Part shown: in pieces, positions 1-64,000 of the stretch | Position numbering within the stretch: position 1 is the stretch's first letter | How the letters are laid out: each line of letters begins with the position of its first letter | Source of the DNA: Dokdonia pacifica | GTDB lineage: Bacteria > Bacteroidota > Bacteroidia > Flavobacteriales > Flavobacteriaceae | NCBI RefSeq assembly: GCF_900188275.1 | Contig: NZ_FZNY01000001.1 | Span: forward strand, 1,116,001-1,180,000 | DNA length: 64,000 nt | Reading direction: 5' to 3' | Position numbers and translations under genes: made by a program | Notes under the pieces: model-generated | Seen by the model: the letters and a program-made list of their open reading frames with translations, nothing else | Database searches by the model: none | Told to the model about the DNA's origin: nothing

Positions 1-984
1 TCTCATTTAGACCCTCAAGCAAGAAAACTGTTGCAAATACCTTCAGATTATATCCCTTCTTTAAAAACTGGCTATCGTTTTTTTGATCTAAATGATCTAG
101 AAAAAGCAGCTACTTTATTTTCCTTATGCTCAAAAGGAGAATCGTTCAAGACGGAAATAAAAATGAAAACTTTTCATGGAAAAGCTTTTTATGCTAGAGC
201 ACAAGGAAAAGCTATAAAAAATGAGCAAGGTAATATCATAGGAATACGAGGTGTTTTCCAAAACATTGAGGAAGAAAAAAAGCAAGAATTAAGATTACAA
301 AAATCTCTTAAACATACTGAAAAACAAAATATGTGGTTATATCAATTATCTCACATTGTAAGTCATAATCTCCATGCTCATGTATGTAATTTACAGCTTA
401 CTTCTAAGCTTATAGATGTTGAAACATTAACCAAAGATCAGGAGGAGTTGGTTAATAGTATAAAAAGCATTAGTCATCGTTTAGAATGTACCTTGGAGCA
501 CCTTAATACAATTGCTACTTTACATAGTACTAATAAAAAGCTTCAATACATTGTTGTAAAAGATCTATATCAAGAAGTAATTCAAAAAATTAAAAATTCT
601 AATATCCAGCAAAGAGCATTATACTATACTGAGTTTTCTGAAGTTGAAGTTGTAAAATATATTCCTGCATATTTAAAAAACATTCTTTTTCATCTTATTA
701 AAAATTCTCTATTAAATAAGCATCCTGAAAGAGAGTGTGAAATCAATGTATTTACCTATGAAGAAAACAAAAAAATATACTTAGTTGTTAAAGACAATGG
801 AATTGGATTAAGCCAAAATAAGATAGATTATTTACTATCAAAAACTCAGACTGGGTATTCTTATGTAGAAGATGAATCTGGTCTGGGTATTTTTCTTATA
901 AAAAGTCAAGTAGAAGCTATGGGGGGAACTTTATTGATAGAAAGTAAATTGGGAAAGGGAGCAAAATTTACTATACAGCTATAA
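1..984 (+). CDS. PAS-domain sensor histidine kinase, 5' partial
   Basis: Soluble two-component kinase whose start lies before the window. The reading frame is open from base 1, and the first codons align with the middle of the downstream paralogue, so the TTG at 31 is not a real start. A PAS-type region ends near the motif GIRGVFQNI. The dimerisation/phosphoacceptor motif is SHNLHAHV (His in SHN), followed by an HATPase with an N-box (KNSLLNKH), G1 (DNGIGL) and G2 (SGLGIFL). No membrane segment is visible, so it probably senses a cytoplasmic signal. It lies upstream of a second, very similar kinase (166 bp gap) and a response regulator, suggesting duplication within one signalling module. The usual HNLR motif is changed to HNLH. 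The ligand is unknown. Confidence 0.88.
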   Translation, partial: SHLDPQARKLLQIPSDYIPSLKTGYRFFDLNDLEKAATLFSLCSKGESFKTEIKMKTFHGKAFYARAQGKAIKNEQGNIIGIRGVFQNIEEEKKQELRLQKSLKHTEKQNMWLYQLSHIVSHNLHAHVCNLQLTSKLIDVETLTKDQEELVNSIKSISHRLECTLEHLNTIATLHSTNKKLQYIVVKDLYQEVIQKIKNSNIQQRALYYTEFSEVEVVKYIPAYLKNILFHLIKNSLLNKHPERECEINVFTYEENKKIYLVVKDNGIGLSQNKIDYLLSKTQTGYSYVEDESGLGIFLIKSQVEAMGGTLLIESKLGKGAKFTIQL

Positions 985-1150
985 CAAAAATGCTTCAGAA
1001 ATAATTAAAATTGATTGTTTTTTCCGTGCTTAACAGTTTGAAATATCGACAAAATACACGTATTTATCGGCGAAAAACGCATTTTCTTTCAAAAAAGCAT
1101 ATTAATTCAAAAAAATCTAACTAACTTACGACGTTGAACATTCAATTGTC

Positions 1151-2293
1151 ATGGAGTTAAAATCTATTAAAAAACATTTACGCCCCTCTTTAAAACGCAT
1201 CTCTGAAGAAAAAACAAATTTCTTTGCTATGGATGATTTCTATTATGAAGAAATCTCTAATCTTACACAAGCTGGAGGATGGAGTGTTGATTTTGTAAAC
1301 AAAAAAAGTTTTTTTGACAAGCAAGCAAGAAGAATACTTAAAGTCCCAGATACATATATACCTACTTTAAATCAATCTTACTTATTTTATGCTGAAGAGC
1401 ATATGCAAAAAGCAACCAATTTGTTTTTTGCCTGTGCCCAAGGAGAATCTTTCTCTGCCGAAGTCAAAATGGTTACCTATACAAAAGAGGTGTTTTGGGC
1501 AAAAGCCCATGGTAAACCTGTAAAAAACGAAGAAGGAGAAATTATAGGTATACGAGGTGTCTTTCAGAGTATAGATGATGAAAAGAAAAAAGAACTACAG
1601 ATAGAAGCTTCACTAGATATTATAGAAGGACATAATAAGCGGCTATATAATTTTGCGCACATTGTATCACACAACTTAAGATCACATGTGAGTAATCTAC
1701 AATTAACCACAGCTCTTTTTGAAACTAAAAATTTAGATCAGGATCAAAAAGAACTTTTTGATAATTTCTCTAAAATTGCTACAAACCTAGATGTAACTCT
1801 AAAGCATCTTAATGAAATTGTTACATTACAAACAAATGTTAATAAAGAAAAAGAGAACGTAAACATAGAGATAGTATACAAAAGAGTTATAAATTCTATA
1901 CGACAAATAAGCCTTCAAAACAGAGTCGTATACTATACTGAATTTTCTGAGGTTGAAGAGTTTCCATATGTATCTGCATACTTAGAAAGTATATTACATA
2001 ACCTTATCACTAATGCTATTAAATACAAGCATCCAGATAGAGATCCTGAAATAAATATTTTTACCTACGAAGAAGATAAAAAGAACTATCTTGTGGTTAA
2101 AGATAATGGACTAGGAATAGATCTTGAAAAATATGGCACTCAGCTTTTTCAAATGTATAAAACCTTCCATAATCATGAAGATTCAACTGGATTAGGTTTA
2201 TTTTTAACCAAAAGCCAAGTAGAGTCTTTAGGAGGAAAAATTACTGTAGAAAGTACCGTTGGCAAAGGTTCTAAATTTACAGTGCAATTATAA
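1151..2293 (+). CDS. PAS-domain sensor histidine kinase
   Basis: Full-length paralogue (380 aa) of the preceding kinase. A PAS-like sensor covers about residues 35-145 (ends GIRGVFQSI). The phosphoacceptor is probably His174 in IVSHNLRSHV. The ATPase domain has the N-box NLITNAIKYKH, G1 DNGLGI and G2 TGLGLFL. No transmembrane segment or signal peptide is seen, so it should act in the cytoplasm. The start ATG follows an AT-rich intergenic stretch without an obvious Shine-Dalgarno site. It is followed after 41 bp by a single-domain response regulator, its likely phosphorylation partner. Both kinases end in the same GKG(A/S)KFTIQL-like tail, which supports tandem duplication. The signal is unknown. 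Confidence 0.9.
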   Translation: MELKSIKKHLRPSLKRISEEKTNFFAMDDFYYEEISNLTQAGGWSVDFVNKKSFFDKQARRILKVPDTYIPTLNQSYLFYAEEHMQKATNLFFACAQGESFSAEVKMVTYTKEVFWAKAHGKPVKNEEGEIIGIRGVFQSIDDEKKKELQIEASLDIIEGHNKRLYNFAHIVSHNLRSHVSNLQLTTALFETKNLDQDQKELFDNFSKIATNLDVTLKHLNEIVTLQTNVNKEKENVNIEIVYKRVINSIRQISLQNRVVYYTEFSEVEEFPYVSAYLESILHNLITNAIKYKHPDRDPEINIFTYEEDKKNYLVVKDNGLGIDLEKYGTQLFQMYKTFHNHEDSTGLGLFLTKSQVESLGGKITVESTVGKGSKFTVQL

Positions 2294-2334
2294 AACTAAC
2301 GAAATCAATTATAAATTTCATTAATCCCCTTACA

Positions 2335-2748
2335 ATGAAATACCCAATAGAAATGGCCTGTATTATTGATGATGATGATATGTACGTAAACCTCATCACC
2401 AAGATACTAGATATGAAAAATCTTGTAAAAAACCTTCTAATCTTCAAAAACGGAAAAGAAGCATTAGATTATTTTGTGGGTGCATTAAAAAAACTAGAAG
2501 AACGTAAAATCCCTCAAGTGATTCTTTTAGATTTAAATATGCCCGTAATGAATGGTTGGCAATTCCTTAGCAGTCTAAGTGAGTATGATTTTCCAGAATT
2601 AAAAGACTCTACACTGTATATTGTGAGTTCGTCTATTAACCCTGTTGATATGGAGCGTTCAAAAACAATAGGTTTAGTTACAGATTTTTTAATTAAACCC
2701 GTAACGATGGATCAATTATCAGAAATCTTTATGGATAAGTCTGCTTAA
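2335..2748 (+). CDS. single-domain response regulator (CheY-like)
   Basis: A 137-aa receiver domain with no output domain. The acidic pocket is IIDDDD near residue 12, the phosphoacceptor is Asp66 in LLDLNMP, a Ser-rich switch (VSSS) stands in the Thr/Ser position, and the conserved Lys lies in FLIKPV. It probably takes phosphate from the two upstream kinases, in the same direction 41 bp away, and acts through protein-protein contact as a phosphorelay shuttle. Single-domain regulators of this type are common in Flavobacteriaceae. The output target is not evident from the neighbourhood. Confidence 0.9.
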   Translation: MKYPIEMACIIDDDDMYVNLITKILDMKNLVKNLLIFKNGKEALDYFVGALKKLEERKIPQVILLDLNMPVMNGWQFLSSLSEYDFPELKDSTLYIVSSSINPVDMERSKTIGLVTDFLIKPVTMDQLSEIFMDKSA

Positions 2749-2937
2749 TTTTTTCTTTATAACATCTTTTTTGATTTAATACGTAACTAATCCCAGTAAG
2801 CTAATATTCTTAATTTAATAAGTATATAGTGTATTAATCTTGTGAGACTATATAATTTCAACTAGTTTTATATAGTTGATTAACTATTGCGTTTATGGCA
2901 TCAATATTGAATGATATAAACAATAAACAAACAGCTC

Positions 2938-3417
2938 ATGAGACTTGTTATTTCTCCTTTTATCATAATTACTACGATCATTATGTCTAGTTGTGGTGGT
3001 CATAAAAACACTTCCTTTGAAAAAGAAGGAACTCTAGTATTTAAAAATGCTACCTATTCAAAATGGGTTGCAGGTATTAAAGGTGGAGGTGCTGGATATA
3101 ATATCAACCTATTGCTTGATCAAGACTATCAGGAGGTCAAATTAGATTCTCTTTATTTTAAAGAATTTAGCACTTCACTTATAGGAAATGGTGCAGGCCT
3201 TTATACTGGCTATATTGATAACGGACAAAATAGCGAAGTACTAACTCCTGTTTATGGAGAAAGTCCAAAAGTAACAGAGACTCCGAATCAAAAAAACCTA
3301 CAGACACTATTTGAATTGACAGGCGACGAAGCTGTTGTCTCTTATTTACAGGATGGAGATACTAAATATTATAAACTTACGCTTACTCGTAATACATCTA
3401 TATCATTGCCTAGATAA
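2938..3417 (+). CDS. putative lipoprotein, unknown function
   Basis: A 159-aa protein with a short hydrophobic signal and a lipobox ending at Cys19 (IIMSSCGG), so probably membrane-anchored in the periplasm or outer membrane. After the anchor comes a small beta-rich domain with a Gly-rich stretch (KGGGAGYN). I do not recognise a named family. It stands alone, 189 bp after the response regulator and 35 bp before rnpA, which has its own promoter box. The start ATG is well placed before the hydrophobic stretch. Confidence 0.7.
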   Translation: MRLVISPFIIITTIIMSSCGGHKNTSFEKEGTLVFKNATYSKWVAGIKGGGAGYNINLLLDQDYQEVKLDSLYFKEFSTSLIGNGAGLYTGYIDNGQNSEVLTPVYGESPKVTETPNQKNLQTLFELTGDEAVVSYLQDGDTKYYKLTLTRNTSISLPR

Positions 3418-3428
3418 TACAGAAAAGA

Positions 3429-3436
3429 TATTTTTG
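3429..3436 (+). promoter_or_regulatory. Bacteroidota -7 box for rnpA
   Basis: TATTTTTG matches the TAnnTTTG -7 element of the Bacteroidota housekeeping sigma factor. It lies 16 bp before the rnpA ATG, giving a very short 5' leader. No clear -33 element was identified. Confidence 0.5.
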
Positions 3437-3452
3437 TACGCTAGATATAAAA

Positions 3453-3842
3453 ATGACACAACAACTTACATTTTCTAAAAAAGAAAAACTAAAATCAAAA
3501 AAGCTTATTGATGCTCTTTTTGTAGAAGGCACTTCTGTAAAAGCATTTCCATTACGTGTTGTTTTTTTAGAAACCCCACTACCCTATCCTGATATTACTA
3601 TACAAACAGGTGTTTCTGTATCAAAACGAAATCATAAACTAGCCGTTACTCGTAATCGTATTAAACGGCTTATGAGAGAGGCATATCGCAATCATAAACA
3701 TCTAGTAGATACAAAAGGCACAACTTTTGCACTACTGATTATATATACAGGCCGTGACATAGTGACGTATCCCGAAATGGAACGTGCTATGATGAAGGTC
3801 TTAAAACGATTTAATGATGCGACTACTACTACTCATTCTTAG
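3453..3842 (+). CDS. rnpA: ribonuclease P protein component
   Basis: The small protein subunit of RNase P, which with the M1-type RNA removes 5' leaders from pre-tRNAs. The 129-aa length is normal. The diagnostic basic motif RNRIKRLMREAYR is present, preceded by a conserved beta-sheet region (VSVSKRNHKLAVTRN). rpmH, the frequent partner in other phyla, is not upstream here. The 3' end overlaps the next gene by 29 bp, suggesting cotranscription with the DUF4349 lipoprotein. Confidence 0.97.
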   Translation: MTQQLTFSKKEKLKSKKLIDALFVEGTSVKAFPLRVVFLETPLPYPDITIQTGVSVSKRNHKLAVTRNRIKRLMREAYRNHKHLVDTKGTTFALLIIYTGRDIVTYPEMERAMMKVLKRFNDATTTTHS

Positions 3843-4683
3843 CTTTTTTGTTCTTTTATCTTGTTCTGACAAACAACATGAAAATGCATATTTGGGACGT
3901 CAAGATTCTTCAGGACTTTTAGGTCTTTTATCTTCTACAGAAACGAATGATGCTTATTATGAAGAAATCGAATCTTCAGAAATTGTTGCTTTGGAAAACA
4001 TACAAGCTCCTTTAGCTACTCAATCTGTTTCTCAAAAGATCATCAAAACAGGAAATCTCCGTTTTGAAACACAAGATCTTGCAAAAACACACCAAAAAAT
4101 ACTAGATGCTGTACGTAATGCAAAAGGATATGTACAACGTGATAATACTGGCAAAAACTATAATTCCCTTTACCATAATCTTACTATAAGAATTCCTTCA
4201 GAAAACTTTGATGCTGTGATTCAAACCATTTCTGATGGGGTGACCTACTTTGAAGAAAAGACCATTTCACAACGTGATGTCACAGAAGAATTTGTAGATC
4301 TCAATGCGCGTCTTAAAGCAAAACGAACCTTAGAAAAGCGTTATTTAGAATTACTATCTAAAGCTAAAGATGTAAAAGAGATGTTGGAAATAGAACGCGA
4401 ACTCTCAAAAATACGCGAAGAAATAGAAGCTCGAGAAGGCAGGTTACAATACTTGCAAAACCAAGTTTCAGAAAGCACCATCTCTATTTACTTTTATAAA
4501 ATAACTTCAGAAAGAGGTGTTACCGTTTCGTATGGAAGTAAAATGGTAAATGCCCTTAAAAATGGATGGAATGGTATCTCAGAGTTTTTCCTTGGGTTGC
4601 TACACGTCTGGCCTTTTATTATCTTAGTGGTCTTAGGCATTTTTATGATTCGTCGTTGGATCAGGAAAAGAAAAAAGAAATAG
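3814..4683 (+). CDS. DUF4349-family lipoprotein with C-terminal membrane anchor
   Basis: A 289-aa protein with a lipobox at Cys17 (VLLSCSDK). A DUF4349-type region starts near KTGNLRFETQD, passes through a coiled coil (about residues 155-215, rich in KELEREL-type heptads) and ends in a transmembrane helix (WPFIILVVLGIFMI) with a basic tail. The family is widespread and of unknown function; the architecture fits an envelope-spanning protein. The start overlaps the end of rnpA, and the second Met at 3817 is an alternative start. The stop codon is followed directly by a palindromic repeat copy. Confidence 0.85.
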   Translation: MMRLLLLILSFFVLLSCSDKQHENAYLGRQDSSGLLGLLSSTETNDAYYEEIESSEIVALENIQAPLATQSVSQKIIKTGNLRFETQDLAKTHQKILDAVRNAKGYVQRDNTGKNYNSLYHNLTIRIPSENFDAVIQTISDGVTYFEEKTISQRDVTEEFVDLNARLKAKRTLEKRYLELLSKAKDVKEMLEIERELSKIREEIEAREGRLQYLQNQVSESTISIYFYKITSERGVTVSYGSKMVNALKNGWNGISEFFLGLLHVWPFIILVVLGIFMIRRWIRKRKKK

Positions 4684-4703
4684 TACGCTTTCGCGAAAGC
4701 GTA
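4684..4703. repeat. palindromic repeat (20 bp), intergenic
   Basis: A perfect 20-bp palindrome, TACGCTTTCGCGAAAGCGTA, beginning at the base after the stop codon of the DUF4349 gene. In RNA it would form a 3'-UTR hairpin, but no T-tract follows, so it does not look like a standard intrinsic terminator. It is one of 17 exact cores in this window. Confidence 0.95.
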
Positions 4704-4792
4704 AACAATATAAATACCGATGTTGGGTTTTACATATATACAAGGTATATCCTATACTAAAACCCTAGTCGGATAGAAGATAGTATGAGTCT

Positions 4793-6415
4793 ATGAAAAA
4801 GAAAATTAGTATTTCCGTTATTGCTGTTGTGCTCCTTTTTACAACGGTAAGTTTTAAAAGTGATTTTTTTGAAATTGCTAAACAAATAGAAATTTTTACG
4901 ACCCTTTTTAAGGAGCTAAACATGAATTATGTAGATGAGACCAATCCTGCAGAACTTATGGATGCTGCCATAGAAGGGATGCTTGATGATCTTGATCCAT
5001 ATACAAAGTATTGGACAGAACAAGAAGTGGAAGATGCAAAAATTAATAGAAGTGGGGAATACTCTGGTATTGGGTCTACGGTTCGTACCAAAGATAAAGT
5101 AATGACTATTATTGAGCCTCGTAAAGGCTATCCAGCAGATAAGGCAGGTCTTAAAGCTGGTGATCAAATTATTAAAATAGGTGATATTTCTATAAGTGAT
5201 TTTGAAGGAGATGCTGGTGATTTATTAAAAGGAGCTCCTGGAAGTAACCTAAATGTGACGTATCTAAGACAAGGTAAAACTGCACAAGCTACTATAAAAA
5301 GAGCTGAGGTAGATGTAGATGCTGTTCCGTTTTATAAACTTATTGATGGAAATACTGGATATATTGTTTTGACAAAATTCAATAAAAAGGCATCTGCTCA
5401 AGTAAAAGAGGCACTTATCAATCTTAAAAATGATGGTGCTGAAAAAATCATACTAGATCTTAGAGGAAATGGAGGCGGATTACTCGTAGAGGCTATTCGT
5501 ATTTGTAATTTATTTTTACCTAAAGGAGAAGTGATTACTACAACAAAGTCTGTTGTAAAGAAGTATAATAAGACCTATAAAACCAAAGAAGAGCCTGTAG
5601 ATACAGAAATTCCATTAGCCATATTAATAAATGGTCGTAGTGCTTCGGCTAGTGAGATTGTTACAGGAGGTTTACAGGATTATGATCGTGCTGTAGTAAT
5701 AGGTGCTCGTAGTTTTGGTAAAGGTCTTGTACAGCGTCCTAAACCACTTACATATGGTACACAACTTAAAGTAACTATCTCTCGTTATTTTACACCTAGT
5801 GGTCGTTGTATACAAGCATTAGATTATTGGAATAGGGATGAAAAAGGAAATGCTGTTCGTACAGATGCACAAGATTATAAAGAGTTCAAAACTAGAAATG
5901 GTCGTAAAGTTTTTGATGGTGGTGGTGTTTTTCCAGATATTGAAGTTGCTTCTGCACAAACAAGTCCTATAACTAAAGCATTAAGTAAAGACAATGCCAT
6001 ATTTGAGTATGCAACAACTTATTATTATAAGCATCAGTATGCAAACTTGGATGAATTTAAATTTACAGATGCTGATTATGAAGATTTTAAAAAGTTCTTA
6101 AAAAATACAGACTTCAAATATGAAACAGAGACGGAGTCTGCTTTCGCGAAAGCGTTAGAACAAGCTAAAAAAGATGGTTTAGATAATGAGGTTTCTTCTA
6201 TATACAAGCAATTAGAAAATACCATAGAAAAAGCTAAAAATAAAGAACTAGATGATCGTCAGGAAGAGATCCAAAATTTACTTATCGATGAAATCGTAAA
6301 GCGTTACTTCTATCGTGATGGATTGTATGAATATCAACTCATAAATAATAAAGAAATAGCCGAAGCCGTTAGTATATTAAATGATGCTAAACGCTATGAA
6401 AACACATTAAAATAA
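4793..6415 (+). CDS. C-terminal processing peptidase (S41)
   Basis: A periplasmic serine protease of the CtpA/Prc type (540 aa) that cleaves non-polar C-termini of envelope proteins. An N-terminal signal/anchor is followed by a PDZ domain (KAGLKAGDQIIKIGD). The catalytic dyad is seen as Ser285 in SASASE and Lys310 in SFGKGLVQ, with the usual 25-residue spacing. A helical C-terminal extension follows (about residues 400-540). Residues 450-454 are the AFAKA reading of an in-frame palindromic repeat, within a Lys/Glu-rich helix where it should be tolerated. The start ATG precedes a Lys-rich n-region. An inverted repeat lies in the leader (4725-4765). Confidence 0.95.
   Translation: MKKKISISVIAVVLLFTTVSFKSDFFEIAKQIEIFTTLFKELNMNYVDETNPAELMDAAIEGMLDDLDPYTKYWTEQEVEDAKINRSGEYSGIGSTVRTKDKVMTIIEPRKGYPADKAGLKAGDQIIKIGDISISDFEGDAGDLLKGAPGSNLNVTYLRQGKTAQATIKRAEVDVDAVPFYKLIDGNTGYIVLTKFNKKASAQVKEALINLKNDGAEKIILDLRGNGGGLLVEAIRICNLFLPKGEVITTTKSVVKKYNKTYKTKEEPVDTEIPLAILINGRSASASEIVTGGLQDYDRAVVIGARSFGKGLVQRPKPLTYGTQLKVTISRYFTPSGRCIQALDYWNRDEKGNAVRTDAQDYKEFKTRNGRKVFDGGGVFPDIEVASAQTSPITKALSKDNAIFEYATTYYYKHQYANLDEFKFTDADYEDFKKFLKNTDFKYETETESAFAKALEQAKKDGLDNEVSSIYKQLENTIEKAKNKELDDRQEEIQNLLIDEIVKRYFYRDGLYEYQLINNKEIAEAVSILNDAKRYENTLK
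6140..6153. repeat. palindromic repeat core inside S41 protease gene
   Basis: Exact core GCTTTCGCGAAAGC, read as Ala-Phe-Ala-Lys-Ala at residues 450-454 of the protease. Confidence 0.95.
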
Positions 6416-6419
6416 GCCT

Positions 6420-7298
6420 ATTAAGCAATTTTATATACATATTGTCTTTTTACTATATACTATGATTTCTATTGCACAAGTAGATAGATCTCATGAGACT
6501 TTTTTTGATACAGATCAATATGATATAACTCCTATAGAAACCGCAAAACTTAATCGTTTTATTGCTAGTTTACCTAAAGATAAAATAGAAGATATTTCTA
6601 TTTATGGGTATTGTGATGATAGAGGGAGTGATGCTTATAATAATAAACTCTCTCAACAACGTGCAGATGCCATTAAAGCTATTTTTTCTGAACAAGGTAT
6701 CTCAGATACTATTATTAAAAATTCTGATGGAAAAGGAGAGCTTTTACTCACGAGACTTGATGATATCACAAATGAGGTACAACGTAAGCTCAATCGTAAA
6801 GTAGAGATTATTGTTTCTATTAAGCAGCCTCGTGTTATAAGTCAAGAAGAAGAAGAAAGTGAAAAAGAACTTACCGCTGCTGTAGAAGAAAAACGATATA
6901 AATCATTTTCTGATACCATTACAAAAGGTGATCGTATATTATTAGAAAATATCCTCTTCAAAATCAACTATAGTTATATAAAAAGTAGTTCTTATAAAAG
7001 CTTAAGAGAGCTGGCTAAGTTTCTTAAAGAAAATGATAATATCATTTTTAAAATCCAAGGACACGTGTGTTGTGTAGGTAGAGGACGAGATGCTATAGAT
7101 TTAAAAACTGGTAAGCGTAATTTATCTGTTTCACGCGCTAAATTTGTGTATGATTATCTATCTAAAAATGGTGTTTCTAAAAAAAGAATGCGATATGAAG
7201 GTTTTGGAAGTAGATACCCTCTAGGTGGAGATACCAAATTGGATAGACGTGTTGAAATCCTGGTAACGTATGTCAAAAAGAAGAAAAAGAAGAAATAA
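6420..7298 (+). CDS. secreted protein with two OmpA-like domains; start probably non-AUG
   Basis: The ATG at 6462 gives a 278-aa protein beginning MISIAQVD. This cuts off an upstream in-frame hydrophobic stretch (IHIVFLLYTMISIAQ) that looks like a signal peptide. The frame is open back to the stop at 6408, but no ATG, GTG or TTG is available there. An ATT at 6420 would give an n-region with Lys and a complete signal, so I propose it as the start with low certainty. Two OmpA/MotB-type peptidoglycan-binding domains follow (YGYCDDRGSDAYN...LSQQRADA, and a second ending FGSRYPLGGDTKLDRRVEILV). The protein ends in poly-Lys. It lies just after the protease gene and abuts the next gene. Confidence 0.75.
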   Translation: MKQFYIHIVFLLYTMISIAQVDRSHETFFDTDQYDITPIETAKLNRFIASLPKDKIEDISIYGYCDDRGSDAYNNKLSQQRADAIKAIFSEQGISDTIIKNSDGKGELLLTRLDDITNEVQRKLNRKVEIIVSIKQPRVISQEEEESEKELTAAVEEKRYKSFSDTITKGDRILLENILFKINYSYIKSSSYKSLRELAKFLKENDNIIFKIQGHVCCVGRGRDAIDLKTGKRNLSVSRAKFVYDYLSKNGVSKKRMRYEGFGSRYPLGGDTKLDRRVEILVTYVKKKKKKK

Positions 7299-8117
7299 AT
7301 GAATGCTTTTCTTGACTTTTTTGAAGTAATGCCCATCTGGCAAAAACTTATCTGGCTTATTGCTGTAATTACTATTTTTTGGATATTAGAAGGCTATTAT
7401 CCTTTTCGAAAAAAGAGCTATAAAAAATGGAAACATGCGCGTACCAATCTTACGTTGCTTTCTTTTACAATGGTAATTAATACTGTTTTTGGAATTGCTA
7501 CTGCAGGTATTTTCTTATGGGGTCAAAAGGTTCAATTAGGACTATTGCATTGGTTTGAAGCTCCAGTATGGGTAGAGCTCATTATCTCCTTATTATTTCT
7601 AGACCTTATTGCACAATATGGAGTACATTATTTACTTCATAAAAATAAATGGCTATGGCATTTACACACCGTACATCATAGTGATACACATCTTGATGTT
7701 ACTTCTGGGACTAGACATCATCCTATAGATTTTATCATGAGAGAGGTGGCAGCACTTTTTGCAGTACTTATTACTGGAATGCCTATTTCTTTTTATCTTT
7801 TTTATCGGATTATTACGATCTTTTTTACCTATTGGACACACACTCGTTTTGCAGTGCCAGAAAAGCTTGACAAAGCTTTAAGTTATATTATTGTAACACC
7901 CGGAATGCATCGTTTTCATCACCATAGAGAAATGCCGTGGACAGATACTAACTATGGCAACATTCTTTCTATATGGGATCGTTTATTTGGAACATTTTTA
8001 TATGATGATCCTAGTAAAATTGAATTTGGACTAGATATTATTGATGAAACACAAACTGATGTTCTCAGCTATCAATTAGGGCTTCCTTTTGATAAACGTA
8101 TAACCTATAAAAAATAG
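7299..8117 (+). CDS. fatty acid hydroxylase / sterol desaturase family protein
   Basis: An integral membrane di-iron oxygenase-type protein (272 aa) with several hydrophobic segments and the family's eight-histidine pattern: HYLLHKNKW, HLHTVHHSD, TRHHP and MHRFHHH. The family hydroxylates or desaturates lipids (sterol C5 desaturase, alkylglycerol monooxygenase, carotene hydroxylase); the substrate cannot be read from sequence. The ATG starts immediately after the stop of the OmpA gene, suggesting translational coupling. The downstream acetyltransferase gene is convergent. Confidence 0.88.
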   Translation: MNAFLDFFEVMPIWQKLIWLIAVITIFWILEGYYPFRKKSYKKWKHARTNLTLLSFTMVINTVFGIATAGIFLWGQKVQLGLLHWFEAPVWVELIISLLFLDLIAQYGVHYLLHKNKWLWHLHTVHHSDTHLDVTSGTRHHPIDFIMREVAALFAVLITGMPISFYLFYRIITIFFTYWTHTRFAVPEKLDKALSYIIVTPGMHRFHHHREMPWTDTNYGNILSIWDRLFGTFLYDDPSKIEFGLDIIDETQTDVLSYQLGLPFDKRITYKK

Positions 8118-8125
8118 TTATTTTT

Positions 8126-8584
8126 CTAGGAAGTTCTTATCATCCCAATATGTGGGATTCCATCTTCTAAGTACCCCTCTCCTACTTCTTTAAATCCAAG
8201 AGTATTATAAAATGATTTTAAATACGTTTGTGCAGATATTTTAATTGTAGTAGTATCATATGCTTTTTCTACAGCTTCTATAGATTTTTTCATAAGATCA
8301 TATCCATACTTATGCTTTCGTTCTGAAGCGCGCACTACTACCCTACCTATACTAGCATCTTTAAAATATGTTTGAGGCGGAAAAATACGTGTGTAAGCAA
8401 CGAGTTCTTTATCCTTATACCCTAATACGTGTAGTGCTATATCATCTTTACCATCTATATCTTGATAGACACAATCTTGCTCTACTACAAAAACTTCAGA
8501 TCGTAATTGAAGCATCGCATACAACTCATCTCTATGGAGGTTTTTATATGATTTTATATCAAAAACGAGCGGCTTGGTTTGCAT
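8126..8584 (-). CDS. GNAT family N-acetyltransferase, ElaA type
   Basis: A 152-aa acetyl-CoA-dependent acyltransferase. The N-terminus has the ElaA signature (LRSEVFVVEQDCVYQDIDGKD). The acetyl-CoA loop is in the region IGRVVVRASERKHKYGYDLM, followed by AQTYLKSFYNTLGF as in ElaA. The substrate is unknown. It lies 30 bp downstream of rpiB in the same direction, so the two are probably cotranscribed. Confidence 0.88.
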   Translation of the reverse strand: MQTKPLVFDIKSYKNLHRDELYAMLQLRSEVFVVEQDCVYQDIDGKDDIALHVLGYKDKELVAYTRIFPPQTYFKDASIGRVVVRASERKHKYGYDLMKKSIEAVEKAYDTTTIKISAQTYLKSFYNTLGFKEVGEGYLEDGIPHIGMIRTS

Positions 8585-8614
8585 TATAGTATCCGCGAAG
8601 CGGTTTTTTGAAAA

Positions 8615-9046
8615 TTAACAATGTGATATTTTATCTACTCTTCGCTGATGACGTCCTCCTTCAAAATCTGTCGTTAAAAAAGTTTTTACCATTTCTAATG
8701 CTTGATTTTCTGAAGTATATCTAGCTGGAATACTAATCACATTTGCATCATTATGTTGTCTTGCTAATGCAGCTATTTCTTTCATCCAGCAAAGTGCAGC
8801 ACGTACATTTTTATGCTTATTAACGCTCATCGCAATACCATTACCACTACCACAAATTACAATCCCAAAATCTACAACTCCATTTTCAACATCTTTAGCA
8901 ACTAAATGTCCAAAATCTGGATAATCTACACTATCTGTAGTATCAGTTCCATAATTTGTTACTTCATGGCCTTCACTTTCTAGATACTTTACAATAGTAT
9001 GTTTGTAATCTGGACCTGCGTGATCATTTCCTATGGCAATTTTCAT
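8615..9046 (-). CDS. rpiB: ribose 5-phosphate isomerase B
   Basis: Interconverts ribose 5-phosphate and ribulose 5-phosphate in the pentose phosphate pathway. The 143-aa length is typical. Family motifs are seen: AIGNDHAG at the N-terminus, the DYPDFG segment, the catalytic-loop motif ICGSGNGIAMSVNKH, and RAALCW. A -7 box lies at 9069-9076 on the minus strand. It is transcribed away from a long AT-rich gap that contains the candidate replication origin. Confidence 0.96.
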   Translation of the reverse strand: MKIAIGNDHAGPDYKHTIVKYLESEGHEVTNYGTDTTDSVDYPDFGHLVAKDVENGVVDFGIVICGSGNGIAMSVNKHKNVRAALCWMKEIAALARQHNDANVISIPARYTSENQALEMVKTFLTTDFEGGRHQRRVDKISHC

Positions 9047-9068
9047 GAGTCTGCTGTATTAGTTTCTA

Positions 9069-9076
9069 CAAATTTA
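9069..9076 (-). promoter_or_regulatory. Bacteroidota -7 box for rpiB
   Basis: The minus strand reads TAAATTTG (TAnnTTTG), 22 bp upstream of the rpiB start codon. Confidence 0.45.
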
Positions 9077-9097
9077 TATAAACTCTAGGTTTATAGC

Positions 9098-9119
9098 ATA
9101 CGCTTTCGCGAAAGCGTAT
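9098..9119. repeat. palindromic repeat (22 bp), intergenic
   Basis: Perfect palindrome extended by one A/T pair on each side of the 20-bp form; core at 9102-9115. It lies between rpiB and the DnaA-box-like cluster. Confidence 0.95.
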
Positions 9120-9663
9120 ATACTTTTAATAAACAATAACAACTACTTCTAGTTAAATACCTAATACTTGTTTATAAGCTGTGAATAGCTTTTGTCAATA
9201 ACTTTTAAAATTTATTAATAACTGAAATTGGATACTACCATTTTTTTTACAATACAGGCTCTATAAGAATCTCACAACTTTTTATTTGATTAGTTTTTAT
9301 CAATTATATCAGTCGTTTTTCATCCAATATTTAATAACTAACAAGCTAAATTATCTTCAAATTGTTGTCAATTATGGTTTTCAACAATTGTGAATAGCTA
9401 TTTCTAAAACTCCTATTTTCAAGAGATATAGGGTATATATTACTTTTCATAAATAGTGAATAACTCATAGTAAGTGACAAATCAAAAAAAATGATCAAAA
9501 AGTTATACCGCTATTCACATCCTATTATAATCATCATATTTTTTTAAATTTTTAAAGAAAAAGAAAAGATAATTATATAGTATGTTGATAACTGATTTTA
9601 TTTAAAACTAAAAAAATGAAATGTGATTTTGAATAAAAAGAAAACTAGAATAGCTGGTTAATT
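9120..9663. other. candidate replication origin: AT-rich gap with DnaA-box-like 9-mers
   Basis: No gene is seen in this stretch. It contains three identical 9-mers resembling DnaA boxes (consensus TTATNCACA): TGTGAATAG at 9180-9188 and 9389-9397, and its reverse complement CTATTCACA at 9511-9519. Weaker relatives are TGTCAATAA at 9193-9201, AGTGAATAA at 9455-9463 and TGTTGATAA at 9583-9591. Long A/T runs lie between and after them (for example 9537-9580), as expected of an unwinding element. dnaA is not in the window, which is compatible with Bacteroidota where oriC and dnaA are often apart. The call is inference from motif clustering; gene orientation around it gives no clear support. Confidence 0.45.
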
Positions 9664-9828
9664 TTAACTAGCGATATTTTCTATTTGAGAAGAAGAAGAA
9701 GGGGTAGAAGTATGGTTACCGTCTTCATTAAAAGAATTATTAATATAAACCCCAATAACAACGAGTCCCAATAAAAATATTAGGATAAAAAGGACAGTGG
9801 TTTTATTTAATTTTTTAATAGAAGTCAT
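9664..9828 (-). CDS. small single-pass membrane protein, hypothetical
   Basis: A 54-aa reading frame starting MTSIKKLNKTTV. It has a basic N-terminus, one strong transmembrane helix (VLFILIFLLGLVVIGVYI) and a polar Ser-rich tail ending NIAS. The pattern of basic residues, helix and acidic/polar tail looks like a real small protein rather than chance. It lies between the candidate origin and the T9SS propeller gene, transcribed toward the origin. No family is recognised. Confidence 0.5.
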   Translation of the reverse strand: MTSIKKLNKTTVLFILIFLLGLVVIGVYINNSFNEDGNHTSTPSSSSQIENIAS

Positions 9829-10011
9829 GACTAGTGTCTTAGTAAAGACGCAACTTTTTACTAATTGTTACACTAAATTTAAGTTTTTTTTAAGAATTAC
9901 ACCATTTTTGTTTAATTGAATTGTATTATTTTATTGTTAAATAGATATTTAATTAAACATTTTTTTATTAATAGTAAATATTTCCGTTCTTTACAAAAAC
10001 ATAATGGTAAA

Positions 10012-11481
10012 ATGAAATTTCCATTACTTTTTATTCTCATTCCTTTTGTAGCCTTTGGACAAATTCAAATAGGTCAAACTATTGATGGAGAAGCCGAAGG
10101 TGATCTTTTTGGAACTAATGTTAGTATTTCTTCTGATGGAAATGTTATAGCTATTGGTGCATTTGATAATGATGGGAATGGCATTAACTCAGGTCACGTA
10201 CGTATTTATGAAAACCAAGGAGGTACTTGGACACAAATAGGTCAAGATATTGATGGAGAAGCAATTGGTGATCTTTCTGGAACAAGTGTAAGTCTTTCTT
10301 GTAATGGAAGAATTGTTGCTATTGGAGCAAGTAATAACAATAATAATAAAGGTCACGTACGTATTTATCAAAACAATAATAACTCCTGGACTCAGATAGG
10401 TCAAGATATTGATGGTAGTGCTGCACAACGATTTTTTGGAAGAAGTGTAAGTCTTTCTTGTGATGGCAATACAGTGGCTATAGGTTCAAATATAAACATT
10501 GCAAATAATCCTGTTTCTGGACAAGTAGGCGTTTACAGAAATCAAAATAATAATTGGGTTAGAATAGGAAACAATATAAACGATGCAGTTTCTGCTAATG
10601 TATTAGGAACTGTGGTTAGTCTTTCTGACAATGGAAGTACAGTTGCTATAGGGACTCCTTTTGATGTTGGTGATGGTGTTTTATCTGGTAATGTTAGAGT
10701 ATTTAAAAATCAAGGAGAATCATGGGTTCAAATTGGTAATGATATTACCAGTGAAATGGTAGGTGATCAATTTGGTAGAGAATTAAGTCTTTCTGGAGAT
10801 GGTACTGTAATTGCAATATCTTCTTTGGTTGATGGTGTAGATGAAAATAACCAAATAGGTGAAGTAAGGATTTATAAAGATGAAGGAGTAAATTGGGAAC
10901 AAATAGGAACAAATATTGTTGGTGAAATGCCTGGTGACCAATTTGGTAGAGGATTGAGTTTATCTACCAATGGAAATATTGTTGCTATAGGCGCAAGGCT
11001 TAATGATAACGATAATGGGATTTCTTCAGGACATGTACGTGTGTTCCAATTTCAGAATGATCTTTGGAGACAAATAGGAAATGATATAGATGGTGAGATG
11101 CCAGGTGATCAATCTGGTATTAGTGTTAGTCTTTCTGATAATGGTAGTATTGTTGCTATAGGTTCAAACTTGAGTAATGGAGGCAAAGGACATGTACGTA
11201 TTTTTGACCTTAGTGATACCTTATTAACTGTAAAAGAAGAACAATCTATTACTTCTCGATTTAAGCTATTTCCAAATCCTGCACCTTCTAATGTTACTAT
11301 TGAATTACCAGAAGAGCAAGCTATTGTTATTCAAGATATCACAATGTATAATAGTTTAGGACAACGTGTATTATCTACAAATGAAACTATTATAAATACA
11401 TCACAATTTCCAAAAGGAATTTACATCGTTCAAATTCGTACAGCTGAAGGAATTGCTTCTAAAAAACTCATTGTAGATTAA
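10012..11481 (+). CDS. T9SS-exported seven-bladed beta-propeller protein
   Basis: A secreted protein of 489 aa. The start is set at the ATG at 10012, which opens a clean signal peptide (KFPLLFILIPFVAFGQ); the open frame extends upstream only through AT-rich non-coding sequence. The mature part has seven repeats of about 50-57 residues. Each runs GxDIDGE..GD.FG.SVSLS.DG..VAIG....G.VRIY.N....W.QI, consistent with an FG-GAP/Kelch-like seven-bladed propeller. The C-terminal 80 residues are a T9SS type A sorting domain (FKLFPNPAPSNVTI ... GIYIVQI). It is probably delivered to the cell surface or released; the ligand is unknown. It is not in an obvious operon. Confidence 0.85.
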   Translation: MKFPLLFILIPFVAFGQIQIGQTIDGEAEGDLFGTNVSISSDGNVIAIGAFDNDGNGINSGHVRIYENQGGTWTQIGQDIDGEAIGDLSGTSVSLSCNGRIVAIGASNNNNNKGHVRIYQNNNNSWTQIGQDIDGSAAQRFFGRSVSLSCDGNTVAIGSNINIANNPVSGQVGVYRNQNNNWVRIGNNINDAVSANVLGTVVSLSDNGSTVAIGTPFDVGDGVLSGNVRVFKNQGESWVQIGNDITSEMVGDQFGRELSLSGDGTVIAISSLVDGVDENNQIGEVRIYKDEGVNWEQIGTNIVGEMPGDQFGRGLSLSTNGNIVAIGARLNDNDNGISSGHVRVFQFQNDLWRQIGNDIDGEMPGDQSGISVSLSDNGSIVAIGSNLSNGGKGHVRIFDLSDTLLTVKEEQSITSRFKLFPNPAPSNVTIELPEEQAIVIQDITMYNSLGQRVLSTNETIINTSQFPKGIYIVQIRTAEGIASKKLIVD

Positions 11482-11810
11482 GTATTTATTTCTGATAAAT
11501 GATGTTACTTTAACAAACTCATTATTTTTTTACTAAAATTTAAAGTACTTATATTACTTTGATATTCTTCAGAAATAAGATTAAAAAAACATTCATTTAA
11601 TCTTAAAATAAATCTATAAATATTCCATTTAATATTTAAAACGTAGCTTTGCAGTAATCTTAATGAATTTATATTAATGAATTCATTCTATTTTATAGAC
11701 TTCACAGTACATACGCATTTATCCTCCAAAATGCATTACAATACATTCATTAAGCAAAAAATAAATACATTTCTATATATGATAGAAATACAATATGATT
11801 ACAATTTTAA
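11482..11810. other. 329-bp intergenic region upstream of rnr
   Basis: No reading frame of interest. It contains a TAnnTTTG box (TAGCTTTG, 11644-11651) and two copies of TTAATGAATT close together (about 11660-11684), followed by a GAATTC-centred inverted repeat. If the box is used, the rnr mRNA would have a leader of about 150 nt. No recognisable riboswitch is seen. Confidence 0.4.
11644..11651 (+). promoter_or_regulatory. possible -7 box for rnr
   Basis: TAGCTTTG matches TAnnTTTG and lies 159 bp before the rnr ATG, implying a long untranslated leader. Confidence 0.35.
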
Positions 11811-14003
11811 ATGACTAGAAAGAAACGCAGACGCAGTTCTGCAAAGATTAATAACCTCACAGAAAGGATCATGCGTATCCTTAAAGAAGACCACCATAAA
11901 ACTTTTAATTACAAGCAAATATGTGCAAAACTCGATATAACAGATACGAGTAGTCGCAATATGGTAATTAAAAGATTAGGGCAATTAAAAGCCAAAGGTC
12001 AAATTATAGAACCCGAAAGAGGGAAATACCAGCTCACGCCTAATCGTAACTACCATATCGGAATCCTAGATGTTTCTGGAAAAGGTGGTGGATATGTGAT
12101 GGTAGAAAATATGGAACAAGATATTTATGTTCCTCCGCATCACTTAAATAAAGCATTACATGGTGATGAAGTAGAAGTATACGTATATAAACAACGCCGA
12201 AGTAGAAAACACGAAGGCGAAATTGTTAAGATTATACAACGAAAAACAGAAGAATTTGTAGGTGTTATAGAAATCCAGAAAAAATTTGCTTTTGTACATA
12301 CATCAGAAAGTAATAAAATGTATACAGATGTATTTGTACCTCTTAAAAAAATAGGAAAAGCAACACATGGTGATAAAGTACTTGTAAAGCTAGAAGACTG
12401 GCCAGATAAAGCAGAATCTCCTTTTGGAAAAGTTACTAAAGTACTAGGAAAACCTGGAGAACATAATACAGAGATTCATTCTATTTTAGCACAGTATGGA
12501 CTCCCATATGAATTTCCTAAAGAAGTAGAAGACTATGCAAATAAGATAGATACTTCTATTAAAAAAGAAGAAATTGCAAAGCGTCGTGATATGCGAGATA
12601 TTCTCACATTTACGATAGATCCTAAGGATGCTAAAGATTTTGATGATGCATTAAGTTTTCAAAAATTAGAAAATGGAAATTATGAGATAGGTATTCATAT
12701 AGCCGATGTAAGTCACTATTTAGTACCAGGAACCTTACTAGATGATGAAGCCTATGAACGTGCTACCTCTGTATATTTAGTAGATAGAGTAGTACCTATG
12801 CTTCCTGAAATTTTAAGTAATGGTGCTTGTTCCTTACGACCTCATGAAGAAAAATATACCTTCTCTGCAGTGTTTGAAATGGATCCCGCTTCCGCGAAAA
12901 TACATAACCAATGGTTTGGACGTACAGTCACTTATAGCGATGCACGTTTTGCTTATGAAGAAGCACAAGCTATTATAGAATCAAAAAGCAATCAAATTCC
13001 TGCTGAAGTATCTTTAACTGGAAAAACGTATACCGTAGATGATGCATTAGTAGAAGCTACACTAGAATTAGATAGACTTGCTAAACTCATGCGTAAACAA
13101 CGTATGAAAGATGGTGCTATCTCTTTTGATAAAGTAGAAGTAAAATTCAATTTAGATAAAGACGCAAATCCAACAGGAGTATTCTTTAAAACTTCAAAAG
13201 ATGCAAATAAACTTATAGAAGAGTTTATGCTTTTAGCAAATCGTAAAGTATCTGAGTTTATTGGTAAAAAGACACCAAAACATACTTTTGTATATCGTAT
13301 CCATGACGAACCTGATGATGAGAAATTAGCAGCCTTAGAGAAGGTAGTAAGTAATTTTGGATACAAGCTTAACCTTAAAGATAAAAAGAGCATTACAAGC
13401 TCTTTAAATAACCTACTCGTAGACGTACAAGGTAAGAAAGAACAAAATATGGTAGATACCCTTGCGGTACGTACCATGTCTAAAGCTGTATATTCTACAG
13501 AAAATATAGGTCATTACGGACTTGCATTTGATTATTATTCTCATTTTACGTCTCCGATACGTCGTTATCCAGATGTAATGGTACATCGTCTTTTACAACA
13601 CTATTTAGATGGTGGTAAATCGGCGAGTGAAGAGGAGTATGAAGAAAAATGTAAACATTCTAGTGCCATGGAACAGCTGGCAACCAATTCTGAACGTGAT
13701 AGCATTAAGTATATGCAAGTCAAGTTTATGCAAGATCATAAAGATGAAGAATTCTTAGGTGTGATTTCTGGTGTAACAGAATGGGGTATCTATGTAGAAA
13801 TTATTTCTAATAAATGTGAAGGAATGGTTCGTTTACGTGATATTAAAGACGATCATTATGAGTTTGATCAAGATACCTATTCTATTATTGGACAACATAC
13901 AAAAAACCAAATCACTTTAGGTGACGAAGTAGTTGTGAAAGTAAAAGAAGCCGATCTTGTGAAGAAACATCTTGATTTCCATTTAATAGGAGTGAAGGAA
14001 TAA
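11811..14003 (+). CDS. rnr: ribonuclease R
   Basis: A 3'-5' exoribonuclease of the RNase II/RNB family (730 aa) that degrades structured RNA and takes part in RNA quality control. Domains in order: an N-terminal winged-helix region (about residues 10-70), cold-shock domains, the RNB catalytic domain with the Asp-rich motif DPKDAKDFDDALS and later HFTSPIRRYPDVMVHR, and a C-terminal S1 domain (FLGVISGVTEWGIYVEI). Length and order match Bacteroidota RNase R. A decayed palindromic repeat (11 of 14 bases) lies at 12888-12901. The gene stands alone with a long 5' gap. Confidence 0.97.
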   Translation: MTRKKRRRSSAKINNLTERIMRILKEDHHKTFNYKQICAKLDITDTSSRNMVIKRLGQLKAKGQIIEPERGKYQLTPNRNYHIGILDVSGKGGGYVMVENMEQDIYVPPHHLNKALHGDEVEVYVYKQRRSRKHEGEIVKIIQRKTEEFVGVIEIQKKFAFVHTSESNKMYTDVFVPLKKIGKATHGDKVLVKLEDWPDKAESPFGKVTKVLGKPGEHNTEIHSILAQYGLPYEFPKEVEDYANKIDTSIKKEEIAKRRDMRDILTFTIDPKDAKDFDDALSFQKLENGNYEIGIHIADVSHYLVPGTLLDDEAYERATSVYLVDRVVPMLPEILSNGACSLRPHEEKYTFSAVFEMDPASAKIHNQWFGRTVTYSDARFAYEEAQAIIESKSNQIPAEVSLTGKTYTVDDALVEATLELDRLAKLMRKQRMKDGAISFDKVEVKFNLDKDANPTGVFFKTSKDANKLIEEFMLLANRKVSEFIGKKTPKHTFVYRIHDEPDDEKLAALEKVVSNFGYKLNLKDKKSITSSLNNLLVDVQGKKEQNMVDTLAVRTMSKAVYSTENIGHYGLAFDYYSHFTSPIRRYPDVMVHRLLQHYLDGGKSASEEEYEEKCKHSSAMEQLATNSERDSIKYMQVKFMQDHKDEEFLGVISGVTEWGIYVEIISNKCEGMVRLRDIKDDHYEFDQDTYSIIGQHTKNQITLGDEVVVKVKEADLVKKHLDFHLIGVKE

Positions 14004-14097
14004 TACCAACGTCAATCTGAACTCGTTTCAGGTTCTTATCACATTGAAAATTTCTATAGTAAGATTCTGATATTACGTTATAAATGTGGTTTAAATA

Positions 14098-14121
14098 TAT
14101 ACGCTTTCGCGAAAGCGTATA
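14098..14121. repeat. palindromic repeat (24 bp), intergenic
   Basis: The longest perfect copy in the window: the 20-bp palindrome plus two further paired bases on each side. Core at 14103-14116, 94 bp after the rnr stop codon. Confidence 0.95.
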
Positions 14122-14189
14122 CATCTATAAAATCACATTGATTTTTAGTTAATAGCTGTCAAAGAATATTATAGTACCTTAGTGTATCT

Positions 14190-15110
14190 ATGAAAAAAAC
14201 ATTCACCTATACAGTTTTATTTTTCTATAGTATTCTTAGTCTTTCTCAAAATGTGGTGATAGATAAACCTCCAGCGTGGGATGATTCGGGATATGTATCT
14301 ATTATTACTTCAGAAGGTACAGACGGGATGGGTGTGTATGCAGCAGATAAGTTTATACTGGATACTGAAATTGTTTTAGGAGAGTTAGATGTTTTTGGTG
14401 TCAATGTAAATATGCCTGTAGACGAAGTACTTTCTAGTATTAATGTGTTTATTTATGCAGATATAGGAGGTGTTCCTAATGGAGATCCTTCCATAGAAGG
14501 ATCAGAAATTATAGGTTTAACAAATATTACAGAAGATTTATTTACCTATGAAGAGCTTATTATTGGACAACCCGTCGTTAATTTTTTAGCTATTCAATTA
14601 ACAGCTGCAAATGGAGGAAACCAAATTACACTGCCGCCCGGTAAATATTGGCTTTGCTTTTTTCCTACTATTACTGGTGTAGGACCAAATTCTACATGGT
14701 TATGGACAGAATCTGATATGATAAATTTAGATGAAACTGTACCTATGGTTATAGATGCAGATGGTATTTTTGGATGGACCGATGGATGGCTTACTAATGC
14801 TGAAGCAATAGGAACAGATCTTACATCACTTTCTTTTCAATTAAGAGATGAAGAGGCATTACATATTGTAGATAAGGAATTACAAAACGTAAGTCTATAT
14901 CCTAATCCTGCAACAAATAGCATCTCTATTTCGGATATTGAAAAGCAGATTATTCATTCTATAAAAGTATATAGTACGTTAGGAGAAGTACTAATTACTC
15001 AACAAGATACTACTCAAATAGATGTCTCAAGACTTTCAAAAGGTGTGTATTACATAACCCTTGAAACGGTATCTGGAGCTACAAAAACAATGAAATTTAT
15101 AAAGAGTTGA
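14190..15110 (+). CDS. T9SS cargo protein, unknown function
   Basis: A 306-aa secreted protein with an N-terminal signal peptide (TYTVLFFYSILSLSQ), a roughly 200-residue beta-rich domain and a C-terminal T9SS type A sorting domain (SLYPNPATNSISI ... GVYYITLETVSG). The body resembles jelly-roll carbohydrate- or adhesin-like domains only in general character; I do not assign a family. It is convergent with the next gene (9 bp between stops). Confidence 0.8.
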   Translation: MKKTFTYTVLFFYSILSLSQNVVIDKPPAWDDSGYVSIITSEGTDGMGVYAADKFILDTEIVLGELDVFGVNVNMPVDEVLSSINVFIYADIGGVPNGDPSIEGSEIIGLTNITEDLFTYEELIIGQPVVNFLAIQLTAANGGNQITLPPGKYWLCFFPTITGVGPNSTWLWTESDMINLDETVPMVIDADGIFGWTDGWLTNAEAIGTDLTSLSFQLRDEEALHIVDKELQNVSLYPNPATNSISISDIEKQIIHSIKVYSTLGEVLITQQDTTQIDVSRLSKGVYYITLETVSGATKTMKFIKS

Positions 15111-15119
15111 TTTTTTGAA

Positions 15120-16223
15120 TTATTCTATGATTTCAAAACCTTCTAAAAAGGCATCAAAGCGATCTATGTTTTTAGCATAGGTTTCGGTGGTAGCATTAAA
15201 TAAAATGATACCGTAATAATTCTTGGTTTGAAAAGACACCTTTTTAGAATGATACATTTGCATACTTTTTAACATGTATTGCATTCTATAACTTTCTCCA
15301 TTAAAAGCACCGATATTAGAGAGTTCTTCTTTGAGTAGGAGCGTATAATTTCCATCGGATTCTCCTATTTTACCTCTAGGCATCACCTCATCATTAAAGG
15401 CCTTAAACGATTTGTAATTACTCTTGTTAGTAATATTAATAACCACGGCATTTTTGACATTATTTACATCAGGAAAACTAGCATACCATTGGGTTTCACT
15501 TTGAGAATCTATGACATTTAAGTAGTCAGGAACGATAAATTTAAAGTTGGCACCCTCATAATTAATTGAAATAGGATCTTCAGAGGTATGCATAATACGT
15601 TGTCTTAGAAAATTCATTGAGATGGTTGCCGGAAAGATGTCTACTGTTTCTGAAACGGTTTTGATATACGCAAGCTTATCTTCTTCATTTTCTGATGAGA
15701 ATAAAGGAAAACTTATGGTTGCCATTGTATCATTTACAATAAAACAAAGAATATAAATTTTTGAAAGATAATCTTCCTCTAGATTTACTTTAGATTCAGG
15801 AATTCCATAATTAAATAGATAAAAAAGCTTTCCTTCTTCATTCGTGAAAAACTCCTCAGAAGATGGGATTTCCATTTGTAATGCCTCCCTCATATTATTG
15901 ACTTCAGAGGCTTTGAAGGTGGTCAATACTGCCTTTTCTTCTTCAATACTTTTACCATTATGATAAGCGTCAGTGTCATACGGTGCATTGATAATATTAA
16001 TGATATAATCATTGGTTTTAAAAGCACCATTATCCATGTATTGTACGTCTTCCCCAGGAAACTTCATCGTATAAAAAATCTCATTATTGATATAATGATG
16101 CCCACCATCTCCTTTCATAAAATAGATTTCAGGAGCATTTTCTTCAGTAACTGATGTATCTTCTTGCGAAAAGATGGTAAAAGGAAGCACTAAAAAACAA
16201 AGAGTATAGATAAGAGTACGCAT
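15120..16223 (-). CDS. secreted protein, unknown function
   Basis: A 367-aa protein with a clear signal peptide (TLIYTLCFLVLPFTIFSQ) and no lipobox or T9SS tail, so probably periplasmic. The body alternates alpha and beta regions without motifs I recognise. It stands alone, convergent to the T9SS cargo gene. Its upstream region holds a REP-like element and a palindromic repeat. Confidence 0.75.
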   Translation of the reverse strand: MRTLIYTLCFLVLPFTIFSQEDTSVTEENAPEIYFMKGDGGHHYINNEIFYTMKFPGEDVQYMDNGAFKTNDYIINIINAPYDTDAYHNGKSIEEEKAVLTTFKASEVNNMREALQMEIPSSEEFFTNEEGKLFYLFNYGIPESKVNLEEDYLSKIYILCFIVNDTMATISFPLFSSENEEDKLAYIKTVSETVDIFPATISMNFLRQRIMHTSEDPISINYEGANFKFIVPDYLNVIDSQSETQWYASFPDVNNVKNAVVINITNKSNYKSFKAFNDEVMPRGKIGESDGNYTLLLKEELSNIGAFNGESYRMQYMLKSMQMYHSKKVSFQTKNYYGIILFNATTETYAKNIDRFDAFLEGFEIIE

Positions 16224-16397
16224 AAAAAGTAAAAATGATTTTTTGGAAGATACAAAAAAGGAAATTCCTCCTAGCTTTTATGTGGTGACTAAATGATTTC
16301 GAAGCATGAGTAATTGTATCGAAGTCACCTTACGTTTTTAAAAATAAAACACTACGCTATTTTATATACAAACCACTTCTATCCAATAACCAAATCA

Positions 16398-16428
16398 TTT
16401 CTCCCTTTGGGAGAAACAGGAATGAGGG
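16398..16428 (+). repeat. REP-like hairpin element, copy 1
   Basis: TTTCTCCCTTTGGGAGAAA forms a hairpin and is followed by a tail ending GGAATGAGGG. A related element with the same layout lies at 19162-19194, so the two bracket the aminopeptidase gene. Confidence 0.7.
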
Positions 16429-16483
16429 CTTTAAAAGAAAATTTAAACAGGTAGCAGTTGACATAAGAAAGTATAATTGCTAC

Positions 16484-16505
16484 ATACGCTTTCGCGAAAG
16501 CGTAT
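16484..16505. repeat. palindromic repeat (22 bp), intergenic
   Basis: Perfect palindrome with core at 16488-16501, 81 bp upstream of the aminopeptidase start codon. Confidence 0.95.
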
Positions 16506-16586
16506 AAATTATATAGCCTATCAATCCTAATTCCTATTTCAAAAAGACATCAAGATTTCCTTATCTTTCCCTATAAAAAACGATCT

Positions 16587-19145
16587 ATGATTAAATCTAT
16601 TAGTAGTCTTGTTATAGCACTTCTTCTTTGCCTTTCCTGCAAACAAACTCCTTCAGAAGTTATTTCTTTAAACGATACGGGTGTTCCTTTAGAAATGGCA
16701 ACCTACAGACGCTCGCAAGTAGCAGATGTAACCTACCAGCTCGGATTTGCTATTCCTGAAAAAAAAGAAGATCCTATTACAGCGATTTTTGATCTAGAGT
16801 TAACCATTAAAGATCTAACACATCCCTTATATCTAGATTTTAAAGAAGCATCTAACGCATTACAAAGCCTTGTCGTAAATGATAAGCAAACTGCTATCGT
16901 ACATAACAAAGAACACTTGATTATCCCTGTAGAGGCTTTAAAATTGGGTAAAAACCATATAGATATTAAATTTTATGCAGGAGAATTATCTCTAAATCGT
17001 AATGATGATTATCTATATACTTTGTTAGTTCCTGATCGTGCTAGAACCGTTTTCCCATGTTTTGATCAACCAGATATCAAAGCAACATATACCCTCGAAA
17101 TATCAGTTCCTAAAGAATGGAAAGTACTCTGTGGAGCACCATTGGCATCAAAAAATGAACTGGAAGACTTTACGGTGTATCAATTTGAACCTTCCGATAA
17201 GATGAGTACCTATCTTTTTTCGTTTGTAGCTGGACAATTTGAAGACGTAACATCTCAAGATACCAAGCGTGAAATGAACATGCTTTATAGAGAAACCAAT
17301 GAAGAAAAAATAACCGCAAGTACCGATCGTATTTTTGAGCTACATCAATTGTCATTAGATTTTCTAGAAGCTTATACGCAGGTTGATTTCCCATTTAAGA
17401 AGTTTGATTTTGCAACCATTCCAGGCTTTCAATATGGAGGAATGGAACATACAGGAGCTATTCAATATCGAGAATCTAGTCTGTTTTTAGATAACAGTGC
17501 CACACGATCTCAGGAATTATCCAGAGCTAAACTTATTGCACATGAAACGGCTCATATGTGGTTTGGAAACCTGGTTACGATGGAGTGGTTTAATGATGTA
17601 TGGATGAAAGAAGTATTTGCCAATTTTATGGCAGATAAGATTGTAAATCCAGTGTTTACAGATATTAATCATGACTTACAGTTTTTAACGTCTCATTATC
17701 CAAGAGCTTATAGTGTAGATCGTACAAAAGGCACCAATCCTATCCGTCAGGATTTGGATAATCTAAAAAATGCAGGTTCCTTATACGGAAGTATTATTTA
17801 TAATAAAGCGCCTATTATGATGCGTCAGTTAGAACTAGCTTTAGGAGAAACAAAATTTAAAGATGGAATAGGGGAGTACATTGCAACCTATGCAAACGGA
17901 AATGCAGATTGGAATGGCCTCGTAGAAATTCTAGATACCAAAACAGATTTAGATTTAAAACAATGGAGTGATGTGTGGGTAAATTCAGCTGGGAGACCCG
18001 TGTTTTCTGGTGCTATTGCGTATGATAATAATAATACCATTCAGCAGTTTACCCTATCTCAAAAAGCAGAAGATGGATCTGATCATCTTTGGCCACAATC
18101 TTTTGATATTAGTTTGGTGTATAAAGACAGTATTACTACAATTCCAGTAGTAAGTAATAAAAAACAAATAGAAATATCTCAAGCCGTAGGAGCCCCTGAG
18201 CCGTTGTATGTATTGTATAACAGTAATGGATATGGGTATGGTGTATTTCCAGTAAGTGAAGTCTCTAAAACACCTACTATTCAAGATGAAGTTGCCAGAG
18301 CACATGCTTATCTAAATACGTATGAAAATACTCTTAATGGTACCATAGTAAATACAGTGGCTTTTAAAAATCTCATCGAAGGAATCAAAACAGAATCTAA
18401 CGAATTAATCCTTCGTATGATTACTGGACAAGCTTCTAGTTTGTATTGGAACTCTTTTACAGAAGAAGAACGTATAGCCAATCAACCAGATTTAGAAACC
18501 ACTATTTATAAACGACTCAAACAATCAGAGTCTAAGAATATTAAAAAGACATTATTTAATACCTATCGTTCTGTGGCACATTCTGAAGAAGGAATAGCAA
18601 CACTTTATCGTATTTGGAATAAAGAAGAGACCATAGATAATTTAGTTTTAAATAAAGATAATTATACCAGTTTAGCACAACGATTGGCTTTATATGGACA
18701 TCCTGATGCTGAGGTTATTTTGACGAAAGCCAAATCAGTACTTACCAATCCTGATAAAATACAACGCTTTGAATTTTTAGAACCTGCATTAGATTCAGAT
18801 CCAACAGTAAGAATCGCTTATTTTGAATCATTTAAAGACGCTACAAACAGAGAAAAAGAAAATTGGGTACAAACAGCATGTTCGTTTATACATCATCCCT
18901 TACGTCAAAAAGAAAATGGAAATAGCGTTGCGTTAAGCTTAGAATTATTAGAAGAGGTTCAAGAAACAGGAGATATTTTTTTCCCATTAGGATGGTTAAA
19001 CAGTACCATAGGACAATATACCTCTCCAAAAGCATATACCTTAGTAAATACTTATATTGCTACACACCCTGATCTTGATCCTAATCTAATGAGAAAATTA
19101 TTGCAAGCCACAGATAACTTAAACAGAAGACATCATAAAAGATAA
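16587..19145 (+). CDS. M1 family aminopeptidase lipoprotein
   Basis: A zinc aminopeptidase of the gluzincin M1 family (852 aa) that removes N-terminal residues from peptides. A lipobox ends at Cys18 (LLLCLSCKQ), so it should be an envelope lipoprotein rather than cytosolic PepN. The zinc site is His319-Glu320-x-x-His323 plus Glu342 (NDVWMKEVF). The exopeptidase motif is GGMEH instead of GAMEN, a known variant class. A C-terminal helical domain of about 330 residues follows. The gene is monocistronic and bracketed by two REP-like elements. Confidence 0.93.
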   Translation: MIKSISSLVIALLLCLSCKQTPSEVISLNDTGVPLEMATYRRSQVADVTYQLGFAIPEKKEDPITAIFDLELTIKDLTHPLYLDFKEASNALQSLVVNDKQTAIVHNKEHLIIPVEALKLGKNHIDIKFYAGELSLNRNDDYLYTLLVPDRARTVFPCFDQPDIKATYTLEISVPKEWKVLCGAPLASKNELEDFTVYQFEPSDKMSTYLFSFVAGQFEDVTSQDTKREMNMLYRETNEEKITASTDRIFELHQLSLDFLEAYTQVDFPFKKFDFATIPGFQYGGMEHTGAIQYRESSLFLDNSATRSQELSRAKLIAHETAHMWFGNLVTMEWFNDVWMKEVFANFMADKIVNPVFTDINHDLQFLTSHYPRAYSVDRTKGTNPIRQDLDNLKNAGSLYGSIIYNKAPIMMRQLELALGETKFKDGIGEYIATYANGNADWNGLVEILDTKTDLDLKQWSDVWVNSAGRPVFSGAIAYDNNNTIQQFTLSQKAEDGSDHLWPQSFDISLVYKDSITTIPVVSNKKQIEISQAVGAPEPLYVLYNSNGYGYGVFPVSEVSKTPTIQDEVARAHAYLNTYENTLNGTIVNTVAFKNLIEGIKTESNELILRMITGQASSLYWNSFTEEERIANQPDLETTIYKRLKQSESKNIKKTLFNTYRSVAHSEEGIATLYRIWNKEETIDNLVLNKDNYTSLAQRLALYGHPDAEVILTKAKSVLTNPDKIQRFEFLEPALDSDPTVRIAYFESFKDATNREKENWVQTACSFIHHPLRQKENGNSVALSLELLEEVQETGDIFFPLGWLNSTIGQYTSPKAYTLVNTYIATHPDLDPNLMRKLLQATDNLNRRHHKR

Positions 19146-19161
19146 TATACGTAAAGAGGTT

Positions 19162-19194
19162 CCTTCTCCTTTTGGGAGAAGGTTAGGATGAGGG
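19162..19194 (+). repeat. REP-like hairpin element, copy 2
   Basis: A hairpin (CCTTCTCC / GGAGAAGG) followed by the tail TTAGGATGAGGG, 16 bp after the aminopeptidase stop. It shares layout and tail with copy 1 at 16398-16428. Confidence 0.7.
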
Positions 19195-19267
19195 AAATAA
19201 TAGATATTTCGTCTTAAACTGTAACATATAAATAGATCATAGGTCTCTATTACAAATAAGAACAAAA

Positions 19268-19936
19268 ATGAAGAAGATCATAATGACAGTAATTGCAGTT
19301 TGTATTTCGGCAATTACATTTGGACAAATCACAAAAAATGTAGGAGATTTTACAGAAGTAAAAGTATATGACCGTATTGTAGTAAACTTGGTAAAGTCTG
19401 ATGAAAATAAAGTAGTGATTTCTGGAGCAGATGCGAGTCAAGTAGAAGTTGTCAATAAAGATGGAAAATTAAAAATTCGTATGGAGTTTGATTTAATCTT
19501 TGACGGTAATAACACCTTTGTAAATGTGTATTACAACAATTTAAAAATAATAGATGGAAATGAAGGGGCAGAGATTACTTCAAATGAGTTGATAGAGCAA
19601 GATAACATTGAAATTAAAATGCAAGAAGGCGCTCGTATCAATGTAGGACTTAAAGTACAAAACGTTACGATGCGCGCTGTTACAGGAGGTATGATAGAGG
19701 CTACAGGAATGGCAGTTACACAAGATGTTACTGTAAATACGGGAGGTGTTTATGAAGGAAGAGATTTAGAAACAGAAGAGGCAAAAGTATTTGTACAAGC
19801 TGGAGGAGAAGTAGAAGTATATGCTTCTAAAAAAGCAGATATTACCATACGCGCCGGAGGCGATGTAGATGTGTATGGAAAGCCTGCAGAAGTAAAACGT
19901 AGAAGAACTTTTGGAGGAAGAATTAGGATTTTATAA
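19268..19936 (+). CDS. head-GIN-domain (DUF2807) secreted protein
   Basis: A 222-aa protein with a signal peptide (KIIMTVIAVCISAITFGQ) and a DUF2807/head-GIN-type parallel beta-helix. It opens FTEVKVYDRIVVNLVKSDENKVVISG and continues in short repeats (GGMIEATGMAV, GGVYEGRDLE, GGEVEVYASK, GGDVDVYGKP), each one coil of the solenoid. The family is typical of Bacteroidota and is exported to the envelope; its role is unknown. A clear terminator follows. Confidence 0.88.
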   Translation: MKKIIMTVIAVCISAITFGQITKNVGDFTEVKVYDRIVVNLVKSDENKVVISGADASQVEVVNKDGKLKIRMEFDLIFDGNNTFVNVYYNNLKIIDGNEGAEITSNELIEQDNIEIKMQEGARINVGLKVQNVTMRAVTGGMIEATGMAVTQDVTVNTGGVYEGRDLETEEAKVFVQAGGEVEVYASKKADITIRAGGDVDVYGKPAEVKRRRTFGGRIRIL

Positions 19937-19957
19937 GTGTTAAAATAGTTCAATGCT

Positions 19958-19997
19958 AAATAAAGGTATATACACTGTATGTGCCTTTATTTTTTTG
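19958..19997 (+). terminator. intrinsic terminator after DUF2807 gene
   Basis: AAATAAAGG (19958-19966) pairs with CCTTTATTT (19984-19992), and a T-run follows. Confidence 0.65.
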
Positions 19998-20088
19998 TGA
20001 AATTCTGTTTTGAAAAGCGGGATCTATAGTTAAATACCTCAATCCTTGAATTGATTTTCTGAATTTAGAGCTTTGATCTCTTTTATTA

Positions 20089-20108
20089 TACGCTTTCGCG
20101 AAAGCGTA
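20089..20108. repeat. palindromic repeat (20 bp), intergenic
   Basis: Perfect 20-bp palindrome, core 20092-20105, 57 bp upstream of the -7 box of the LysE gene. Confidence 0.95.
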
Positions 20109-20164
20109 CTCAGTAATAATACATGATAAAACAAAGAGTTCTTTGGAGGTTAACGCGCATTCCC

Positions 20165-20172
20165 TAACTTTG
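20165..20172 (+). promoter_or_regulatory. Bacteroidota -7 box for the LysE-family gene
   Basis: TAACTTTG matches TAnnTTTG and lies 19 bp before the start codon. Confidence 0.5.
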
Positions 20173-20191
20173 TGTAAAAGGCTTTAATTAT

Positions 20192-20872
20192 ATGTTTCAA
20201 GATTTTCCGGCTGCACTTACTTCTGGTCTCGTACTAGCATTTATGATAGGTCCAGTATTTTTTGTGCTTCTTGAAACTGCTGCTACCAAAGGATTCAGAG
20301 CCGCAATTATCTTTAATTTAGGGGTCTTTACAGCTGATATTGTCTTTATCGGAATTGCCTATTTGAGTAGTTATCAACTGTTAGAAAATCTTAGTAATGC
20401 ACCAGGACTCTATGTATTTGGAGGTGTGATTCTTATTGTATACGGCTTAATGATGTATCTAAAAAGACCCACACGAGAAATGCTTGATCCTACCAGAGTA
20501 AAAGGAGGAAAACACGGATATCTACAACTCTTTATAAAAGGATTCTTACTCAATTTTATAAATATAGGTGTACTTGTGATATGGTTAGGAGTGATCATTG
20601 TTGTAGGTCCTACGGTAGACAATGACCCCGTACGACTATTTACCTTTTTAGGAATTATGATTTCCACCTATTTTATTGTTGATTTAGGGAAGATTATACT
20701 TGCTAAACAACTCAAAAGATTTCTTACACCTAGACGTATCTTTAAAGTCAAAAAATTACTAGGGCTTATTTTAATAATTTGCGGACTTGTACTTACTGTA
20801 AAAGGCTTTTTACCAAAAGATAAAATGGATATTAAGAAAGGCTTAGAAAATATAAGAGATAGTAGATCGTAA
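20192..20872 (+). CDS. LysE-family translocator
   Basis: A six-helix inner-membrane exporter of the LysE/RhtB family (226 aa), which exports amino acids or small metabolites. The N-terminus has the family pattern FMIGPVFFVLLETAATKGFRAAIIFNLGVFTADIVF. Hydrophobic segments lie near residues 5-30, 40-65, 70-90, 115-140, 145-165 and 185-205. The substrate is unknown. It stops 1 bp before the convergent lipoprotein gene. Confidence 0.9.
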   Translation: MFQDFPAALTSGLVLAFMIGPVFFVLLETAATKGFRAAIIFNLGVFTADIVFIGIAYLSSYQLLENLSNAPGLYVFGGVILIVYGLMMYLKRPTREMLDPTRVKGGKHGYLQLFIKGFLLNFINIGVLVIWLGVIIVVGPTVDNDPVRLFTFLGIMISTYFIVDLGKIILAKQLKRFLTPRRIFKVKKLLGLILIICGLVLTVKGFLPKDKMDIKKGLENIRDSRS

Positions 20873-20873
20873 C

Positions 20874-21275
20874 CTACTCATATACGAGCACAGCAACTCC
20901 TTCTTCACATACTACATCTATAGGCACTGCAGGAACATCACAGGTAGAAGCGATCCCATAATTTGCATTAAAAATAGCTTCTTCTGTTGTATAATTTTCT
21001 ACCAATAATAGAAAGGCCTCTACATCTATAGTAGTAGGATAGGCAATATACCCTTGAGGGCCACCACAGGCTTTAGATCCGTAAGCTACAAACTCCCATT
21101 CGGTTTCATCGGTACATGGCGCATCGGCCATTAGGGTAATGTCAGCAAATAGTTCTTGTAAGAGTTCTAAATCTTCCTCTTGATTTCCTGAGCTAAAATC
21201 GTCATCAATACTACATCCATAAAAAAGGATAGAAAGGCAGCATAGGAGTATGGTATTTTTTAATGTATTCATCAT
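20874..21275 (-). CDS. putative lipoprotein, unknown function
   Basis: A 133-aa protein with a lipobox at Cys21 (LFYGCSIDDD) followed by the acidic Asp/Glu stretch common in Bacteroidota surface lipoproteins. Two further Cys-bearing segments (DAPCTDETEW, KACGGPQGY) and a late Cys pair suggest disulphides. I do not assign a named family. The second Met at 21272 is an alternative start. It is convergent with the LysE gene. Confidence 0.75.
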   Translation of the reverse strand: MMNTLKNTILLCCLSILFYGCSIDDDFSSGNQEEDLELLQELFADITLMADAPCTDETEWEFVAYGSKACGGPQGYIAYPTTIDVEAFLLLVENYTTEEAIFNANYGIASTCDVPAVPIDVVCEEGVAVLVYE

Positions 21276-21360
21276 CGTAGTTTTTAATAAGATGCTACGA
21301 ATACAAAAGGGTTGCGTTATCTTATTTTAAATAACAATTTCTTAAAATAAACATCCATAA

Positions 21361-21390
21361 AAAAAGAGCTTCAAATTTGAAGCTCTTTTT
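21361..21390. terminator. bidirectional intrinsic terminator
   Basis: A long perfect stem (GAGCTTCAAATTTGAAGCTC, 21366-21385) flanked by A5 and T5. It sits just downstream of the minus-strand tRNA-Cys gene. Confidence 0.8.
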
Positions 21391-21394
21391 GTTG

Positions 21395-21465
21395 AGGTAT
21401 CGAGCGGATTCGAACCGCTGTAGATGGTGTTGCAGACCACTGCCTAGCCACTCGGCCACGATACC
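21395..21465 (-). tRNA. tRNA-Cys (GCA)
   Basis: A 71-nt cloverleaf on the minus strand. The acceptor stem GGTATCG pairs with CGATACC, and the discriminator is U, the tRNA-Cys identity base. The T-arm contains GGTTCGAATCC. The anticodon loop CTGCAAC places anticodon GCA at 21431-21433. The 3' CCA is not encoded. Confidence 0.95.
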
Positions 21466-21537
21466 TTTTTAAGGTGATTGCAAATGTAATATATTTTTTA
21501 AGAGTATAGAAAATAGAACAAAAAATATATAGATATT

Positions 21538-21897
21538 TTATATGCGACTTTTACTGCGCTCTACCGTCACCATTTCTACATCGCCTCCAATAGGAGGATT
21601 TAATTTTGAAACCTGCACAGTAGCGTGTTTAATTAAGGGTTCTTGATCTATAAATCGCTGTAAAATACGCTCACAAACCGTTTCTAATAAATGGGAAGAC
21701 ATAGACATCTCCTCTTTTACAATATGGTTAAGAAGCACATAATCTACCGTATCTCCTAGTTGATCTGTTTGTGCGCTCTTAGATAAATCGGCATCTACCT
21801 CAACATCTACTCGATAATCTGATCCAATTTTTTTTTCTTCTGTTAAGCACCCGTGATAGGCATATACTCTAATATTGGTTACTCTAATTTTTCCCAT
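21538..21897 (-). CDS. folB: dihydroneopterin aldolase
   Basis: A folate-pathway enzyme that converts 7,8-dihydroneopterin to 6-hydroxymethyl-dihydropterin and glycolaldehyde. The 119-aa length is standard. Family motifs are GCLTEEKKIGSDYRVDVEVDADL, DTVDYVLL, HLLETVCERI and the late VSKLNPPIGGDVEMVTVE segment. It has its own -7 box at 21939-21946. No other folate genes are adjacent. Confidence 0.95.
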   Translation of the reverse strand: MGKIRVTNIRVYAYHGCLTEEKKIGSDYRVDVEVDADLSKSAQTDQLGDTVDYVLLNHIVKEEMSMSSHLLETVCERILQRFIDQEPLIKHATVQVSKLNPPIGGDVEMVTVERSKSRI

Positions 21898-21938
21898 GTT
21901 TATTTCCTACAAAGGCAGGAATCTTTTTTAGTTTAATA

Positions 21939-21946
21939 CAAAGTTA
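21939..21946 (-). promoter_or_regulatory. Bacteroidota -7 box for folB
   Basis: The minus strand reads TAACTTTG, 41 bp upstream of the folB start. Confidence 0.45.
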
Positions 21947-21983
21947 CTTTAAAAAATAAAGAATGATTTTTGCTCTAGTAAAC

Positions 21984-22008
21984 GCCCCTTCGACACGCTC
22001 AGTATCAC
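21984..22008. repeat. second REP-like fragment
   Basis: Contains CCCTTCGACACGCTCAG, resembling the widely seen REP-like CCCTTCGACA(N)GCTCAG family. A decayed copy of the palindromic repeat (TTTCGCGAAA, 22010-22019) follows directly. Confidence 0.4.
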
Positions 22009-22047
22009 ATTTCGCGAAAGCATACGTAGACATATTTCTAGTTAAAA

Positions 22048-22257
22048 TTATCCAGTAAATAAATCAAACACATTACTAATAGCGCTTGTTTTGGCTTTAT
22101 AAAACTCTGTATAAGTACAGTTTTCACAAGTAACAGAAGTATACTTTTCTGTTTGTACGTCAAATATTTTTGATAACGTTCCTCCAGTAGCTCTCATTTG
22201 TCCAACGGTATAATGACGGTGATTGCATTTTGGGCAACTATAATTTAAATGTTTCAT
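22048..22257 (-). CDS. small zinc-ribbon protein
   Basis: A 69-aa protein with two cysteine knuckles, CPKC near residue 9 and CENC near residue 45, as in zinc-ribbon families annotated as nucleic-acid-binding. The middle (GGTLSKIFDVQTEKYTSVTC) and the tail (AISNVFDLFTG) are typical of these small conserved proteins. Its precise role is unknown. It is single and in the same direction as folB, with REP-like sequence in the gap. Confidence 0.82.
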   Translation of the reverse strand: MKHLNYSCPKCNHRHYTVGQMRATGGTLSKIFDVQTEKYTSVTCENCTYTEFYKAKTSAISNVFDLFTG

Positions 22258-22358
22258 GATTGATGTTTATATACTATAGGTATAAGAAGTATTCATTTTG
22301 TTACACGCAACCAAACAGGTGATATAACATCTACGATATATATCAATAATATAATTAT

Positions 22359-22664
22359 ATGTTCAAAAAGATAGTTTTAAGTGCATTATTAGTTTTTCTT
22401 ATATGTTGTAAGAATGATGATGAGAATAATGTACAAACATTTGATTCTGAAGGAGTAATTACTGGAATAGATCTTAGATTATGTCCTTGTTGTGGAGGTT
22501 TTTTTATTGACATAAATGATGAAACATATAATTTTGAACCTAATGACCTTCCAAATAATGATATTGAAATTACAGAAGATAACGCACCTATTTTTGTTGA
22601 ATTAAATTGGGAAAACACAGAATGTGGAAATTTAATAACCATCTCTGCAATAAGAGAATTATAG
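22359..22664 (+). CDS. small putative lipoprotein
   Basis: A 101-aa protein with a lipobox ending at Cys16 or Cys17 (LVFLICCKNDDEN) and an acidic spacer. The core has a CPCCGGFFI motif, a cysteine-glycine cluster that could bind metal or form disulphides, and a later single Cys (ENTECGN). The family is unrecognised. It ends 96 bp before glnS, which has its own -7 box. Confidence 0.72.
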   Translation: MFKKIVLSALLVFLICCKNDDENNVQTFDSEGVITGIDLRLCPCCGGFFIDINDETYNFEPNDLPNNDIEITEDNAPIFVELNWENTECGNLITISAIREL

Positions 22665-22734
22665 CATTTCCCCTTGTTTTTGCAGATATACAAAAACACA
22701 AATTTTATACAGTGAGACTCTTAGTTGCTTTTAT

Positions 22735-22742
22735 TAAATTTG
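22735..22742 (+). promoter_or_regulatory. Bacteroidota -7 box for glnS
   Basis: TAAATTTG matches TAnnTTTG, 18 bp before the glnS ATG. Confidence 0.5.
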
Positions 22743-22760
22743 CTTCTTGATTAAATAACT

Positions 22761-24791
22761 ATGAGTGATACACATAAATCATTGAATTTTTTAGAACAAA
22801 TTGTAGAAGACGACTTAGCAAATGGGTATACGAAAGACCAATTGCGATTTCGATTTCCACCAGAACCTAATGGGTATTTACACATTGGGCACTGTAAAGC
22901 AATTTGTATCAGTTTTGGACTAGGAGAGAAGTACAATGCTCCTGTAAACTTACGTTTTGATGATACCAATCCAGCTAAAGAAGAGCAAGAATATGTAGAT
23001 GCGATTAAGGAAGATGTAGCTTGGTTAGGATACCAATGGGATAAAGTGTGTTTTTCTAGTGATTATTTCCAGAAATTATATGATTGGGCTGTTCAAATGA
23101 TTAAGGATGGAAAAGCCTATGTAGATAGCCAAACGAGTGAAGAAATGGCTCAACAGAAAGGAACGCCTACACAACCAGGTGTTGCGGGTCCATATCGAGA
23201 TCGCTCTGTAGAAGAGAATTTAGATTTATTTACACGTATGAAAAATGGTGAGTTTAAAGAAGGAACTCATGTATTACGTGCAAAGATTGATATGGAAGAT
23301 CCTAATATGCTGATGCGCGATCCTTTAATGTATCGTATCATGTATAAAGATCATCACCGTACAGGCAGTGATTGGTGTATCTACCCTATGTATGATTGGA
23401 CCCACGGAGAAAGTGATTACATAGAACAAATCTCACATAGTTTATGTTCCTTAGAATTTAAACCTCATAGAAAGCTGTATGATTGGTTTTTGGATCAAGT
23501 ATATACGGGAGAAGATGTACGTACAAAACAACGCGAATTTGCCCGTTTAAACTTAAGCTATACCATCATGAGTAAGCGTAAATTATTACGTCTGGTGGAA
23601 GAAAATATAGTTTCAGGGTGGGACGATCCGCGTATGCCTACCATTTCTGGATTACGTAGACGAGGATATACACCAGCAGCTATTCGTAAATTTATAGATA
23701 CGGTAGGGGTTGCAAAGCGTGAAAATGTGATTGATGTCTCTTTATTAGAATTTAATATTAGAGAAGATCTCAATAAAACAGCCACTCGTGTTATGGGTGT
23801 TCTAGACCCTGTAAAGTTGATCATTACCAATTATCCAGAAGGAAAAGAAGAACTCCTTACTGCCGAAAATAACCCTGAAGATCCTAATGGAGGAGAACAT
23901 CAGGTTCCTTTTAGTGGAGAATTATACATAGAAAGAGAAGATTTTAAGGAAGAAGCAGGCAATAAATTTTTCCGATTAACACTAGGTAAAGAAGTACGTC
24001 TTAAAAATGCATACATCATCAAAGGGGAAAGTGTTGTTAAAGATGCAAACGGGACAATAACAGAAATTCATTGTACCTATGATCCAGAGACAAGATCTGG
24101 AAGTGGTACAGAAGCGTCTAAACGCCCTGTAAAAGGAACCTTACATTGGGTGTCTATTGCACACGCAATTCCTGCAGAAATACGCTTATACGACCGTTTA
24201 TTTAACCACGAAGCACCCGATGGAGATAAGGAGAAAGATTTTATGGAATATATCAATCCAGATTCTCTAAATGTGATTACTGGATACGTTGAGCCCTATC
24301 TTGCAGATGCAAAAGTAGGAGATCGATTCCAATTCCAGCGTATGGGGTATTTTAATGTAGATACAGATAGTACTCCAGAAAAATTAGTGTTTAATCGTAC
24401 GGTAGGATTACGTGATTCTTGGGCAAAACAAAAGCCCAAACCACAACATAAACCTCAACAACAAAAAGCCCAACCTCAGCAAAAAGCTTCGGCCTTAAGT
24501 CAAATCAATAAATTAGGTAAAAAACTAGCGAATCTTCCTGAAGAAAAACGTCTAGCAACGATAGAGACTATTCAGAAACTAGCGTTAGATTTAACCGAAG
24601 AAGAGGTGATAGGGTTCTTTAATACAGCTGCCAAAAAAGTAGGAACTCGTATAGCGGGGATTGAGAGTTTATACGCTTTCGCGAAAGCGCATTCAAAAGA
24701 AATTTCAAGTATTTCAGGAGCTGAAGAATTTGTTCAGAAAGCAAAAGAAGATAGCAATGAGTTATTGAGTGGCGCTGCCAGTAAATTATAA
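22761..24791 (+). CDS. glnS: glutaminyl-tRNA synthetase with C-terminal extension
   Basis: A class I synthetase that charges tRNA-Gln. The HIGH motif is in PPEPNGYLHIGHCKA and the KMSKS-type loop is TIMSKRKL. The anticodon-binding beta-barrels end near residue 560 (FNRTVGLRDSWAKQ). At 676 aa it is about 120 longer than the usual 550-560. A Gln/Pro/Lys-rich linker (residues about 556-575) leads to a helical domain of about 100 residues. Residues 639-643 of this tail (YAFAKAHSK) are an in-frame palindromic repeat. The tail may bind tRNA, by analogy with appended domains in other GlnRS; I did not recognise a YqeY domain. Confidence 0.95.
   Translation: MSDTHKSLNFLEQIVEDDLANGYTKDQLRFRFPPEPNGYLHIGHCKAICISFGLGEKYNAPVNLRFDDTNPAKEEQEYVDAIKEDVAWLGYQWDKVCFSSDYFQKLYDWAVQMIKDGKAYVDSQTSEEMAQQKGTPTQPGVAGPYRDRSVEENLDLFTRMKNGEFKEGTHVLRAKIDMEDPNMLMRDPLMYRIMYKDHHRTGSDWCIYPMYDWTHGESDYIEQISHSLCSLEFKPHRKLYDWFLDQVYTGEDVRTKQREFARLNLSYTIMSKRKLLRLVEENIVSGWDDPRMPTISGLRRRGYTPAAIRKFIDTVGVAKRENVIDVSLLEFNIREDLNKTATRVMGVLDPVKLIITNYPEGKEELLTAENNPEDPNGGEHQVPFSGELYIEREDFKEEAGNKFFRLTLGKEVRLKNAYIIKGESVVKDANGTITEIHCTYDPETRSGSGTEASKRPVKGTLHWVSIAHAIPAEIRLYDRLFNHEAPDGDKEKDFMEYINPDSLNVITGYVEPYLADAKVGDRFQFQRMGYFNVDTDSTPEKLVFNRTVGLRDSWAKQKPKPQHKPQQQKAQPQQKASALSQINKLGKKLANLPEEKRLATIETIQKLALDLTEEEVIGFFNTAAKKVGTRIAGIESLYAFAKAHSKEISSISGAEEFVQKAKEDSNELLSGAASKL
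24675..24688. repeat. palindromic repeat core inside glnS
   Basis: Exact core read as AFAKA at residues 639-643, within the lineage-specific C-terminal extension of GlnRS. Confidence 0.95.
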
Positions 24792-24805
24792 GAAGAACGT
24801 ATGAT

Positions 24806-26266
24806 ATGTTCTTTAACTCGATAGATTTTGCAATATTTTTTCCAATTGTTTTAACACTGTATTGGATGGTGTCAAAACAGTTGACACTAAGGAATATTGT
24901 ATTGTTGCTAGCGAGTTATGTTTTTTACGGATGGTGGGATTGGCGATTTTTGTTATTGATTGTCATTAGTTCTGCTGTAGATTTTAGTGTAGGAAAGAAA
25001 ATAGCCGCCACAGAAAAACGTACTACTAGAAAAGCATGGCTTATAGTTAGTCTATGCGTAAACATTGGTTTATTAGCCTATTTCAAGTATGTAAACTTCT
25101 TTATCACCTCATTTATTGATGGGTTTCGTTTATTAGGTGCCGAGCTTGACATAACCCCTTTATCTATCATTTTACCTGTAGGAATCAGCTTTTATACATT
25201 TCAAACACTTAGCTATACCATTGATATTTATAGAAAGAAAATTCAACCTACAGAGAATGTATTATCCTTTTTTACATTTGTAGCATTCTTTCCTCAACTT
25301 GTTGCAGGACCTATAGAAAGAGCCTCTCATTTATTACCTCAGTTTCAGAAAACACATTTACTTGTATATGAGCAAGTAAAATCTGGATTATTGCTTGTGG
25401 GCTTTGGTCTTTTTAAAAAAATGGTCATTGCAGATAGGGCTGCCGTATTGGTGAATACAGTATATGAATCTCCTTCTGATTATAAAGGATTAGAAGTGAT
25501 TATAGCAACTATACTCTTTGCTTTCCAGATTTATTGTGATTTTTCAGGCTATACAGATATTGCTAGAGGTACTGCAAGAATGATGGGATTTGATCTTATG
25601 AAGAACTTTAATGCACCTTATTTTTCTAGATCTATTACAATGTTTTGGCATCGATGGCATATCTCATTATCTACTTGGTTTAGAGATTATGTATATTTTC
25701 CTTTAGGAGGAAATAAGAAAGGACATTATAGAACCTATCTTAATTTATTTATCGTATTTGTAGTTAGTGGCCTTTGGCATGGTGCCGCTATTACATTTTT
25801 AATTTGGGGTGCCATACACGGGATTATTATTGTCATAGAAAAGGCTATTAGGAATACGATTTCTCAGGATTTTATAGATAAGAAGTCCAATTATTTAAGC
25901 AAATTTCTTTTAGGAACAATGACATTTACAGTAGTGTGTTTTGCTTGGATTTTCTTTAGAGCTGAAACCGTTACAGATGCCATTATTATGATTGAAAACC
26001 TCTGTAAACCCGCAGATACATTTCTTTTTTCCGAAAAAGGAGATACTTTAGGGCTTGATCGTACCCATATGATGGTATTATGGATTGCAATAATAGGGTT
26101 ACTAGCTTTAGAATACATAGGACACTATAAAAATGTGTATAAAATACTACAGAAGCAGCACAGTATCATACGCTGGAGTGTTTATGTAATAAGCGTCTAT
26201 ATACTTATTATTTATGGCTATTATGGATATGAAGATCGTTCACAATTTATTTATTTTCAATTTTAA
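24806..26266 (+). CDS. MBOAT family O-acyltransferase (AlgI/DltB-like)
   Basis: A 486-aa polytopic inner-membrane protein of the membrane-bound O-acyltransferase family, which moves acyl groups across the membrane onto exported polysaccharides. The family signature SGLWHGAAITFLIWGAIHG carries the active-site His, and MFWHRWHISLSTWFRDYVYFPLGG is the AlgI-type loop. It starts 14 bp after glnS and lies 8 bp before an SGNH-type partner, matching the two-gene MBOAT/SGNH O-acetylation arrangement. The acceptor polymer is unknown; the surface polysaccharide made at the end of this window is one possibility. Confidence 0.92.
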   Translation: MFFNSIDFAIFFPIVLTLYWMVSKQLTLRNIVLLLASYVFYGWWDWRFLLLIVISSAVDFSVGKKIAATEKRTTRKAWLIVSLCVNIGLLAYFKYVNFFITSFIDGFRLLGAELDITPLSIILPVGISFYTFQTLSYTIDIYRKKIQPTENVLSFFTFVAFFPQLVAGPIERASHLLPQFQKTHLLVYEQVKSGLLLVGFGLFKKMVIADRAAVLVNTVYESPSDYKGLEVIIATILFAFQIYCDFSGYTDIARGTARMMGFDLMKNFNAPYFSRSITMFWHRWHISLSTWFRDYVYFPLGGNKKGHYRTYLNLFIVFVVSGLWHGAAITFLIWGAIHGIIIVIEKAIRNTISQDFIDKKSNYLSKFLLGTMTFTVVCFAWIFFRAETVTDAIIMIENLCKPADTFLFSEKGDTLGLDRTHMMVLWIAIIGLLALEYIGHYKNVYKILQKQHSIIRWSVYVISVYILIIYGYYGYEDRSQFIYFQF

Positions 26267-26274
26267 AGTTTGAT

Positions 26275-27267
26275 ATGAAGAAGTTGTATCTAAAAAGTTT
26301 GTTGCTATTGATCCTTACGTTAGGAGTATTATTATTTTTAGATAGTAAGGTGATTCATAGTGCGCTTTTTAGTCAATACTATAGAGAATATACAGCGGGC
26401 AATGAACCAAGTGATTTTGTGTATCTAGGAAACTCTATTTCTCAACGTTCTTTTAATCATCATAAAATAGATAGTTTATTAGGCACAAAAAGTTATTGTC
26501 TGGGAAGTCCTGGACAGCATTTTTATGTTACCTATGCTATATTTAATGAACTTATAAAAGATAAAAACATACATCCAAAACAGCTATTATTAGTTTCAAT
26601 TTCACCGAATCAATTTGTAGAAGTACGTACAGACAAACAGAAGTTTTCACAAATGAAAGTGATTGATGAACTTCCTTTTTCTTTAGAAAAGATCAAGCTT
26701 ATTCATACCTATTATGATATTGATGAGTATCCCGAAGCATGGAGTTCTAGTATACGATTTCACGATATTCTTCATGAAAAAATATACGAATCACCTTATC
26801 GTTTAAAAGCTGCAAAAGACGTAGATAGGAGAGGCTTTTCTAAAATTGTCACGACCGCTTTAAAAGAGACTCAAAAAGCAAAACAAAATGATTTAAATAG
26901 TATAGCAGCAACGTATAGTGACCGTTTGGATGCGACAGTAATTGATACTATTGATTTGGCTTCTCAAACGTATATTAAGGATATGATTCGCAAAGCCGAA
27001 ATACATGATATTAACCTAGTTTTTTATACAGCACCTTCTATATCATATATTCGAGAGAAAAAGTTATTGGGGCAAATGAAAATGATGGAATTATTTATCA
27101 AAGAGAATTCAGGAAAGTATATAAACTTGAACAGGTTATTTAATGAATTACATCTTACTGTAGATGATTTTAGTGATTATACACATTTGAATATTCAAGG
27201 AAACTCAAAAATAGTTCCTGTTTTTACAGATAGTATTTTACCAATGTTTCATCTTGAAAAGAATTGA
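26275..27267 (+). CDS. membrane-anchored SGNH-like O-acetyl transferase/esterase partner
   Basis: A 330-aa protein with an N-terminal membrane anchor (LLLLILTLGVLLFL) and an extracytoplasmic domain. It has block-I-like GNSIS near residue 53 and a C-terminal D..H block (FSDYTHLNIQGN), as in SGNH hydrolases and AlgX/DltD-like partners. It probably completes acetyl transfer with the upstream MBOAT protein, with which it is almost contiguous. The two genes should be one transcript. A palindromic repeat follows 3 bp after the stop. Confidence 0.78.
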   Translation: MKKLYLKSLLLLILTLGVLLFLDSKVIHSALFSQYYREYTAGNEPSDFVYLGNSISQRSFNHHKIDSLLGTKSYCLGSPGQHFYVTYAIFNELIKDKNIHPKQLLLVSISPNQFVEVRTDKQKFSQMKVIDELPFSLEKIKLIHTYYDIDEYPEAWSSSIRFHDILHEKIYESPYRLKAAKDVDRRGFSKIVTTALKETQKAKQNDLNSIAATYSDRLDATVIDTIDLASQTYIKDMIRKAEIHDINLVFYTAPSISYIREKKLLGQMKMMELFIKENSGKYINLNRLFNELHLTVDDFSDYTHLNIQGNSKIVPVFTDSILPMFHLEKN

Positions 27268-27270
27268 TGA

Positions 27271-27290
27271 TACGCTTTCGCGAAAGCGTA
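27271..27290. repeat. palindromic repeat (20 bp), intergenic
   Basis: Perfect 20-bp palindrome, core 27274-27287, starting 3 bp after the stop codon of the SGNH gene. Confidence 0.95.
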
Positions 27291-27652
27291 CTCAAAATGG
27301 ATTCCAAAATTTTAGATGCTGATGAATGTAATCAGATGGAATTGTCAAAAAATGTGCAATTTTAGACCCAAAAACATGTGATAAGTAAAATCAATACTAT
27401 ATAAAAAACAATAAGTTTAATTTATCAAAAATGGCTTTGTTAGAAGTGTTTTCATGTACTTCTTTTTTATAGAAACCCAATGACATCGTTTTGAAAATAA
27501 AGTGGCTATATAGGCTTTAAAATGTCTTTTTTGCTATTAAAGCCTATTCGTTATTCCTTTTTTAATTTCTAGCAATATTTCCTTTTTGTTTTATCATAAA
27601 TGGAGTTTTATAAGAACTGATTTTAGAAATCGCTTGATGCACTTATAAAAAG

Positions 27653-27686
27653 AAAAACGCCGAAGAAATGTTTTCGGCGTTTTTTG
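27653..27686 (-). terminator. intrinsic terminator of the SPFH gene
   Basis: ACGCCGAA (27657-27664) pairs with TTCGGCGT (27673-27680), flanked by A- and T-runs; it lies about 20 bp beyond the minus-strand gene end. Confidence 0.8.
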
Positions 27687-27705
27687 TATTTAATTCTAGA
27701 AAAAA

Positions 27706-28659
27706 TTAATCGTCAGCTTTATTCTTTCTATTTACAATTCCTTTTGCTTCATTCTCTTTTTTCATTTGTTCTCCTATTTGATTAGAAGCTACAAAAGAAG
27801 TGATCATATCATTAAGCATATTACTTCCCGCTTGTGGAGAGTTTGGCATTAAGATCAAGTTAGAGTTGGTTTGCTCACCCATAGATTGTAGGGTATCATA
27901 ATGTTGCGTTACTACAATAAGTGCAGATGCTTCTTGAGAATTAATTCCTACATTATTTAATACATCTACAGACTCTTCAAGACCACGTGCAATTTCACGA
28001 CGCTGATCTGCAATACCTTGTCCTTGTAGACGTTTAGACTCTGCTTCTGCACGTGCTTTTGCAACAATTTTGATACGCTCTGCTTCTGCTTCAAACTCAG
28101 CAGCTACTTTTTCACGCTCTGCTGCATTAATACGGTTCATTGCCTCCTTTACCTGTAGATCAGGATCAATATCAGTTACAAGAGTTTTAATGATATCAAA
28201 ACCATAGTTAGACATTGCTTCATTAAGCTCTGATTTTACAGCAATTGCAATATCATCTTTACGCTCAAATACATCATCCAATTTCATTTTTGGCACCTCT
28301 GCACGTACCACATCAAATACATATGATGTAATCTGATCATGTGGATTTTCTAATTTATAGAAGGCATCATACACAGCGTCCTTACGAACTTGAAATTGTA
28401 CAGATATCTTAAGACGTACAAATACATCATCTTTTGTTTTTGTTTCTACCACAACATCTAGTTGTTGGATACGTAAATTAACGCGTCCTGCAATTTTATC
28501 AAATACTGGAATTTTAAATTGAAGCCCAGAATGACGTGTCCCTATAAATTTTCCAAAACGTTCTATAATAGCAGCTGTTTGCTGTTTGACCATAAATATC
28601 CCGGAAAGAATAATAAGAACTAATAGGAATATACCTGCGTATGTGATGATTTGTCCCAT
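27706..28659 (-). CDS. SPFH/band 7 domain protein (paraslipin type)
   Basis: A 317-aa protein with an N-terminal membrane helix (ITYAGIFLLVLIILSGIFMV) followed by a prohibitin/stomatin-like band 7 domain (QQTAAIIERFGKFIGTRHSGLQFKIP), a long coiled coil rich in Ala/Glu/Arg (about residues 175-235), and a Gly/Asn-rich tail. Such proteins oligomerise into membrane microdomain scaffolds and often pair with NfeD proteins; no nfeD is next to it here. The gene is monocistronic with a strong terminator. Confidence 0.93.
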   Translation of the reverse strand: MGQIITYAGIFLLVLIILSGIFMVKQQTAAIIERFGKFIGTRHSGLQFKIPVFDKIAGRVNLRIQQLDVVVETKTKDDVFVRLKISVQFQVRKDAVYDAFYKLENPHDQITSYVFDVVRAEVPKMKLDDVFERKDDIAIAVKSELNEAMSNYGFDIIKTLVTDIDPDLQVKEAMNRINAAEREKVAAEFEAEAERIKIVAKARAEAESKRLQGQGIADQRREIARGLEESVDVLNNVGINSQEASALIVVTQHYDTLQSMGEQTNSNLILMPNSPQAGSNMLNDMITSFVASNQIGEQMKKENEAKGIVNRKNKADD

Positions 28660-28760
28660 AATAATTTTTTTAGTTAGTGAATTAAAGTGTTGAAGTTATT
28701 AAAATAACTACATATATGTCGCCGTTATCTTAAAAATGTAACAAGTCTCATAGTATTTAC

Positions 28761-28768
28761 TACATTTG
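28761..28768 (+). promoter_or_regulatory. Bacteroidota -7 box
   Basis: TACATTTG matches TAnnTTTG, 48 bp upstream of the ATG at 28817. This supports that ATG over the in-frame TTG at 28766, which overlaps the box. Confidence 0.5.
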
Positions 28769-28816
28769 CGACCTCAACAAACTAACTATAACCCCAATCA
28801 ATATTCCCCTAACTCT

Positions 28817-29491
28817 ATGAAATTACATCTTTTTATATTTATACTTTTAGCTAGTGTTGCTTGTACTTTTGCGCAATCTCATCGTAATACAGGTAGTTAC
28901 AACAGAATAGGATTACAAGGAAAAATTTTACTAACCGCGATAGATAGTGATAATCTTGATATAGATGGGAGTGAAGGTTTTCAAGGAGGATTCACAACAC
29001 GAGGCCGTCTCTATAACAATTGGGGAATTGTCTATGGTATTGATTTTATAAGCGCAAATGTTTCTGTACAAGGGGCAGGTGCAAGTCAGGCGATAGATAA
29101 TCAAATAGACTATAACTTTATTGGAGCACAGCTTAACTTCTTAGTTAGTTATAATATTATTGGACAGAATCTAGCGTTAGATTTTGGTCCAGCATTATTG
29201 GTAAATGGTAAAATGAACCTTAAAGATGATGGGCAAGCCGATACAAGGATTGCTGGGTTTTCAAGTTTAACAGGAAACGACCTAGAAGAAATCTCAAAGA
29301 TTAATCCTTTTGCAGTAATTGGATTAACAGGTGGATTTGAAAATGTGCGTTTGATGGTGCAATATCAATATGGCGTTACCAATATACTTAACGGTCTTAA
29401 TAAACAAGATTTAGAGCTTATAGACTCAGAAGCTAGAGATTTTAAAGGAACTGCTTCTTTCATCTCTGCTGGGGTTGTATTCTATTTATAA
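28817..29491 (+). CDS. outer membrane beta-barrel protein
   Basis: A 224-aa protein with a signal peptide (LHLFIFILLASVACTFAQ) and a barrel-like body of alternating strands, starting SYNRIGLQGKILLT and ending in an aromatic C-terminus (ISAGVVFYL). It resembles the PorT/OMP_b-brl family of 8-stranded barrels common in Bacteroidota. The start is set at 28817 because it opens the signal peptide. It is convergent with gltX through a shared terminator. Confidence 0.8.
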   Translation: MKLHLFIFILLASVACTFAQSHRNTGSYNRIGLQGKILLTAIDSDNLDIDGSEGFQGGFTTRGRLYNNWGIVYGIDFISANVSVQGAGASQAIDNQIDYNFIGAQLNFLVSYNIIGQNLALDFGPALLVNGKMNLKDDGQADTRIAGFSSLTGNDLEEISKINPFAVIGLTGGFENVRLMVQYQYGVTNILNGLNKQDLELIDSEARDFKGTASFISAGVVFYL

Positions 29492-29507
29492 AAACACAAC
29501 AACAAAC

Positions 29508-29540
29508 AAAAAAGCTTCACTATAACAGTGAAGCTTTTTT
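29508..29540. terminator. shared bidirectional terminator
   Basis: AAGCTTCAC and GTGAAGCTT form a 9-bp stem (29512-29536) flanked by A- and T-runs, between convergent genes. Confidence 0.85.
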
Positions 29541-29560
29541 GTTTGTAAAGGTTTTCTTTA

Positions 29561-31075
29561 TTATAAAGTCTCTATGGCTTTTTGAATACGAGCAATCGTT
29601 TCTTCTTTGCCTATAGTAGCTGCAATAGCAAATACATCAGGTCCTTGCATCGCACCTACAAGGCTAAGTCGTAGCGGCTGCATTACTTTTCCAAAACCTA
29701 ACTCATTACTAGTAATCCACCCTTTTACAGCATCCTGAAGTGTCGTCGAGTCAAAAGTAGTTACTCCTTCTATAACCGTAATGACTTGTTTCATAATAGC
29801 GCCTGTATCTTCTTTCCATCCTTTTTTAGCCGCTTTTTCATCATAAGAAGTAGGTGCTTCAAAGAAATAACTTCCTAAGTTCCATAAATCAGATACGAAA
29901 ATAGCACGTTCTTTTATAAGCCCAGTCACTGTTGTTACGTATGCTAGAGAGGTATCAACCCCTTTTTGTGTAAGAAGCTCCATAAATTGAGCAGATACCA
30001 CATCATTAGAAGTTTGTTGTAAATAATGTTGTTGGAACCACTTTGTTTTTTCTGGATCAAATTTAGCTCCAGCTTTATTTACACGTGTAAGATCAAAAGC
30101 TGCTACTAATTCTTCTAAAGAAAAAATCTCTTGCTCTGTTCCTGGATTCCACCCTAAGAAAGCAAGCATATTCACTACAGCTTCTGGAAAATATCCATCT
30201 TCTCTGTATCCTGAAGAAACTTCATTCTTTTTAGGATCTTCCCATTGTAATGGAAATACCGGAAACCCTAATTTATCTCCATCTCGTTTGCTTAGTTTTC
30301 CTTTTCCTACTGGCTTCAATATTAATGGTAGGTGTGCAAACTTAGGAGCATCCCAACCAAAAGCACGATATAATAATACATGCAAAGCAAGCGATGGTAA
30401 CCATTCTTCACCACGAATTACATGTGTGATTTCCATCAAATGGTCATCTACAATATTAGCAAGATGGTAGGTAGGCATACCATCAGATTTATAAAGCACT
30501 TTATCATCTAGGATATTAGTGTCTATTTGGATATCGCCACGTATTTCATCTTGCAAATGCAAAATTTCGTCTTGTGGTGCTTTAAAACGAATCACATAGG
30601 CATCTCCAGCATCAATACGTTGTTGTACCTCTTCTTCAGAATGCACTAAAGAGTTGTCTAATTTTAATCTGTTATGCCAGTTATAGATAAATGTTTTGCC
30701 TTTAGCTTCGTGGTCTTTACGATGTGCATCTAGAGCTTCAGCGGTATCAAATGCATAATAAGCATTTCCTGAATCTAATAACGCTTTCGCGAAAGCGGAA
30801 TACATCTCTTTACGTTCACTTTGTCTATAAGGTCCGAAATCGCCTTCACGACCGGGTCCTTCATCATAAGGAATTCCACACCAATCTAAACTCTCTTTAA
30901 TGTAGTCTTCGGCGCCAGGTACATACCTGTTTTGATCTGTATCTTCTATACGCAATACGAAGGTTCCTTTGTGTTTTTTTGCAAAGAGGTAATTAAAAAG
31001 GGCTGTACGTACACCACCTATATGTAATGGTCCTGTTGGGCTAGGTGCAAAGCGTACTCTTACTTGTTGAGACAT
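29561..31075 (-). CDS. gltX: glutamyl-tRNA synthetase
   Basis: A class I synthetase that charges tRNA-Glu (504 aa, normal length). HIGH motif: APSPTGPLHIGGVRTALFNYL. KMSKS-type loop: GKLSKRDGDK. The C-terminal helical anticodon-binding domain is present. Residues 94-98 (SAFAKALLDSG) are an in-frame palindromic repeat within a helix that exists in the family, so it replaces rather than adds residues. A -7 box lies at 31096-31103. Confidence 0.97.
   Translation of the reverse strand: MSQQVRVRFAPSPTGPLHIGGVRTALFNYLFAKKHKGTFVLRIEDTDQNRYVPGAEDYIKESLDWCGIPYDEGPGREGDFGPYRQSERKEMYSAFAKALLDSGNAYYAFDTAEALDAHRKDHEAKGKTFIYNWHNRLKLDNSLVHSEEEVQQRIDAGDAYVIRFKAPQDEILHLQDEIRGDIQIDTNILDDKVLYKSDGMPTYHLANIVDDHLMEITHVIRGEEWLPSLALHVLLYRAFGWDAPKFAHLPLILKPVGKGKLSKRDGDKLGFPVFPLQWEDPKKNEVSSGYREDGYFPEAVVNMLAFLGWNPGTEQEIFSLEELVAAFDLTRVNKAGAKFDPEKTKWFQQHYLQQTSNDVVSAQFMELLTQKGVDTSLAYVTTVTGLIKERAIFVSDLWNLGSYFFEAPTSYDEKAAKKGWKEDTGAIMKQVITVIEGVTTFDSTTLQDAVKGWITSNELGFGKVMQPLRLSLVGAMQGPDVFAIAATIGKEETIARIQKAIETL
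30783..30796. repeat. palindromic repeat core inside gltX
   Basis: Exact core; read on the minus strand as AFAKA at residues 94-98. Confidence 0.95.
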
Positions 31076-31095
31076 AATGTATCATTTTGAGGGTG

Positions 31096-31103
31096 CAAAG
31101 ATA
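31096..31103 (-). promoter_or_regulatory. Bacteroidota -7 box for gltX
   Basis: The minus strand reads TATCTTTG, 20 bp upstream of the gltX start. Confidence 0.5.
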
Positions 31104-31121
31104 AATGTTTGTAGGATGATT

Positions 31122-31622
31122 TTATGAAAAATCAGGACTATAAATCTCACAAGTAAAACCTTTAAAAGAAGATATGAATTCTGAAGCGAGTTTGCTCTTT
31201 TGCTCTTTTTTAAGAGAGATTAATATCTCTTTTTCTGTATGCTTTTTATTAAGTAAATAAATATCAAACGTATTAAAGGAATGAGAAGCATCTGGATTTG
31301 CAGCAGAAACGAAAGCATACTTCTGTCTCTTCTTAAACTTAAGAATGGAGAAACATGTCTTATTTTTTAGATTAATTCTTTTTTTATATAGTAAGAAATT
31401 AAATAGAAATATGCCTTTATATATTTGATGATCATCCATTGCTAAACCCTTTTTTGTCATCACTGTAAGAATAAGGGTAATAAAAAGTGGAATAGATACT
31501 ATAAGTCCAATAACACTTGAAATTATTAATGTTGCAATTGCTATAAGACTCATAAGAAACATTTGATGGGAAGTGAAGTTGTATTCGAGAGATAGCGTTT
31601 TAAGTTTTGTGTTTCTTGGCAT
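31122..31622 (-). CDS. hypothetical membrane protein
   Basis: A 166-aa protein with two adjacent transmembrane helices near residues 20-57 (MFLMSLIAIATLIISSVIG then VSIPLFITLILTVM), followed by a basic soluble domain of about 100 residues. This looks like a small PH-like or DUF-type membrane protein, but I cannot assign the family. It starts 238 bp from, and is divergent to, the cysteine-rich peptide gene. A role linked to that peptide is possible but unsupported. Confidence 0.65.
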   Translation of the reverse strand: MPRNTKLKTLSLEYNFTSHQMFLMSLIAIATLIISSVIGLIVSIPLFITLILTVMTKKGLAMDDHQIYKGIFLFNFLLYKKRINLKNKTCFSILKFKKRQKYAFVSAANPDASHSFNTFDIYLLNKKHTEKEILISLKKEQKSKLASEFISSFKGFTCEIYSPDFS

Positions 31623-31789
31623 AGAAATAATAGTGTGTTTTTAAAATAGGACGCATATTGCTGTTTTTGTTACAAGGCATGAATAAATATAATACACCGA
31701 AACAACTAGCTATTTATTAATAGAATGGAACCCCAAGTAAAGATTTGTCGGAGCTTAAAAAAGTTACTTCCAGCGCTTTATCAATTTTA

Positions 31790-31797
31790 TAAATTTG
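31790..31797 (+). promoter_or_regulatory. Bacteroidota -7 box for the cysteine-rich peptide gene
   Basis: TAAATTTG matches TAnnTTTG. It lies 63 bp before the ATG at 31861 and implies a leader of about 55-70 nt depending on the start used. Confidence 0.5.
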
Positions 31798-31860
31798 ACT
31801 ATAACTCACTGTTTTTAAGGCTTTTTCATTAGTAACTTCACTCCAGTATTAATTTAAAAA

Positions 31861-32022
31861 ATGATAATTATGTTAAACAAATTTTCAAACTTAGGCACCG
31901 TATTAAACGAAACAGAGCAAAAGTCAATTAATGGGAGTGGATTTTGTATCCCACATCGTTGTCCTATCGGAGAAATATGGGATAGAGTAGTGTGCGGATG
32001 TGTAATTGATTACTGTGATTGA
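31861..32022 (+). CDS. cysteine-rich peptide with double-glycine-like leader (bacteriocin/RiPP-like)
   Basis: A 53-aa reading frame (50 aa from the second Met at 31870, the more likely start). The N-terminal part (LNKFSNLGTVLNETEQKSIN then GSG) resembles leaders of Bacteroidota bacteriocin-like peptides that end LxxxEQKSINGG and are cut by peptidase-containing ABC transporters. The C-terminal part holds five Cys (residues 29, 34, 45, 47, 52), one His, two Pro and one Trp, a small disulphide- or thioether-prone core. It has its own promoter box and a strong terminator (32061-32090). No maturase, transporter or immunity gene is seen next to it. Confidence 0.7.
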   Translation: MIIMLNKFSNLGTVLNETEQKSINGSGFCIPHRCPIGEIWDRVVCGCVIDYCD

Positions 32023-32060
32023 TCCCAATTCAGTATGCTAATTTTCTATGAAAGATTACG

Positions 32061-32090
32061 AATAAGCGGGCTTTGCTCGCTTATTTTTTT
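32061..32090 (+). terminator. intrinsic terminator of the cysteine-rich peptide gene
   Basis: An 11-bp stem with one G-T pair (arms AATAAGCGGGC / GCTCGCTTATT, loop TTT), followed by a run of T. It overlaps the stop codon of the opposite small frame. Confidence 0.8.
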
Positions 32091-32167
32091 CTCTTTTTAA
32101 CTCCTATAAAAATGAAATATATACCAACAGCGATCATGGCGATAGAAAAAATGAAGAGTGGTTTCAT
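32081..32167 (-). CDS. tiny single-pass membrane protein, hypothetical
   Basis: A 28-aa frame: one transmembrane helix (LFIFSIAMIAVGIYFIFIGV) and a basic tail KKRKK. The clean helix followed by positive charges suggests a real small membrane protein. It lies 33 bp downstream of alkB in the same direction and could be its small partner. Length alone cannot exclude a chance frame. Confidence 0.45.
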   Translation of the reverse strand: MKPLFIFSIAMIAVGIYFIFIGVKKRKK

Positions 32168-32200
32168 AACGAGTATTATGTGATTCTTATAAGGAGTATT

Positions 32201-33253
32201 TTATGAAGTAGCCAACACCTTTTGATCTTCAGGAACTCTTTTATTCATGATTTTAAACCAAATAGGAGGGAAGAGGGATAAGACCATACTAGTAGGATAC
32301 CCATAAGGTAATTGTGGGCTGATCTCATGGTAATCTAATAATTGAAACTTTTTATTTGCACGATAATGATGATCACTATGACGCGTTAATTCAAATAACA
32401 TAATACGTCCAAACACATGATTACTATTCCAAGAATGTACTTCTCGTACACGTTCATAACGACCGCTTTCTTTCTTTTTACGACGTAAACCATAATGCTC
32501 TATATAATTGATGGTTTCTAAAAGTAAAAACCCGGAAATAGCGGCAAACAACAATATTTTGAAACCTAAAACCCCAAAGAAATAATAGCCAGCAACGAGA
32601 TACCCTATTTGAATAATTGTATACCAAAGCATATCATTTTTATAGGATAAAAAAGAACGATTTTCTCTTTTCAATAAATCTTTTTGTATGTGCCAAGCGC
32701 TTGTATATTGTCTCGTAACAGAAGTAATCCAAAAATGATACAAAGGTTGATTGTATTTTGCAGTAGCAGGATCTTCTGGAGTTGCTGCTTTAAGATGATG
32801 ACCAAAATTATGCTCTATAAAGAAGTGCATATAAAGTGCAGGAAGCAATAATAACTTACCTAAAAACTGTTCTATTTTACTATTGCGATGTCCCAATTCA
32901 TGAGCAACATTAATACCGTTAGACCCAATAACGATTCCACACGAAAAAATAAGTCCTACCAATTCGTATGTTGCAACTTCTTGAGAAGTCACTTTAGAAA
33001 TTGTCAGGTATAACAACCCAAAAACGACTATAACATTAAGGTATAATAGAAAATCTGTCCAGTGCAAAGTAGCCTTAGACTCTTTTTCTTCATCAGAAAT
33101 ATTGGTGTCATTTACGGGGAAGATAAGCTCTAATATAGGAACAAGTGCAAAGGCATATATAGGTGTTAAAAACGACCATACTCCCTGAAGAGAAACTCCA
33201 ATAAATGCACATAATGGCACAAGATATGCTGACAAATACTTTAAATCTTTCAT
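32201..33253 (-). CDS. alkB: alkane 1-monooxygenase (AlkB family)
   Basis: An integral membrane non-haem di-iron hydroxylase (350 aa) that attacks terminal methyl groups of alkanes or related aliphatic chains with rubredoxin as electron donor. All family histidine motifs are seen: HELGHR, EHNFGHH, NYIEHYGL and the AlkB signature RHSDHHYR. About six hydrophobic segments are present. No rubredoxin or rubredoxin reductase gene is adjacent. In flavobacteria the physiological substrate is often unproven, so a lipid-related role is an alternative. Confidence 0.93.
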   Translation of the reverse strand: MKDLKYLSAYLVPLCAFIGVSLQGVWSFLTPIYAFALVPILELIFPVNDTNISDEEKESKATLHWTDFLLYLNVIVVFGLLYLTISKVTSQEVATYELVGLIFSCGIVIGSNGINVAHELGHRNSKIEQFLGKLLLLPALYMHFFIEHNFGHHLKAATPEDPATAKYNQPLYHFWITSVTRQYTSAWHIQKDLLKRENRSFLSYKNDMLWYTIIQIGYLVAGYYFFGVLGFKILLFAAISGFLLLETINYIEHYGLRRKKKESGRYERVREVHSWNSNHVFGRIMLFELTRHSDHHYRANKKFQLLDYHEISPQLPYGYPTSMVLSLFPPIWFKIMNKRVPEDQKVLATS

Positions 33254-33350
33254 AAATAGGCAAACTTTAACAAGGCGTTATAAAAGTATACTATTTAGAA
33301 AACATAATAAAATTGTAGTTTTAGGGGTTAACTTTATAAAGCTTTTTGGA

Positions 33351-34457
33351 TTGAAATATTTTTTACTAGGATTAATCAACATATTGATTTTTAATAATGT
33401 AGCAAATGCTCAAGATATAGACACTACTTATTTTAGATATGATTACAGTATTGGTACTAAAGAATTATCTAACTATTATGAGATAAAATCCAAAGAAAAG
33501 GGAGGAATATATAGTGTTGAAGAGTTTTTTAGGTTTACTAGAAAACCAGAATTAAAAGCTTCTTATACAGAAGATAGTGACGGAAAAAAACAAGGAGCTT
33601 TTATTAGTTATAAAAAAAATGGAGCGGTAGAAAAACAAGGAGCTTATCAAAATGATCTTAAAGAAGGTGCTTGGATTTATTATCGAGATGGTCAAGTACA
33701 ACGTAAAGTATTTTATAAAAATGACACTTTGCAAGGAAAGGCATATTATTACCACGAAGGTGAAGAACTATATCAATGGAATTGGAAAGATGGAAAATCT
33801 GATGGATATAATGAACGTATACACCCCAATGGAGAACTATATTTTAAAGGCAACTATGTAAATGGAGAATTAGAAGGGCTCTCTCAGTATTTCTATGATA
33901 ATGGGCAAGTAAGTGGTAGTAGAAATTATAAAAATGGAAAACTACACGGAACTTTCGAAAACTTTTATGATAACGGACAAACAAAGAGTAAGGGAGAATA
34001 TGAAGATGATAACCAAATAGGAAATTGGATTTGGTATAGAAAAGATGGAAAAATAGCTAGTAAAGAAGTTTATAATAAAAATGGAAAAGTAAAGGATATC
34101 GTTTTTTATGATTTAGATGGGAATCAAATCAAAACAAAGAAAAAAGATATTCTTCAAGGTGTTATAGATGAAAAAAAACAGCTTAGCAAAACGATAAAAA
34201 AACACGTAAGAGACAATTTTGAATTTCCAGATTCAATGTATAGAAAAGGATTTGAATCAAAAGTATATGCAATTTTTGTAATTAATAAATTAGGAGAACC
34301 TGATAAAATAGAAATTGAATCAGAAGGCCCTGAAGTTTTTGAAGAAATAGTAAAAACTATAATTTCTGATATACCTACTCAAAAACCAGGTATAGTACAT
34401 AATTTACCAGTGAATGTTAAGTATAACATTCCGATAACTTTTAGAATAGACGATTGA
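33351..34457 (+). CDS. YwqK/MORN-repeat protein with TonB-like C-terminus
   Basis: A 368-aa secreted protein. The start is TTG at 33351, directly opening a signal peptide (FLLGLINILIFNNVANAQ), with no ATG nearby. The middle contains about seven MORN/YwqK-type repeats of about 23 residues (GAYQNDLKEGAWIYYRDGQ, GNYVNGELEGLSQYFYDNGQ and so on). The last 75 residues look like a TonB C-terminal domain (AIFVINKLGEPDKIEIESEG ... NIPITFRI). Surface or periplasmic location is likely; whether it energises a TonB-dependent receptor is unknown. It overlaps the next gene by 4 bp. Confidence 0.82.
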   Translation: MKYFLLGLINILIFNNVANAQDIDTTYFRYDYSIGTKELSNYYEIKSKEKGGIYSVEEFFRFTRKPELKASYTEDSDGKKQGAFISYKKNGAVEKQGAYQNDLKEGAWIYYRDGQVQRKVFYKNDTLQGKAYYYHEGEELYQWNWKDGKSDGYNERIHPNGELYFKGNYVNGELEGLSQYFYDNGQVSGSRNYKNGKLHGTFENFYDNGQTKSKGEYEDDNQIGNWIWYRKDGKIASKEVYNKNGKVKDIVFYDLDGNQIKTKKKDILQGVIDEKKQLSKTIKKHVRDNFEFPDSMYRKGFESKVYAIFVINKLGEPDKIEIESEGPEVFEEIVKTIISDIPTQKPGIVHNLPVNVKYNIPITFRIDD

Positions 34458-37400
34458 ATACATTTAAAAACATAGAACAAAAGCTAGAACGCTTTATTCG
34501 TAAATATTACACAAACGAACTGCTTAAAGGAATAATTCTCTTTTTTGCCTTTGGGGTATTGTATTTTTTACTCACCCTCTTAATAGAATATTTTTTCTGG
34601 TTAAGCCCTGCAGGAAGAACCGTGTTATTCTGGCTTTTTATAGGAGTAGAAATTGCTTTACTTGCAAAATTTATTATCATCCCATTGGCGAGACTCTTTA
34701 AATTATCTAAAGGGATAGATTATAAAGACGCAGCTCAAATCATTGGGGATTACTTTCCTGAAGTAAGTGATAAGCTTATCAACACCCTTCAATTACATAG
34801 TGAATCTCAGGACTCAGAACTTATGCTTGCTAGTGTTGAGCAAAAAAGCGAAGAACTAGAACCCATTCCTTTTCGCCTAGCGATTAACTTTAAGAAAAAT
34901 GTCAAATACTTAAAATACGCAGCGATCCCAGTTGTTGTGTTTTTGATTGCTAATTTTATAGGGAAAGACGAGGTTTTTTCATCTAGTTATGAGCGTGTTG
35001 TAAATTACAGTGAAGCCTATGAACCACCAGCACCATTTAGTTTTTTTGTTGTAAATGAAAAGTTAGAGGTAGTAGAAAACAGGAATTATAAACTACAGGT
35101 TAGAACCGTTGGTGATGTAGTGCCAGATGAGGCATCCATACACTTCAATAATGAGATTTATTTTTTACAACAAGTAGCACCAGGAGAATATAGTTTTACG
35201 TTTGAACAACCTACGAGTGATATTTCTTTTTATCTCCAGGCAAATAAGGTGACTTCACAAGCATACAACTTAGAGGTTTTAAAGGTGCCTGTGCTCGTTA
35301 ATTTCGAAATGCAACTAGAGTATCCGCGATACACCAAAAAGACCTCAGAACTCATTAAAAACACCGGAAATGCCATTGTTCCAGAAGGAACTAAAGTAAC
35401 TTGGATGCTTGATACACGTGAAACAGAACAAGTAGAGTTAGTTTTGAAGGATACGTTATACGCTTTCGCGAAAGCAAAAGAAAATACCACTACAACGTCT
35501 TATCGTTTAGCACAACGTATTTATAAAAATACGGCCTACGAAGTCAGCACTAGTAATACGGCATTAAAGAATTTTGAAAATCTTGCGTATAATCTACAAA
35601 CGATCAAAGATGAATATCCTCAAATGAACCTTGAGGTGAAAACAGATAGTATAAGTAATCAGCAAAACTATTTTTATGGAAAAGTAAGCGATGATTATGG
35701 GCTTACGAAGTTACGTCTAGTATATTATCCTTCTCAATCTGAAGATAAAAAATATAAAGATATTGCTGTATCAAAAGGAAATGTAGATCAATTTATTTAT
35801 GCATTTCCAGATACGCTTCAACTTCAAGAAGGTGTGAATTATGAATACTATTTTGAAGTTTTTGATAATGACGCCATTCATAATTTTAAAAGTACCAAGA
35901 GTAGTGTTTTTAGTTTTGTAAAATTTACAGAAAGTGAATTAGAGCAACAGCAATTAGAACAACAAAATAAAGCGATATCGGGTCTTGATAAATCGTTAGA
36001 AAAATTAAAAGAACGTGAGAAAGAACTAGAAGAAATTTCTCGTAATCAAAAAGAAAAGAAGGAACTTAATTTTAATGATCAAAAGAAACTTCAAAACTTT
36101 TTAAAACGCCAAAAACAACAAGAGGAGTTAATGAAAGATTTCTCTAAGCAACTCAAAGAAAATCTTGAAGAGTTTCAAAAAGATGAGCAGCTTACCGATG
36201 AGGAAAAGGAAAAACTTAAAGAACGATTAGAGCGTCAAGAAAAGAAGGCAAAAGAAAATGAGAAGCTTCTTGAAGAGCTTGAAAAGCTACGTGAAAAAAT
36301 AAGTAAAGAAGAACTCTCTGAGAAACTTGAAAAATTACAAAAACAAAATAAAAACAATAAACGTAATCTAGAACAAATGGTAGAGCTTACAAAGCGTTAT
36401 TATGTTCAGAAAAAAGCAGAAAAGATTGCGCGCGATCTAGAAAAACTTGCAAAAAAACAAGAAGAGCTTAGTAAGAAAGATGGGGAAGAAAATTCTAAAG
36501 AGGAACAAGATAAATTAAACGAAGAGTTCAAAAAACTAGAAGAAGATCTTAAAGATTTAGAAAAAGAAAATGAAGGACTAAAAAAACCTATGGATATTCC
36601 TTCAGACCCTAAGAAGCAAGAAGAAATTAAAGAGGATCAAGAAGGTGCTTCTGACGATTTAGAAAAACAAGAACAACAAGAGCAAGAAGGGAAACCGTCT
36701 AGTAAATCTGAAGCACAGAAAAAACAAAAAAAGGCAGCTCAAAAAATGAAGCAAATGAGTCAGTCTATGCAATCTCAAATGCAGCAATCTGGTGAAGAAG
36801 GAATGGAAGAAGATGCAGAGATGCTACGACAGATTTTAGATAACCTTTTAGTCTTTTCTTTTGAGGAAGAAGATGTGATGAAAGACTTCAAGGCGATGGA
36901 TGATAAGAATCCAAATTTTGCTAGTAAATTGAGACTTCAAAATGTGTTGAAACAAAACTTTCAACATATAGATGATAGTTTGTACGCATTAGCATTGCGT
37001 AGACCAGAACTTGATGAAACTATCAATGAATCTTTGACAGAAATTGATTTTAATATCAATAAAGCATTAGAGCGATTGGCAGACAATCAAATTATTCAAG
37101 GAGTAAGTAGTCAGCAGTATGTGGTGACTGGTGCAAATGAATTAGCAGATTTTTTAAGTAGTTCATTAGACCAAATGAATAATCAGATGAGTGGTCAAGG
37201 ACAAGGGCAAGGTCAGGGTCAAGGTCAGGGACAGGGCCAAGGCCAAGGACAGCAATTACCCGATATAATTCAAAGCCAAGAAGAGCTTAATAAAAAGATG
37301 GAAGAAGGCAGCAAGCCAGGCGAAGGGAAAAAAGGTAATGAAGGAGAAGATGGTGAAGGCGAAAATGGAGAAAACGGAGAAGGGGAAGAAGGCGAAGGAG

Positions 37401-37933
37401 AAGGACAGGGTGAAGGAGAAGGAGGAAATGGTCAAGGCGAAGGTGGTAAAAATGGAAAAGATGGTCGTGGTGATGGTGAACAAAAAGGAGAAGGTAATGG
37501 AGGAGACCAAGGTGATGAATATGAGCAAGGATTGCTTTATGAAATTTATAAAGAACAACAAAAACTTCGACAACAATTAGAAGACGAGATTCGTAAAAGT
37601 GGATTAGGTGATGATGCAGAACAATTAGTTAAAGACATGAAAGATGTAGAGCAACAATTGTTAGATAAAGGTTTTAATAATGAAACCTTGGAGCGCATGA
37701 CAGAATTAAAGCATGAACTTCTAAAACTTAAAGAAGCAACATTTCAACAAGGTGAGGAAGAAAAAAGAGAATCTAACACCAACCTTAAGAACTATGCTAA
37801 CCCTGTAAATTCTTCCTTAGAGAAAGCTAAGAAGTACTTTAATACTACTGAAATTCTTAATAGAAAAACCCTACCTTTAAAGGAAGAGTATAAGAAAAAA
37901 GTTCAGGACTATTTCCAACAAGACAATGATTGA
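34454..37933 (+). CDS. DUF4175-like large membrane protein
   Basis: A 1159-aa protein. Two to three N-terminal transmembrane helices are followed by beta-rich extracytoplasmic domains. A very long Lys/Glu/Gln coiled coil covers about residues 490-800, and a low-complexity GQ repeat lies at residues 914-933 with a Gly/Glu/Asn tract after it. The order and composition match the DUF4175 family of Bacteroidota envelope proteins, of unknown function. Translation probably starts at the TTG overlapping the previous stop. It overlaps ybeY by 8 bp. Residues 337-341 (YAFAKAKEN) are an in-frame palindromic repeat. Confidence 0.85.
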   Translation: MNTFKNIEQKLERFIRKYYTNELLKGIILFFAFGVLYFLLTLLIEYFFWLSPAGRTVLFWLFIGVEIALLAKFIIIPLARLFKLSKGIDYKDAAQIIGDYFPEVSDKLINTLQLHSESQDSELMLASVEQKSEELEPIPFRLAINFKKNVKYLKYAAIPVVVFLIANFIGKDEVFSSSYERVVNYSEAYEPPAPFSFFVVNEKLEVVENRNYKLQVRTVGDVVPDEASIHFNNEIYFLQQVAPGEYSFTFEQPTSDISFYLQANKVTSQAYNLEVLKVPVLVNFEMQLEYPRYTKKTSELIKNTGNAIVPEGTKVTWMLDTRETEQVELVLKDTLYAFAKAKENTTTTSYRLAQRIYKNTAYEVSTSNTALKNFENLAYNLQTIKDEYPQMNLEVKTDSISNQQNYFYGKVSDDYGLTKLRLVYYPSQSEDKKYKDIAVSKGNVDQFIYAFPDTLQLQEGVNYEYYFEVFDNDAIHNFKSTKSSVFSFVKFTESELEQQQLEQQNKAISGLDKSLEKLKEREKELEEISRNQKEKKELNFNDQKKLQNFLKRQKQQEELMKDFSKQLKENLEEFQKDEQLTDEEKEKLKERLERQEKKAKENEKLLEELEKLREKISKEELSEKLEKLQKQNKNNKRNLEQMVELTKRYYVQKKAEKIARDLEKLAKKQEELSKKDGEENSKEEQDKLNEEFKKLEEDLKDLEKENEGLKKPMDIPSDPKKQEEIKEDQEGASDDLEKQEQQEQEGKPSSKSEAQKKQKKAAQKMKQMSQSMQSQMQQSGEEGMEEDAEMLRQILDNLLVFSFEEEDVMKDFKAMDDKNPNFASKLRLQNVLKQNFQHIDDSLYALALRRPELDETINESLTEIDFNINKALERLADNQIIQGVSSQQYVVTGANELADFLSSSLDQMNNQMSGQGQGQGQGQGQGQGQGQGQQLPDIIQSQEELNKKMEEGSKPGEGKKGNEGEDGEGENGENGEGEEGEGEGQGEGEGGNGQGEGGKNGKDGRGDGEQKGEGNGGDQGDEYEQGLLYEIYKEQQKLRQQLEDEIRKSGLGDDAEQLVKDMKDVEQQLLDKGFNNETLERMTELKHELLKLKEATFQQGEEEKRESNTNLKNYANPVNSSLEKAKKYFNTTEILNRKTLPLKEEYKKKVQDYFQQDND
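35462..35475. repeat. palindromic repeat core inside DUF4175-like gene
   Basis: Exact core read as AFAKA at residues 337-341. Confidence 0.95.
37193..37252 (+). repeat. coding tandem repeat (10 x Gly-Gln)
   Basis: Ten consecutive 6-bp units of the type GGNCAR encode alternating Gly-Gln. Synonymous third positions vary, so it is not a fresh pure microsatellite. Confidence 0.9.
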
Positions 37934-38333
37934 ATTTAATACGGTTAATGATTTTGAATTAGAAAATGCCGAGCACATTTCTAAGTGGTTGCAACATGTA
38001 ATTCAAGATGAAAATAAGCAACTAGGAGAACTCAATTATATTTTCTGTGACGATGAATATTTACACAAAATGAATGTTCAATTTTTAGATCATGACACAT
38101 TAACTGATGTGATTAGTTTTGATTATACACAAGGAATAATTATAAGCGGTGATGTCTATATTTCTACAGAAAGAGTGGTAGAGAATTCTAAAGATTTTGA
38201 GGTTTCATTTAATGACGAATTGCACAGAGTAATGGTGCATGGGTTGTTACATTATTGCGGATATAAAGATAAGAGTGAAGATGATCAAGTGCTGATGAGA
38301 GCTAAAGAAAATTACTATTTAGAGAAGAGGTGA
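37926..38333 (+). CDS. ybeY: endoribonuclease YbeY
   Basis: A zinc-dependent rRNA maturation and quality-control RNase (135 aa). The metal motif is HGLLHYCGYKDK. The first two His match the family H-x3-H, while the third ligand position has Asp instead of His, the form I recall for Bacteroidota. The upstream motif is TLTDVISFDY. The start overlaps the DUF4175-like gene by 8 bp, so the two are translationally coupled. Confidence 0.95.
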   Translation: MIEFNTVNDFELENAEHISKWLQHVIQDENKQLGELNYIFCDDEYLHKMNVQFLDHDTLTDVISFDYTQGIIISGDVYISTERVVENSKDFEVSFNDELHRVMVHGLLHYCGYKDKSEDDQVLMRAKENYYLEKR

Positions 38334-38341
38334 TTTATAAT

Positions 38342-38357
38342 TGTTCCACGTGAAACA
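38342..38357. promoter_or_regulatory. parS-like ParB binding site 1
   Basis: TGTTCCACGTGAAACA, a 16-bp site identical to a natural variant of the bacterial parS consensus TGTTNCACGTGAAACA. It lies just after ybeY. Confidence 0.85.
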
Positions 38358-38396
38358 ACTCTTAATCATCTTTAAAAAATTATAAAAGAAAGGGCG

Positions 38397-38404
38397 TATA
38401 TTTG
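38397..38404 (+). promoter_or_regulatory. Bacteroidota -7 box for mnmG
   Basis: TATATTTG matches TAnnTTTG. Transcription would start near 38411, between parS sites 1 and 2. Confidence 0.55.
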
Positions 38405-38456
38405 CAAGCTAATTTTTTGCTGACAATACACCCTTTTTGTTTTGTTGCAAATCTAA

Positions 38457-38472
38457 TGTTCCACGTGAAACA
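38457..38472. promoter_or_regulatory. parS-like ParB binding site 2
   Basis: The same 16-bp sequence, ending at the base before the mnmG ATG, so ParB spreading or binding here could affect mnmG expression. Confidence 0.85.
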
Positions 38473-40350
38473 ATGAGCCTATTTCAAGATGTATATGATG
38501 TGATTGTAGTTGGTGCTGGCCATGCTGGTTGTGAAGCAGCAGCTGCTGCTGCCAATATGGGTAGCAAGACACTGTTGGTTACGATGAATCTTCAGACCAT
38601 TGCACAAATGTCATGCAATCCAGCAATGGGAGGTATTGCAAAAGGACAAATTGTAAGAGAGATCGATGCCCTTGGCGGGTATAGTGGTATAGTTTCTGAT
38701 AAAACCGCAATACAATTTAAGATGCTTAACAAATCAAAGGGTCCTGCTATGTGGAGCCCTAGAGTTCAGAGTGACCGAATGCGATTTGCAGAAGAGTGGA
38801 GATTGCGATTAGAACGAACCCCAAATCTTGATTTCTATCAAGAGATGGTGAGTGGTCTAATTGTAGAAAAAGAACGGATTGTTGGAGTGCGAACGTCTCT
38901 GGGAATTGAGGTAAAAGGTAAGTCTGTTGTTCTTACGAATGGAACTTTTTTAAATGGATTAATTCATATTGGAGACAAACAATTTGGAGGTGGTAGAGCA
39001 GGAGAAAGAGCAGCAACTGGAATTACAGAACAACTAGTAGGTTTTGGTTTTGATACAGGTAGAATGAAAACAGGAACGCCACCTAGAGTAGATGGAAGAT
39101 CTTTAGATTTTTCTAAAATGATCATTCAACCAGGTGATGATATTCCTGAGAAGTTTAGTTACTCTAAAGAGACAAGTCCGCTTACACATCAGCGAGCATG
39201 TCATATGAGTTATACCTCTCCAGAAGTACATGAATTACTTAAAGAAGGTTTTGATAGATCTCCTATGTTTAATGGAAGAATTAAGTCTATAGGCCCTAGA
39301 TATTGTCCTTCAATAGAAGATAAAATTCACCGTTTTGCTGATAAAGATAGACACCAGTTATTTGTTGAACCTGAAGGTTGGGATACTTGTGAAATCTATG
39401 TAAATGGATTTTCTACTTCTTTGCCGGAAGATGTTCAATTTAAAGCATTACGTTCTGTAGTTGGGTTTGAAAATGTGAAGTTTTTTAGACCTGGTTACGC
39501 CATAGAATATGATTATTTCCCTCCTACTCAGTTAACACACACCTTAGAAACAAAGCTTATAGATGGTTTGTTTTTTGCAGGTCAAATTAATGGAACTACA
39601 GGCTATGAAGAAGCTGCTTCTCAAGGATTAATGGCAGGAATGAATGCGCATTTAAAAGTCCATGAAAAGGATCCTTTTATGTTGCAACGTAATGAAGCGT
39701 ATATAGGTGTTTTAATAGACGATTTAATAACGAAAGGAACAGAAGAGCCTTACCGTATGTTTACATCCCGTGCAGAGTATCGTACGCTATTAAGACAAGA
39801 TAATGCCGATGAAAGACTCACACCTTTATCCCATAAGGCTGGTTTGGCTTCTCAAGAACGCTTAAAGTTAATGGAAGAAAAAAGAGAAGCTTCTGAAAAA
39901 TTAGTGAAGTTTTTTGAAGACACAAGTATTCTTCCTGATGAAGTAAATGACATTTTAGTAGAAAGAGGATCTTCTCCTATGAAGCAATCTGATAAAATGT
40001 TTAAGGTGTTTTCAAGGCCTCAAATTTATTTAGACGATATCAAGAAATTTAAAAAAGTTGCTGCTTATATAGAAGATAATGCTATAGAAAAAGATGTGTT
40101 AGAACAAGCAGAAATTAAAGTAAAATATGCAGGATATATTGAAAAAGAAAAGGCAAATGCAGATAAATTAAACCGTCTTGAGAATATAAAAATCCCAGCA
40201 AATTTTGATTACAGTAAGTTAAAATCTCTCTCTTACGAAGCAAAAGAAAAATTAGAAAAAATAAGACCAGCTACTATTTCTCAGGCATCTCGAATTAGTG
40301 GAGTTTCTCCTTCGGATATTAGTGTAATGTTGGTGTATATGGGACGATAA
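38473..40350 (+). CDS. mnmG: tRNA uridine-5-carboxymethylaminomethyl modification enzyme MnmG (GidA)
   Basis: A FAD enzyme that with MnmE makes the cmnm5 modification at U34 of tRNAs. From the ATG at 38473 it is 625 aa, beginning SLFQDVYDVIVVGAGHAGC with the FAD-binding GxGxxG. An upstream in-frame ATG (38437) would translate through the parS site and is rejected. Further motifs: CNPAMGGIAKG, GTFLNGLIHIG and the C-terminal SQASRISGVSPSDISVMLVYMG. In many bacteria gidA lies close to the origin, which agrees with the three parS sites around it. Confidence 0.97.
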   Translation: MSLFQDVYDVIVVGAGHAGCEAAAAAANMGSKTLLVTMNLQTIAQMSCNPAMGGIAKGQIVREIDALGGYSGIVSDKTAIQFKMLNKSKGPAMWSPRVQSDRMRFAEEWRLRLERTPNLDFYQEMVSGLIVEKERIVGVRTSLGIEVKGKSVVLTNGTFLNGLIHIGDKQFGGGRAGERAATGITEQLVGFGFDTGRMKTGTPPRVDGRSLDFSKMIIQPGDDIPEKFSYSKETSPLTHQRACHMSYTSPEVHELLKEGFDRSPMFNGRIKSIGPRYCPSIEDKIHRFADKDRHQLFVEPEGWDTCEIYVNGFSTSLPEDVQFKALRSVVGFENVKFFRPGYAIEYDYFPPTQLTHTLETKLIDGLFFAGQINGTTGYEEAASQGLMAGMNAHLKVHEKDPFMLQRNEAYIGVLIDDLITKGTEEPYRMFTSRAEYRTLLRQDNADERLTPLSHKAGLASQERLKLMEEKREASEKLVKFFEDTSILPDEVNDILVERGSSPMKQSDKMFKVFSRPQIYLDDIKKFKKVAAYIEDNAIEKDVLEQAEIKVKYAGYIEKEKANADKLNRLENIKIPANFDYSKLKSLSYEAKEKLEKIRPATISQASRISGVSPSDISVMLVYMGR

Positions 40351-40355
40351 TTTTA

Positions 40356-40371
40356 TGTTCCACGTGAAACA
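40356..40371. promoter_or_regulatory. parS-like ParB binding site 3
   Basis: The same 16-bp sequence, 5 bp after the mnmG stop codon and 19 bp before the next gene. Confidence 0.85.
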
Positions 40372-40390
40372 TTAAGCCTTTTTTATATTT

Positions 40391-41221
40391 ATGAAAACGA
40401 CTATTGAAGTAAAAGATCATTCCGTTTCTGGAGAATTATTTCGCCTAGAGTATGATGCAAAGCTTCATATGTATACCACATCACCAAAACCTTCAAAAGA
40501 GAGTTTACCTTCCTATTATGCTAGTGAAGATTATATTTCTCATACAGATGGGAAACGATCATTGTTTGAAAAAATGTATCAGGTGGTAAAAGGAATTACG
40601 CTTTCGCGAAAGCAAAAACTACTCCATTCTTATTTACCTCAAAAAGGATCTCTTTTAGATATCGGAGCAGGCACTGGTGATTTTTTAGAATATGCAGCCG
40701 CAAAAGGATGGACAGCTTCTGGAGTAGAGCCAAGCGAAAAAGCAAGATCATTAGCAAAACAAAAAAATGTTACTCTTATTGAAGAATTGCCAGAAACTTC
40801 AAGTGGATACGATGCTATTACAATGTGGCATGTACTAGAACATGTATATGATTTAAAAACACAAATTCGTTGGATTAAAAACAACTTGAGTAGGGAAGGA
40901 GTGCTTTTTGTAGCTGTTCCCAATTTTGAATCTTATGATGCATCTTATTATAAAACTGATTGGGCTGCTTATGATGTGCCTAGACATTTATATCATTTTT
41001 CAAAAAAATCAATTGAGCTGTTATTTGAAGAACAAAACATGTCTGTAAGAGCAATACACCCTATGAAATTTGATGCCTATTATGTGAGCTTGCTTTCAGA
41101 GAAATATAAAACAGGAAAAATGAAATTTTTAAATGCTTTTTGGAATGGATGGCGTTCGAATCAAAAAGCGAGAAAAACAAGAGCTTATTCATCACTTATT
41201 TATGTGATAAAGCATCAATAG
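40391..41221 (+). CDS. class I SAM-dependent methyltransferase
   Basis: A 276-aa protein. The SAM-binding glycine motif LLDIGAGTGDFLEYAA lies near residue 88, followed by the acidic GVEPSEKA and the post-motif TMWHVLEHVYDL typical of Methyltransf_23-type enzymes. The substrate is unknown. It follows mnmG after 40 bp and ends in a strong terminator, so it may be cotranscribed with mnmG. Residues 69-75 (ITLSRKQ) come from a palindromic repeat read in a different frame from all other coding copies. Confidence 0.88.
   Translation: MKTTIEVKDHSVSGELFRLEYDAKLHMYTTSPKPSKESLPSYYASEDYISHTDGKRSLFEKMYQVVKGITLSRKQKLLHSYLPQKGSLLDIGAGTGDFLEYAAAKGWTASGVEPSEKARSLAKQKNVTLIEELPETSSGYDAITMWHVLEHVYDLKTQIRWIKNNLSREGVLFVAVPNFESYDASYYKTDWAAYDVPRHLYHFSKKSIELLFEEQNMSVRAIHPMKFDAYYVSLLSEKYKTGKMKFLNAFWNGWRSNQKARKTRAYSSLIYVIKHQ
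40600..40613. repeat. palindromic repeat core inside methyltransferase gene (alternate frame)
   Basis: Exact core, but read as T-L-S-R-K-Q rather than AFAKA; the only coding copy of ten in that frame. Confidence 0.95.
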
Positions 41222-41238
41222 TAAAAATAAGACACAAA

Positions 41239-41270
41239 AAAAGCCGCTCATAAAGCGGCTTTTATTTTTT
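41239..41270 (+). terminator. intrinsic terminator after methyltransferase gene
   Basis: AAAAGCCGCT (41239-41248) pairs with AGCGGCTTTT (41254-41263), with T-rich sequence after it. It may also serve the convergent lipoprotein gene. Confidence 0.85.
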
Positions 41271-41280
41271 TAATAAAAGT

Positions 41281-41844
41281 TTATTGTCTAGTTAATACGA
41301 TTTCACTAGTAAGGTTAACGCTAACTGTAATTCCTTCCTGTGTTACTTCTTCAGATACATCTTGACCTAATCGTAAAGTAGTTTCTGTTAATTCAAGAAT
41401 AGTAACATCATTCATAGTCATATCTTCAGTAAGAGGGAAATCAATATCTACATCAACAATACTTCCATCTACAGAAAGGATGTTTCCATTTCGCTCCCAT
41501 GTTCCTTCTCCTTCAAAATTATCTACAGAAGAAGTTTCTGTTTCAGTCATTCCATTTACATCAAAATTAACGACAACATCATAAGAACCTGAACTTCTAT
41601 ATTCATTAGGAGACTCTGTAAATTCGATTTCAAGATCTAAATTTTGACCTACTCCGTCAAAAGAAGTGTTTATAGGCTCTCCTAATAATTCAAAACTAGT
41701 AGCTCCTTCATATTCTAAAGAAGTAACTGTCCAAGTTCCTACTAAACTAGCAGAAGTATCATTGTTTGAATCATCATCAGAGCTACATCCTACGAAAGAA
41801 GTAATAACTAATAATGCAATACATAATTTTCCAATTCTGTTCAT
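41281..41844 (-). CDS. lipocalin-like lipoprotein
   Basis: A 187-aa protein with a lipobox at Cys20 (VITSFVGCSSDDD) and an Asp-rich spacer. The domain opens LVGTWTVTSLEYEG, the hallmark of Bacteroidota lipocalin-like lipoproteins, and continues as a beta-barrel ending LTSEIVLTRQ. The start is set at 41844; an upstream in-frame Met at 41910 would add 22 non-signal residues. The ligand is unknown. Confidence 0.85.
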   Translation of the reverse strand: MNRIGKLCIALLVITSFVGCSSDDDSNNDTSASLVGTWTVTSLEYEGATSFELLGEPINTSFDGVGQNLDLEIEFTESPNEYRSSGSYDVVVNFDVNGMTETETSSVDNFEGEGTWERNGNILSVDGSIVDVDIDFPLTEDMTMNDVTILELTETTLRLGQDVSEEVTQEGITVSVNLTSEIVLTRQ

Positions 41845-42157
41845 AATTTTTTTGTTTTTTAGATTGTTTGAATTTTGAATCGGCAAATAAAGCAAAAAAT
41901 TATCATACATGCATAGATTTCTTATGATTTGCCTTAAATAATTTCAAATATGTATTCATAAACTTAAAATAAGCCGTTTTAAGCGCTTTTCTTTCACAAA
42001 GTGCTATACTATCATTTACTTTTTTTTATTCTTTACTAGAAATAAGCTTGGTAAATCAATTTTAATAATATTAACTTATTGATTATCATGATTTCTATAG
42101 ATTTTACTTATACATTAAGATTTTTGCAATTTTTAACCTCAACCAATTCAAACTTTT

Positions 42158-42165
42158 TATTTTTG
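42158..42165 (+). promoter_or_regulatory. Bacteroidota -7 box for the OmpH gene
   Basis: TATTTTTG lies 18 bp before the ATG at 42184, supporting that start. Confidence 0.5.
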
Positions 42166-42183
42166 CCGCAAAACATACATACC

Positions 42184-42702
42184 ATGAAAAAAATAGGAAT
42201 CTTAGTTGTCGTTGCCTTTTTATCTATTGCATGCCAAACTGAAAAAACAGCATTTGTAGATACAGAAACGCTATTTAAAGATTATGACGAACTTAATGAT
42301 GTAAAAGAGCGTTACACAAAACAAAATGATGCAATTCTTAATGACTTAGAAGTAAAAATTCAAGCGTTTGAAATAAAACAAAACTTATTTCAAAAAAATG
42401 GACCTTCTATGTCTCAAAAAAAGCAACAAGAAAAATATAATGAACTTGCTGCTGAAGCACAGCAATTACAGCAAGAACGCCAATTGCGTTTAGGAAAACT
42501 TCAAGCAGATAGCCAGGGATCAATAGATAGTTTACTTACTAAAGTAAAAGATAAAGTAAAAGAATATGGAAAGACTAATGGTTATACATATATCTATGGT
42601 AGTAATGATGCCGGAAGCGTTATGTACGGAAAAGAAGAATTGGATATAACTGATAGTGTTTTAAAACACCTTAATGATGCTTATAAAGCTTCTAAAGAGT
42701 AG
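42184..42702 (+). CDS. OmpH/Skp-family periplasmic chaperone
   Basis: A 172-aa protein. The start is set at 42184, which opens a lipoprotein-type signal (ILVVVAFLSIACQT, Cys17) close behind a promoter box. The body is an OmpH/Skp-like coiled coil (DELNDVKERYTKQNDAIL, then a Gln-rich helix) ending YTYIYGSNDAGSVMYG as in the family. It is expected to hold unfolded outer-membrane proteins. A strong terminator follows. Confidence 0.88.
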   Translation: MKKIGILVVVAFLSIACQTEKTAFVDTETLFKDYDELNDVKERYTKQNDAILNDLEVKIQAFEIKQNLFQKNGPSMSQKKQQEKYNELAAEAQQLQQERQLRLGKLQADSQGSIDSLLTKVKDKVKEYGKTNGYTYIYGSNDAGSVMYGKEELDITDSVLKHLNDAYKASKE

Positions 42703-42725
42703 TTTATACATGTCATAATACATAC

Positions 42726-42753
42726 AGCGATGAATCTCTTCATCGCTTTTTTT
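42726..42753 (+). terminator. intrinsic terminator after OmpH gene
   Basis: AGCGATGAA (42726-42734) pairs with TTCATCGCT (42739-42747) and is followed by T7. Confidence 0.85.
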
Positions 42754-42802
42754 ATGCTTAATTTTAAATTTTACAAGTATAAACTGTGATTTGCAACTGT
42801 TT

Positions 42803-43204
42803 TTAATGATTAGATAATAACCATACTCCAAAAATAACGACTATAAAGTAACCTACTATTGTAAAAGCACCTGCATAATCTTTTGCAATTCGTTGCCCAA
42901 ATAATAACATTAATAATGTAATTGCACCCGTGATAGATCCGTATAATCCCATCATTGGATTGTTGTTTATAGCAAGTTGATAAATACCTATTCCAGCAAG
43001 TACAGATGCAAGTAAATCTAAGACCACTAAAACACCTACTAAAAGGGGGACCATGCTTCCTAAAAATGTTTCTTTAAAATGACTGTTTAACCAAGCTATT
43101 TGACCTTTCCAATCAAATACTTTATCGAGTCCAGATTGTAAGAAAGTGATAATAATAAATAGTAAAATTAAAATCTCAGTAATATTAGGTAGTAAATAGT
43201 CCAT
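42803..43204 (-). CDS. DoxX-like small membrane protein
   Basis: A 133-aa protein with four predicted transmembrane segments (ILILLFIIITFLQSG, LLVGVLVVLDLLASVLAGIGIY, GSITGAITLLMLLFG, FTIVGYFIVVIFGVWLL), matching DoxX-type proteins. These are linked with redox enzymes in some bacteria, but no partner is evident here. It lies downstream of holB in the same direction with a 71-bp gap. Confidence 0.78.
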   Translation of the reverse strand: MDYLLPNITEILILLFIIITFLQSGLDKVFDWKGQIAWLNSHFKETFLGSMVPLLVGVLVVLDLLASVLAGIGIYQLAINNNPMMGLYGSITGAITLLMLLFGQRIAKDYAGAFTIVGYFIVVIFGVWLLSNH

Positions 43205-43275
43205 ATATTGTATTTTGTAAAACTAAATATATTTTTAGAGAATTCTAAAAATAATATAACTCATTGATTATATCG

Positions 43276-44421
43276 TTATTTACGATGAAGTAGTCGTGTT
43301 AATTTTATAGAAAGATCCGATAAAATAATACGAGCATTACCATTGCGTTCTATGTGATATGATGCATCTTGAAGCTCAGAAATGATGTCCATAATGTTAT
43401 TTCCATGCACAAAAGGGGCAAATTTTCGAAGGTCAAAACCTGTCTTTGGTTCAAGATATACAAGCGTCTCTGTTTTGTAATTTAAGAGCATCGCTTGACG
43501 GAAAAATTGCACACAATAATTAAGGAAATTTTTCTGTGTTTCTCGACCCGTTTTTGCAATCATTTCACTCCAGTCTAATAGCCCAATAACAGACTCTTTT
43601 TTGCCTTTGGCCATAAAAGCAGTTCGAACCCAAGTAATAAACCATTTTTCAAATTGTACATCGTCTCCATCTTGACGCAAGATGTGTAATGCGGTATTAT
43701 AATCCCCTTGAGCTTGATGTGCTATTTTTTGTGCTTCTTTAGGATCAGATTGCTGTTTGGTTATAAGTGCATTTGCAAGATGAGCTTCACTTATTGCAGG
43801 AAAATGCAATACCTGACATCTAGATTTGATCGTATCTATAATCTGATCTTCATTTTCTGTAATAAGAATAAATAGTGTTTTAGATGGTGGTTCTTCTATA
43901 AGTTTTAGAAGTTTATTTGCTGCTGCGGTATTCATTTTTTCGGCCATCCAGATAATCATCACTTTATAACCTCCTTCATAAGCCTTTAACGCAAGTGATT
44001 TATTAATATCTATAGCCTCATCTACACCTATTTGCCCTTGTTTTTTTTCTATATCTATATGTTTGTGCCATTCGAAAAGATCACCATAGGAGTTTTCTTT
44101 AACAAATGACCGCCATTCGGCAGCAAAATGACTAGATACAGGATGGCTTTTTACAGAGCTTGTTGTAGCTACGGGAAATGCAAAATGTAAATCAGGATGT
44201 GCCAGTTGCTCAAACTTAAGATTACAAGAGGCATTACCTCCAGAATTTTCACCATTTGTATTTAAACATAAAATATATTGTGCATAGGCAATAGCCATAG
44301 GTAAAGTGCCTGATCCAGCCCTTCCTACAAAAAGCTGAGCATGCGCAATACGACCTGCATCCACACTTGTGGTAAGGTGATTTTTAATAAAATCTTGACC
44401 GATAACGTTTTCGAAAAGCAT
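43276..44421 (-). CDS. holB: DNA polymerase III delta' subunit
   Basis: A clamp-loader component (381 aa). The start is set at 44421 (MLFENVIGQDFIKNHL), the conserved start of the domain; the frame runs further upstream through unrelated sequence. An AAA+ region opens HAQLFVGRAGSGTLPMAIAYAQ, a degenerate P-loop without the Lys as is usual in delta'. Motifs KVMIIWMAEKMNTAAANKLLKLIEEPP and ILITENEDQIIDTIKSRCQ are typical. A -7 box lies only 6 bp upstream of the start, so the mRNA may be almost leaderless. Confidence 0.93.
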   Translation of the reverse strand: MLFENVIGQDFIKNHLTTSVDAGRIAHAQLFVGRAGSGTLPMAIAYAQYILCLNTNGENSGGNASCNLKFEQLAHPDLHFAFPVATTSSVKSHPVSSHFAAEWRSFVKENSYGDLFEWHKHIDIEKKQGQIGVDEAIDINKSLALKAYEGGYKVMIIWMAEKMNTAAANKLLKLIEEPPSKTLFILITENEDQIIDTIKSRCQVLHFPAISEAHLANALITKQQSDPKEAQKIAHQAQGDYNTALHILRQDGDDVQFEKWFITWVRTAFMAKGKKESVIGLLDWSEMIAKTGRETQKNFLNYCVQFFRQAMLLNYKTETLVYLEPKTGFDLRKFAPFVHGNNIMDIISELQDASYHIERNGNARIILSDLSIKLTRLLHRK

Positions 44422-44427
44422 ATGTGT

Positions 44428-44435
44428 CAAATATA
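44428..44435 (-). promoter_or_regulatory. -7 box at holB start
   Basis: The minus strand reads TATATTTG, ending 6 bp upstream of the ATG, which would give a leaderless or near-leaderless transcript. Confidence 0.4.
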
Positions 44436-44469
44436 AAAGAAATGTAACGTATATAAAGGCTCTAACTAC

Positions 44470-44477
44470 TATATTTG
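44470..44477 (+). promoter_or_regulatory. possible -7 box for pgk
   Basis: TATATTTG on the plus strand, 112 bp before the pgk ATG. Confidence 0.35.
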
Positions 44478-44589
44478 CTAGTAAACTACATTGGAGCAAC
44501 TCCATAAGCTAGTTTAAATAAAAATCATTTGATTGCAAGGCAGGCCTTGTAATTTTTAAATCTCGATGATCGAGTAAAATTAATGAGTA

Positions 44590-45777
44590 ATGAAGACAGT
44601 AGACCACTTCAATTTTGAAAATAAAAAAGCATTAATACGCGTAGATTTTAATGTACCATTAGATGACCAACTTCAAGTAACCGATACTACAAGGATTGAA
44701 GCTGCAAAACCTACCATTTTAAAAATTCTAGAAGATGGGGGAGCTGCAATTTTAATGTCACACCTTGGAAGACCGAAAGCACAAGAAGATGAATTTTCTA
44801 TGAAGCACATTTGCAGTAAGGTTTCTGAAATTATTGGTGTAGAAGTTATATATGTATCTAATTGTATAGGTGAAGAGGCTATTCAAGCTGCCCAAAACCT
44901 AGAGATGGGTCAGATTTTATTACTTGAGAATCTTAGATATCACGATGAAGAGAAAAAAGGGGATATTGCTTTCGCGAAAGCGTTATCAGAACTAGGAGAT
45001 ATTTATGTAAATGATGCCTTCGGTACAGCACATAGAGCACACGCATCTACAACAATTATTGCTCAGTTTTTTCCAGAAAACAAATGCTTTGGAAATTTAC
45101 TTTCTAAAGAAATAGAAAGTTTAGATCGTGTATTAAATAATAGTGAAAAACCAGTTTTAGCAATTTTAGGAGGAGCTAAAGTATCATCAAAAATTACAGT
45201 GATTGAAAACATCCTTGATAAAGTAGATGCTATGATCATAGGTGGCGGGATGGCTTATACATTTATTAAAGCTCAAGGAGGATCTATAGGAAATTCTATT
45301 TGTGAAGATGATAAAATGCCACTTGCTTTAGACATATTAAAAAAAGCCGAAGAGAAAAATGTGACGATTCATTTACCTATAGATGTATTAGCTGCAGATG
45401 ATTTTTCTGAGGCTGCAAACACAAAAGTGATCGCTATTAATGAGATTCCTGACGGATGGCAAGGCTTAGATGCAGGGCCAGGTTCTGTTCAAGTATTTGA
45501 TGCTGTTGTTCAGAAATCTAAAACTATTTTATGGAATGGTCCTTTAGGTGTTTTTGAAATGGCCCCTTTTGCAGGAGCTACTATTGCACTTGGAAATAGT
45601 ATTGCAGAAGCTACTAAAAATGGTGCCTTTTCTCTCGTTGGAGGTGGTGATAGTGTTGCAGCAGTAAAGCAATTTGGCTTTGATAACAAAGTAAGTTATG
45701 TGTCTACTGGAGGTGGTGCTATGTTAGAAATGTTAGAAGGAAAAACATTGCCTGGTATTGCTGCTATTTTAGAATAA
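44590..45777 (+). CDS. pgk: phosphoglycerate kinase
   Basis: A glycolytic and gluconeogenic enzyme that interconverts 1,3-bisphosphoglycerate + ADP and 3-phosphoglycerate + ATP; 395 aa, normal length. Motifs: the N-terminal RVDFNVPL, the substrate site HLGRPK, NDAFGTAHRAHAST and the nucleotide-site GGGDSVAAVKQFG. Residues 127-131 (IAFAKALSELGD) are the palindromic repeat, fitting the family's ordinary FAK-x-L pattern at this position with no added length. It is divergent from holB and ends in a strong terminator. Confidence 0.98.
   Translation: MKTVDHFNFENKKALIRVDFNVPLDDQLQVTDTTRIEAAKPTILKILEDGGAAILMSHLGRPKAQEDEFSMKHICSKVSEIIGVEVIYVSNCIGEEAIQAAQNLEMGQILLLENLRYHDEEKKGDIAFAKALSELGDIYVNDAFGTAHRAHASTTIIAQFFPENKCFGNLLSKEIESLDRVLNNSEKPVLAILGGAKVSSKITVIENILDKVDAMIIGGGMAYTFIKAQGGSIGNSICEDDKMPLALDILKKAEEKNVTIHLPIDVLAADDFSEAANTKVIAINEIPDGWQGLDAGPGSVQVFDAVVQKSKTILWNGPLGVFEMAPFAGATIALGNSIAEATKNGAFSLVGGGDSVAAVKQFGFDNKVSYVSTGGGAMLEMLEGKTLPGIAAILE
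44968..44981. repeat. palindromic repeat core inside pgk
   Basis: Exact core read as AFAKA at residues 127-131, just before the conserved NDAFGTAHR segment. Confidence 0.95.
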
Positions 45778-45802
45778 AAACGATCAAAATTTATAAAGTT
45801 AA

Positions 45803-45837
45803 AAAGAAAGCTGCCTAACTAGGCAGCTTTCTTTTTT
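45803..45837 (+). terminator. intrinsic terminator of pgk
   Basis: GAAAGCTGCCTA (45806-45817) pairs with TAGGCAGCTTTC (45820-45831) and is followed by T6. Confidence 0.9.
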
Positions 45838-45927
45838 ATGATAATAAAGTATATTAATACGCAACCATAATTAAGTTTATGGGTCTTTATAGTATAGAAG
45901 AATACTAACGATCTCATTCAATCAATT

Positions 45928-47736
45928 ATGAAAAACTATATTAAATTTTTTTTATTCTTAGTGTTTGTAGGAGTAATATCCTGTTCTGATGATGATGTTT
46001 TACCGGATGATGCAAATAACCCTATAGAAGGAGAAACACCCGATGCTTCTAATTTTTCTGAGAATTTTGGAGCAGAAATAAGCCGAGATTTTATAGGTCG
46101 TATAATTGATATAAACAGTATTCCTATTCCGGATGTACAGATAACGATAGGTTCGAGTACAACGACAACAGATGTAAATGGCATTTTTATTATTGATAAT
46201 GCTACCGTTTTTGAGCGCTTTGGGTATATAAAGGCTACAAAGCAAGGATATATTCATGCTTCTAGAAGTGTTACACCTACAAATGGAAGAAACAGCATCA
46301 CCATTATGATGCTTGAAGAAACGGTATCTGGAACTACCTCAAGTGGAGAACAAGCACTTATTGATAATGGAAATGGCGCTTCTGTATCACTTTCAGGCGC
46401 TTATGTAAATGCAGATGGCGAGGCTTACGAAGGAAGTGTACAGGTAATATTACATCACTTAAACCCTACAGACGAAACCGTTAATCAACAAATGCCTGGG
46501 ATGCTTTATGCACAAGATTCGGATAATAGAGAGCGTGCATTACAAACCTTTGGAATGCTAGCTGTTGAGTTAAGAGGTGAAAATGGAGAAGATCTTAATC
46601 TTGCCGATGATACAACAGCAGAAATCACAATCCCTCTAGATGCTAGCTTATTGACAGATGCCCCTCCTACAATTCCATTATGGTATTTTGATGAAGATAA
46701 AGGATATTGGATTGAAGATGGTATAGCCGTCCTTCAAGGAAATACATATGTAGGAACAGTATCTCATTTTTCTTTTTGGAATTGTGACATTCCAACAGAA
46801 GCTTATGTTGTGTGTTTTAATGTTGTAGATGACCAAGGAAATCCCTTTTCATATCAAACAATAAAAATAACAAGTACTGTATATGGATCAACATATGGTG
46901 CTACCAATGCACTAGGAGAAGTCTGTGGATTCGTTCCAGCCAATGAAACATTAGTTTTAGAAGCTTTTACAGCAAACTGTGAAAATTCTGCAATTCATAT
47001 TCAAAATGTTGGTCCATTTACGGAAGATACTACAGTAAATATAGTCGTTACCTTTGAAAATGAGGAAATTTCAGAAGCTATTACTGGTGTATTAAATGAT
47101 TGCGATAGTAACCTAATTAATAACGGATATGCAATTATTACATATGGAGCAAGTGAACAGGTAGTAGGAGTTACAAATGGTGCTTTTGATACTTCATTTA
47201 TTCGTTGTAATGATAATTTAAATTATACGATACAAGGATTTGACTTAGATAATCTTCAACAATCTGATATTTTCTCCTATACATTTACAACTCCCTCTTC
47301 TAATGCAGGAACGATACCTGTATGTAATGACTTGGATGAATTTATTGAATATTCTATTGATGATGGAGCTCAAAGTTTACTTATTACTTCAAATATTTAC
47401 GCCGTTTTAACAGACCTTTTAGTAGCAGATGTCCCTACATTAATTATTAATGGTTCTGAACCAACATCCAACAACGGTATATTTATGTACGGTCAATTAA
47501 ATCCAGCCCCATATATTGGAACCTACGATTATTTAGATTTTAATGATTTAGAAAATGACAGAGGGTTTGATATTTCTGAATATCTAGGTCAAATGGATAA
47601 TAATACCATTTTATATACTCTTGAAAATTTTGGAAATGTGGGGCAATACATTGACATTACATTTTCAGGAACCTATGATAATGATTCAGGAACACATACT
47701 ATTACAGGAACTATTCATGTATTAAGAGATGAGTAA
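45928..47736 (+). CDS. surface lipoprotein with carboxypeptidase regulatory-like domain
   Basis: A 602-aa lipoprotein (lipobox Cys19, VGVISCSDDD). Residues about 50-105 look like a carboxypeptidase regulatory-like beta-sandwich (GRIIDINSIPIPDVQITIGSS ... TTDVNGIFIIDNA). A long beta-rich stalk follows with a ZU5/GAIN-like flavour (AEITIPLDASLL ... IPLWYFDEDKGYWIEDG). Such proteins are large cell-surface lipoproteins of Bacteroidota with unknown ligands. The gene is monocistronic between two terminators. Confidence 0.82.
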   Translation: MKNYIKFFLFLVFVGVISCSDDDVLPDDANNPIEGETPDASNFSENFGAEISRDFIGRIIDINSIPIPDVQITIGSSTTTTDVNGIFIIDNATVFERFGYIKATKQGYIHASRSVTPTNGRNSITIMMLEETVSGTTSSGEQALIDNGNGASVSLSGAYVNADGEAYEGSVQVILHHLNPTDETVNQQMPGMLYAQDSDNRERALQTFGMLAVELRGENGEDLNLADDTTAEITIPLDASLLTDAPPTIPLWYFDEDKGYWIEDGIAVLQGNTYVGTVSHFSFWNCDIPTEAYVVCFNVVDDQGNPFSYQTIKITSTVYGSTYGATNALGEVCGFVPANETLVLEAFTANCENSAIHIQNVGPFTEDTTVNIVVTFENEEISEAITGVLNDCDSNLINNGYAIITYGASEQVVGVTNGAFDTSFIRCNDNLNYTIQGFDLDNLQQSDIFSYTFTTPSSNAGTIPVCNDLDEFIEYSIDDGAQSLLITSNIYAVLTDLLVADVPTLIINGSEPTSNNGIFMYGQLNPAPYIGTYDYLDFNDLENDRGFDISEYLGQMDNNTILYTLENFGNVGQYIDITFSGTYDNDSGTHTITGTIHVLRDE

Positions 47737-47757
47737 GGTGATATACCCTTATTTAAG

Positions 47758-47788
47758 AAAAAAGCCACTTTGTTTAGTGGCTTTTTTT
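47758..47788 (+). terminator. intrinsic terminator after the surface lipoprotein gene
   Basis: AAAAAAGCCACT (47758-47769) pairs with AGTGGCTTTTTT (47776-47787). Confidence 0.88.
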
Positions 47789-47832
47789 CTGTCTTTACAG
47801 TCGTATTTTGAGATCACTTATGAATAAACACC

Positions 47833-47840
47833 TATATTTG
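47833..47840 (+). promoter_or_regulatory. Bacteroidota -7 box for the transglycosylase gene
   Basis: TATATTTG matches TAnnTTTG, 49 bp before the start codon. Confidence 0.5.
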
Positions 47841-47889
47841 AAGAACACACAATTCATACGAATTTTGTAATACCCTCGTTGTAAAAACT

Positions 47890-49485
47890 ATGAGATTACT
47901 TCATATATATACCCTTGTTGGATGTTTGTTGGTTTCCGCTTTCGCGAAAGCGCAAGACACCTTATCCTATGAGACGTTTAAGAAAAATAATAAAGAACGT
48001 GTGGGTCTAGAAAGAGATACCATTACGATTATAGATTCTATTACGACCACTTCTTTTGTAAACGAAATAGATAAAGTAGAACTTAAAACTCTTTCAAGAG
48101 ACTCTGTAGTCTTTAAACTGGAAGATGAGCCGCTTGCAGCACGCCTTGATTCCTTGTGGCGTCATGAGTTAGCTCGCATGGATTTGTATGATTCCATCAC
48201 TAATATGGTTCAAGGATTAGAATACAAAGAAGAGGTGTACTTAGATTTACCTACAGATACCCTAAAAAAACGGCTTGCACTTATAAATGAAAGAACTCCT
48301 TTTAATGTTGGATATACAGCTTCTTTAGAAAGCGTAATAAAAGGCTATTTAAAGCGCCATAAACCAAGTATGGAGCGCCTTATGGAGATCAGTCAGTTTT
48401 ACTTCCCGATGTTTGAAGAGACCTTAGATAAATATGATATTCCATTAGAGATGAAATATCTTGCTATTGTAGAGTCGGCATTACGACCACGTGCAAAATC
48501 TAGGGTAGGAGCAACAGGCTTATGGCAATTTATGTTTAGTACAGGAAAGATATATGGTCTTGATGTAAATTCTTATGTAGATGAGCGTATGGATCCTATA
48601 ATGGCTACCGAAGCTGCGTGTCAATATCTTTCAAAACTCTATGAACTTTTTGGAGATTGGGATCTTGCTTTGGCGTCTTATAATTCTGGACCAGGTAATG
48701 TGTCAAAAGCGATTAGACGTAGTGGAGGGTATCAAAATTATTGGAATATCCGTAATAATCTTCCACGTGAAACCGCAGGATATGTACCAGCTTTTCTAGC
48801 AACGATGTATCTTTTTGAATATGCAGATGAGCATGGATACCAACCCAAGAAAGCTCCAGTAAATTACTTTGAAACAGATACAGTACACGTAAAACAGTTA
48901 ATCACCTTAGAGCAAGTTGCTAAAATTACAGGTGAGCCACTAGAGGTGATACAGTTTTTAAACCCTTCTTATAAACTTGATATTATTCCCGTTGTAAAAG
49001 ATGAGAAGTATTACTTGAGACTTCCAGTGGAAAAAATAGGACCTTTTGTACAGAATGAGGAGGAGATATACGCTTTCGCGAAAGCGGAAATAGATAAAAG
49101 AGAAAAACCATTACCAAAATTTACAACCTCCAGTAGCCAGGTGCGATATCGCGTGCGAAGTGGTGATTATTTAGGGAAAATAGCCAATAGATATGGAGTG
49201 CGAGTAAGTCAAATAAAAAAATGGAATAACCTTAAATCTAATAATTTAAGAGTGGGACAACGCTTAACAATATATCCTCGTAAGCCTGTTACTTCTTCCA
49301 GTTCTTCGAGTAGTGCAAAAACAGTAGTAAATAATGGGAAAAAGGTATATACTGTAAAGCAGGGAGACTCTTTATGGAAGATTGCAAATAAATTTCCAGG
49401 GGTTAGTGTAAGTAATATTAAAGTTTGGAACGATATTAGCGGTACTAATTTAAAACCGGGAATGAAACTTATTGTTTCAAAATAA
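47890..49485 (+). CDS. mltD: MltD-like lytic transglycosylase with two LysM domains
   Basis: A periplasmic or outer-membrane peptidoglycan-cleaving enzyme (531 aa). The signal peptide ends at residues 16-22, S-AFAKA-Q; the A-x-A/Q site is built from a palindromic repeat. The SLT domain has the catalytic Glu in YLAIVESALRPRAKS, then GATGLWQFM and the Gly-rich ALASYNSGPGNV. Two LysM domains follow (RYRVRSGDYLGKIANRYG; VYTVKQGDSLWKIANKF). A second palindrome encodes residues 395-399 (YAFAKAEIDK) in the linker before LysM1. It is followed after 23 bp by a DUF4837 lipoprotein gene. Confidence 0.95.
   Translation: MRLLHIYTLVGCLLVSAFAKAQDTLSYETFKKNNKERVGLERDTITIIDSITTTSFVNEIDKVELKTLSRDSVVFKLEDEPLAARLDSLWRHELARMDLYDSITNMVQGLEYKEEVYLDLPTDTLKKRLALINERTPFNVGYTASLESVIKGYLKRHKPSMERLMEISQFYFPMFEETLDKYDIPLEMKYLAIVESALRPRAKSRVGATGLWQFMFSTGKIYGLDVNSYVDERMDPIMATEAACQYLSKLYELFGDWDLALASYNSGPGNVSKAIRRSGGYQNYWNIRNNLPRETAGYVPAFLATMYLFEYADEHGYQPKKAPVNYFETDTVHVKQLITLEQVAKITGEPLEVIQFLNPSYKLDIIPVVKDEKYYLRLPVEKIGPFVQNEEEIYAFAKAEIDKREKPLPKFTTSSSQVRYRVRSGDYLGKIANRYGVRVSQIKKWNNLKSNNLRVGQRLTIYPRKPVTSSSSSSSAKTVVNNGKKVYTVKQGDSLWKIANKFPGVSVSNIKVWNDISGTNLKPGMKLIVSK
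47938..47951. repeat. palindromic repeat core at the mltD signal-peptide cleavage site
   Basis: Exact core read as AFAKA at residues 17-21, immediately before Gln22, the likely first mature residue. Confidence 0.95.
49072..49085. repeat. palindromic repeat core, second copy in mltD
   Basis: Exact core read as AFAKA at residues 395-399, in the linker between the SLT and first LysM domains. Confidence 0.95.
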
Positions 49486-49508
49486 GGACATTAAAAACGT
49501 ATGATATC

Positions 49509-50486
49509 ATGAAAAAATTACTCGTAGCCATTCTCTTTTTAGGAGTTTTTATTTCTTGTGAAAAAACTTCAAAAAAGCCATCATTAGAGGGATCTGTAGG
49601 AAATACTAATACTATAAAAATGGTTGTAGATAAGGATCTATGGCAAGGACGTGTAGGAGATACATTGCGTAGTATCTTAGCAGCTCCAGTAGATGGATTA
49701 CCAAGAGAAGAACCTCTTTTTACCCTAGATCAAATAACTCCAGATAAGTTTACAGGTTTTGTATCTAAAAGCAGAAACTTTCTTTCTACAAAACTAGGAG
49801 AGCCTTCTAGCTTTTCTATAGAAGAAGATGTAACAGCAAGAAGGCAAACAGCAGTGATGATTTCTGGAGAAGATGAAGATGCTATTATTGAAGTTTTTAA
49901 AACAAATAAAGATAAAATTATAGAAGCTTTTAAAACGCGAGAACTTAAAAATACACAAGCACGTATACGAAGCTCTCTTAAAAAAACAGACTCTTTAAAA
50001 GCTACTTTTGGAGTCAATATGCGTTTTCCTACAGCCTATGATTATGTAAAAAAAGAAAAGAATTTCTTTTGGATGCGTAAAGAAATAAAAAGAAGTGGAA
50101 ACATGAATATTACAGTATATGAGGTACCACTTCACGCAATAGATCAAGATACTTTTTCTGTAGCACGTATAGTACGTATGAGAGATTCTGTTTCTGGGGC
50201 TAATGTTGGTTTAAATCAAGGTCGTTTTGTAACAGAACTTTCTCTTGCTCCTCAATTATTTGAATCAGAAATAGATGGTCGTTTTGCTTGGGAAATGAAA
50301 GGAACTTGGGAAGTAAGAGATGGCAGGCTTATGGCTGGACCATTTATAAACTATGCTATACGTGATGAAAAAAATAATAGATATGTTGTGGTAGAAGGGT
50401 TTATATTTTCTCCCTCACTAGATCAACGTGATAATATGTTTGAACTAGAAGCAATTATAAAATCTACCCGTTTTTTAGACAAGTAA
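49509..50486 (+). CDS. DUF4837-family lipoprotein
   Basis: A 325-aa lipoprotein with a lipobox at Cys17 (LGVFISCEKTSKK). The body opens IKMVVDKDLWQGRVGDTLRS and contains FRFPTAYDYVKKEKNFFWMRKE-type sequence characteristic of DUF4837, a Bacteroidota family of unknown function. It is close behind the transglycosylase gene in the same direction, so a cell-wall link is possible. It ends in a strong terminator. Confidence 0.85.
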   Translation: MKKLLVAILFLGVFISCEKTSKKPSLEGSVGNTNTIKMVVDKDLWQGRVGDTLRSILAAPVDGLPREEPLFTLDQITPDKFTGFVSKSRNFLSTKLGEPSSFSIEEDVTARRQTAVMISGEDEDAIIEVFKTNKDKIIEAFKTRELKNTQARIRSSLKKTDSLKATFGVNMRFPTAYDYVKKEKNFFWMRKEIKRSGNMNITVYEVPLHAIDQDTFSVARIVRMRDSVSGANVGLNQGRFVTELSLAPQLFESEIDGRFAWEMKGTWEVRDGRLMAGPFINYAIRDEKNNRYVVVEGFIFSPSLDQRDNMFELEAIIKSTRFLDK

Positions 50487-50511
50487 GATTTTTTCGTAAA
50501 TACATAAACTT

Positions 50512-50543
50512 AAAAAGCCCAATGTTTTTACATTGGGCTTTTT
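50512..50543. terminator. shared terminator between DUF4837 gene and tatA
   Basis: AAAAAGCCCAATG (50512-50524) pairs with CATTGGGCTTTTT (50531-50543), with A- and T-runs on both sides, between convergent genes. Confidence 0.88.
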
Positions 50544-50562
50544 GATTATACTGTAATTAAGA

Positions 50563-50754
50563 TTATTTTTTCTCTTCTAATTTAGAGTCTCCATCTTCAT
50601 CTTTGGAAGCTTTTTTAAATTCTTTAATACCGCCTCCAAGGCCACGCATCATTTCTGGTATTTTTTTACCTCCAAAAAGTAATAAAATAGCTAAAACAAT
50701 AAGACCTATTTGCCAAGGTCCGACCATACCTAAAAATATACCTAAAAAATTCAT
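50563..50754 (-). CDS. tatA: Sec-independent protein translocase TatA/E
   Basis: A 63-aa single-pass component of the twin-arginine pathway that forms the pore for folded proteins. The transmembrane helix (GPWQIGLIVLAILLLFGG) is followed by the amphipathic helix KKIPEMMRGLGGGIKEFKKA and an acidic, lysine-rich tail. Length and layout are those of TatA. tatC is not in the window. It has its own -7 box. Confidence 0.95.
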   Translation of the reverse strand: MNFLGIFLGMVGPWQIGLIVLAILLLFGGKKIPEMMRGLGGGIKEFKKASKDEDGDSKLEEKK

Positions 50755-50773
50755 GTCTTTAATTTTAGAATAG

Positions 50774-50781
50774 CAAAGATA
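50774..50781 (-). promoter_or_regulatory. Bacteroidota -7 box for tatA
   Basis: The minus strand reads TATCTTTG, 19 bp upstream of the tatA start. Confidence 0.5.
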
Positions 50782-50995
50782 CTAAAGAAAAATGATGGGG
50801 CAGTAGTATAGAGGCATTTTTAACCTAGATTATGCCTTAGAATCTCGCAATGAAGACATGAAGTGTAAAAAAACAACATAGTTTCTATGTGTAAAAATGG
50901 TCTTGCTATAGCTAAACTTGGAAATATAATGAAGATATCTATTCTACAGTAGTTCGCATCTAAAAATACCTGCCTAGGATTATACTTTAGATGGT

Positions 50996-51003
50996 TATAT
51001 TTG
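50996..51003 (+). promoter_or_regulatory. Bacteroidota -7 box for the M23 peptidase gene
   Basis: TATATTTG lies 7 bp before the ATG at 51011, implying an almost leaderless mRNA. Confidence 0.5.
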
Positions 51004-51010
51004 CAAGCAT

Positions 51011-51880
51011 ATGTCACGTAAAAAAGGCGAAAAAAAAGCAATAGCACAAAAACTCCTGCATAAATACAGGCTTGTTATCTTAAATGAAGACACGTTTGAA
51101 GAACGTATATCTTTTAAATTGACAAGGCTTAACGTATTTATTTTGGTGGGAATTTCTGCTATTATACTCATTGTACTCACTACGTTACTTATAGCATTTA
51201 CCCCTTTACGTGAATACATTCCAGGCTATTCTAGTAAAAAACTGAAATCACAAGCCGAAGAGTTATTAATAAAAACAGATTCTTTAAAAACAGTAATAGC
51301 CATTAATGAACAGCAGTATGCTTCTATACGCAAAGTACTAACGGGAGATATAAAAACAATAGAGTTTGACAAAGACTCTATAGAAGGTGTTATTAACTCT
51401 GAAAACGATGATATTACAATTCAGCCATCTAAAGAAGATTCATTGCTTAGAGCCACTGTAGAAGAGCAGGATAAATATAATCTTTTTGAAACCGCTACTA
51501 GATCGGCAGATTTTGCACTCTTTCCTCCTGTAAAAGGGCTTATTAGTTCTAAATATGATAGTGCTACAAAACATTATGCTGTAGATATTGTCACAGAAAA
51601 AGACGAACCTGTAAAAGCAGCAGCAGATGGTACAGTTATTTTTGCGTCTTGGACAGCAGATACAGGTCATGTAATTATTATAGAACATCAAAATAATTTA
51701 ATTACTGCATATAAACACAACGCCTCTTTGTCAAAACAACAAGGAGATCTTGTAAAAGCAGGAGAAGTAATCGCTATTGTTGGTAATACGGGAGAATTAA
51801 CAACAGGACCGCATTTACATTTCGAATTATGGAATAATGGATATCCCATAAATCCAACCAACTATATAGATTTTAAATAA
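51011..51880 (+). CDS. M23 (LytM) family peptidoglycan peptidase
   Basis: A 289-aa membrane-anchored endopeptidase. The cytoplasmic N-terminus is basic, a transmembrane helix follows near residues 40-62 (VFILVGISAIILIVLTTLLIAF), then a short coiled linker and a C-terminal LytM domain. The zinc ligands are recognisable in HYAVDIV (His, Asp) and GPHLHFE (H-x-H). It probably cuts peptide cross-links in the cell wall or activates amidases. The next gene starts 1 bp after its stop. Confidence 0.92.
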   Translation: MSRKKGEKKAIAQKLLHKYRLVILNEDTFEERISFKLTRLNVFILVGISAIILIVLTTLLIAFTPLREYIPGYSSKKLKSQAEELLIKTDSLKTVIAINEQQYASIRKVLTGDIKTIEFDKDSIEGVINSENDDITIQPSKEDSLLRATVEEQDKYNLFETATRSADFALFPPVKGLISSKYDSATKHYAVDIVTEKDEPVKAAADGTVIFASWTADTGHVIIIEHQNNLITAYKHNASLSKQQGDLVKAGEVIAIVGNTGELTTGPHLHFELWNNGYPINPTNYIDFK

Positions 51881-51881
51881 G

Positions 51882-53369
51882 ATGTCTCTTAAATCGTTTG
51901 CAGCAAAAATATTCGCAAAGCGTATACAACGCAAAATAGATGCTTGGGCTTCCAATCCTATAGTAACGCAAGAAAAAGTCTTTAAGTCGCTTATAGATGC
52001 AGCACAATATACAGCATTTGGAAATGATCACCACTTTGATAAAATTCATTCTCATGAAGACTTTGTACGTGAAGTACCTATAAGAGATTATGAAGCACTT
52101 CGTCCATATATAGATCGTGTCGTTGCAGGAGAATCAGATGTTGTATGGCCAGGAAAACCCTTGTACTTTGCAAAAACATCGGGTACTACATCTGGCGCAA
52201 AATACATCCCACTTACCAAAGATAGTATGCGTACACATCCAGATACAGCACGCAACGCAATTTTATGCTATATCGCTGAAACTGGAAAAGCAAGCTTTGT
52301 AGATGGGAAAATGATTTTTTTACAAGGAAGTCCTGAAGTAGAAGAAAAAAATGGCGTTAAAGTAGGAAGACTTTCAGGTATTGTAGCCCATTATGTTCCT
52401 AATTACCTTCAAAAAAACAGACTTCCGAGTTGGGAGACTAATTGTATTGATGACTGGGAAACAAAAGTAGATGCTATTGTTGATGAAACAATAGATAAAG
52501 ACATGACAATTATAAGCGGTATTCCTTCATGGGTACAGATGTACTTTGAGAAGCTTATAGAGAAGTCAAATAAGCCTGTAGGGACACTTTTTAAAAACTT
52601 TAACCTCTTTATATACGGAGGTGTAAATTATGAGCCTTACCGCGCAAAATTTGAAAATCTTATAGGGCGTCGTGTAGATAGTATAGAATTGTATCCTGCT
52701 AGTGAAGGTTTTTTTGCATTTCAAGATAAGCAAGAAGAAAAAGGGATGCTTTTACAATTAGATAATGGAATTTTTTACGAGTTTATAAAAGCAGATTCCT
52801 TTTTTGAAGAAAACCCTCAAAGAATCACTCTTAAAGATGTTGAGGTGGGCGTAAATTATGTGATGATTATTTCTACTAGTGCAGGCTTATGGGGATATAA
52901 TATTGGTGATACCGTTATATTCACTTGTGTAAAACCATATCGAGTTCTTGTTTCGGGAAGAATTAAGCATTTTATTTCGGCATTTGGAGAGCATGTTATT
53001 GGAAAAGAAGTAGAGCAAGCATTGCAAGAAGCTATTAATGGAACTGCTATTCGCATCAATGAATTTACGGTAGCTCCACAAATAACACCAGAAGAGGGAT
53101 TGCCGTATCATGAATGGTTTATAGAGTTTGAAAATGAAGATGGAGATGTGTCCGCTTTCGCGAAAGCAATAGACGCCTCCTTACAATCTCAAAACTCATA
53201 TTACTATGATCTTATTGTTGGAAAAGTGTTACAACCGTTGAAAATATCCAAAGTAAAAGAAGGGGGATTTAATGAGTATATGAAATCTATAGGCAAACTA
53301 GGAGGGCAAAATAAAATCCCAAGACTTTCTAATGATCGTAAAATCGCAGACAGATTACCGATTATTTAA
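51882..53369 (+). CDS. GH3 auxin-responsive promoter family protein (acyl-adenylate-type ligase)
   Basis: A 495-aa protein of the GH3 family within the ANL adenylating superfamily. Plant members join amino acids to hormones; bacterial roles are unknown. The ATP-binding loop is FAKTSGTTSGAKYIPLTKDS, with ELYPASEGFFAFQ and the C-terminal GRIKHFISAFGEHV motif. It lies 1 bp after the M23 gene, so they are probably cotranscribed. Residues 425-429 (SAFAKAIDAS) are an in-frame palindromic repeat in a C-terminal helix. The substrate is not predictable. Confidence 0.9.
   Translation: MSLKSFAAKIFAKRIQRKIDAWASNPIVTQEKVFKSLIDAAQYTAFGNDHHFDKIHSHEDFVREVPIRDYEALRPYIDRVVAGESDVVWPGKPLYFAKTSGTTSGAKYIPLTKDSMRTHPDTARNAILCYIAETGKASFVDGKMIFLQGSPEVEEKNGVKVGRLSGIVAHYVPNYLQKNRLPSWETNCIDDWETKVDAIVDETIDKDMTIISGIPSWVQMYFEKLIEKSNKPVGTLFKNFNLFIYGGVNYEPYRAKFENLIGRRVDSIELYPASEGFFAFQDKQEEKGMLLQLDNGIFYEFIKADSFFEENPQRITLKDVEVGVNYVMIISTSAGLWGYNIGDTVIFTCVKPYRVLVSGRIKHFISAFGEHVIGKEVEQALQEAINGTAIRINEFTVAPQITPEEGLPYHEWFIEFENEDGDVSAFAKAIDASLQSQNSYYYDLIVGKVLQPLKISKVKEGGFNEYMKSIGKLGGQNKIPRLSNDRKIADRLPII
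53154..53167. repeat. palindromic repeat core inside GH3 gene
   Basis: Exact core read as AFAKA at residues 425-429. Confidence 0.95.
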
Positions 53370-53370
53370 G

Positions 53371-53378
53371 TATCTTTG
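53371..53378 (+). promoter_or_regulatory. possible -7 box
   Basis: TATCTTTG lies just after the GH3 stop and 9 bp before the ATG at 53388, a possible near-leaderless promoter for the next gene. Confidence 0.4.
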
Positions 53379-53387
53379 AACTTTAAT

Positions 53388-55079
53388 ATGAGTATATTAA
53401 AAAAACAAAGGCGTACACGAGCACAAGAAAGTAGCAGCGCCATCGAACGCATGTACATTACCATGCGACACCTATTTAACCGTGGCTTCTACAAACCCAT
53501 GGGAGTTTCTGGAGAAACATTACGAGAAGCATTATTAATCTTACGACCCGAAATTTATGGCTCTATTGCTGAAGAAAAAGTAGAGTTAGATGGATTATTG
53601 TATGTAATTGATAGACTTCCAGAAAGGATTGAAGAATGTAGATTTATTAATTTAACGAGTGATGAAGGCTATAAAAACAGCCTTTTTGAACCTATTATTC
53701 CGCGTAAGCGTAGACGTAATTGCTATCGAATAGATGAAGAGCAAATGAATATTGAAATCACAAGAGGACGTTCTGAGATTTATGATATTCTGACACATCT
53801 TACGTTTCTTTTTGTAGAATCTCACAAGATCATGAATCGTGTATTGATAAATGATAGAGGTGATCTCACTAGAGATTGGCAAAAACTCGAAAAAGCAGTA
53901 CGTTCTGATGATGAGCTTACACAAAAAGAAAGAGAAGTTGCTATTACCCATACAGCAAATATTCTTGGGAGAACTTTTGAAGAAGTAAATGAAGTAGCTC
54001 CTTTATTCAATACAAAGAGTAATTCAAGACGTTTTCTTGAAATTATCTATTGGTTAGGCAAACTTGCTATTGCAGAAGTAACAGAAGATAAAAAGCGCAC
54101 AGTTACATTTAGTCCTGTGCTTAGAGAGCGCCTAGGGCATCATATACATGGAGAAATATGGGCTCAGAATATCAAAAAGACACTCAAAGAGAATGATCTT
54201 ATCCATAGACCTATTCATATCATAAGCGCAAACATGCATAGTGTAATGAATACTATATATGCTCCTCTTGCGTTAAAAAATGAACTCAAAAAAGGATCTA
54301 AACTAGATATTTATGAACTTTTGAGTGAGGAAAAAAGCAGTAAATTAAGAAGCAAAGTCGAGAAAGTTGCTACGCAAAATGGAATGATCTATGTAGCAGA
54401 CGAGAGTGGTACAAATATCAATGTGCAAATTTTTGATATGTGTAAACTTGCGGTAGAAGAAAATGAATTTTGTGATCATACGACGCAACCAAACGATAAT
54501 CCTGTCATCTTAGTAATGGACTATGCTTTTGGAGAGCAGGCTTATGAGACTATGGAGGAGTTATTAAAACCTTTTAAAGAAGAGGAAAATACCACATATC
54601 TCGATATACAGTCTGTATCTATAATGGGTAAAGCAGGGATTTTAGAAGGCGGGAAAGGAGATATTATGATTCCTTCTGCACACCTTTTTGAAGGAACAGC
54701 CGATAATTACCCTTTTAAAAATGCACTTAAGAAAGAAGATTTAGAAAATCATGGTTTGCGCGTATTTGAAGGAACGATGGTTACCGTATTAGGAACTTCA
54801 TTACAAAACCGAGATATTTTAAAGTTTTTCCATGATAGTACTTGGAATGTGATAGGGCTAGAAATGGAAGGTGCTCATTACCAAAAAGCAATTCAAGCGG
54901 CATCTAAATTAAGAGGAAACATACAGGAAGATGTTGAGGTGCTTTATGCGTATTACGCTTCAGATAATCCATTAGAAACAGGAAGTACACTGGCTTCTGG
55001 AGGGTTAGGAACAACAGGAGTAAAACCTACATATTTGATTACAGAAAAAATACTGTATCACATTTATGGGTTAGTATAA
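53388..55079 (+). CDS. DUF6909-like conserved protein with nucleoside-phosphorylase-like C-terminus
   Basis: A soluble 563-aa protein; the start is chosen at 53388 (SILKKQRRTRAQESSSAIERMY) rather than an upstream TTG inside the promoter box. The N-terminal 250 residues are helical. The C-terminal part has VIGLEMEGAHYQKAI and GLGTTGVKPTYLITEKILYHI, reminiscent of the PNP/UDP-phosphorylase fold where MEG(A) binds the ribose. I recall this as a Bacteroidota-restricted family labelled DUF6909; the label and function are uncertain. The short gap after GH3 suggests a shared transcript. Confidence 0.75.
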   Translation: MSILKKQRRTRAQESSSAIERMYITMRHLFNRGFYKPMGVSGETLREALLILRPEIYGSIAEEKVELDGLLYVIDRLPERIEECRFINLTSDEGYKNSLFEPIIPRKRRRNCYRIDEEQMNIEITRGRSEIYDILTHLTFLFVESHKIMNRVLINDRGDLTRDWQKLEKAVRSDDELTQKEREVAITHTANILGRTFEEVNEVAPLFNTKSNSRRFLEIIYWLGKLAIAEVTEDKKRTVTFSPVLRERLGHHIHGEIWAQNIKKTLKENDLIHRPIHIISANMHSVMNTIYAPLALKNELKKGSKLDIYELLSEEKSSKLRSKVEKVATQNGMIYVADESGTNINVQIFDMCKLAVEENEFCDHTTQPNDNPVILVMDYAFGEQAYETMEELLKPFKEEENTTYLDIQSVSIMGKAGILEGGKGDIMIPSAHLFEGTADNYPFKNALKKEDLENHGLRVFEGTMVTVLGTSLQNRDILKFFHDSTWNVIGLEMEGAHYQKAIQAASKLRGNIQEDVEVLYAYYASDNPLETGSTLASGGLGTTGVKPTYLITEKILYHIYGLV

Positions 55080-55100
55080 ACTTTTAAAATATGATAAATA

Positions 55101-55751
55101 ATGAAAAAGTGTATTGGTTTTAAATACGTATTCCAATGGATTACTAAAATAAAACAAACACTATTCATTATCTGTTGTTTCTTTATATTTCAGAGCAATT
55201 TTGCACAAAACATCGAAATGGAGGTGGGTGTTGGAATTGGAAATGTTGTAGGTGAAGTACATGAAAAGGGCAAAGGAGAACTATTTCTAAGTGTGTTTAA
55301 ATCTTATAAGTTTGGAGAACTTGGATTAGATCTTTCTACAGGTGGAAATTTTATTCCAGGGAATTTAAGTACAATGGAAGAAAATATAGAAATAGTATCA
55401 CCTAATGATTCAAAATTTTGGAGTATTTCAGCTTTATATAGATGTAAAATAAAGAAACATTTTTTTATTGAACCTAGATTGGGCTTTGCTTCACTATATT
55501 CTTTTGTTCATACAGATAATACGAGAAGAATTAATCAATCAAATTTTACGGCAGGATTTGGAATAGGAGCAAGAATAGAAAGATTTGTAGTTTCTTTGCG
55601 TTATCAATATTATGGGGAAACTGCAGATTTTGAAGGTGTACGTAATACAGAAACGATTATATCTAATTCAGAGCCTTTTGACGCAATACTATTGAGGGTT
55701 TCTTTTCGTTTTGGATTGGGCAACCTTTTTAAGAAAAAAGAAAGTGAATGA
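55101..55751 (+). CDS. outer-membrane beta-barrel-like protein, hypothetical
   Basis: A 216-aa protein with a signal peptide (TLFIICCFFIFQSNFAQ) after an unusually long basic n-region, then alternating strands (MEVGVGIGNVVGEV, FTAGFGIGARIERFVVSLRYQYYG) ending RVSFRFGLGNLF. It looks like a small outer-membrane barrel, with no specific family recognised. It lies 21 bp after the preceding gene and before the polysaccharide operon. Confidence 0.72.
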   Translation: MKKCIGFKYVFQWITKIKQTLFIICCFFIFQSNFAQNIEMEVGVGIGNVVGEVHEKGKGELFLSVFKSYKFGELGLDLSTGGNFIPGNLSTMEENIEIVSPNDSKFWSISALYRCKIKKHFFIEPRLGFASLYSFVHTDNTRRINQSNFTAGFGIGARIERFVVSLRYQYYGETADFEGVRNTETIISNSEPFDAILLRVSFRFGLGNLFKKKESE

Positions 55752-55847
55752 TAAAAATATATAAAAATAATGCAGTTTATTAGTACAACTATTTGTACGT
55801 TACGCTTCATTTTAGAAACTTTATAACAACCAAAAACCAAAAAATAC

Positions 55848-56861
55848 ATGAGTGCATCGCAACCAGCTTCCAGTGCTGATCAAGAAATGGACCTCACAGA
55901 TGTTTTTGCGCTTTTTCAGCGTATATTTTATAAGTGTTTAGCTCTATGTTTTAAAGCCATTCATTTTATATTTAAGTTCTGGTGGATTATTCTATTACTC
56001 ATTATAGGAGGAGCTGCTTTAGGATATTTTACCAAGGGAAAACCAAAATATGAATCGACACTTATTCTAAAAACTAATTTTAATAGTCAGCCATATGTTT
56101 ATAATGCTATTAAACAGTTTGATGATAATTTATCTGAAAATGACGCAGGGTTTATTAAAGCGGCAGGATTAGATATCAATAACCTAGGAGTTACTGGACT
56201 AGAAATAACACCTATTATAGATGTTGTATCGCTTATAGGAGGAGATTCTAAAATATCAGACAGAGCCTTAAGTACTGTTATAAAGGAACTAGATGTAAGT
56301 GATGATACAGAGATATTTGCAACAGATCGTTTTTATTCAAATTATAAATATCATACCCTAACCATAGGAACCTCTGATGAAAAAGGGAAAGAAGATATAA
56401 GTAAAGTAATAGCATATATAAACAGTCAACCATTTATTAAAAAAGTATCTGAAGAAGGTGTCAAAAATATGATAGATCGTATTGCAAAAAGTGATCTTAC
56501 ACTTGAGCAAACAGACTTAATGATAAATAGTTATGTGAAAAATAGCGACGTTACTAATGAAGTGCAAAGTGATGAACTTTCTTTTTTTAATAATCAAAAC
56601 AATTTAAACTTAAACGGGGTGTTAGCTTTTAAAAGCACACTTATTACTGAAATAGAAGCACTTAAAAATGACCTTGTTACATCTTCTGAGGCAGCAGTTA
56701 TTGTAAGTGATATTCAAGTAAATAAAACAGCATCTTTAAAAGATAAAAAAGAAGTTCTATACCCTATACTTTTTGTGTTTTTATTCTTGTTTTTTGCGGG
56801 AGTTCGTTTTACATATCTCTCTTTAAAGAAAGAATTACAAGCTAAAAATTTACTAGACTAA
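55848..56861 (+). CDS. Wzz-like polysaccharide chain-length/co-polymerase protein
   Basis: A 337-aa inner-membrane protein with an N-terminal helix near residues 40-65 (WWIILLLIIGGAALGYF), a periplasmic domain and a C-terminal helix (LYPILFVFLFLFFAGVRF). This is the two-helix topology of Wzz/PCP proteins that set polymer length. It opens the surface polysaccharide cluster and is followed by gmd after 30 bp. The sequence is divergent, so the call leans on topology and context. Confidence 0.72.
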   Translation: MSASQPASSADQEMDLTDVFALFQRIFYKCLALCFKAIHFIFKFWWIILLLIIGGAALGYFTKGKPKYESTLILKTNFNSQPYVYNAIKQFDDNLSENDAGFIKAAGLDINNLGVTGLEITPIIDVVSLIGGDSKISDRALSTVIKELDVSDDTEIFATDRFYSNYKYHTLTIGTSDEKGKEDISKVIAYINSQPFIKKVSEEGVKNMIDRIAKSDLTLEQTDLMINSYVKNSDVTNEVQSDELSFFNNQNNLNLNGVLAFKSTLITEIEALKNDLVTSSEAAVIVSDIQVNKTASLKDKKEVLYPILFVFLFLFFAGVRFTYLSLKKELQAKNLLD

Positions 56862-56891
56862 TCAAAGACACATTTTGTCAAAATAAATAGC

Positions 56892-58007
56892 ATGACCAAA
56901 ATAGCATTAATAACAGGAGTTACAGGACAAGATGGGGCATACCTTAGTGAATTCCTTCTAAAAAAAGGATATATAGTTCATGGTATTAAAAGAAGATCCT
57001 CTCTTTTTAATACAGACCGTATAGACCACCTATATCAGGATCCGCATGTAGACCATCGTAATTTCTTTTTGCACTATGGAGATCTTACCGATAGCTCCAA
57101 TTTACTTCGTATTATTCAAGAAGTACAACCTGACGAGATATATAACTTAGGCGCGATGAGTCATGTTCAGGTTTCTTTTGAAATGCCTGAATATACTGCT
57201 AATGTAGATGGACTAGGTGCCTTAAGATTACTAGAATCTATACGAGCATTGGGTTTAGAGAAAAAAACAAAAATATATCAAGCCTCTACATCAGAACTTT
57301 ATGGAAAAGTGCAAGAAGTTCCTCAAACAGAAAACACACCGTTTTACCCTAGAAGTCCCTATGCAGTAGCTAAGATGTACGCATATTGGGCTACTGTAAA
57401 CTATAGAGAAGCTTACGATATTTTTGCTTGTAATGGAATTCTTTTTAATCATGAATCTCCTATACGAGGAGAGACCTTTGTTACGCGTAAAATTACTCGA
57501 GCAACCTCCAGAATAGCATTAGGGCTTCAAGAAAAAATGTACTTAGGAAATCTAGATGCAAAACGCGATTGGGGACATGCAAAAGATTATGTGAAAATGA
57601 TGTGGATGATTCTTCAAGCCGATGAAGCCGAAGATTGGGTAATTGCAACAGGGACGACAACTCCTGTGAGAGATTTTGTGAAAATGGCATTTAACCATAT
57701 CGGCGTTACTTTAGAATTTAGTGGAGAAGGTGTGAACGAAAAGGGAATTGTTGTAGCATCAGAAAACCCGAAGTATCCTGTAAAAATAGGACAAGAAGTC
57801 GTAGCTGTAGATGAAAAATATTTTAGACCTACTGAGGTTGATTTATTAATTGGGGATGCCTCAAAAGCCTATGAAAAATTAGGATGGAAACCAGAGTATG
57901 AGCTACAAGATCTCGTAAATGATATGATGAAGAGTGACATTAATTTAATGAAGAAAGACAGCTATCTTAAAGAAGGAGGATACACAACCCTAAACTACTT
58001 TGAATAG
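56892..58007 (+). CDS. gmd: GDP-mannose 4,6-dehydratase
   Basis: An SDR enzyme (371 aa) that converts GDP-mannose to GDP-4-keto-6-deoxymannose, the first step to GDP-fucose and related sugars. NADP loop: [15 protein letters not shown]; catalytic elements: [10 protein letters not shown] and [15 protein letters not shown]. Length and motifs match the family closely. It is followed after 3 bp by fcl, so the pair supplies GDP-L-fucose to the polysaccharide made by the downstream genes. Confidence 0.97.
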
Positions 58008-58010
58008 TTT

Positions 58011-59057
58011 ATGAAGAAAGATGCAAAAATATATATTGCGGGACATCGAGGATTAGTTGGAAGTGCCATAAAACAAGATTTAGAAAAAAAAGGGTATACA
58101 AACCTTATCTATAAAACACATAAAGAGTTAGACTTAATAAACACACAAGAAGTTGCAACTTTTTTTGAAACAGAGCAACCTGAATATGTGTTTTTAGCTG
58201 CCGCAAAAGTAGGTGGAATTATAGCAAATAATACCTATAGAGCAGACTTCATTCATGCTAACTTGATGATTCAAAACAATGTGATTCATCAAAGCTATAA
58301 GAGCGGTGTCAAGAAGTTACTTTTCTTAGGAAGTACGTGTATTTATCCTAAGGAGGCACCACAGCCTATGAAAGAAAATAGCTTACTTACAGGCCCTTTA
58401 GAATATACCAATGAGCCCTATGCAATTGCAAAAATTGCAGGGATTAAGATGTGTGAGAGCTATAATTTACAATATGGCACTAATTTTCTTTCAGTGATGC
58501 CCACAAATTTATATGGGTATAATGATAATTTTGATTTAGAAAAGTCACATGTGTTACCTGCTTTAATTCGTAAGATGCACTTAGCAAAACTACTTTCGGA
58601 AGGCAAAAAAGAGGAAGTGGTCAAGGATCTTAATGTTTCCGCTTTCGCGAAAGCGCAAGAAACCCTAAAACAATATGGAGTCTCAGATACATCTGTTGAG
58701 ATTTGGGGAACAGGAGCACCACGCAGGGAATTTTTGTGGAGCCAAGACATGGCAAATGCTTGTGTGTTTATCATGGAAAACACCAATTTTAGTGATGTAA
58801 AACCTAGCCACGGAGATGTGAAAAACACGCATATCAATATTGGTACAGGAGAAGATATCTCTATCAAAGAACTAGCTGAAACTATCCAAAAGATTGTTGG
58901 ATTTCAAGGAAACCTCACCTTTAATACTTCAAAGCCAGATGGGACGTTACGTAAACTTACAGATGTTTCTAAATTACACGCTTTAGGGTGGAAGCACAAA
59001 ATCCAGTTAGAAGAAGGTATAGAAAAACTCTATGCATGGTATCTAGAAAAGCAATAA
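58011..59057 (+). CDS. fcl: GDP-L-fucose synthase
   Basis: An epimerase/reductase (348 aa) making GDP-L-fucose from the product of Gmd. NADP loop [10 protein letters not shown]; catalytic elements [15 protein letters not shown] and YAIAKIAG. It is somewhat longer than the usual 310-320 aa because of an insert near residues 195-225 ([12 protein letters not shown] ... LKQYGVSD) that contains the AFAKA palindrome at 211-215. It abuts gmd and the flippase gene (0-3 bp gaps), indicating one operon. Confidence 0.97.
58641..58654. repeat. palindromic repeat core inside fcl
   Basis: Exact core read as AFAKA at residues 211-215, inside a family-variable insert. Confidence 0.95.
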
Positions 59058-60380
59058 ATGATTAAAGGCAGACAACTTTTTTCTAATCAAGGTATAGGCA
59101 GGTATTTTACAAATACAATATGGCTCCTTGCAGAAAAAGGACTGCGCATTATTGACGCCTTTTTTATAGGTATCTGGTTGGCACGATACTTAGGTCCAGA
59201 TGATTTTGGAATATTAAGTTATGCCGAGTCATTTGTATATCTGTTTGCTGCTTTTGCCGCTTTGGGCTTAGATCAAATTGTAGTTAGAGAGCTGGTAAAA
59301 GATGAGTCTAGAAGAGATGAACTTCTAGGAACAACGTTTGTCTTAAGACTTTTAGGATTTGTCGTAATGTTTTTAGGGATTTTCTTTGTGACACGAATTT
59401 TGGATAATACGGCGATTAAAAATACCATGGTGATGGTTATTGGAATCACCATTTTTTTTCAAAGTATTAGAAGTGTTGATTTTTATTTTCAAAGCAAAGT
59501 ACTTAGTAAATATACAGCCATAAGTAATCTTATAGCAGTTGGTATACTTAGTATTATAAAAGTAATTCTTATCCTTTCTGAAGCACCTCTTATCTATTTT
59601 GCATATGCTCTGGTATTAGAATGGATATTAATTGCTATAGGGTATAGTATTTCTTATATACACCATAAACTATCATTTTTAACATGGCGATTTAAATGGT
59701 CTGTAGCAAAGAGTTTATTGAAAAAAAGTTGGTTTTTAATTATAGGATCTGTTGCTGCAGCACTATACATGAAGATAGATCAAATAATGATCGATGAAAT
59801 TCTTGACGAACGTTCTGTAGGTCTCTATAGTGTTGCTGTAAAAATGACGAGTATATGGATTTTTGTGACGGTTGCTATAACACAATCTGTTTTCCCATCG
59901 TTAGTAAGTATGCGTAAAAAGGATAAAGCATTGTTTTTAAAGAGGCTTCAGCAACTTTATGATGTTTTAATCAAAATTGCCGTGATGGTTTCTATTCTTT
60001 ATACGATTTTTGCGAGCTATTTTGTGCCATTTTTATTTGGGAGTGAATATACAGAGAGTAGTCATATATTAGTGCTTTATATCTGGTCAATTGTTTTTGT
60101 GTTTTTAAGTAATGGTTCTTGGGGCTATTATTTAAATGAAAACCTAGAACGATTTTCAAGTATAAGATTGGTAATAGGGGCGGTTATTAATATCACATTA
60201 AACCTATTTTTTATAGAATGGTATGGACTTGTAGGTGCTGCTTATGCAACATTGATATCATATGCTATTTCTGGATATTTTGTAAATGCATTATTTACAA
60301 AGACAAGAACAAATTTTTATTTACAAACCAAAGCGTTTTTAAATATCTTTAAAATAAACACGTGGATACATCCATTATGA
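59058..60380 (+). CDS. wzx: polysaccharide flippase (Wzx-like)
   Basis: A 440-aa membrane protein with about 12 hydrophobic segments and the Polysacc_synt pattern (NTIWLLAEKGLRIIDAFFIGIWLARYLGPDDFGILSYAESF). It moves undecaprenyl-linked repeat units across the inner membrane. The start ATG follows directly after the fcl stop, and its stop overlaps the next start in an ATGA overlap. With a polymerase and ligase downstream, it supports a Wzx/Wzy-dependent pathway. Confidence 0.92.
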   Translation: MIKGRQLFSNQGIGRYFTNTIWLLAEKGLRIIDAFFIGIWLARYLGPDDFGILSYAESFVYLFAAFAALGLDQIVVRELVKDESRRDELLGTTFVLRLLGFVVMFLGIFFVTRILDNTAIKNTMVMVIGITIFFQSIRSVDFYFQSKVLSKYTAISNLIAVGILSIIKVILILSEAPLIYFAYALVLEWILIAIGYSISYIHHKLSFLTWRFKWSVAKSLLKKSWFLIIGSVAAALYMKIDQIMIDEILDERSVGLYSVAVKMTSIWIFVTVAITQSVFPSLVSMRKKDKALFLKRLQQLYDVLIKIAVMVSILYTIFASYFVPFLFGSEYTESSHILVLYIWSIVFVFLSNGSWGYYLNENLERFSSIRLVIGAVINITLNLFFIEWYGLVGAAYATLISYAISGYFVNALFTKTRTNFYLQTKAFLNIFKINTWIHPL

Positions 60381-61786
60381 GTGAAGAATTAAAAGCAAAA
60401 GACCTAGCTACTATTGAATTTTCAATAGATAAAGTATGTACACTATATTTTTATGAAGATAGAGTATTAAGAGGTATTCACAGTGATTATACGACTCAAG
60501 TTCGAGAGATGTTTGATAGCGGAATGATGCAAGAGCTTGTTGAAAAACAGCTTTTTGTAAAAACATGGATTTCTGATACAAAGATTGAAGGATATGAATT
60601 AGTGATAGAGCATGAGCGTATACCCTATTGGAATTATCCATATGAGTGGTCTTTTACGATGCTTCACAGAGCAGCAAACCTTGTATTAGACGCAAATGAA
60701 GTTGTAAATAAATATGGGTATGAGCTTTTTGATGTACATGCATTTAATGTAGTGTACGATATGGCAAGACCTAAATATGTAGATTTTGGAAGTATCTTAA
60801 AAAGAGATCCTAAAAACGGTAAAAGTTGGTCTGGATATCTTAATTTCTATAATTCATTTTATATGCCTTTGTATTTGTATAACAAAGGATTTTCAGATCT
60901 TTCTAATAGTATCTTTTTATATAATGGGTTTTTTAGTGATCAGGATCTTTTTCAATTACGACATAAGTATGCTAGTTTCTTTGGAGGAAAAATAGGAAAC
61001 CTTTTATTCAAAATACACAATAATTCAAGAAGACTTTCGGTAGCGAGATATAGTCGTGTGATAGATAAATATGGTCGTCATAAACACATTGATAAATTAC
61101 TTAAGTTTAAAAAATTCAATCAAAATAAGTATACGACAAAAAAGGCTAGAAAAGCGATTAAGAGCGTAAATAAGAGCCGAATAGATTCTTACTGGAAAGA
61201 CTATCACAACGATAAAAACCCTTCTAAGGATGCGCGTTTTTTACGTATTACAGAACTTATTAAAACAAAACTTGCTGACGCATCTTCTCTAATTGAACTA
61301 GCTTCTAACCAAGGAAAGTTTGCAAACTATGTCTTAGAAAGTACCCAAATAGAAAAAATCATTGCTACAGATTATGATAAAAATGCACTAGATCGCATCT
61401 TTATCAATAATGAAAATAGGGAAGATGTACTCCCGCTGGTATACGATTTTGTAAGACCTAATAATAGAAGTAATACGCTCAAAATTGATCAGAGAATCAA
61501 TGCAGATATTGTAATGGCGCTCGCGGTGACACATCACTTAATCTTAACACAAGATGTGAGTTTAGAGCACATTTTTAAAGTACTTGCATCACTTACAAAT
61601 AAGTATATAGTGGTTGAGTTTATGCCATTAGGGCTTTACTTTGGTGATATGGATAACATTCCTCCATTTCCAGAGTATTATACATTAGAGTGGTTTAGAG
61701 ATGCATTTTCAGAGAAGTTTGAACATATATTGGATGAAGAAGTAGCGATCAATAGACATGTATTTATTGGTAAGCTAAAAGAGTAA
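60377..61786 (+). CDS. fusion: kinase-like N-terminal domain plus SAM methyltransferase domain
   Basis: A 469-aa protein starting at the ATG that overlaps the flippase stop (ATGA); a GTG at 60362 is less likely. The N-terminal half has a motif pair reminiscent of kinase-fold sugar kinases: DVHAFNVVYD (H-x-x-N) then PKYVDFGSI (DFG). The C-terminal half is a class I methyltransferase region (SSLIELASNQGKFANYVL, IATDYDKNAL, DIVMALAVTHHLIL). In a polysaccharide operon this suggests phosphorylation and methylation of a glycan, or terminal capping that controls chain length. Similar NoeA-type proteins exist; activity is unproven. Confidence 0.72.
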   Translation: MSEELKAKDLATIEFSIDKVCTLYFYEDRVLRGIHSDYTTQVREMFDSGMMQELVEKQLFVKTWISDTKIEGYELVIEHERIPYWNYPYEWSFTMLHRAANLVLDANEVVNKYGYELFDVHAFNVVYDMARPKYVDFGSILKRDPKNGKSWSGYLNFYNSFYMPLYLYNKGFSDLSNSIFLYNGFFSDQDLFQLRHKYASFFGGKIGNLLFKIHNNSRRLSVARYSRVIDKYGRHKHIDKLLKFKKFNQNKYTTKKARKAIKSVNKSRIDSYWKDYHNDKNPSKDARFLRITELIKTKLADASSLIELASNQGKFANYVLESTQIEKIIATDYDKNALDRIFINNENREDVLPLVYDFVRPNNRSNTLKIDQRINADIVMALAVTHHLILTQDVSLEHIFKVLASLTNKYIVVEFMPLGLYFGDMDNIPPFPEYYTLEWFRDAFSEKFEHILDEEVAINRHVFIGKLKE

Positions 61787-61800
61787 GCTTTCGCGAAAGC
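61787..61800. repeat. palindromic repeat core, intergenic
   Basis: Exact core beginning at the base after the stop codon of the kinase/methyltransferase gene. The 5' extension is lost (TAA-GC instead of TAC-GC) because it is occupied by the stop codon. Confidence 0.95.
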
Positions 61801-61864
61801 GTAAAAAGAAGCTTTAGAATAGAATAAATTAAAAGCATTTAAAGACGATAAATAAGAACCCACA

Positions 61865-63310
61865 ATGGGACTCAAAGTTATTTTACTTTTTGCCTATGCA
61901 CTTATATCTGTTGCGTTATTTGTAACGTTTGACGGTGATATAGATGTGTGGTTTTCTTTCTTGATTAGTGCATTAGTTCTTGCGGGAATTACAGTCTATC
62001 ACATATTTGCAGAGCGAGTATATTCTCCTTTTATATCGGCATTTATAGTTTTTACTTTTTTGTTTTTTATAGTAGCACCCATGGTGCAGATTAATTCTTT
62101 TGAAGGGTTAAATCCTTCTTTTAGAAATAGATTTCCTTATGATAAAGATTTAGCGATTTATACAAATAACTTAATCGCTTTATTTAATGTTGTTTTCTTT
62201 ATAACGTACTTGTTTTTTAAGAAAAGTAAACGCATGGCTCGTGTTCCGGTATTTAAGGAAAGTTCCAAAAGAACAACACCGGTACTAATTGTTGTCATTG
62301 CTGTAGTTACAATTCTTGTGTTTTTAGGCAGTTATTCTTTTGTAATGGATGAATTAGGACGTCCGGCATGGAAGTCATCTGCATTTTCTGTGGTTGCATT
62401 TTTATTATGGAAAAAAGTATTCTTTTTATTACCATTTGCAGGAATTATATTGTGTTTTCAGTATTTCAGAAAAGAGAAAAAAAAGGCTGTAAACCTGGTT
62501 ACAATCTGTGCGGTATTTCTTTTTTTAGGATTGCTTCTTTTTTGGTTTAAAAACCCATTAGTTGAAAAAAGAAATGCTCTAGGCCCTCTATATATAAGCT
62601 TGTTTTTTCTAGCAGTACCTAAAATGTTTAATACAAATATTAAGACCCTATTCTTTCTATTTTTTACAATGATTGTGGCTTTTCCGCTTTCTGCCATACT
62701 TACACACTCTGAGGCTTCATTTCAAGAAATACTAGAGCAGCCTTCTATTATTTTTGATCATATGAAAGGAGGAGGTATTGCATCTGCATTTAATACCTTA
62801 AACTATGATGCATTTTCAAATATCATGGCCACGATGGATTATGTAAAAGAGTATGGCTTTTCTATGGGACATCAATTATTAAGTGCTTTTCTTTTCTTTG
62901 TTCCTAGAGGATTATGGGAAGATAAGCCTCTTTCTACAGGAGAGTTGGTAGGAAATCACCTTATAGACACGTATGATTTTACCTATAGTAACCTATCCAA
63001 TCCTTTGGTTTCAGAAGGATTTATAAACTTTGGTGTTGTGGGTGTTATTATTGCTCCTATATTACTTGCTATTGTGTTGGTAAGAGCTATTGCATGGTTA
63101 CAAAGTGATGATTATTTAAAGAAAATGATTGCTTTTTATTTAGCAATCCATTTAATTTTCTTGCTTAGAGGTGATTTTACAAATGGATACACCTACTACA
63201 TTGGAGCGTTTCTAGGAGTCGTTATAATCCCTAAATTTATAAGAACACTTTTAGAGTTTTTTATATATAAACAAAAAGTATGGAAACAAACAAAAGCCTT
63301 AGAGGAATAA
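61865..63310 (+). CDS. wzy: O-antigen/oligosaccharide repeat-unit polymerase (Wzy-like)
   Basis: A 481-aa polytopic membrane protein with about 11-12 hydrophobic segments and a long periplasmic loop (about residues 285-360, MKGGGIASAFNTLNYDAFSN ... VPRGLWEDKPLSTGELVG). The latter motif resembles O-antigen polymerases (P-R-x-x-W-x-x-K-P). It probably joins flipped repeat units. Wzy proteins diverge strongly, so the call rests on topology, motif and context. The following gene overlaps its end by 31 bp. Confidence 0.8.
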   Translation: MGLKVILLFAYALISVALFVTFDGDIDVWFSFLISALVLAGITVYHIFAERVYSPFISAFIVFTFLFFIVAPMVQINSFEGLNPSFRNRFPYDKDLAIYTNNLIALFNVVFFITYLFFKKSKRMARVPVFKESSKRTTPVLIVVIAVVTILVFLGSYSFVMDELGRPAWKSSAFSVVAFLLWKKVFFLLPFAGIILCFQYFRKEKKKAVNLVTICAVFLFLGLLLFWFKNPLVEKRNALGPLYISLFFLAVPKMFNTNIKTLFFLFFTMIVAFPLSAILTHSEASFQEILEQPSIIFDHMKGGGIASAFNTLNYDAFSNIMATMDYVKEYGFSMGHQLLSAFLFFVPRGLWEDKPLSTGELVGNHLIDTYDFTYSNLSNPLVSEGFINFGVVGVIIAPILLAIVLVRAIAWLQSDDYLKKMIAFYLAIHLIFLLRGDFTNGYTYYIGAFLGVVIIPKFIRTLLEFFIYKQKVWKQTKALEE

Positions 63311-64000
63311 AGATTGTCAAGATTACTATTGGTCTTCTTTTTGCTTTGGTGGTGTTGCCATCCAATTTAAAAGCGATTGCTATTTTGTTATTCGGAGTTG
63401 CAGTATTAGTTAATGCTTTGCAACGACCTTGGCATTTTGACAAGCGCTTCTTTATTACAAATGCGTTATTATATATTGTTATAGCAATCACCTATTTGTA
63501 TAGTTATGATATAGATTATGGGCAGCGAAAGCTGACACAAATGTCATCACTTATTGTATTTCCATTTGTATTTGCAATGCTTACAAAAACGGAAAGCAAA
63601 GAGATTTTTAAAAACCTTACTACCTATTTATGGATATATATAACAGGAGTTTTCTTATTTAATGTGATTCCTTTTATTTGGTTTTTTGCCACTCAGTATT
63701 CCTTTCCTGAAATGATGGAGCATTTTGCGACTGTACTTAGAGTCAAGATGGGTAAATACAGTATACACCCTATTTATTTATCGATGCACTGTAGTATTGC
63801 GATTTTATTTTCTTTCTATGTGCTTAGAGAGTTGCGGTCTAAAATTAAAATAGCTGCTATTTTAGGAATGGATATTACATTGGTGCTATTCCTATTGCTT
63901 TATGCGAAAAAAGGGCCGCTTATCGCGCTTATTATCGTGTTTTCATTATTTGTGGTTTTTCAGAGAAAACAAAAATTACTCAAGCCTTATTTACTAGCAA
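63280..64000 (+). CDS. O-antigen ligase/polymerase family membrane protein, 3' partial
   Basis: A reading frame open to the window end, starting at the ATG at 63280 inside the end of the polymerase gene (31-bp overlap). The visible 240 residues begin ETNKSLRGIKIVKITIGLLF and form several transmembrane segments (IAILLFGVAVLVNAL, FFITNALLYIVIAITYLY, LIVFPFVFAML, YLWIYITGVFLFNVIPFIWFF). They contain MGKYSIHPIYLSMHCSIAILF and a late LLLYAKKGPLIALIIVF, resembling the Wzy_C/WaaL family where S.. or ..R/KG.. motifs precede the catalytic loop. It would ligate or polymerise the glycan. The C-terminus is outside the window. Confidence 0.72.
   Translation, partial: METNKSLRGIKIVKITIGLLFALVVLPSNLKAIAILLFGVAVLVNALQRPWHFDKRFFITNALLYIVIAITYLYSYDIDYGQRKLTQMSSLIVFPFVFAMLTKTESKEIFKNLTTYLWIYITGVFLFNVIPFIWFFATQYSFPEMMEHFATVLRVKMGKYSIHPIYLSMHCSIAILFSFYVLRELRSKIKIAAILGMDITLVLFLLLYAKKGPLIALIIVFSLFVVFQRKQKLLKPYLLA

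Follow-up and report, generated by a model that had tools for sequence, protein, structure and literature searches.

A short palindrome iterated at even spacing in Dokdonia genomes: a possible DNA uptake signal

Copies of the palindrome in the window

The window, by which we mean the whole stretch of 64,000 nucleotides of Dokdonia pacifica DNA analysed here, carries among others genes for an S41 peptidase, phosphoglycerate kinase, a lytic transglycosylase and a NAD-dependent epimerase, and in and between its genes lie 17 exact copies of GCTTTCGCGAAAGC, a perfect 14-letter palindrome, about one per 3.8 kb. The 17 coordinates given in the original prediction were all exact. Its statement that chance would provide far less than one copy is confirmed here by shuffling, since only 0.02 copies are expected at up to one mismatch and 0 of 100 shuffles reached 17; one-mismatch copies were not found in the window. 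When ORFs of at least 80 aa were called mechanically, seven copies were intergenic and ten lay inside ORFs. The 14-bp core becomes a palindrome of 16 bp with the usual outer C/G, and six of the seven intergenic copies extend to TACGCTTTCGCGAAAGCGTA, as had been claimed for most of them. The copies are as follows (same-codon counts refer to aligned orthologue rows).

4687..4700, no strand: intergenic copy, within the 20-mer TACGCTTTCGCGAAAGCGTA
6140..6153, no strand: copy in ORF 4793-6415 (S41 peptidase with PDZ domain), frame GCT TTC GCG AAA GC (AFAKA)
9102..9115, no strand: intergenic copy, 22-bp perfect palindrome
14103..14116, no strand: intergenic copy, 24-bp perfect palindrome
16488..16501, no strand: intergenic copy, 22-bp perfect palindrome
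20092..20105, no strand: intergenic copy, 20-bp perfect palindrome
24675..24688, no strand: copy in ORF 22761-24791 (glutamyl/glutaminyl-tRNA synthetase family), same codon in 5/6 rows, window row included
27274..27287, no strand: intergenic copy, 20-bp perfect palindrome
30783..30796, no strand: copy in minus-strand ORF 29561-31075 (glutamyl-tRNA synthetase family, gltX), same codon in 10/14 rows
35462..35475, no strand: copy in ORF 34454-37933, same codon in 5/16 rows
40600..40613, no strand: copy in ORF 40391-41221 (methyltransferase fold), phase 2, same codon in 13/16 rows, 2 more one base off
44968..44981, no strand: copy in ORF 44590-45777 (phosphoglycerate kinase), same codon in 7/16 rows
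47938..47951, no strand: copy in ORF 47890-49485 (lytic transglycosylase with LysM), same codon in 5/14 rows
49072..49085, no strand: second copy in ORF 47890-49485, same codon in 12/14 rows, the other 2 one base off
53154..53167, no strand: copy in ORF 51882-53369 (GH3 family), same codon in 6/6 rows
58641..58654, no strand: copy in ORF 58011-59057 (NAD-dependent epimerase), same codon in 5/6 rows, the other one base off
61787..61800, no strand: intergenic copy, directly 3' of the stop codon of ORF 60362-61786

At the gltX site (30783), the four rows of 14 that lack the internal copy have an intergenic one 71-72 bp beyond the gene, about 0.4 kb off. Spacing within the window is regular, with a coefficient of variation of 0.36 versus 0.95 for random placement, and three parS-type sites separate from the motif are present at 38342, 38457 and 40356.

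Abundance, spacing and origin of the copies

The genome from which the window was taken holds 903 exact copies of GCTTTCGCGAAAGC in 5,520,745 bases and none of the same pattern read backwards, which served as control; at up to one mismatch the figures were 1058 and 1. Averaged over the genome, this is one copy per 6.1 kb, which makes the window denser than the genome as a whole. All 18 Dokdonia genomes examined carry 369-905 exact copies, and the motif is also massively iterated in genera g10 (probably Nonlabens) and g162. Among the other genomes sampled it is rare (0-19 copies within the family, at most one outside it), and its range is patchy. Counting in the whole genome and in relatives, the check proposed with the original prediction, revealed neither a value close to that expected from base composition nor absence from relatives with no enrichment elsewhere. 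Copy number showed no significant rise with genome size (r 0.34, P 0.25; 13 near-complete Dokdonia genomes). In 800 kb of Dokdonia genome G001 there were 233 exact, 14 one-mismatch and 41 two-mismatch copies, that is, one exact copy per 3.4 kb. No comparable iterated motif was apparent in 18 stretches of 20 kb from 17 motif-free or intermediate genera, where the commonest 12-mers occurred 2-8 times and those above four looked like local repeats. Among the literature matches listed, we found no report of a motif of the GCTTTCGCGAAAGC type in Dokdonia or Nonlabens, and the 14-mer itself occurred in none of the papers searched.

In all three genera the copies are more evenly spaced than by chance. 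In G001, only 10 of 193 spacings were below 1 kb, where simulations gave 51.8 on average and never fewer than 33, and in genomes G178 and G223 there were none, against 10.0 and 9.4 in simulations (first 81 and first 48 exact sites listed, respectively). In G001, the sole chromosome sampled all round, every one of the 40 stretches contained 3-8 copies, the counts per 20 kb had a Fano factor of 0.25, and no origin-to-terminus trend was seen across these stretches. Of its 233 copies, 114 were in ORFs, the density being 8.5-fold higher between genes (4.4- and 8.5-fold in the two Dokdonia genomes sampled). Intergenic DNA was favoured in every gene orientation: of the 105 intergenic copies in G001 (out of 119) that could be classed, tandem gene pairs flanked 73, convergent pairs 16 and divergent pairs 16, and only the divergent class had a lower density, by about half. 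The next start codon lay at distances from 14 to 1118.

Coding copies are conserved in position, sitting at the same codon in orthologues. Where an orthologue lacks the motif, the alignment is mostly free of gaps and the sequences differ by substitutions, as in GCTTTTGCAAAAGC, which encodes the same peptide. This comparison covered the coding copies; seven of the ten aligned coding sites had no gap within 30 bases, and the other three had some. Judging from these alignments, coding copies arise by substitution and not by insertion. Beyond a graded preference in the flanks, no longer body is common to the copies. The 54 one-mismatch variants, pooled from related genomes and slightly overlapping, leaned to the outermost positions, which account for 17 and 14 of them, and 21 fell at positions 5-7. 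The inner TCGCGA, counted outside the motif, yielded observed/expected ratios of 0.42 and 0.53 in two Dokdonia genomes, 1.04 in g162 and 0.64 in controls, and a special avoidance in comparison with motif-free genera was not found.

Mobile elements, phages and transformation proteins

Foreign DNA was sparse in copies in the few examples available. The conjugative-element region of the window's genome (three 20-kb stretches, L424-L426) carried one, none and two copies, while about ten would be expected at the genome mean. The small clusters of copies in other genera were considered as ancestral parS-like sites near the origin, an idea abandoned on finding Dokdonia-like genes around them: in 13 of 20 stretches (L006-L025), some genes were more than 70%, and up to 98%, identical to Dokdonia genes, mostly from the L424-L426 region. 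Since these neighbours match conjugative-element genes, the low-copy clusters are probably passengers of a shared element.

Thirty virus records contained the 16-mer. Among the 20 examined, which come without an assigned host, six encoded a tyrosine integrase and 14, many of them fragments, yielded no integrase match; at least one (L107) has bacterial-looking genes beside its copy. Some temperate-looking records approach the host density of the motif. IMGVR 3300040781_000495, Mu-like by our reading, has seven copies in the 31 kb analysed, two of them within the terminase and portal genes. Nonlabens phages P12024S and P12024L, two similar phages which we take to be lytic and on which the lytic comparison rests, had no copy in 71 kb even at two mismatches. 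Among named phages and plasmids, the extended motif had only two matches, both chance 17-base ones in mycobacteriophages, and none in plasmids. The pattern expected of an uptake sequence, with depletion in recently acquired mobile DNA, accumulation in temperate phages and scarcity in lytic ones, is matched in direction by the few elements examined (a conjugative-element region with 3 copies in 60 kb, two phages without copies and 20 virus records). In the excerpts of PMC6776037, most prophages are rich in uptake signal sequences (USS) and large, likely lytic phages are poor, with one USS-poor prophage cluster as an exception.

ComEC was present in 18 of 18 Dokdonia genomes, as a fragment at the edge of a contig in the case of G010, and also in the two g10 genomes and the one from g162; the DUF5689 domain occurred in all 13 motif-rich genomes examined. 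According to the excerpts of PMC8459023, a DUF5689 surface protein is essential for transformation in Riemerella anatipestifer, whose machinery includes an outer-membrane protein without known transformation homologues. ComEC was found in 32 of 32 genomes and DUF5689 in 31 of 32, motif-free ones included; being equally present in motif-free genera, these proteins do not explain the motif pattern. In DUF5689 and barrel trees the motif-rich genera did not form one clade (three changes each), and comparisons of ComEC, DUF5689 and the barrel disclosed no candidate receptor separating motif-rich from motif-free genera. A second class of DUF5689-repeat proteins was rejected as a tracker of the motif: all 10 Dokdonia genomes examined, the g162 genome and the two from g68 have it, but it is absent from both g10 genomes and present in at least three of 17 motif-free ones. 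In a literature search for natural transformation in Dokdonia, the only paper with both terms concerns another organism, so that this search lent no support to competence of the hosts.

Candidate roles of the palindrome

We believe that the most plausible explanation, with about an even chance of being correct, is a palindromic DNA uptake or self-recognition signal kept by biased uptake and recombination; the original prediction had listed an uptake signal among four roles, and it is the best supported of them, short of proof. This reading rests on the iteration, the few near-matches, the even spacing, the origin by substitution and the conserved positions, the lack of a significant rise with genome size, the sparseness in the conjugative element, the split between phages, and the presence of ComEC and DUF5689 proteins. 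A putative surface receptor would bind the perfect palindrome of about 14-16 bp plus T/G-rich 5' and A/C-rich 3' flanks, so that fragments bearing the motif would be preferentially taken up and then recombined at the homologous locus. Point mutations creating or restoring the motif would spread and those breaking it would be overwritten, while a second nearby copy would add little to a fragment already bearing one, leading to even spacing. Resident DNA, including temperate prophages, would slowly gain copies, and fresh arrivals and lytic phages would not. We infer that the motif is read by an uptake receptor, binding in the form of a symmetric dimer, and not by a protein at work inside the cell.

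The overall pattern closely matches that of the DNA uptake sequences (DUS) of Neisseriaceae and the USS of Pasteurellaceae: hundreds to thousands of near-exact copies of a short motif over-represented genome-wide, flank preferences beyond the core, an intergenic excess with many copies in ORFs, in the few elements examined also sparseness in a conjugative element and presence in temperate-looking phages, and an even spacing that we found in three genera, with sampling all round the chromosome for G001 only. To our knowledge, uptake sequences are well described only for these two families. They are the families treated in the excerpts of PMC1939737 and PMC7811141, and the former describes uptake sequences as significantly evenly spaced and commoner in non-coding DNA than expected, with 65% of the H. 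influenzae and 35% of the N. gonorrhoeae copies lying in ORFs. Unlike DUS and USS, the core found here is a perfect 14-bp palindrome, the hosts are Bacteroidota and the uptake bias is a predicted one. Indeed, known uptake sequences are not palindromes in the excerpts of PMC1939737, which speaks against the uptake reading. So do the copies within the conjugative-element region and the outward lean of the one-mismatch variants, as in HIP1. Furthermore, the iteration, near-match, spacing, substitution, genome-size and conjugative-element points would also fit any selected chromosome-wide binding site.

We propose more hesitantly, and with somewhat more doubt than confidence, that this is the first self-DNA uptake signal in Bacteroidota: palindromic and orientation-free, present in Dokdonia, Nonlabens and g162, read by a Flavobacteriaceae-type pair of surface protein and outer-membrane barrel and not by a type IV pilin, spread by molecular drive from a common ancestor and marking resident phages too. 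If so, marine Bacteroidota would provide an independent case of uptake sequences, with a symmetric motif, and a third test of evolution by drive alone. The motif could then serve as bait for the DNA receptor of a transformation machinery without known surface components, help to trace phages and mobile elements to their hosts, and lead to better genetic tools in both Dokdonia and Nonlabens.

The main rival, unlikely if by no means negligible, is that an intracellular protein acting in nucleoid organisation, segregation or occlusion binds the motif all along the chromosome, with direct selection keeping the spacing even; to that extent the chromosome-organising role in the original prediction stays. 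The perfect dyad symmetry would go well with a dimeric DNA-binding protein, and the even spacing and the apparent local replacement of lost gltX copies with an architectural role; sparseness in foreign DNA fits as well. Were this rival correct, the signal would be unusually dense and regular for its kind. However, the absence of an origin-to-terminus gradient in G001 argues against it, and the copies that some phages carry, at near-host density and inside structural genes, are not obviously predicted. The Noc and parS consensus has the form TTTC...GAAA, and the motif shares with such sites its length of 14-16 bp, its dispersal and this layout, which had suggested a ParB/Noc site. In contrast to them, its TTTC and GAAA are separated by two bases instead of four, it has about 900 copies, and it shows no origin-to-terminus trend in G001. 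A single chromosomal ParB of about 300 aa occurs in all 15 motif-rich or intermediate genomes examined, as in motif-free ones, and additional ParB_N proteins were seen in two of 10 Dokdonia genomes (616 aa) and in three motif-free genomes, so that no Noc-like paralogue tracks the motif among the genomes examined. With no such paralogue and a differing geometry, a ParB/Noc site, the form of the chromosome-organising role that was examined, was rejected as first choice.

A palindrome like HIP1 of cyanobacteria (GCGATCGC), made and kept by a methyltransferase-linked repair bias, is improbable. The two are alike in being short, perfect, highly iterated palindromes in and between genes, and genus-wide iteration and origin by substitution suit this explanation. 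In the excerpts of PMC4390886, one-base variants of HIP1 are biased to outer positions, as the two outermost positions are favoured here. This bias supports a HIP1-like palindrome, one of the roles originally suggested, while the length of 14 bp plus informative flanks, far above the 8 bp of HIP1, the 21 variants at positions 5-7, the ordinary treatment of TCGCGA and the strong even spacing, which a repair bias does not predict, count against it. The motif is not HIP1 itself, from which it differs in sequence and phylum.

Recombination or nuclease-protection sites of the Chi type, here palindromic and thus active both ways, are very unlikely. The density in G001 resembles that of Chi and some phages carry the motif, but known Chi sites are short and polar, unlike a 14-bp palindrome with 20-bp flanks, and the two Nonlabens phages are devoid of it.

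A terminator, operator or ParB/Noc site is unlikely. For a transcription element, be it an intrinsic terminator or a promoter or operator element, the chances are slight indeed: intergenic enrichment and a sequence that could fold as an RNA hairpin suit it, but almost half of the G001 copies are in ORFs, all gene orientations are served and start-codon distances vary widely. Finally, a miniature mobile palindrome (Rickettsia palindromic element, REP or MITE type) can be practically dismissed, since, in spite of the many dispersed copies and the intergenic excess common to such elements, there is no element body and the mostly gap-free alignments with motif-free orthologues refute this part of the original prediction for the coding copies.

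Copy number and taxonomic range of the palindrome

The perfect 14-letter palindrome GCTTTCGCGAAAGC was found exactly at all 17 places listed for it in the window; one-mismatch copies were absent there (shuffle expectation 0.02). Ten copies lay in ORFs, nine of them read as GCT TTC GCG AAA GC (peptide AFAKA) and the tenth read in a different frame, and seven lay between ORFs; the extension of most intergenic copies to the 20-mer TACGCTTTCGCGAAAGCGTA held for six of these seven. The enrichment seen in the window extends to the whole genome, with 903 exact copies (reversed control, 0) and 1058 with up to one mismatch (control, 1), and to related Flavobacteriaceae, with 369-905 copies in 18 of 18 Dokdonia genomes, the window's own included.

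In a family sample of 249 genomes from 202 genera, 56 genomes carried at least one copy, and only five carried more than 400: two Dokdonia, two of genus g10 (578 and 664) and one of genus g162 (408). Two g68 genomes had 16 and 19 copies, one further genome had 9 and the other 48 had 1-6; among 392 genomes drawn from the phylum, none outside the family had more than one. Counts with up to one mismatch were 738 in the g10 genome G223, 536 in the g162 genome G178, 26 and 28 in the g68 genomes, and 1 each in G024 (g8) and G025 (g9). Among named genomes, the 80 matches listed for the 16-mer (core plus its usual outer C/G) comprised 30 Dokdonia and 33 Nonlabens (63 together), 4 'Flavobacteria bacterium BBFL7' and 13 other bacteria; since Dokdonia and Nonlabens make up most of this list, g10 is probably Nonlabens. 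No comparable motif of their own was detected in 17 other genera (18 stretches of 20 kb, two from g68). The 14-mer occurred in no paper of the literature searched, the best matches listed from the Dokdonia and Nonlabens literature included no report of such a motif, and we know of no uptake sequence in the Bacteroidota.

Anatomy, spacing and turnover of the copies

Forty stretches of 20 kb round the single contig of another Dokdonia genome (G001) contained 233 exact, 14 one-mismatch and 41 two-mismatch copies. In this sample the informative flanks reached about 20 bp each side of the core, position -1 was C in 88% of copies, and the 5' flank was T/G-rich and strongly depleted in C, the 3' flank being its mirror image; the two half-flank scores were weakly correlated (r 0.25). 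Density was 1.36 copies per kb outside ORFs vs 0.16 inside, where the 114 copies used all three frames (55, 27 and 32), and intergenic copies stood between convergent, tandem and divergent genes. The g162 motif was looser (46 exact and 18 one-mismatch copies in 400 kb), with a weaker intergenic excess (2.5-fold).

The copies are spaced much more evenly than by chance. The coefficient of variation (CV) of the spacings was 0.36 in the window vs 0.95 for chance; in G001 only 10 of 193 spacings were below 1 kb (random placement mean 51.8), the Fano factor for counts per 20 kb was 0.25, and there was no ori/ter trend. The first 81 exact sites listed for G178 gave a CV of 0.69 vs 0.99 and no spacings below 1 kb vs 10.0 simulated, and the first 48 listed for G223 gave 0.40 vs 0.98 and none vs 9.4; with only 16 sites, evenness in G178 was not significant (P 0.10).

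We compared homologous regions from 15 other Dokdonia genomes (G008 and G011 left out). Same-codon copies occurred in orthologues with 57-94% protein identity, and orthologues lacking the copy had base substitutions at the site, often with an unchanged peptide; gaps within 30 bases were absent from 7 of 10 site columns and present in 3. Since the copy-less orthologues differ by substitutions, coding copies are, judged from these alignments, born and lost by point mutation, and the mobile palindrome originally offered as one possible role is excluded for them. In gltX, 10 of 14 rows had an internal copy and the other four an intergenic one 71-72 bp from the gene, a pattern that, with rows counted ignoring relatedness, suggests local replacement. 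Of eight copy-bearing g162 genes with a Dokdonia orthologue to compare, two had a same-codon copy in both, one at 40% identity, so part of the set may predate the split of the genera; the single testable g10 gene had no same-codon copy. The comEC gene carries an internal copy at the same offset in the window's genome and G001, two Dokdonia species (L437 and L206), and from positions the G178 comEC probably does so too.

Resident and foreign DNA

Across 13 genomes, the larger ones did not have significantly more sites (r 0.34, P 0.25). Twenty further stretches of the window's genome held 68 exact copies in 400 kb, and two held none: L436, encoding a halogenase, a glycosyltransferase and a radical-SAM protein, and L425, which has genes for a conjugation ATPase of the TraG type and for a mercuric-reductase-like protein. 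The adjoining L424 and L426 had 1 and 2 copies, and all three cover a metal-resistance conjugative element (G000:C21, about 380-485 kb) with RND efflux, P-type ATPases, the mercuric-reductase-like protein and TraG. Of the 20 stretches (L006-L025) that surround the rare copies of other genera, 13 contained some genes whose identity to Dokdonia genes exceeds 70% and reaches 98%, mostly matching L424-L426, and some versions of the element carry the palindrome; given this identity, the palindromes there probably travel with a shared element. A 933-bp pair of copies recurs inside an outer-membrane efflux gene.

On few examples, phages appeared to divide similarly. The two isolated Nonlabens phages P12024S and P12024L, presumably lytic, lacked the motif throughout 71 kb even with two mismatches allowed; neither has an annotated integrase, which agrees with that lifestyle. 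Among 30 virus records with the 16-mer, 20 were examined, several of them fragments, and six encoded a tyrosine integrase; a 37-kb record had seven copies in the 31 kb covered, two in terminase and portal genes, and encodes a putative MuB-like DNA transposition protein. Another virus piece, L107, included bacterial-looking genes.

A proposed uptake signal and alternative readings

The motif most resembles the uptake sequences of Neisseriaceae (DUS) and Pasteurellaceae (USS), yet it is palindromic and belongs to another phylum. It shares with them even spacing and an intergenic excess with many coding copies, as PMC1939737 describes; according to PMC6776037, uptake sequences accumulate in temperate and not in large likely-lytic phages, and conjugative elements in Neisseria were traced through atypical DUS content (PMC7371117). 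We infer that this resident-DNA motif, under drive or selection, may act as an uptake signal. Natural transformation exists in Flavobacteriaceae; in Riemerella anatipestifer it requires ComEC, DprA, ComF, RecA and four function-unassigned proteins, two of which are encoded in one operon, namely a surface protein with a DUF5689 domain and a predicted outer-membrane protein (PMC8459023), and R. columbina favours its own DNA (PMC7965970). All 32 genomes tested have ComEC and 31 of the 32 have DUF5689; as motif-free genera are among them, neither sets the motif-rich genera apart by its presence. Repeated-DUF5689 proteins (G000:C21:542798-544156; G001:C1:1092725-1093810, 776 aa in G001) occurred in 10 of 10 Dokdonia examined, g162 and g68, and were absent from two g10 genomes.

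A protein that reads the motif inside the cell would account for most of the same facts. A methylation origin like that proposed for HIP1, the iterated cyanobacterial palindrome, is possible, as one of the two outermost positions is altered in 31 of the 54 one-mismatch variants collected across related genomes, a lean also described for HIP1 (PMC4390886); it does not predict even spacing, however, and TCGCGA outside the motif receives no special treatment. A ParB/Noc site is unlikely. Sites of the parS type stand separately in the same window, around ORF 38437-40350, which we take to be mnmG-like:

38342-38357, parS-type site, near-canonical (TGTTCCACGTGAAACA type)
38457-38472, parS-type site, near-canonical (TGTTCCACGTGAAACA type)
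40356-40371, parS-type site, near-canonical (TGTTCCACGTGAAACA type)

The chromosomal parB match is on another contig (G000:C14). No Noc-type ParB paralogue tracks the motif, and the gene contexts of the copies do not fit a terminator or operator. A 616-aa ParB_N-domain protein is encoded in the conjugative-element region (G000:C21:474723-475001) and in one other Dokdonia, and three motif-free genomes have further extra ParB_N proteins. In the G001 sample (L186-L225), TCATGA was nearly missing (2 vs 266 expected) and TTCGAA far below its expected number (27 vs 266), which suggests active restriction systems in this Dokdonia.
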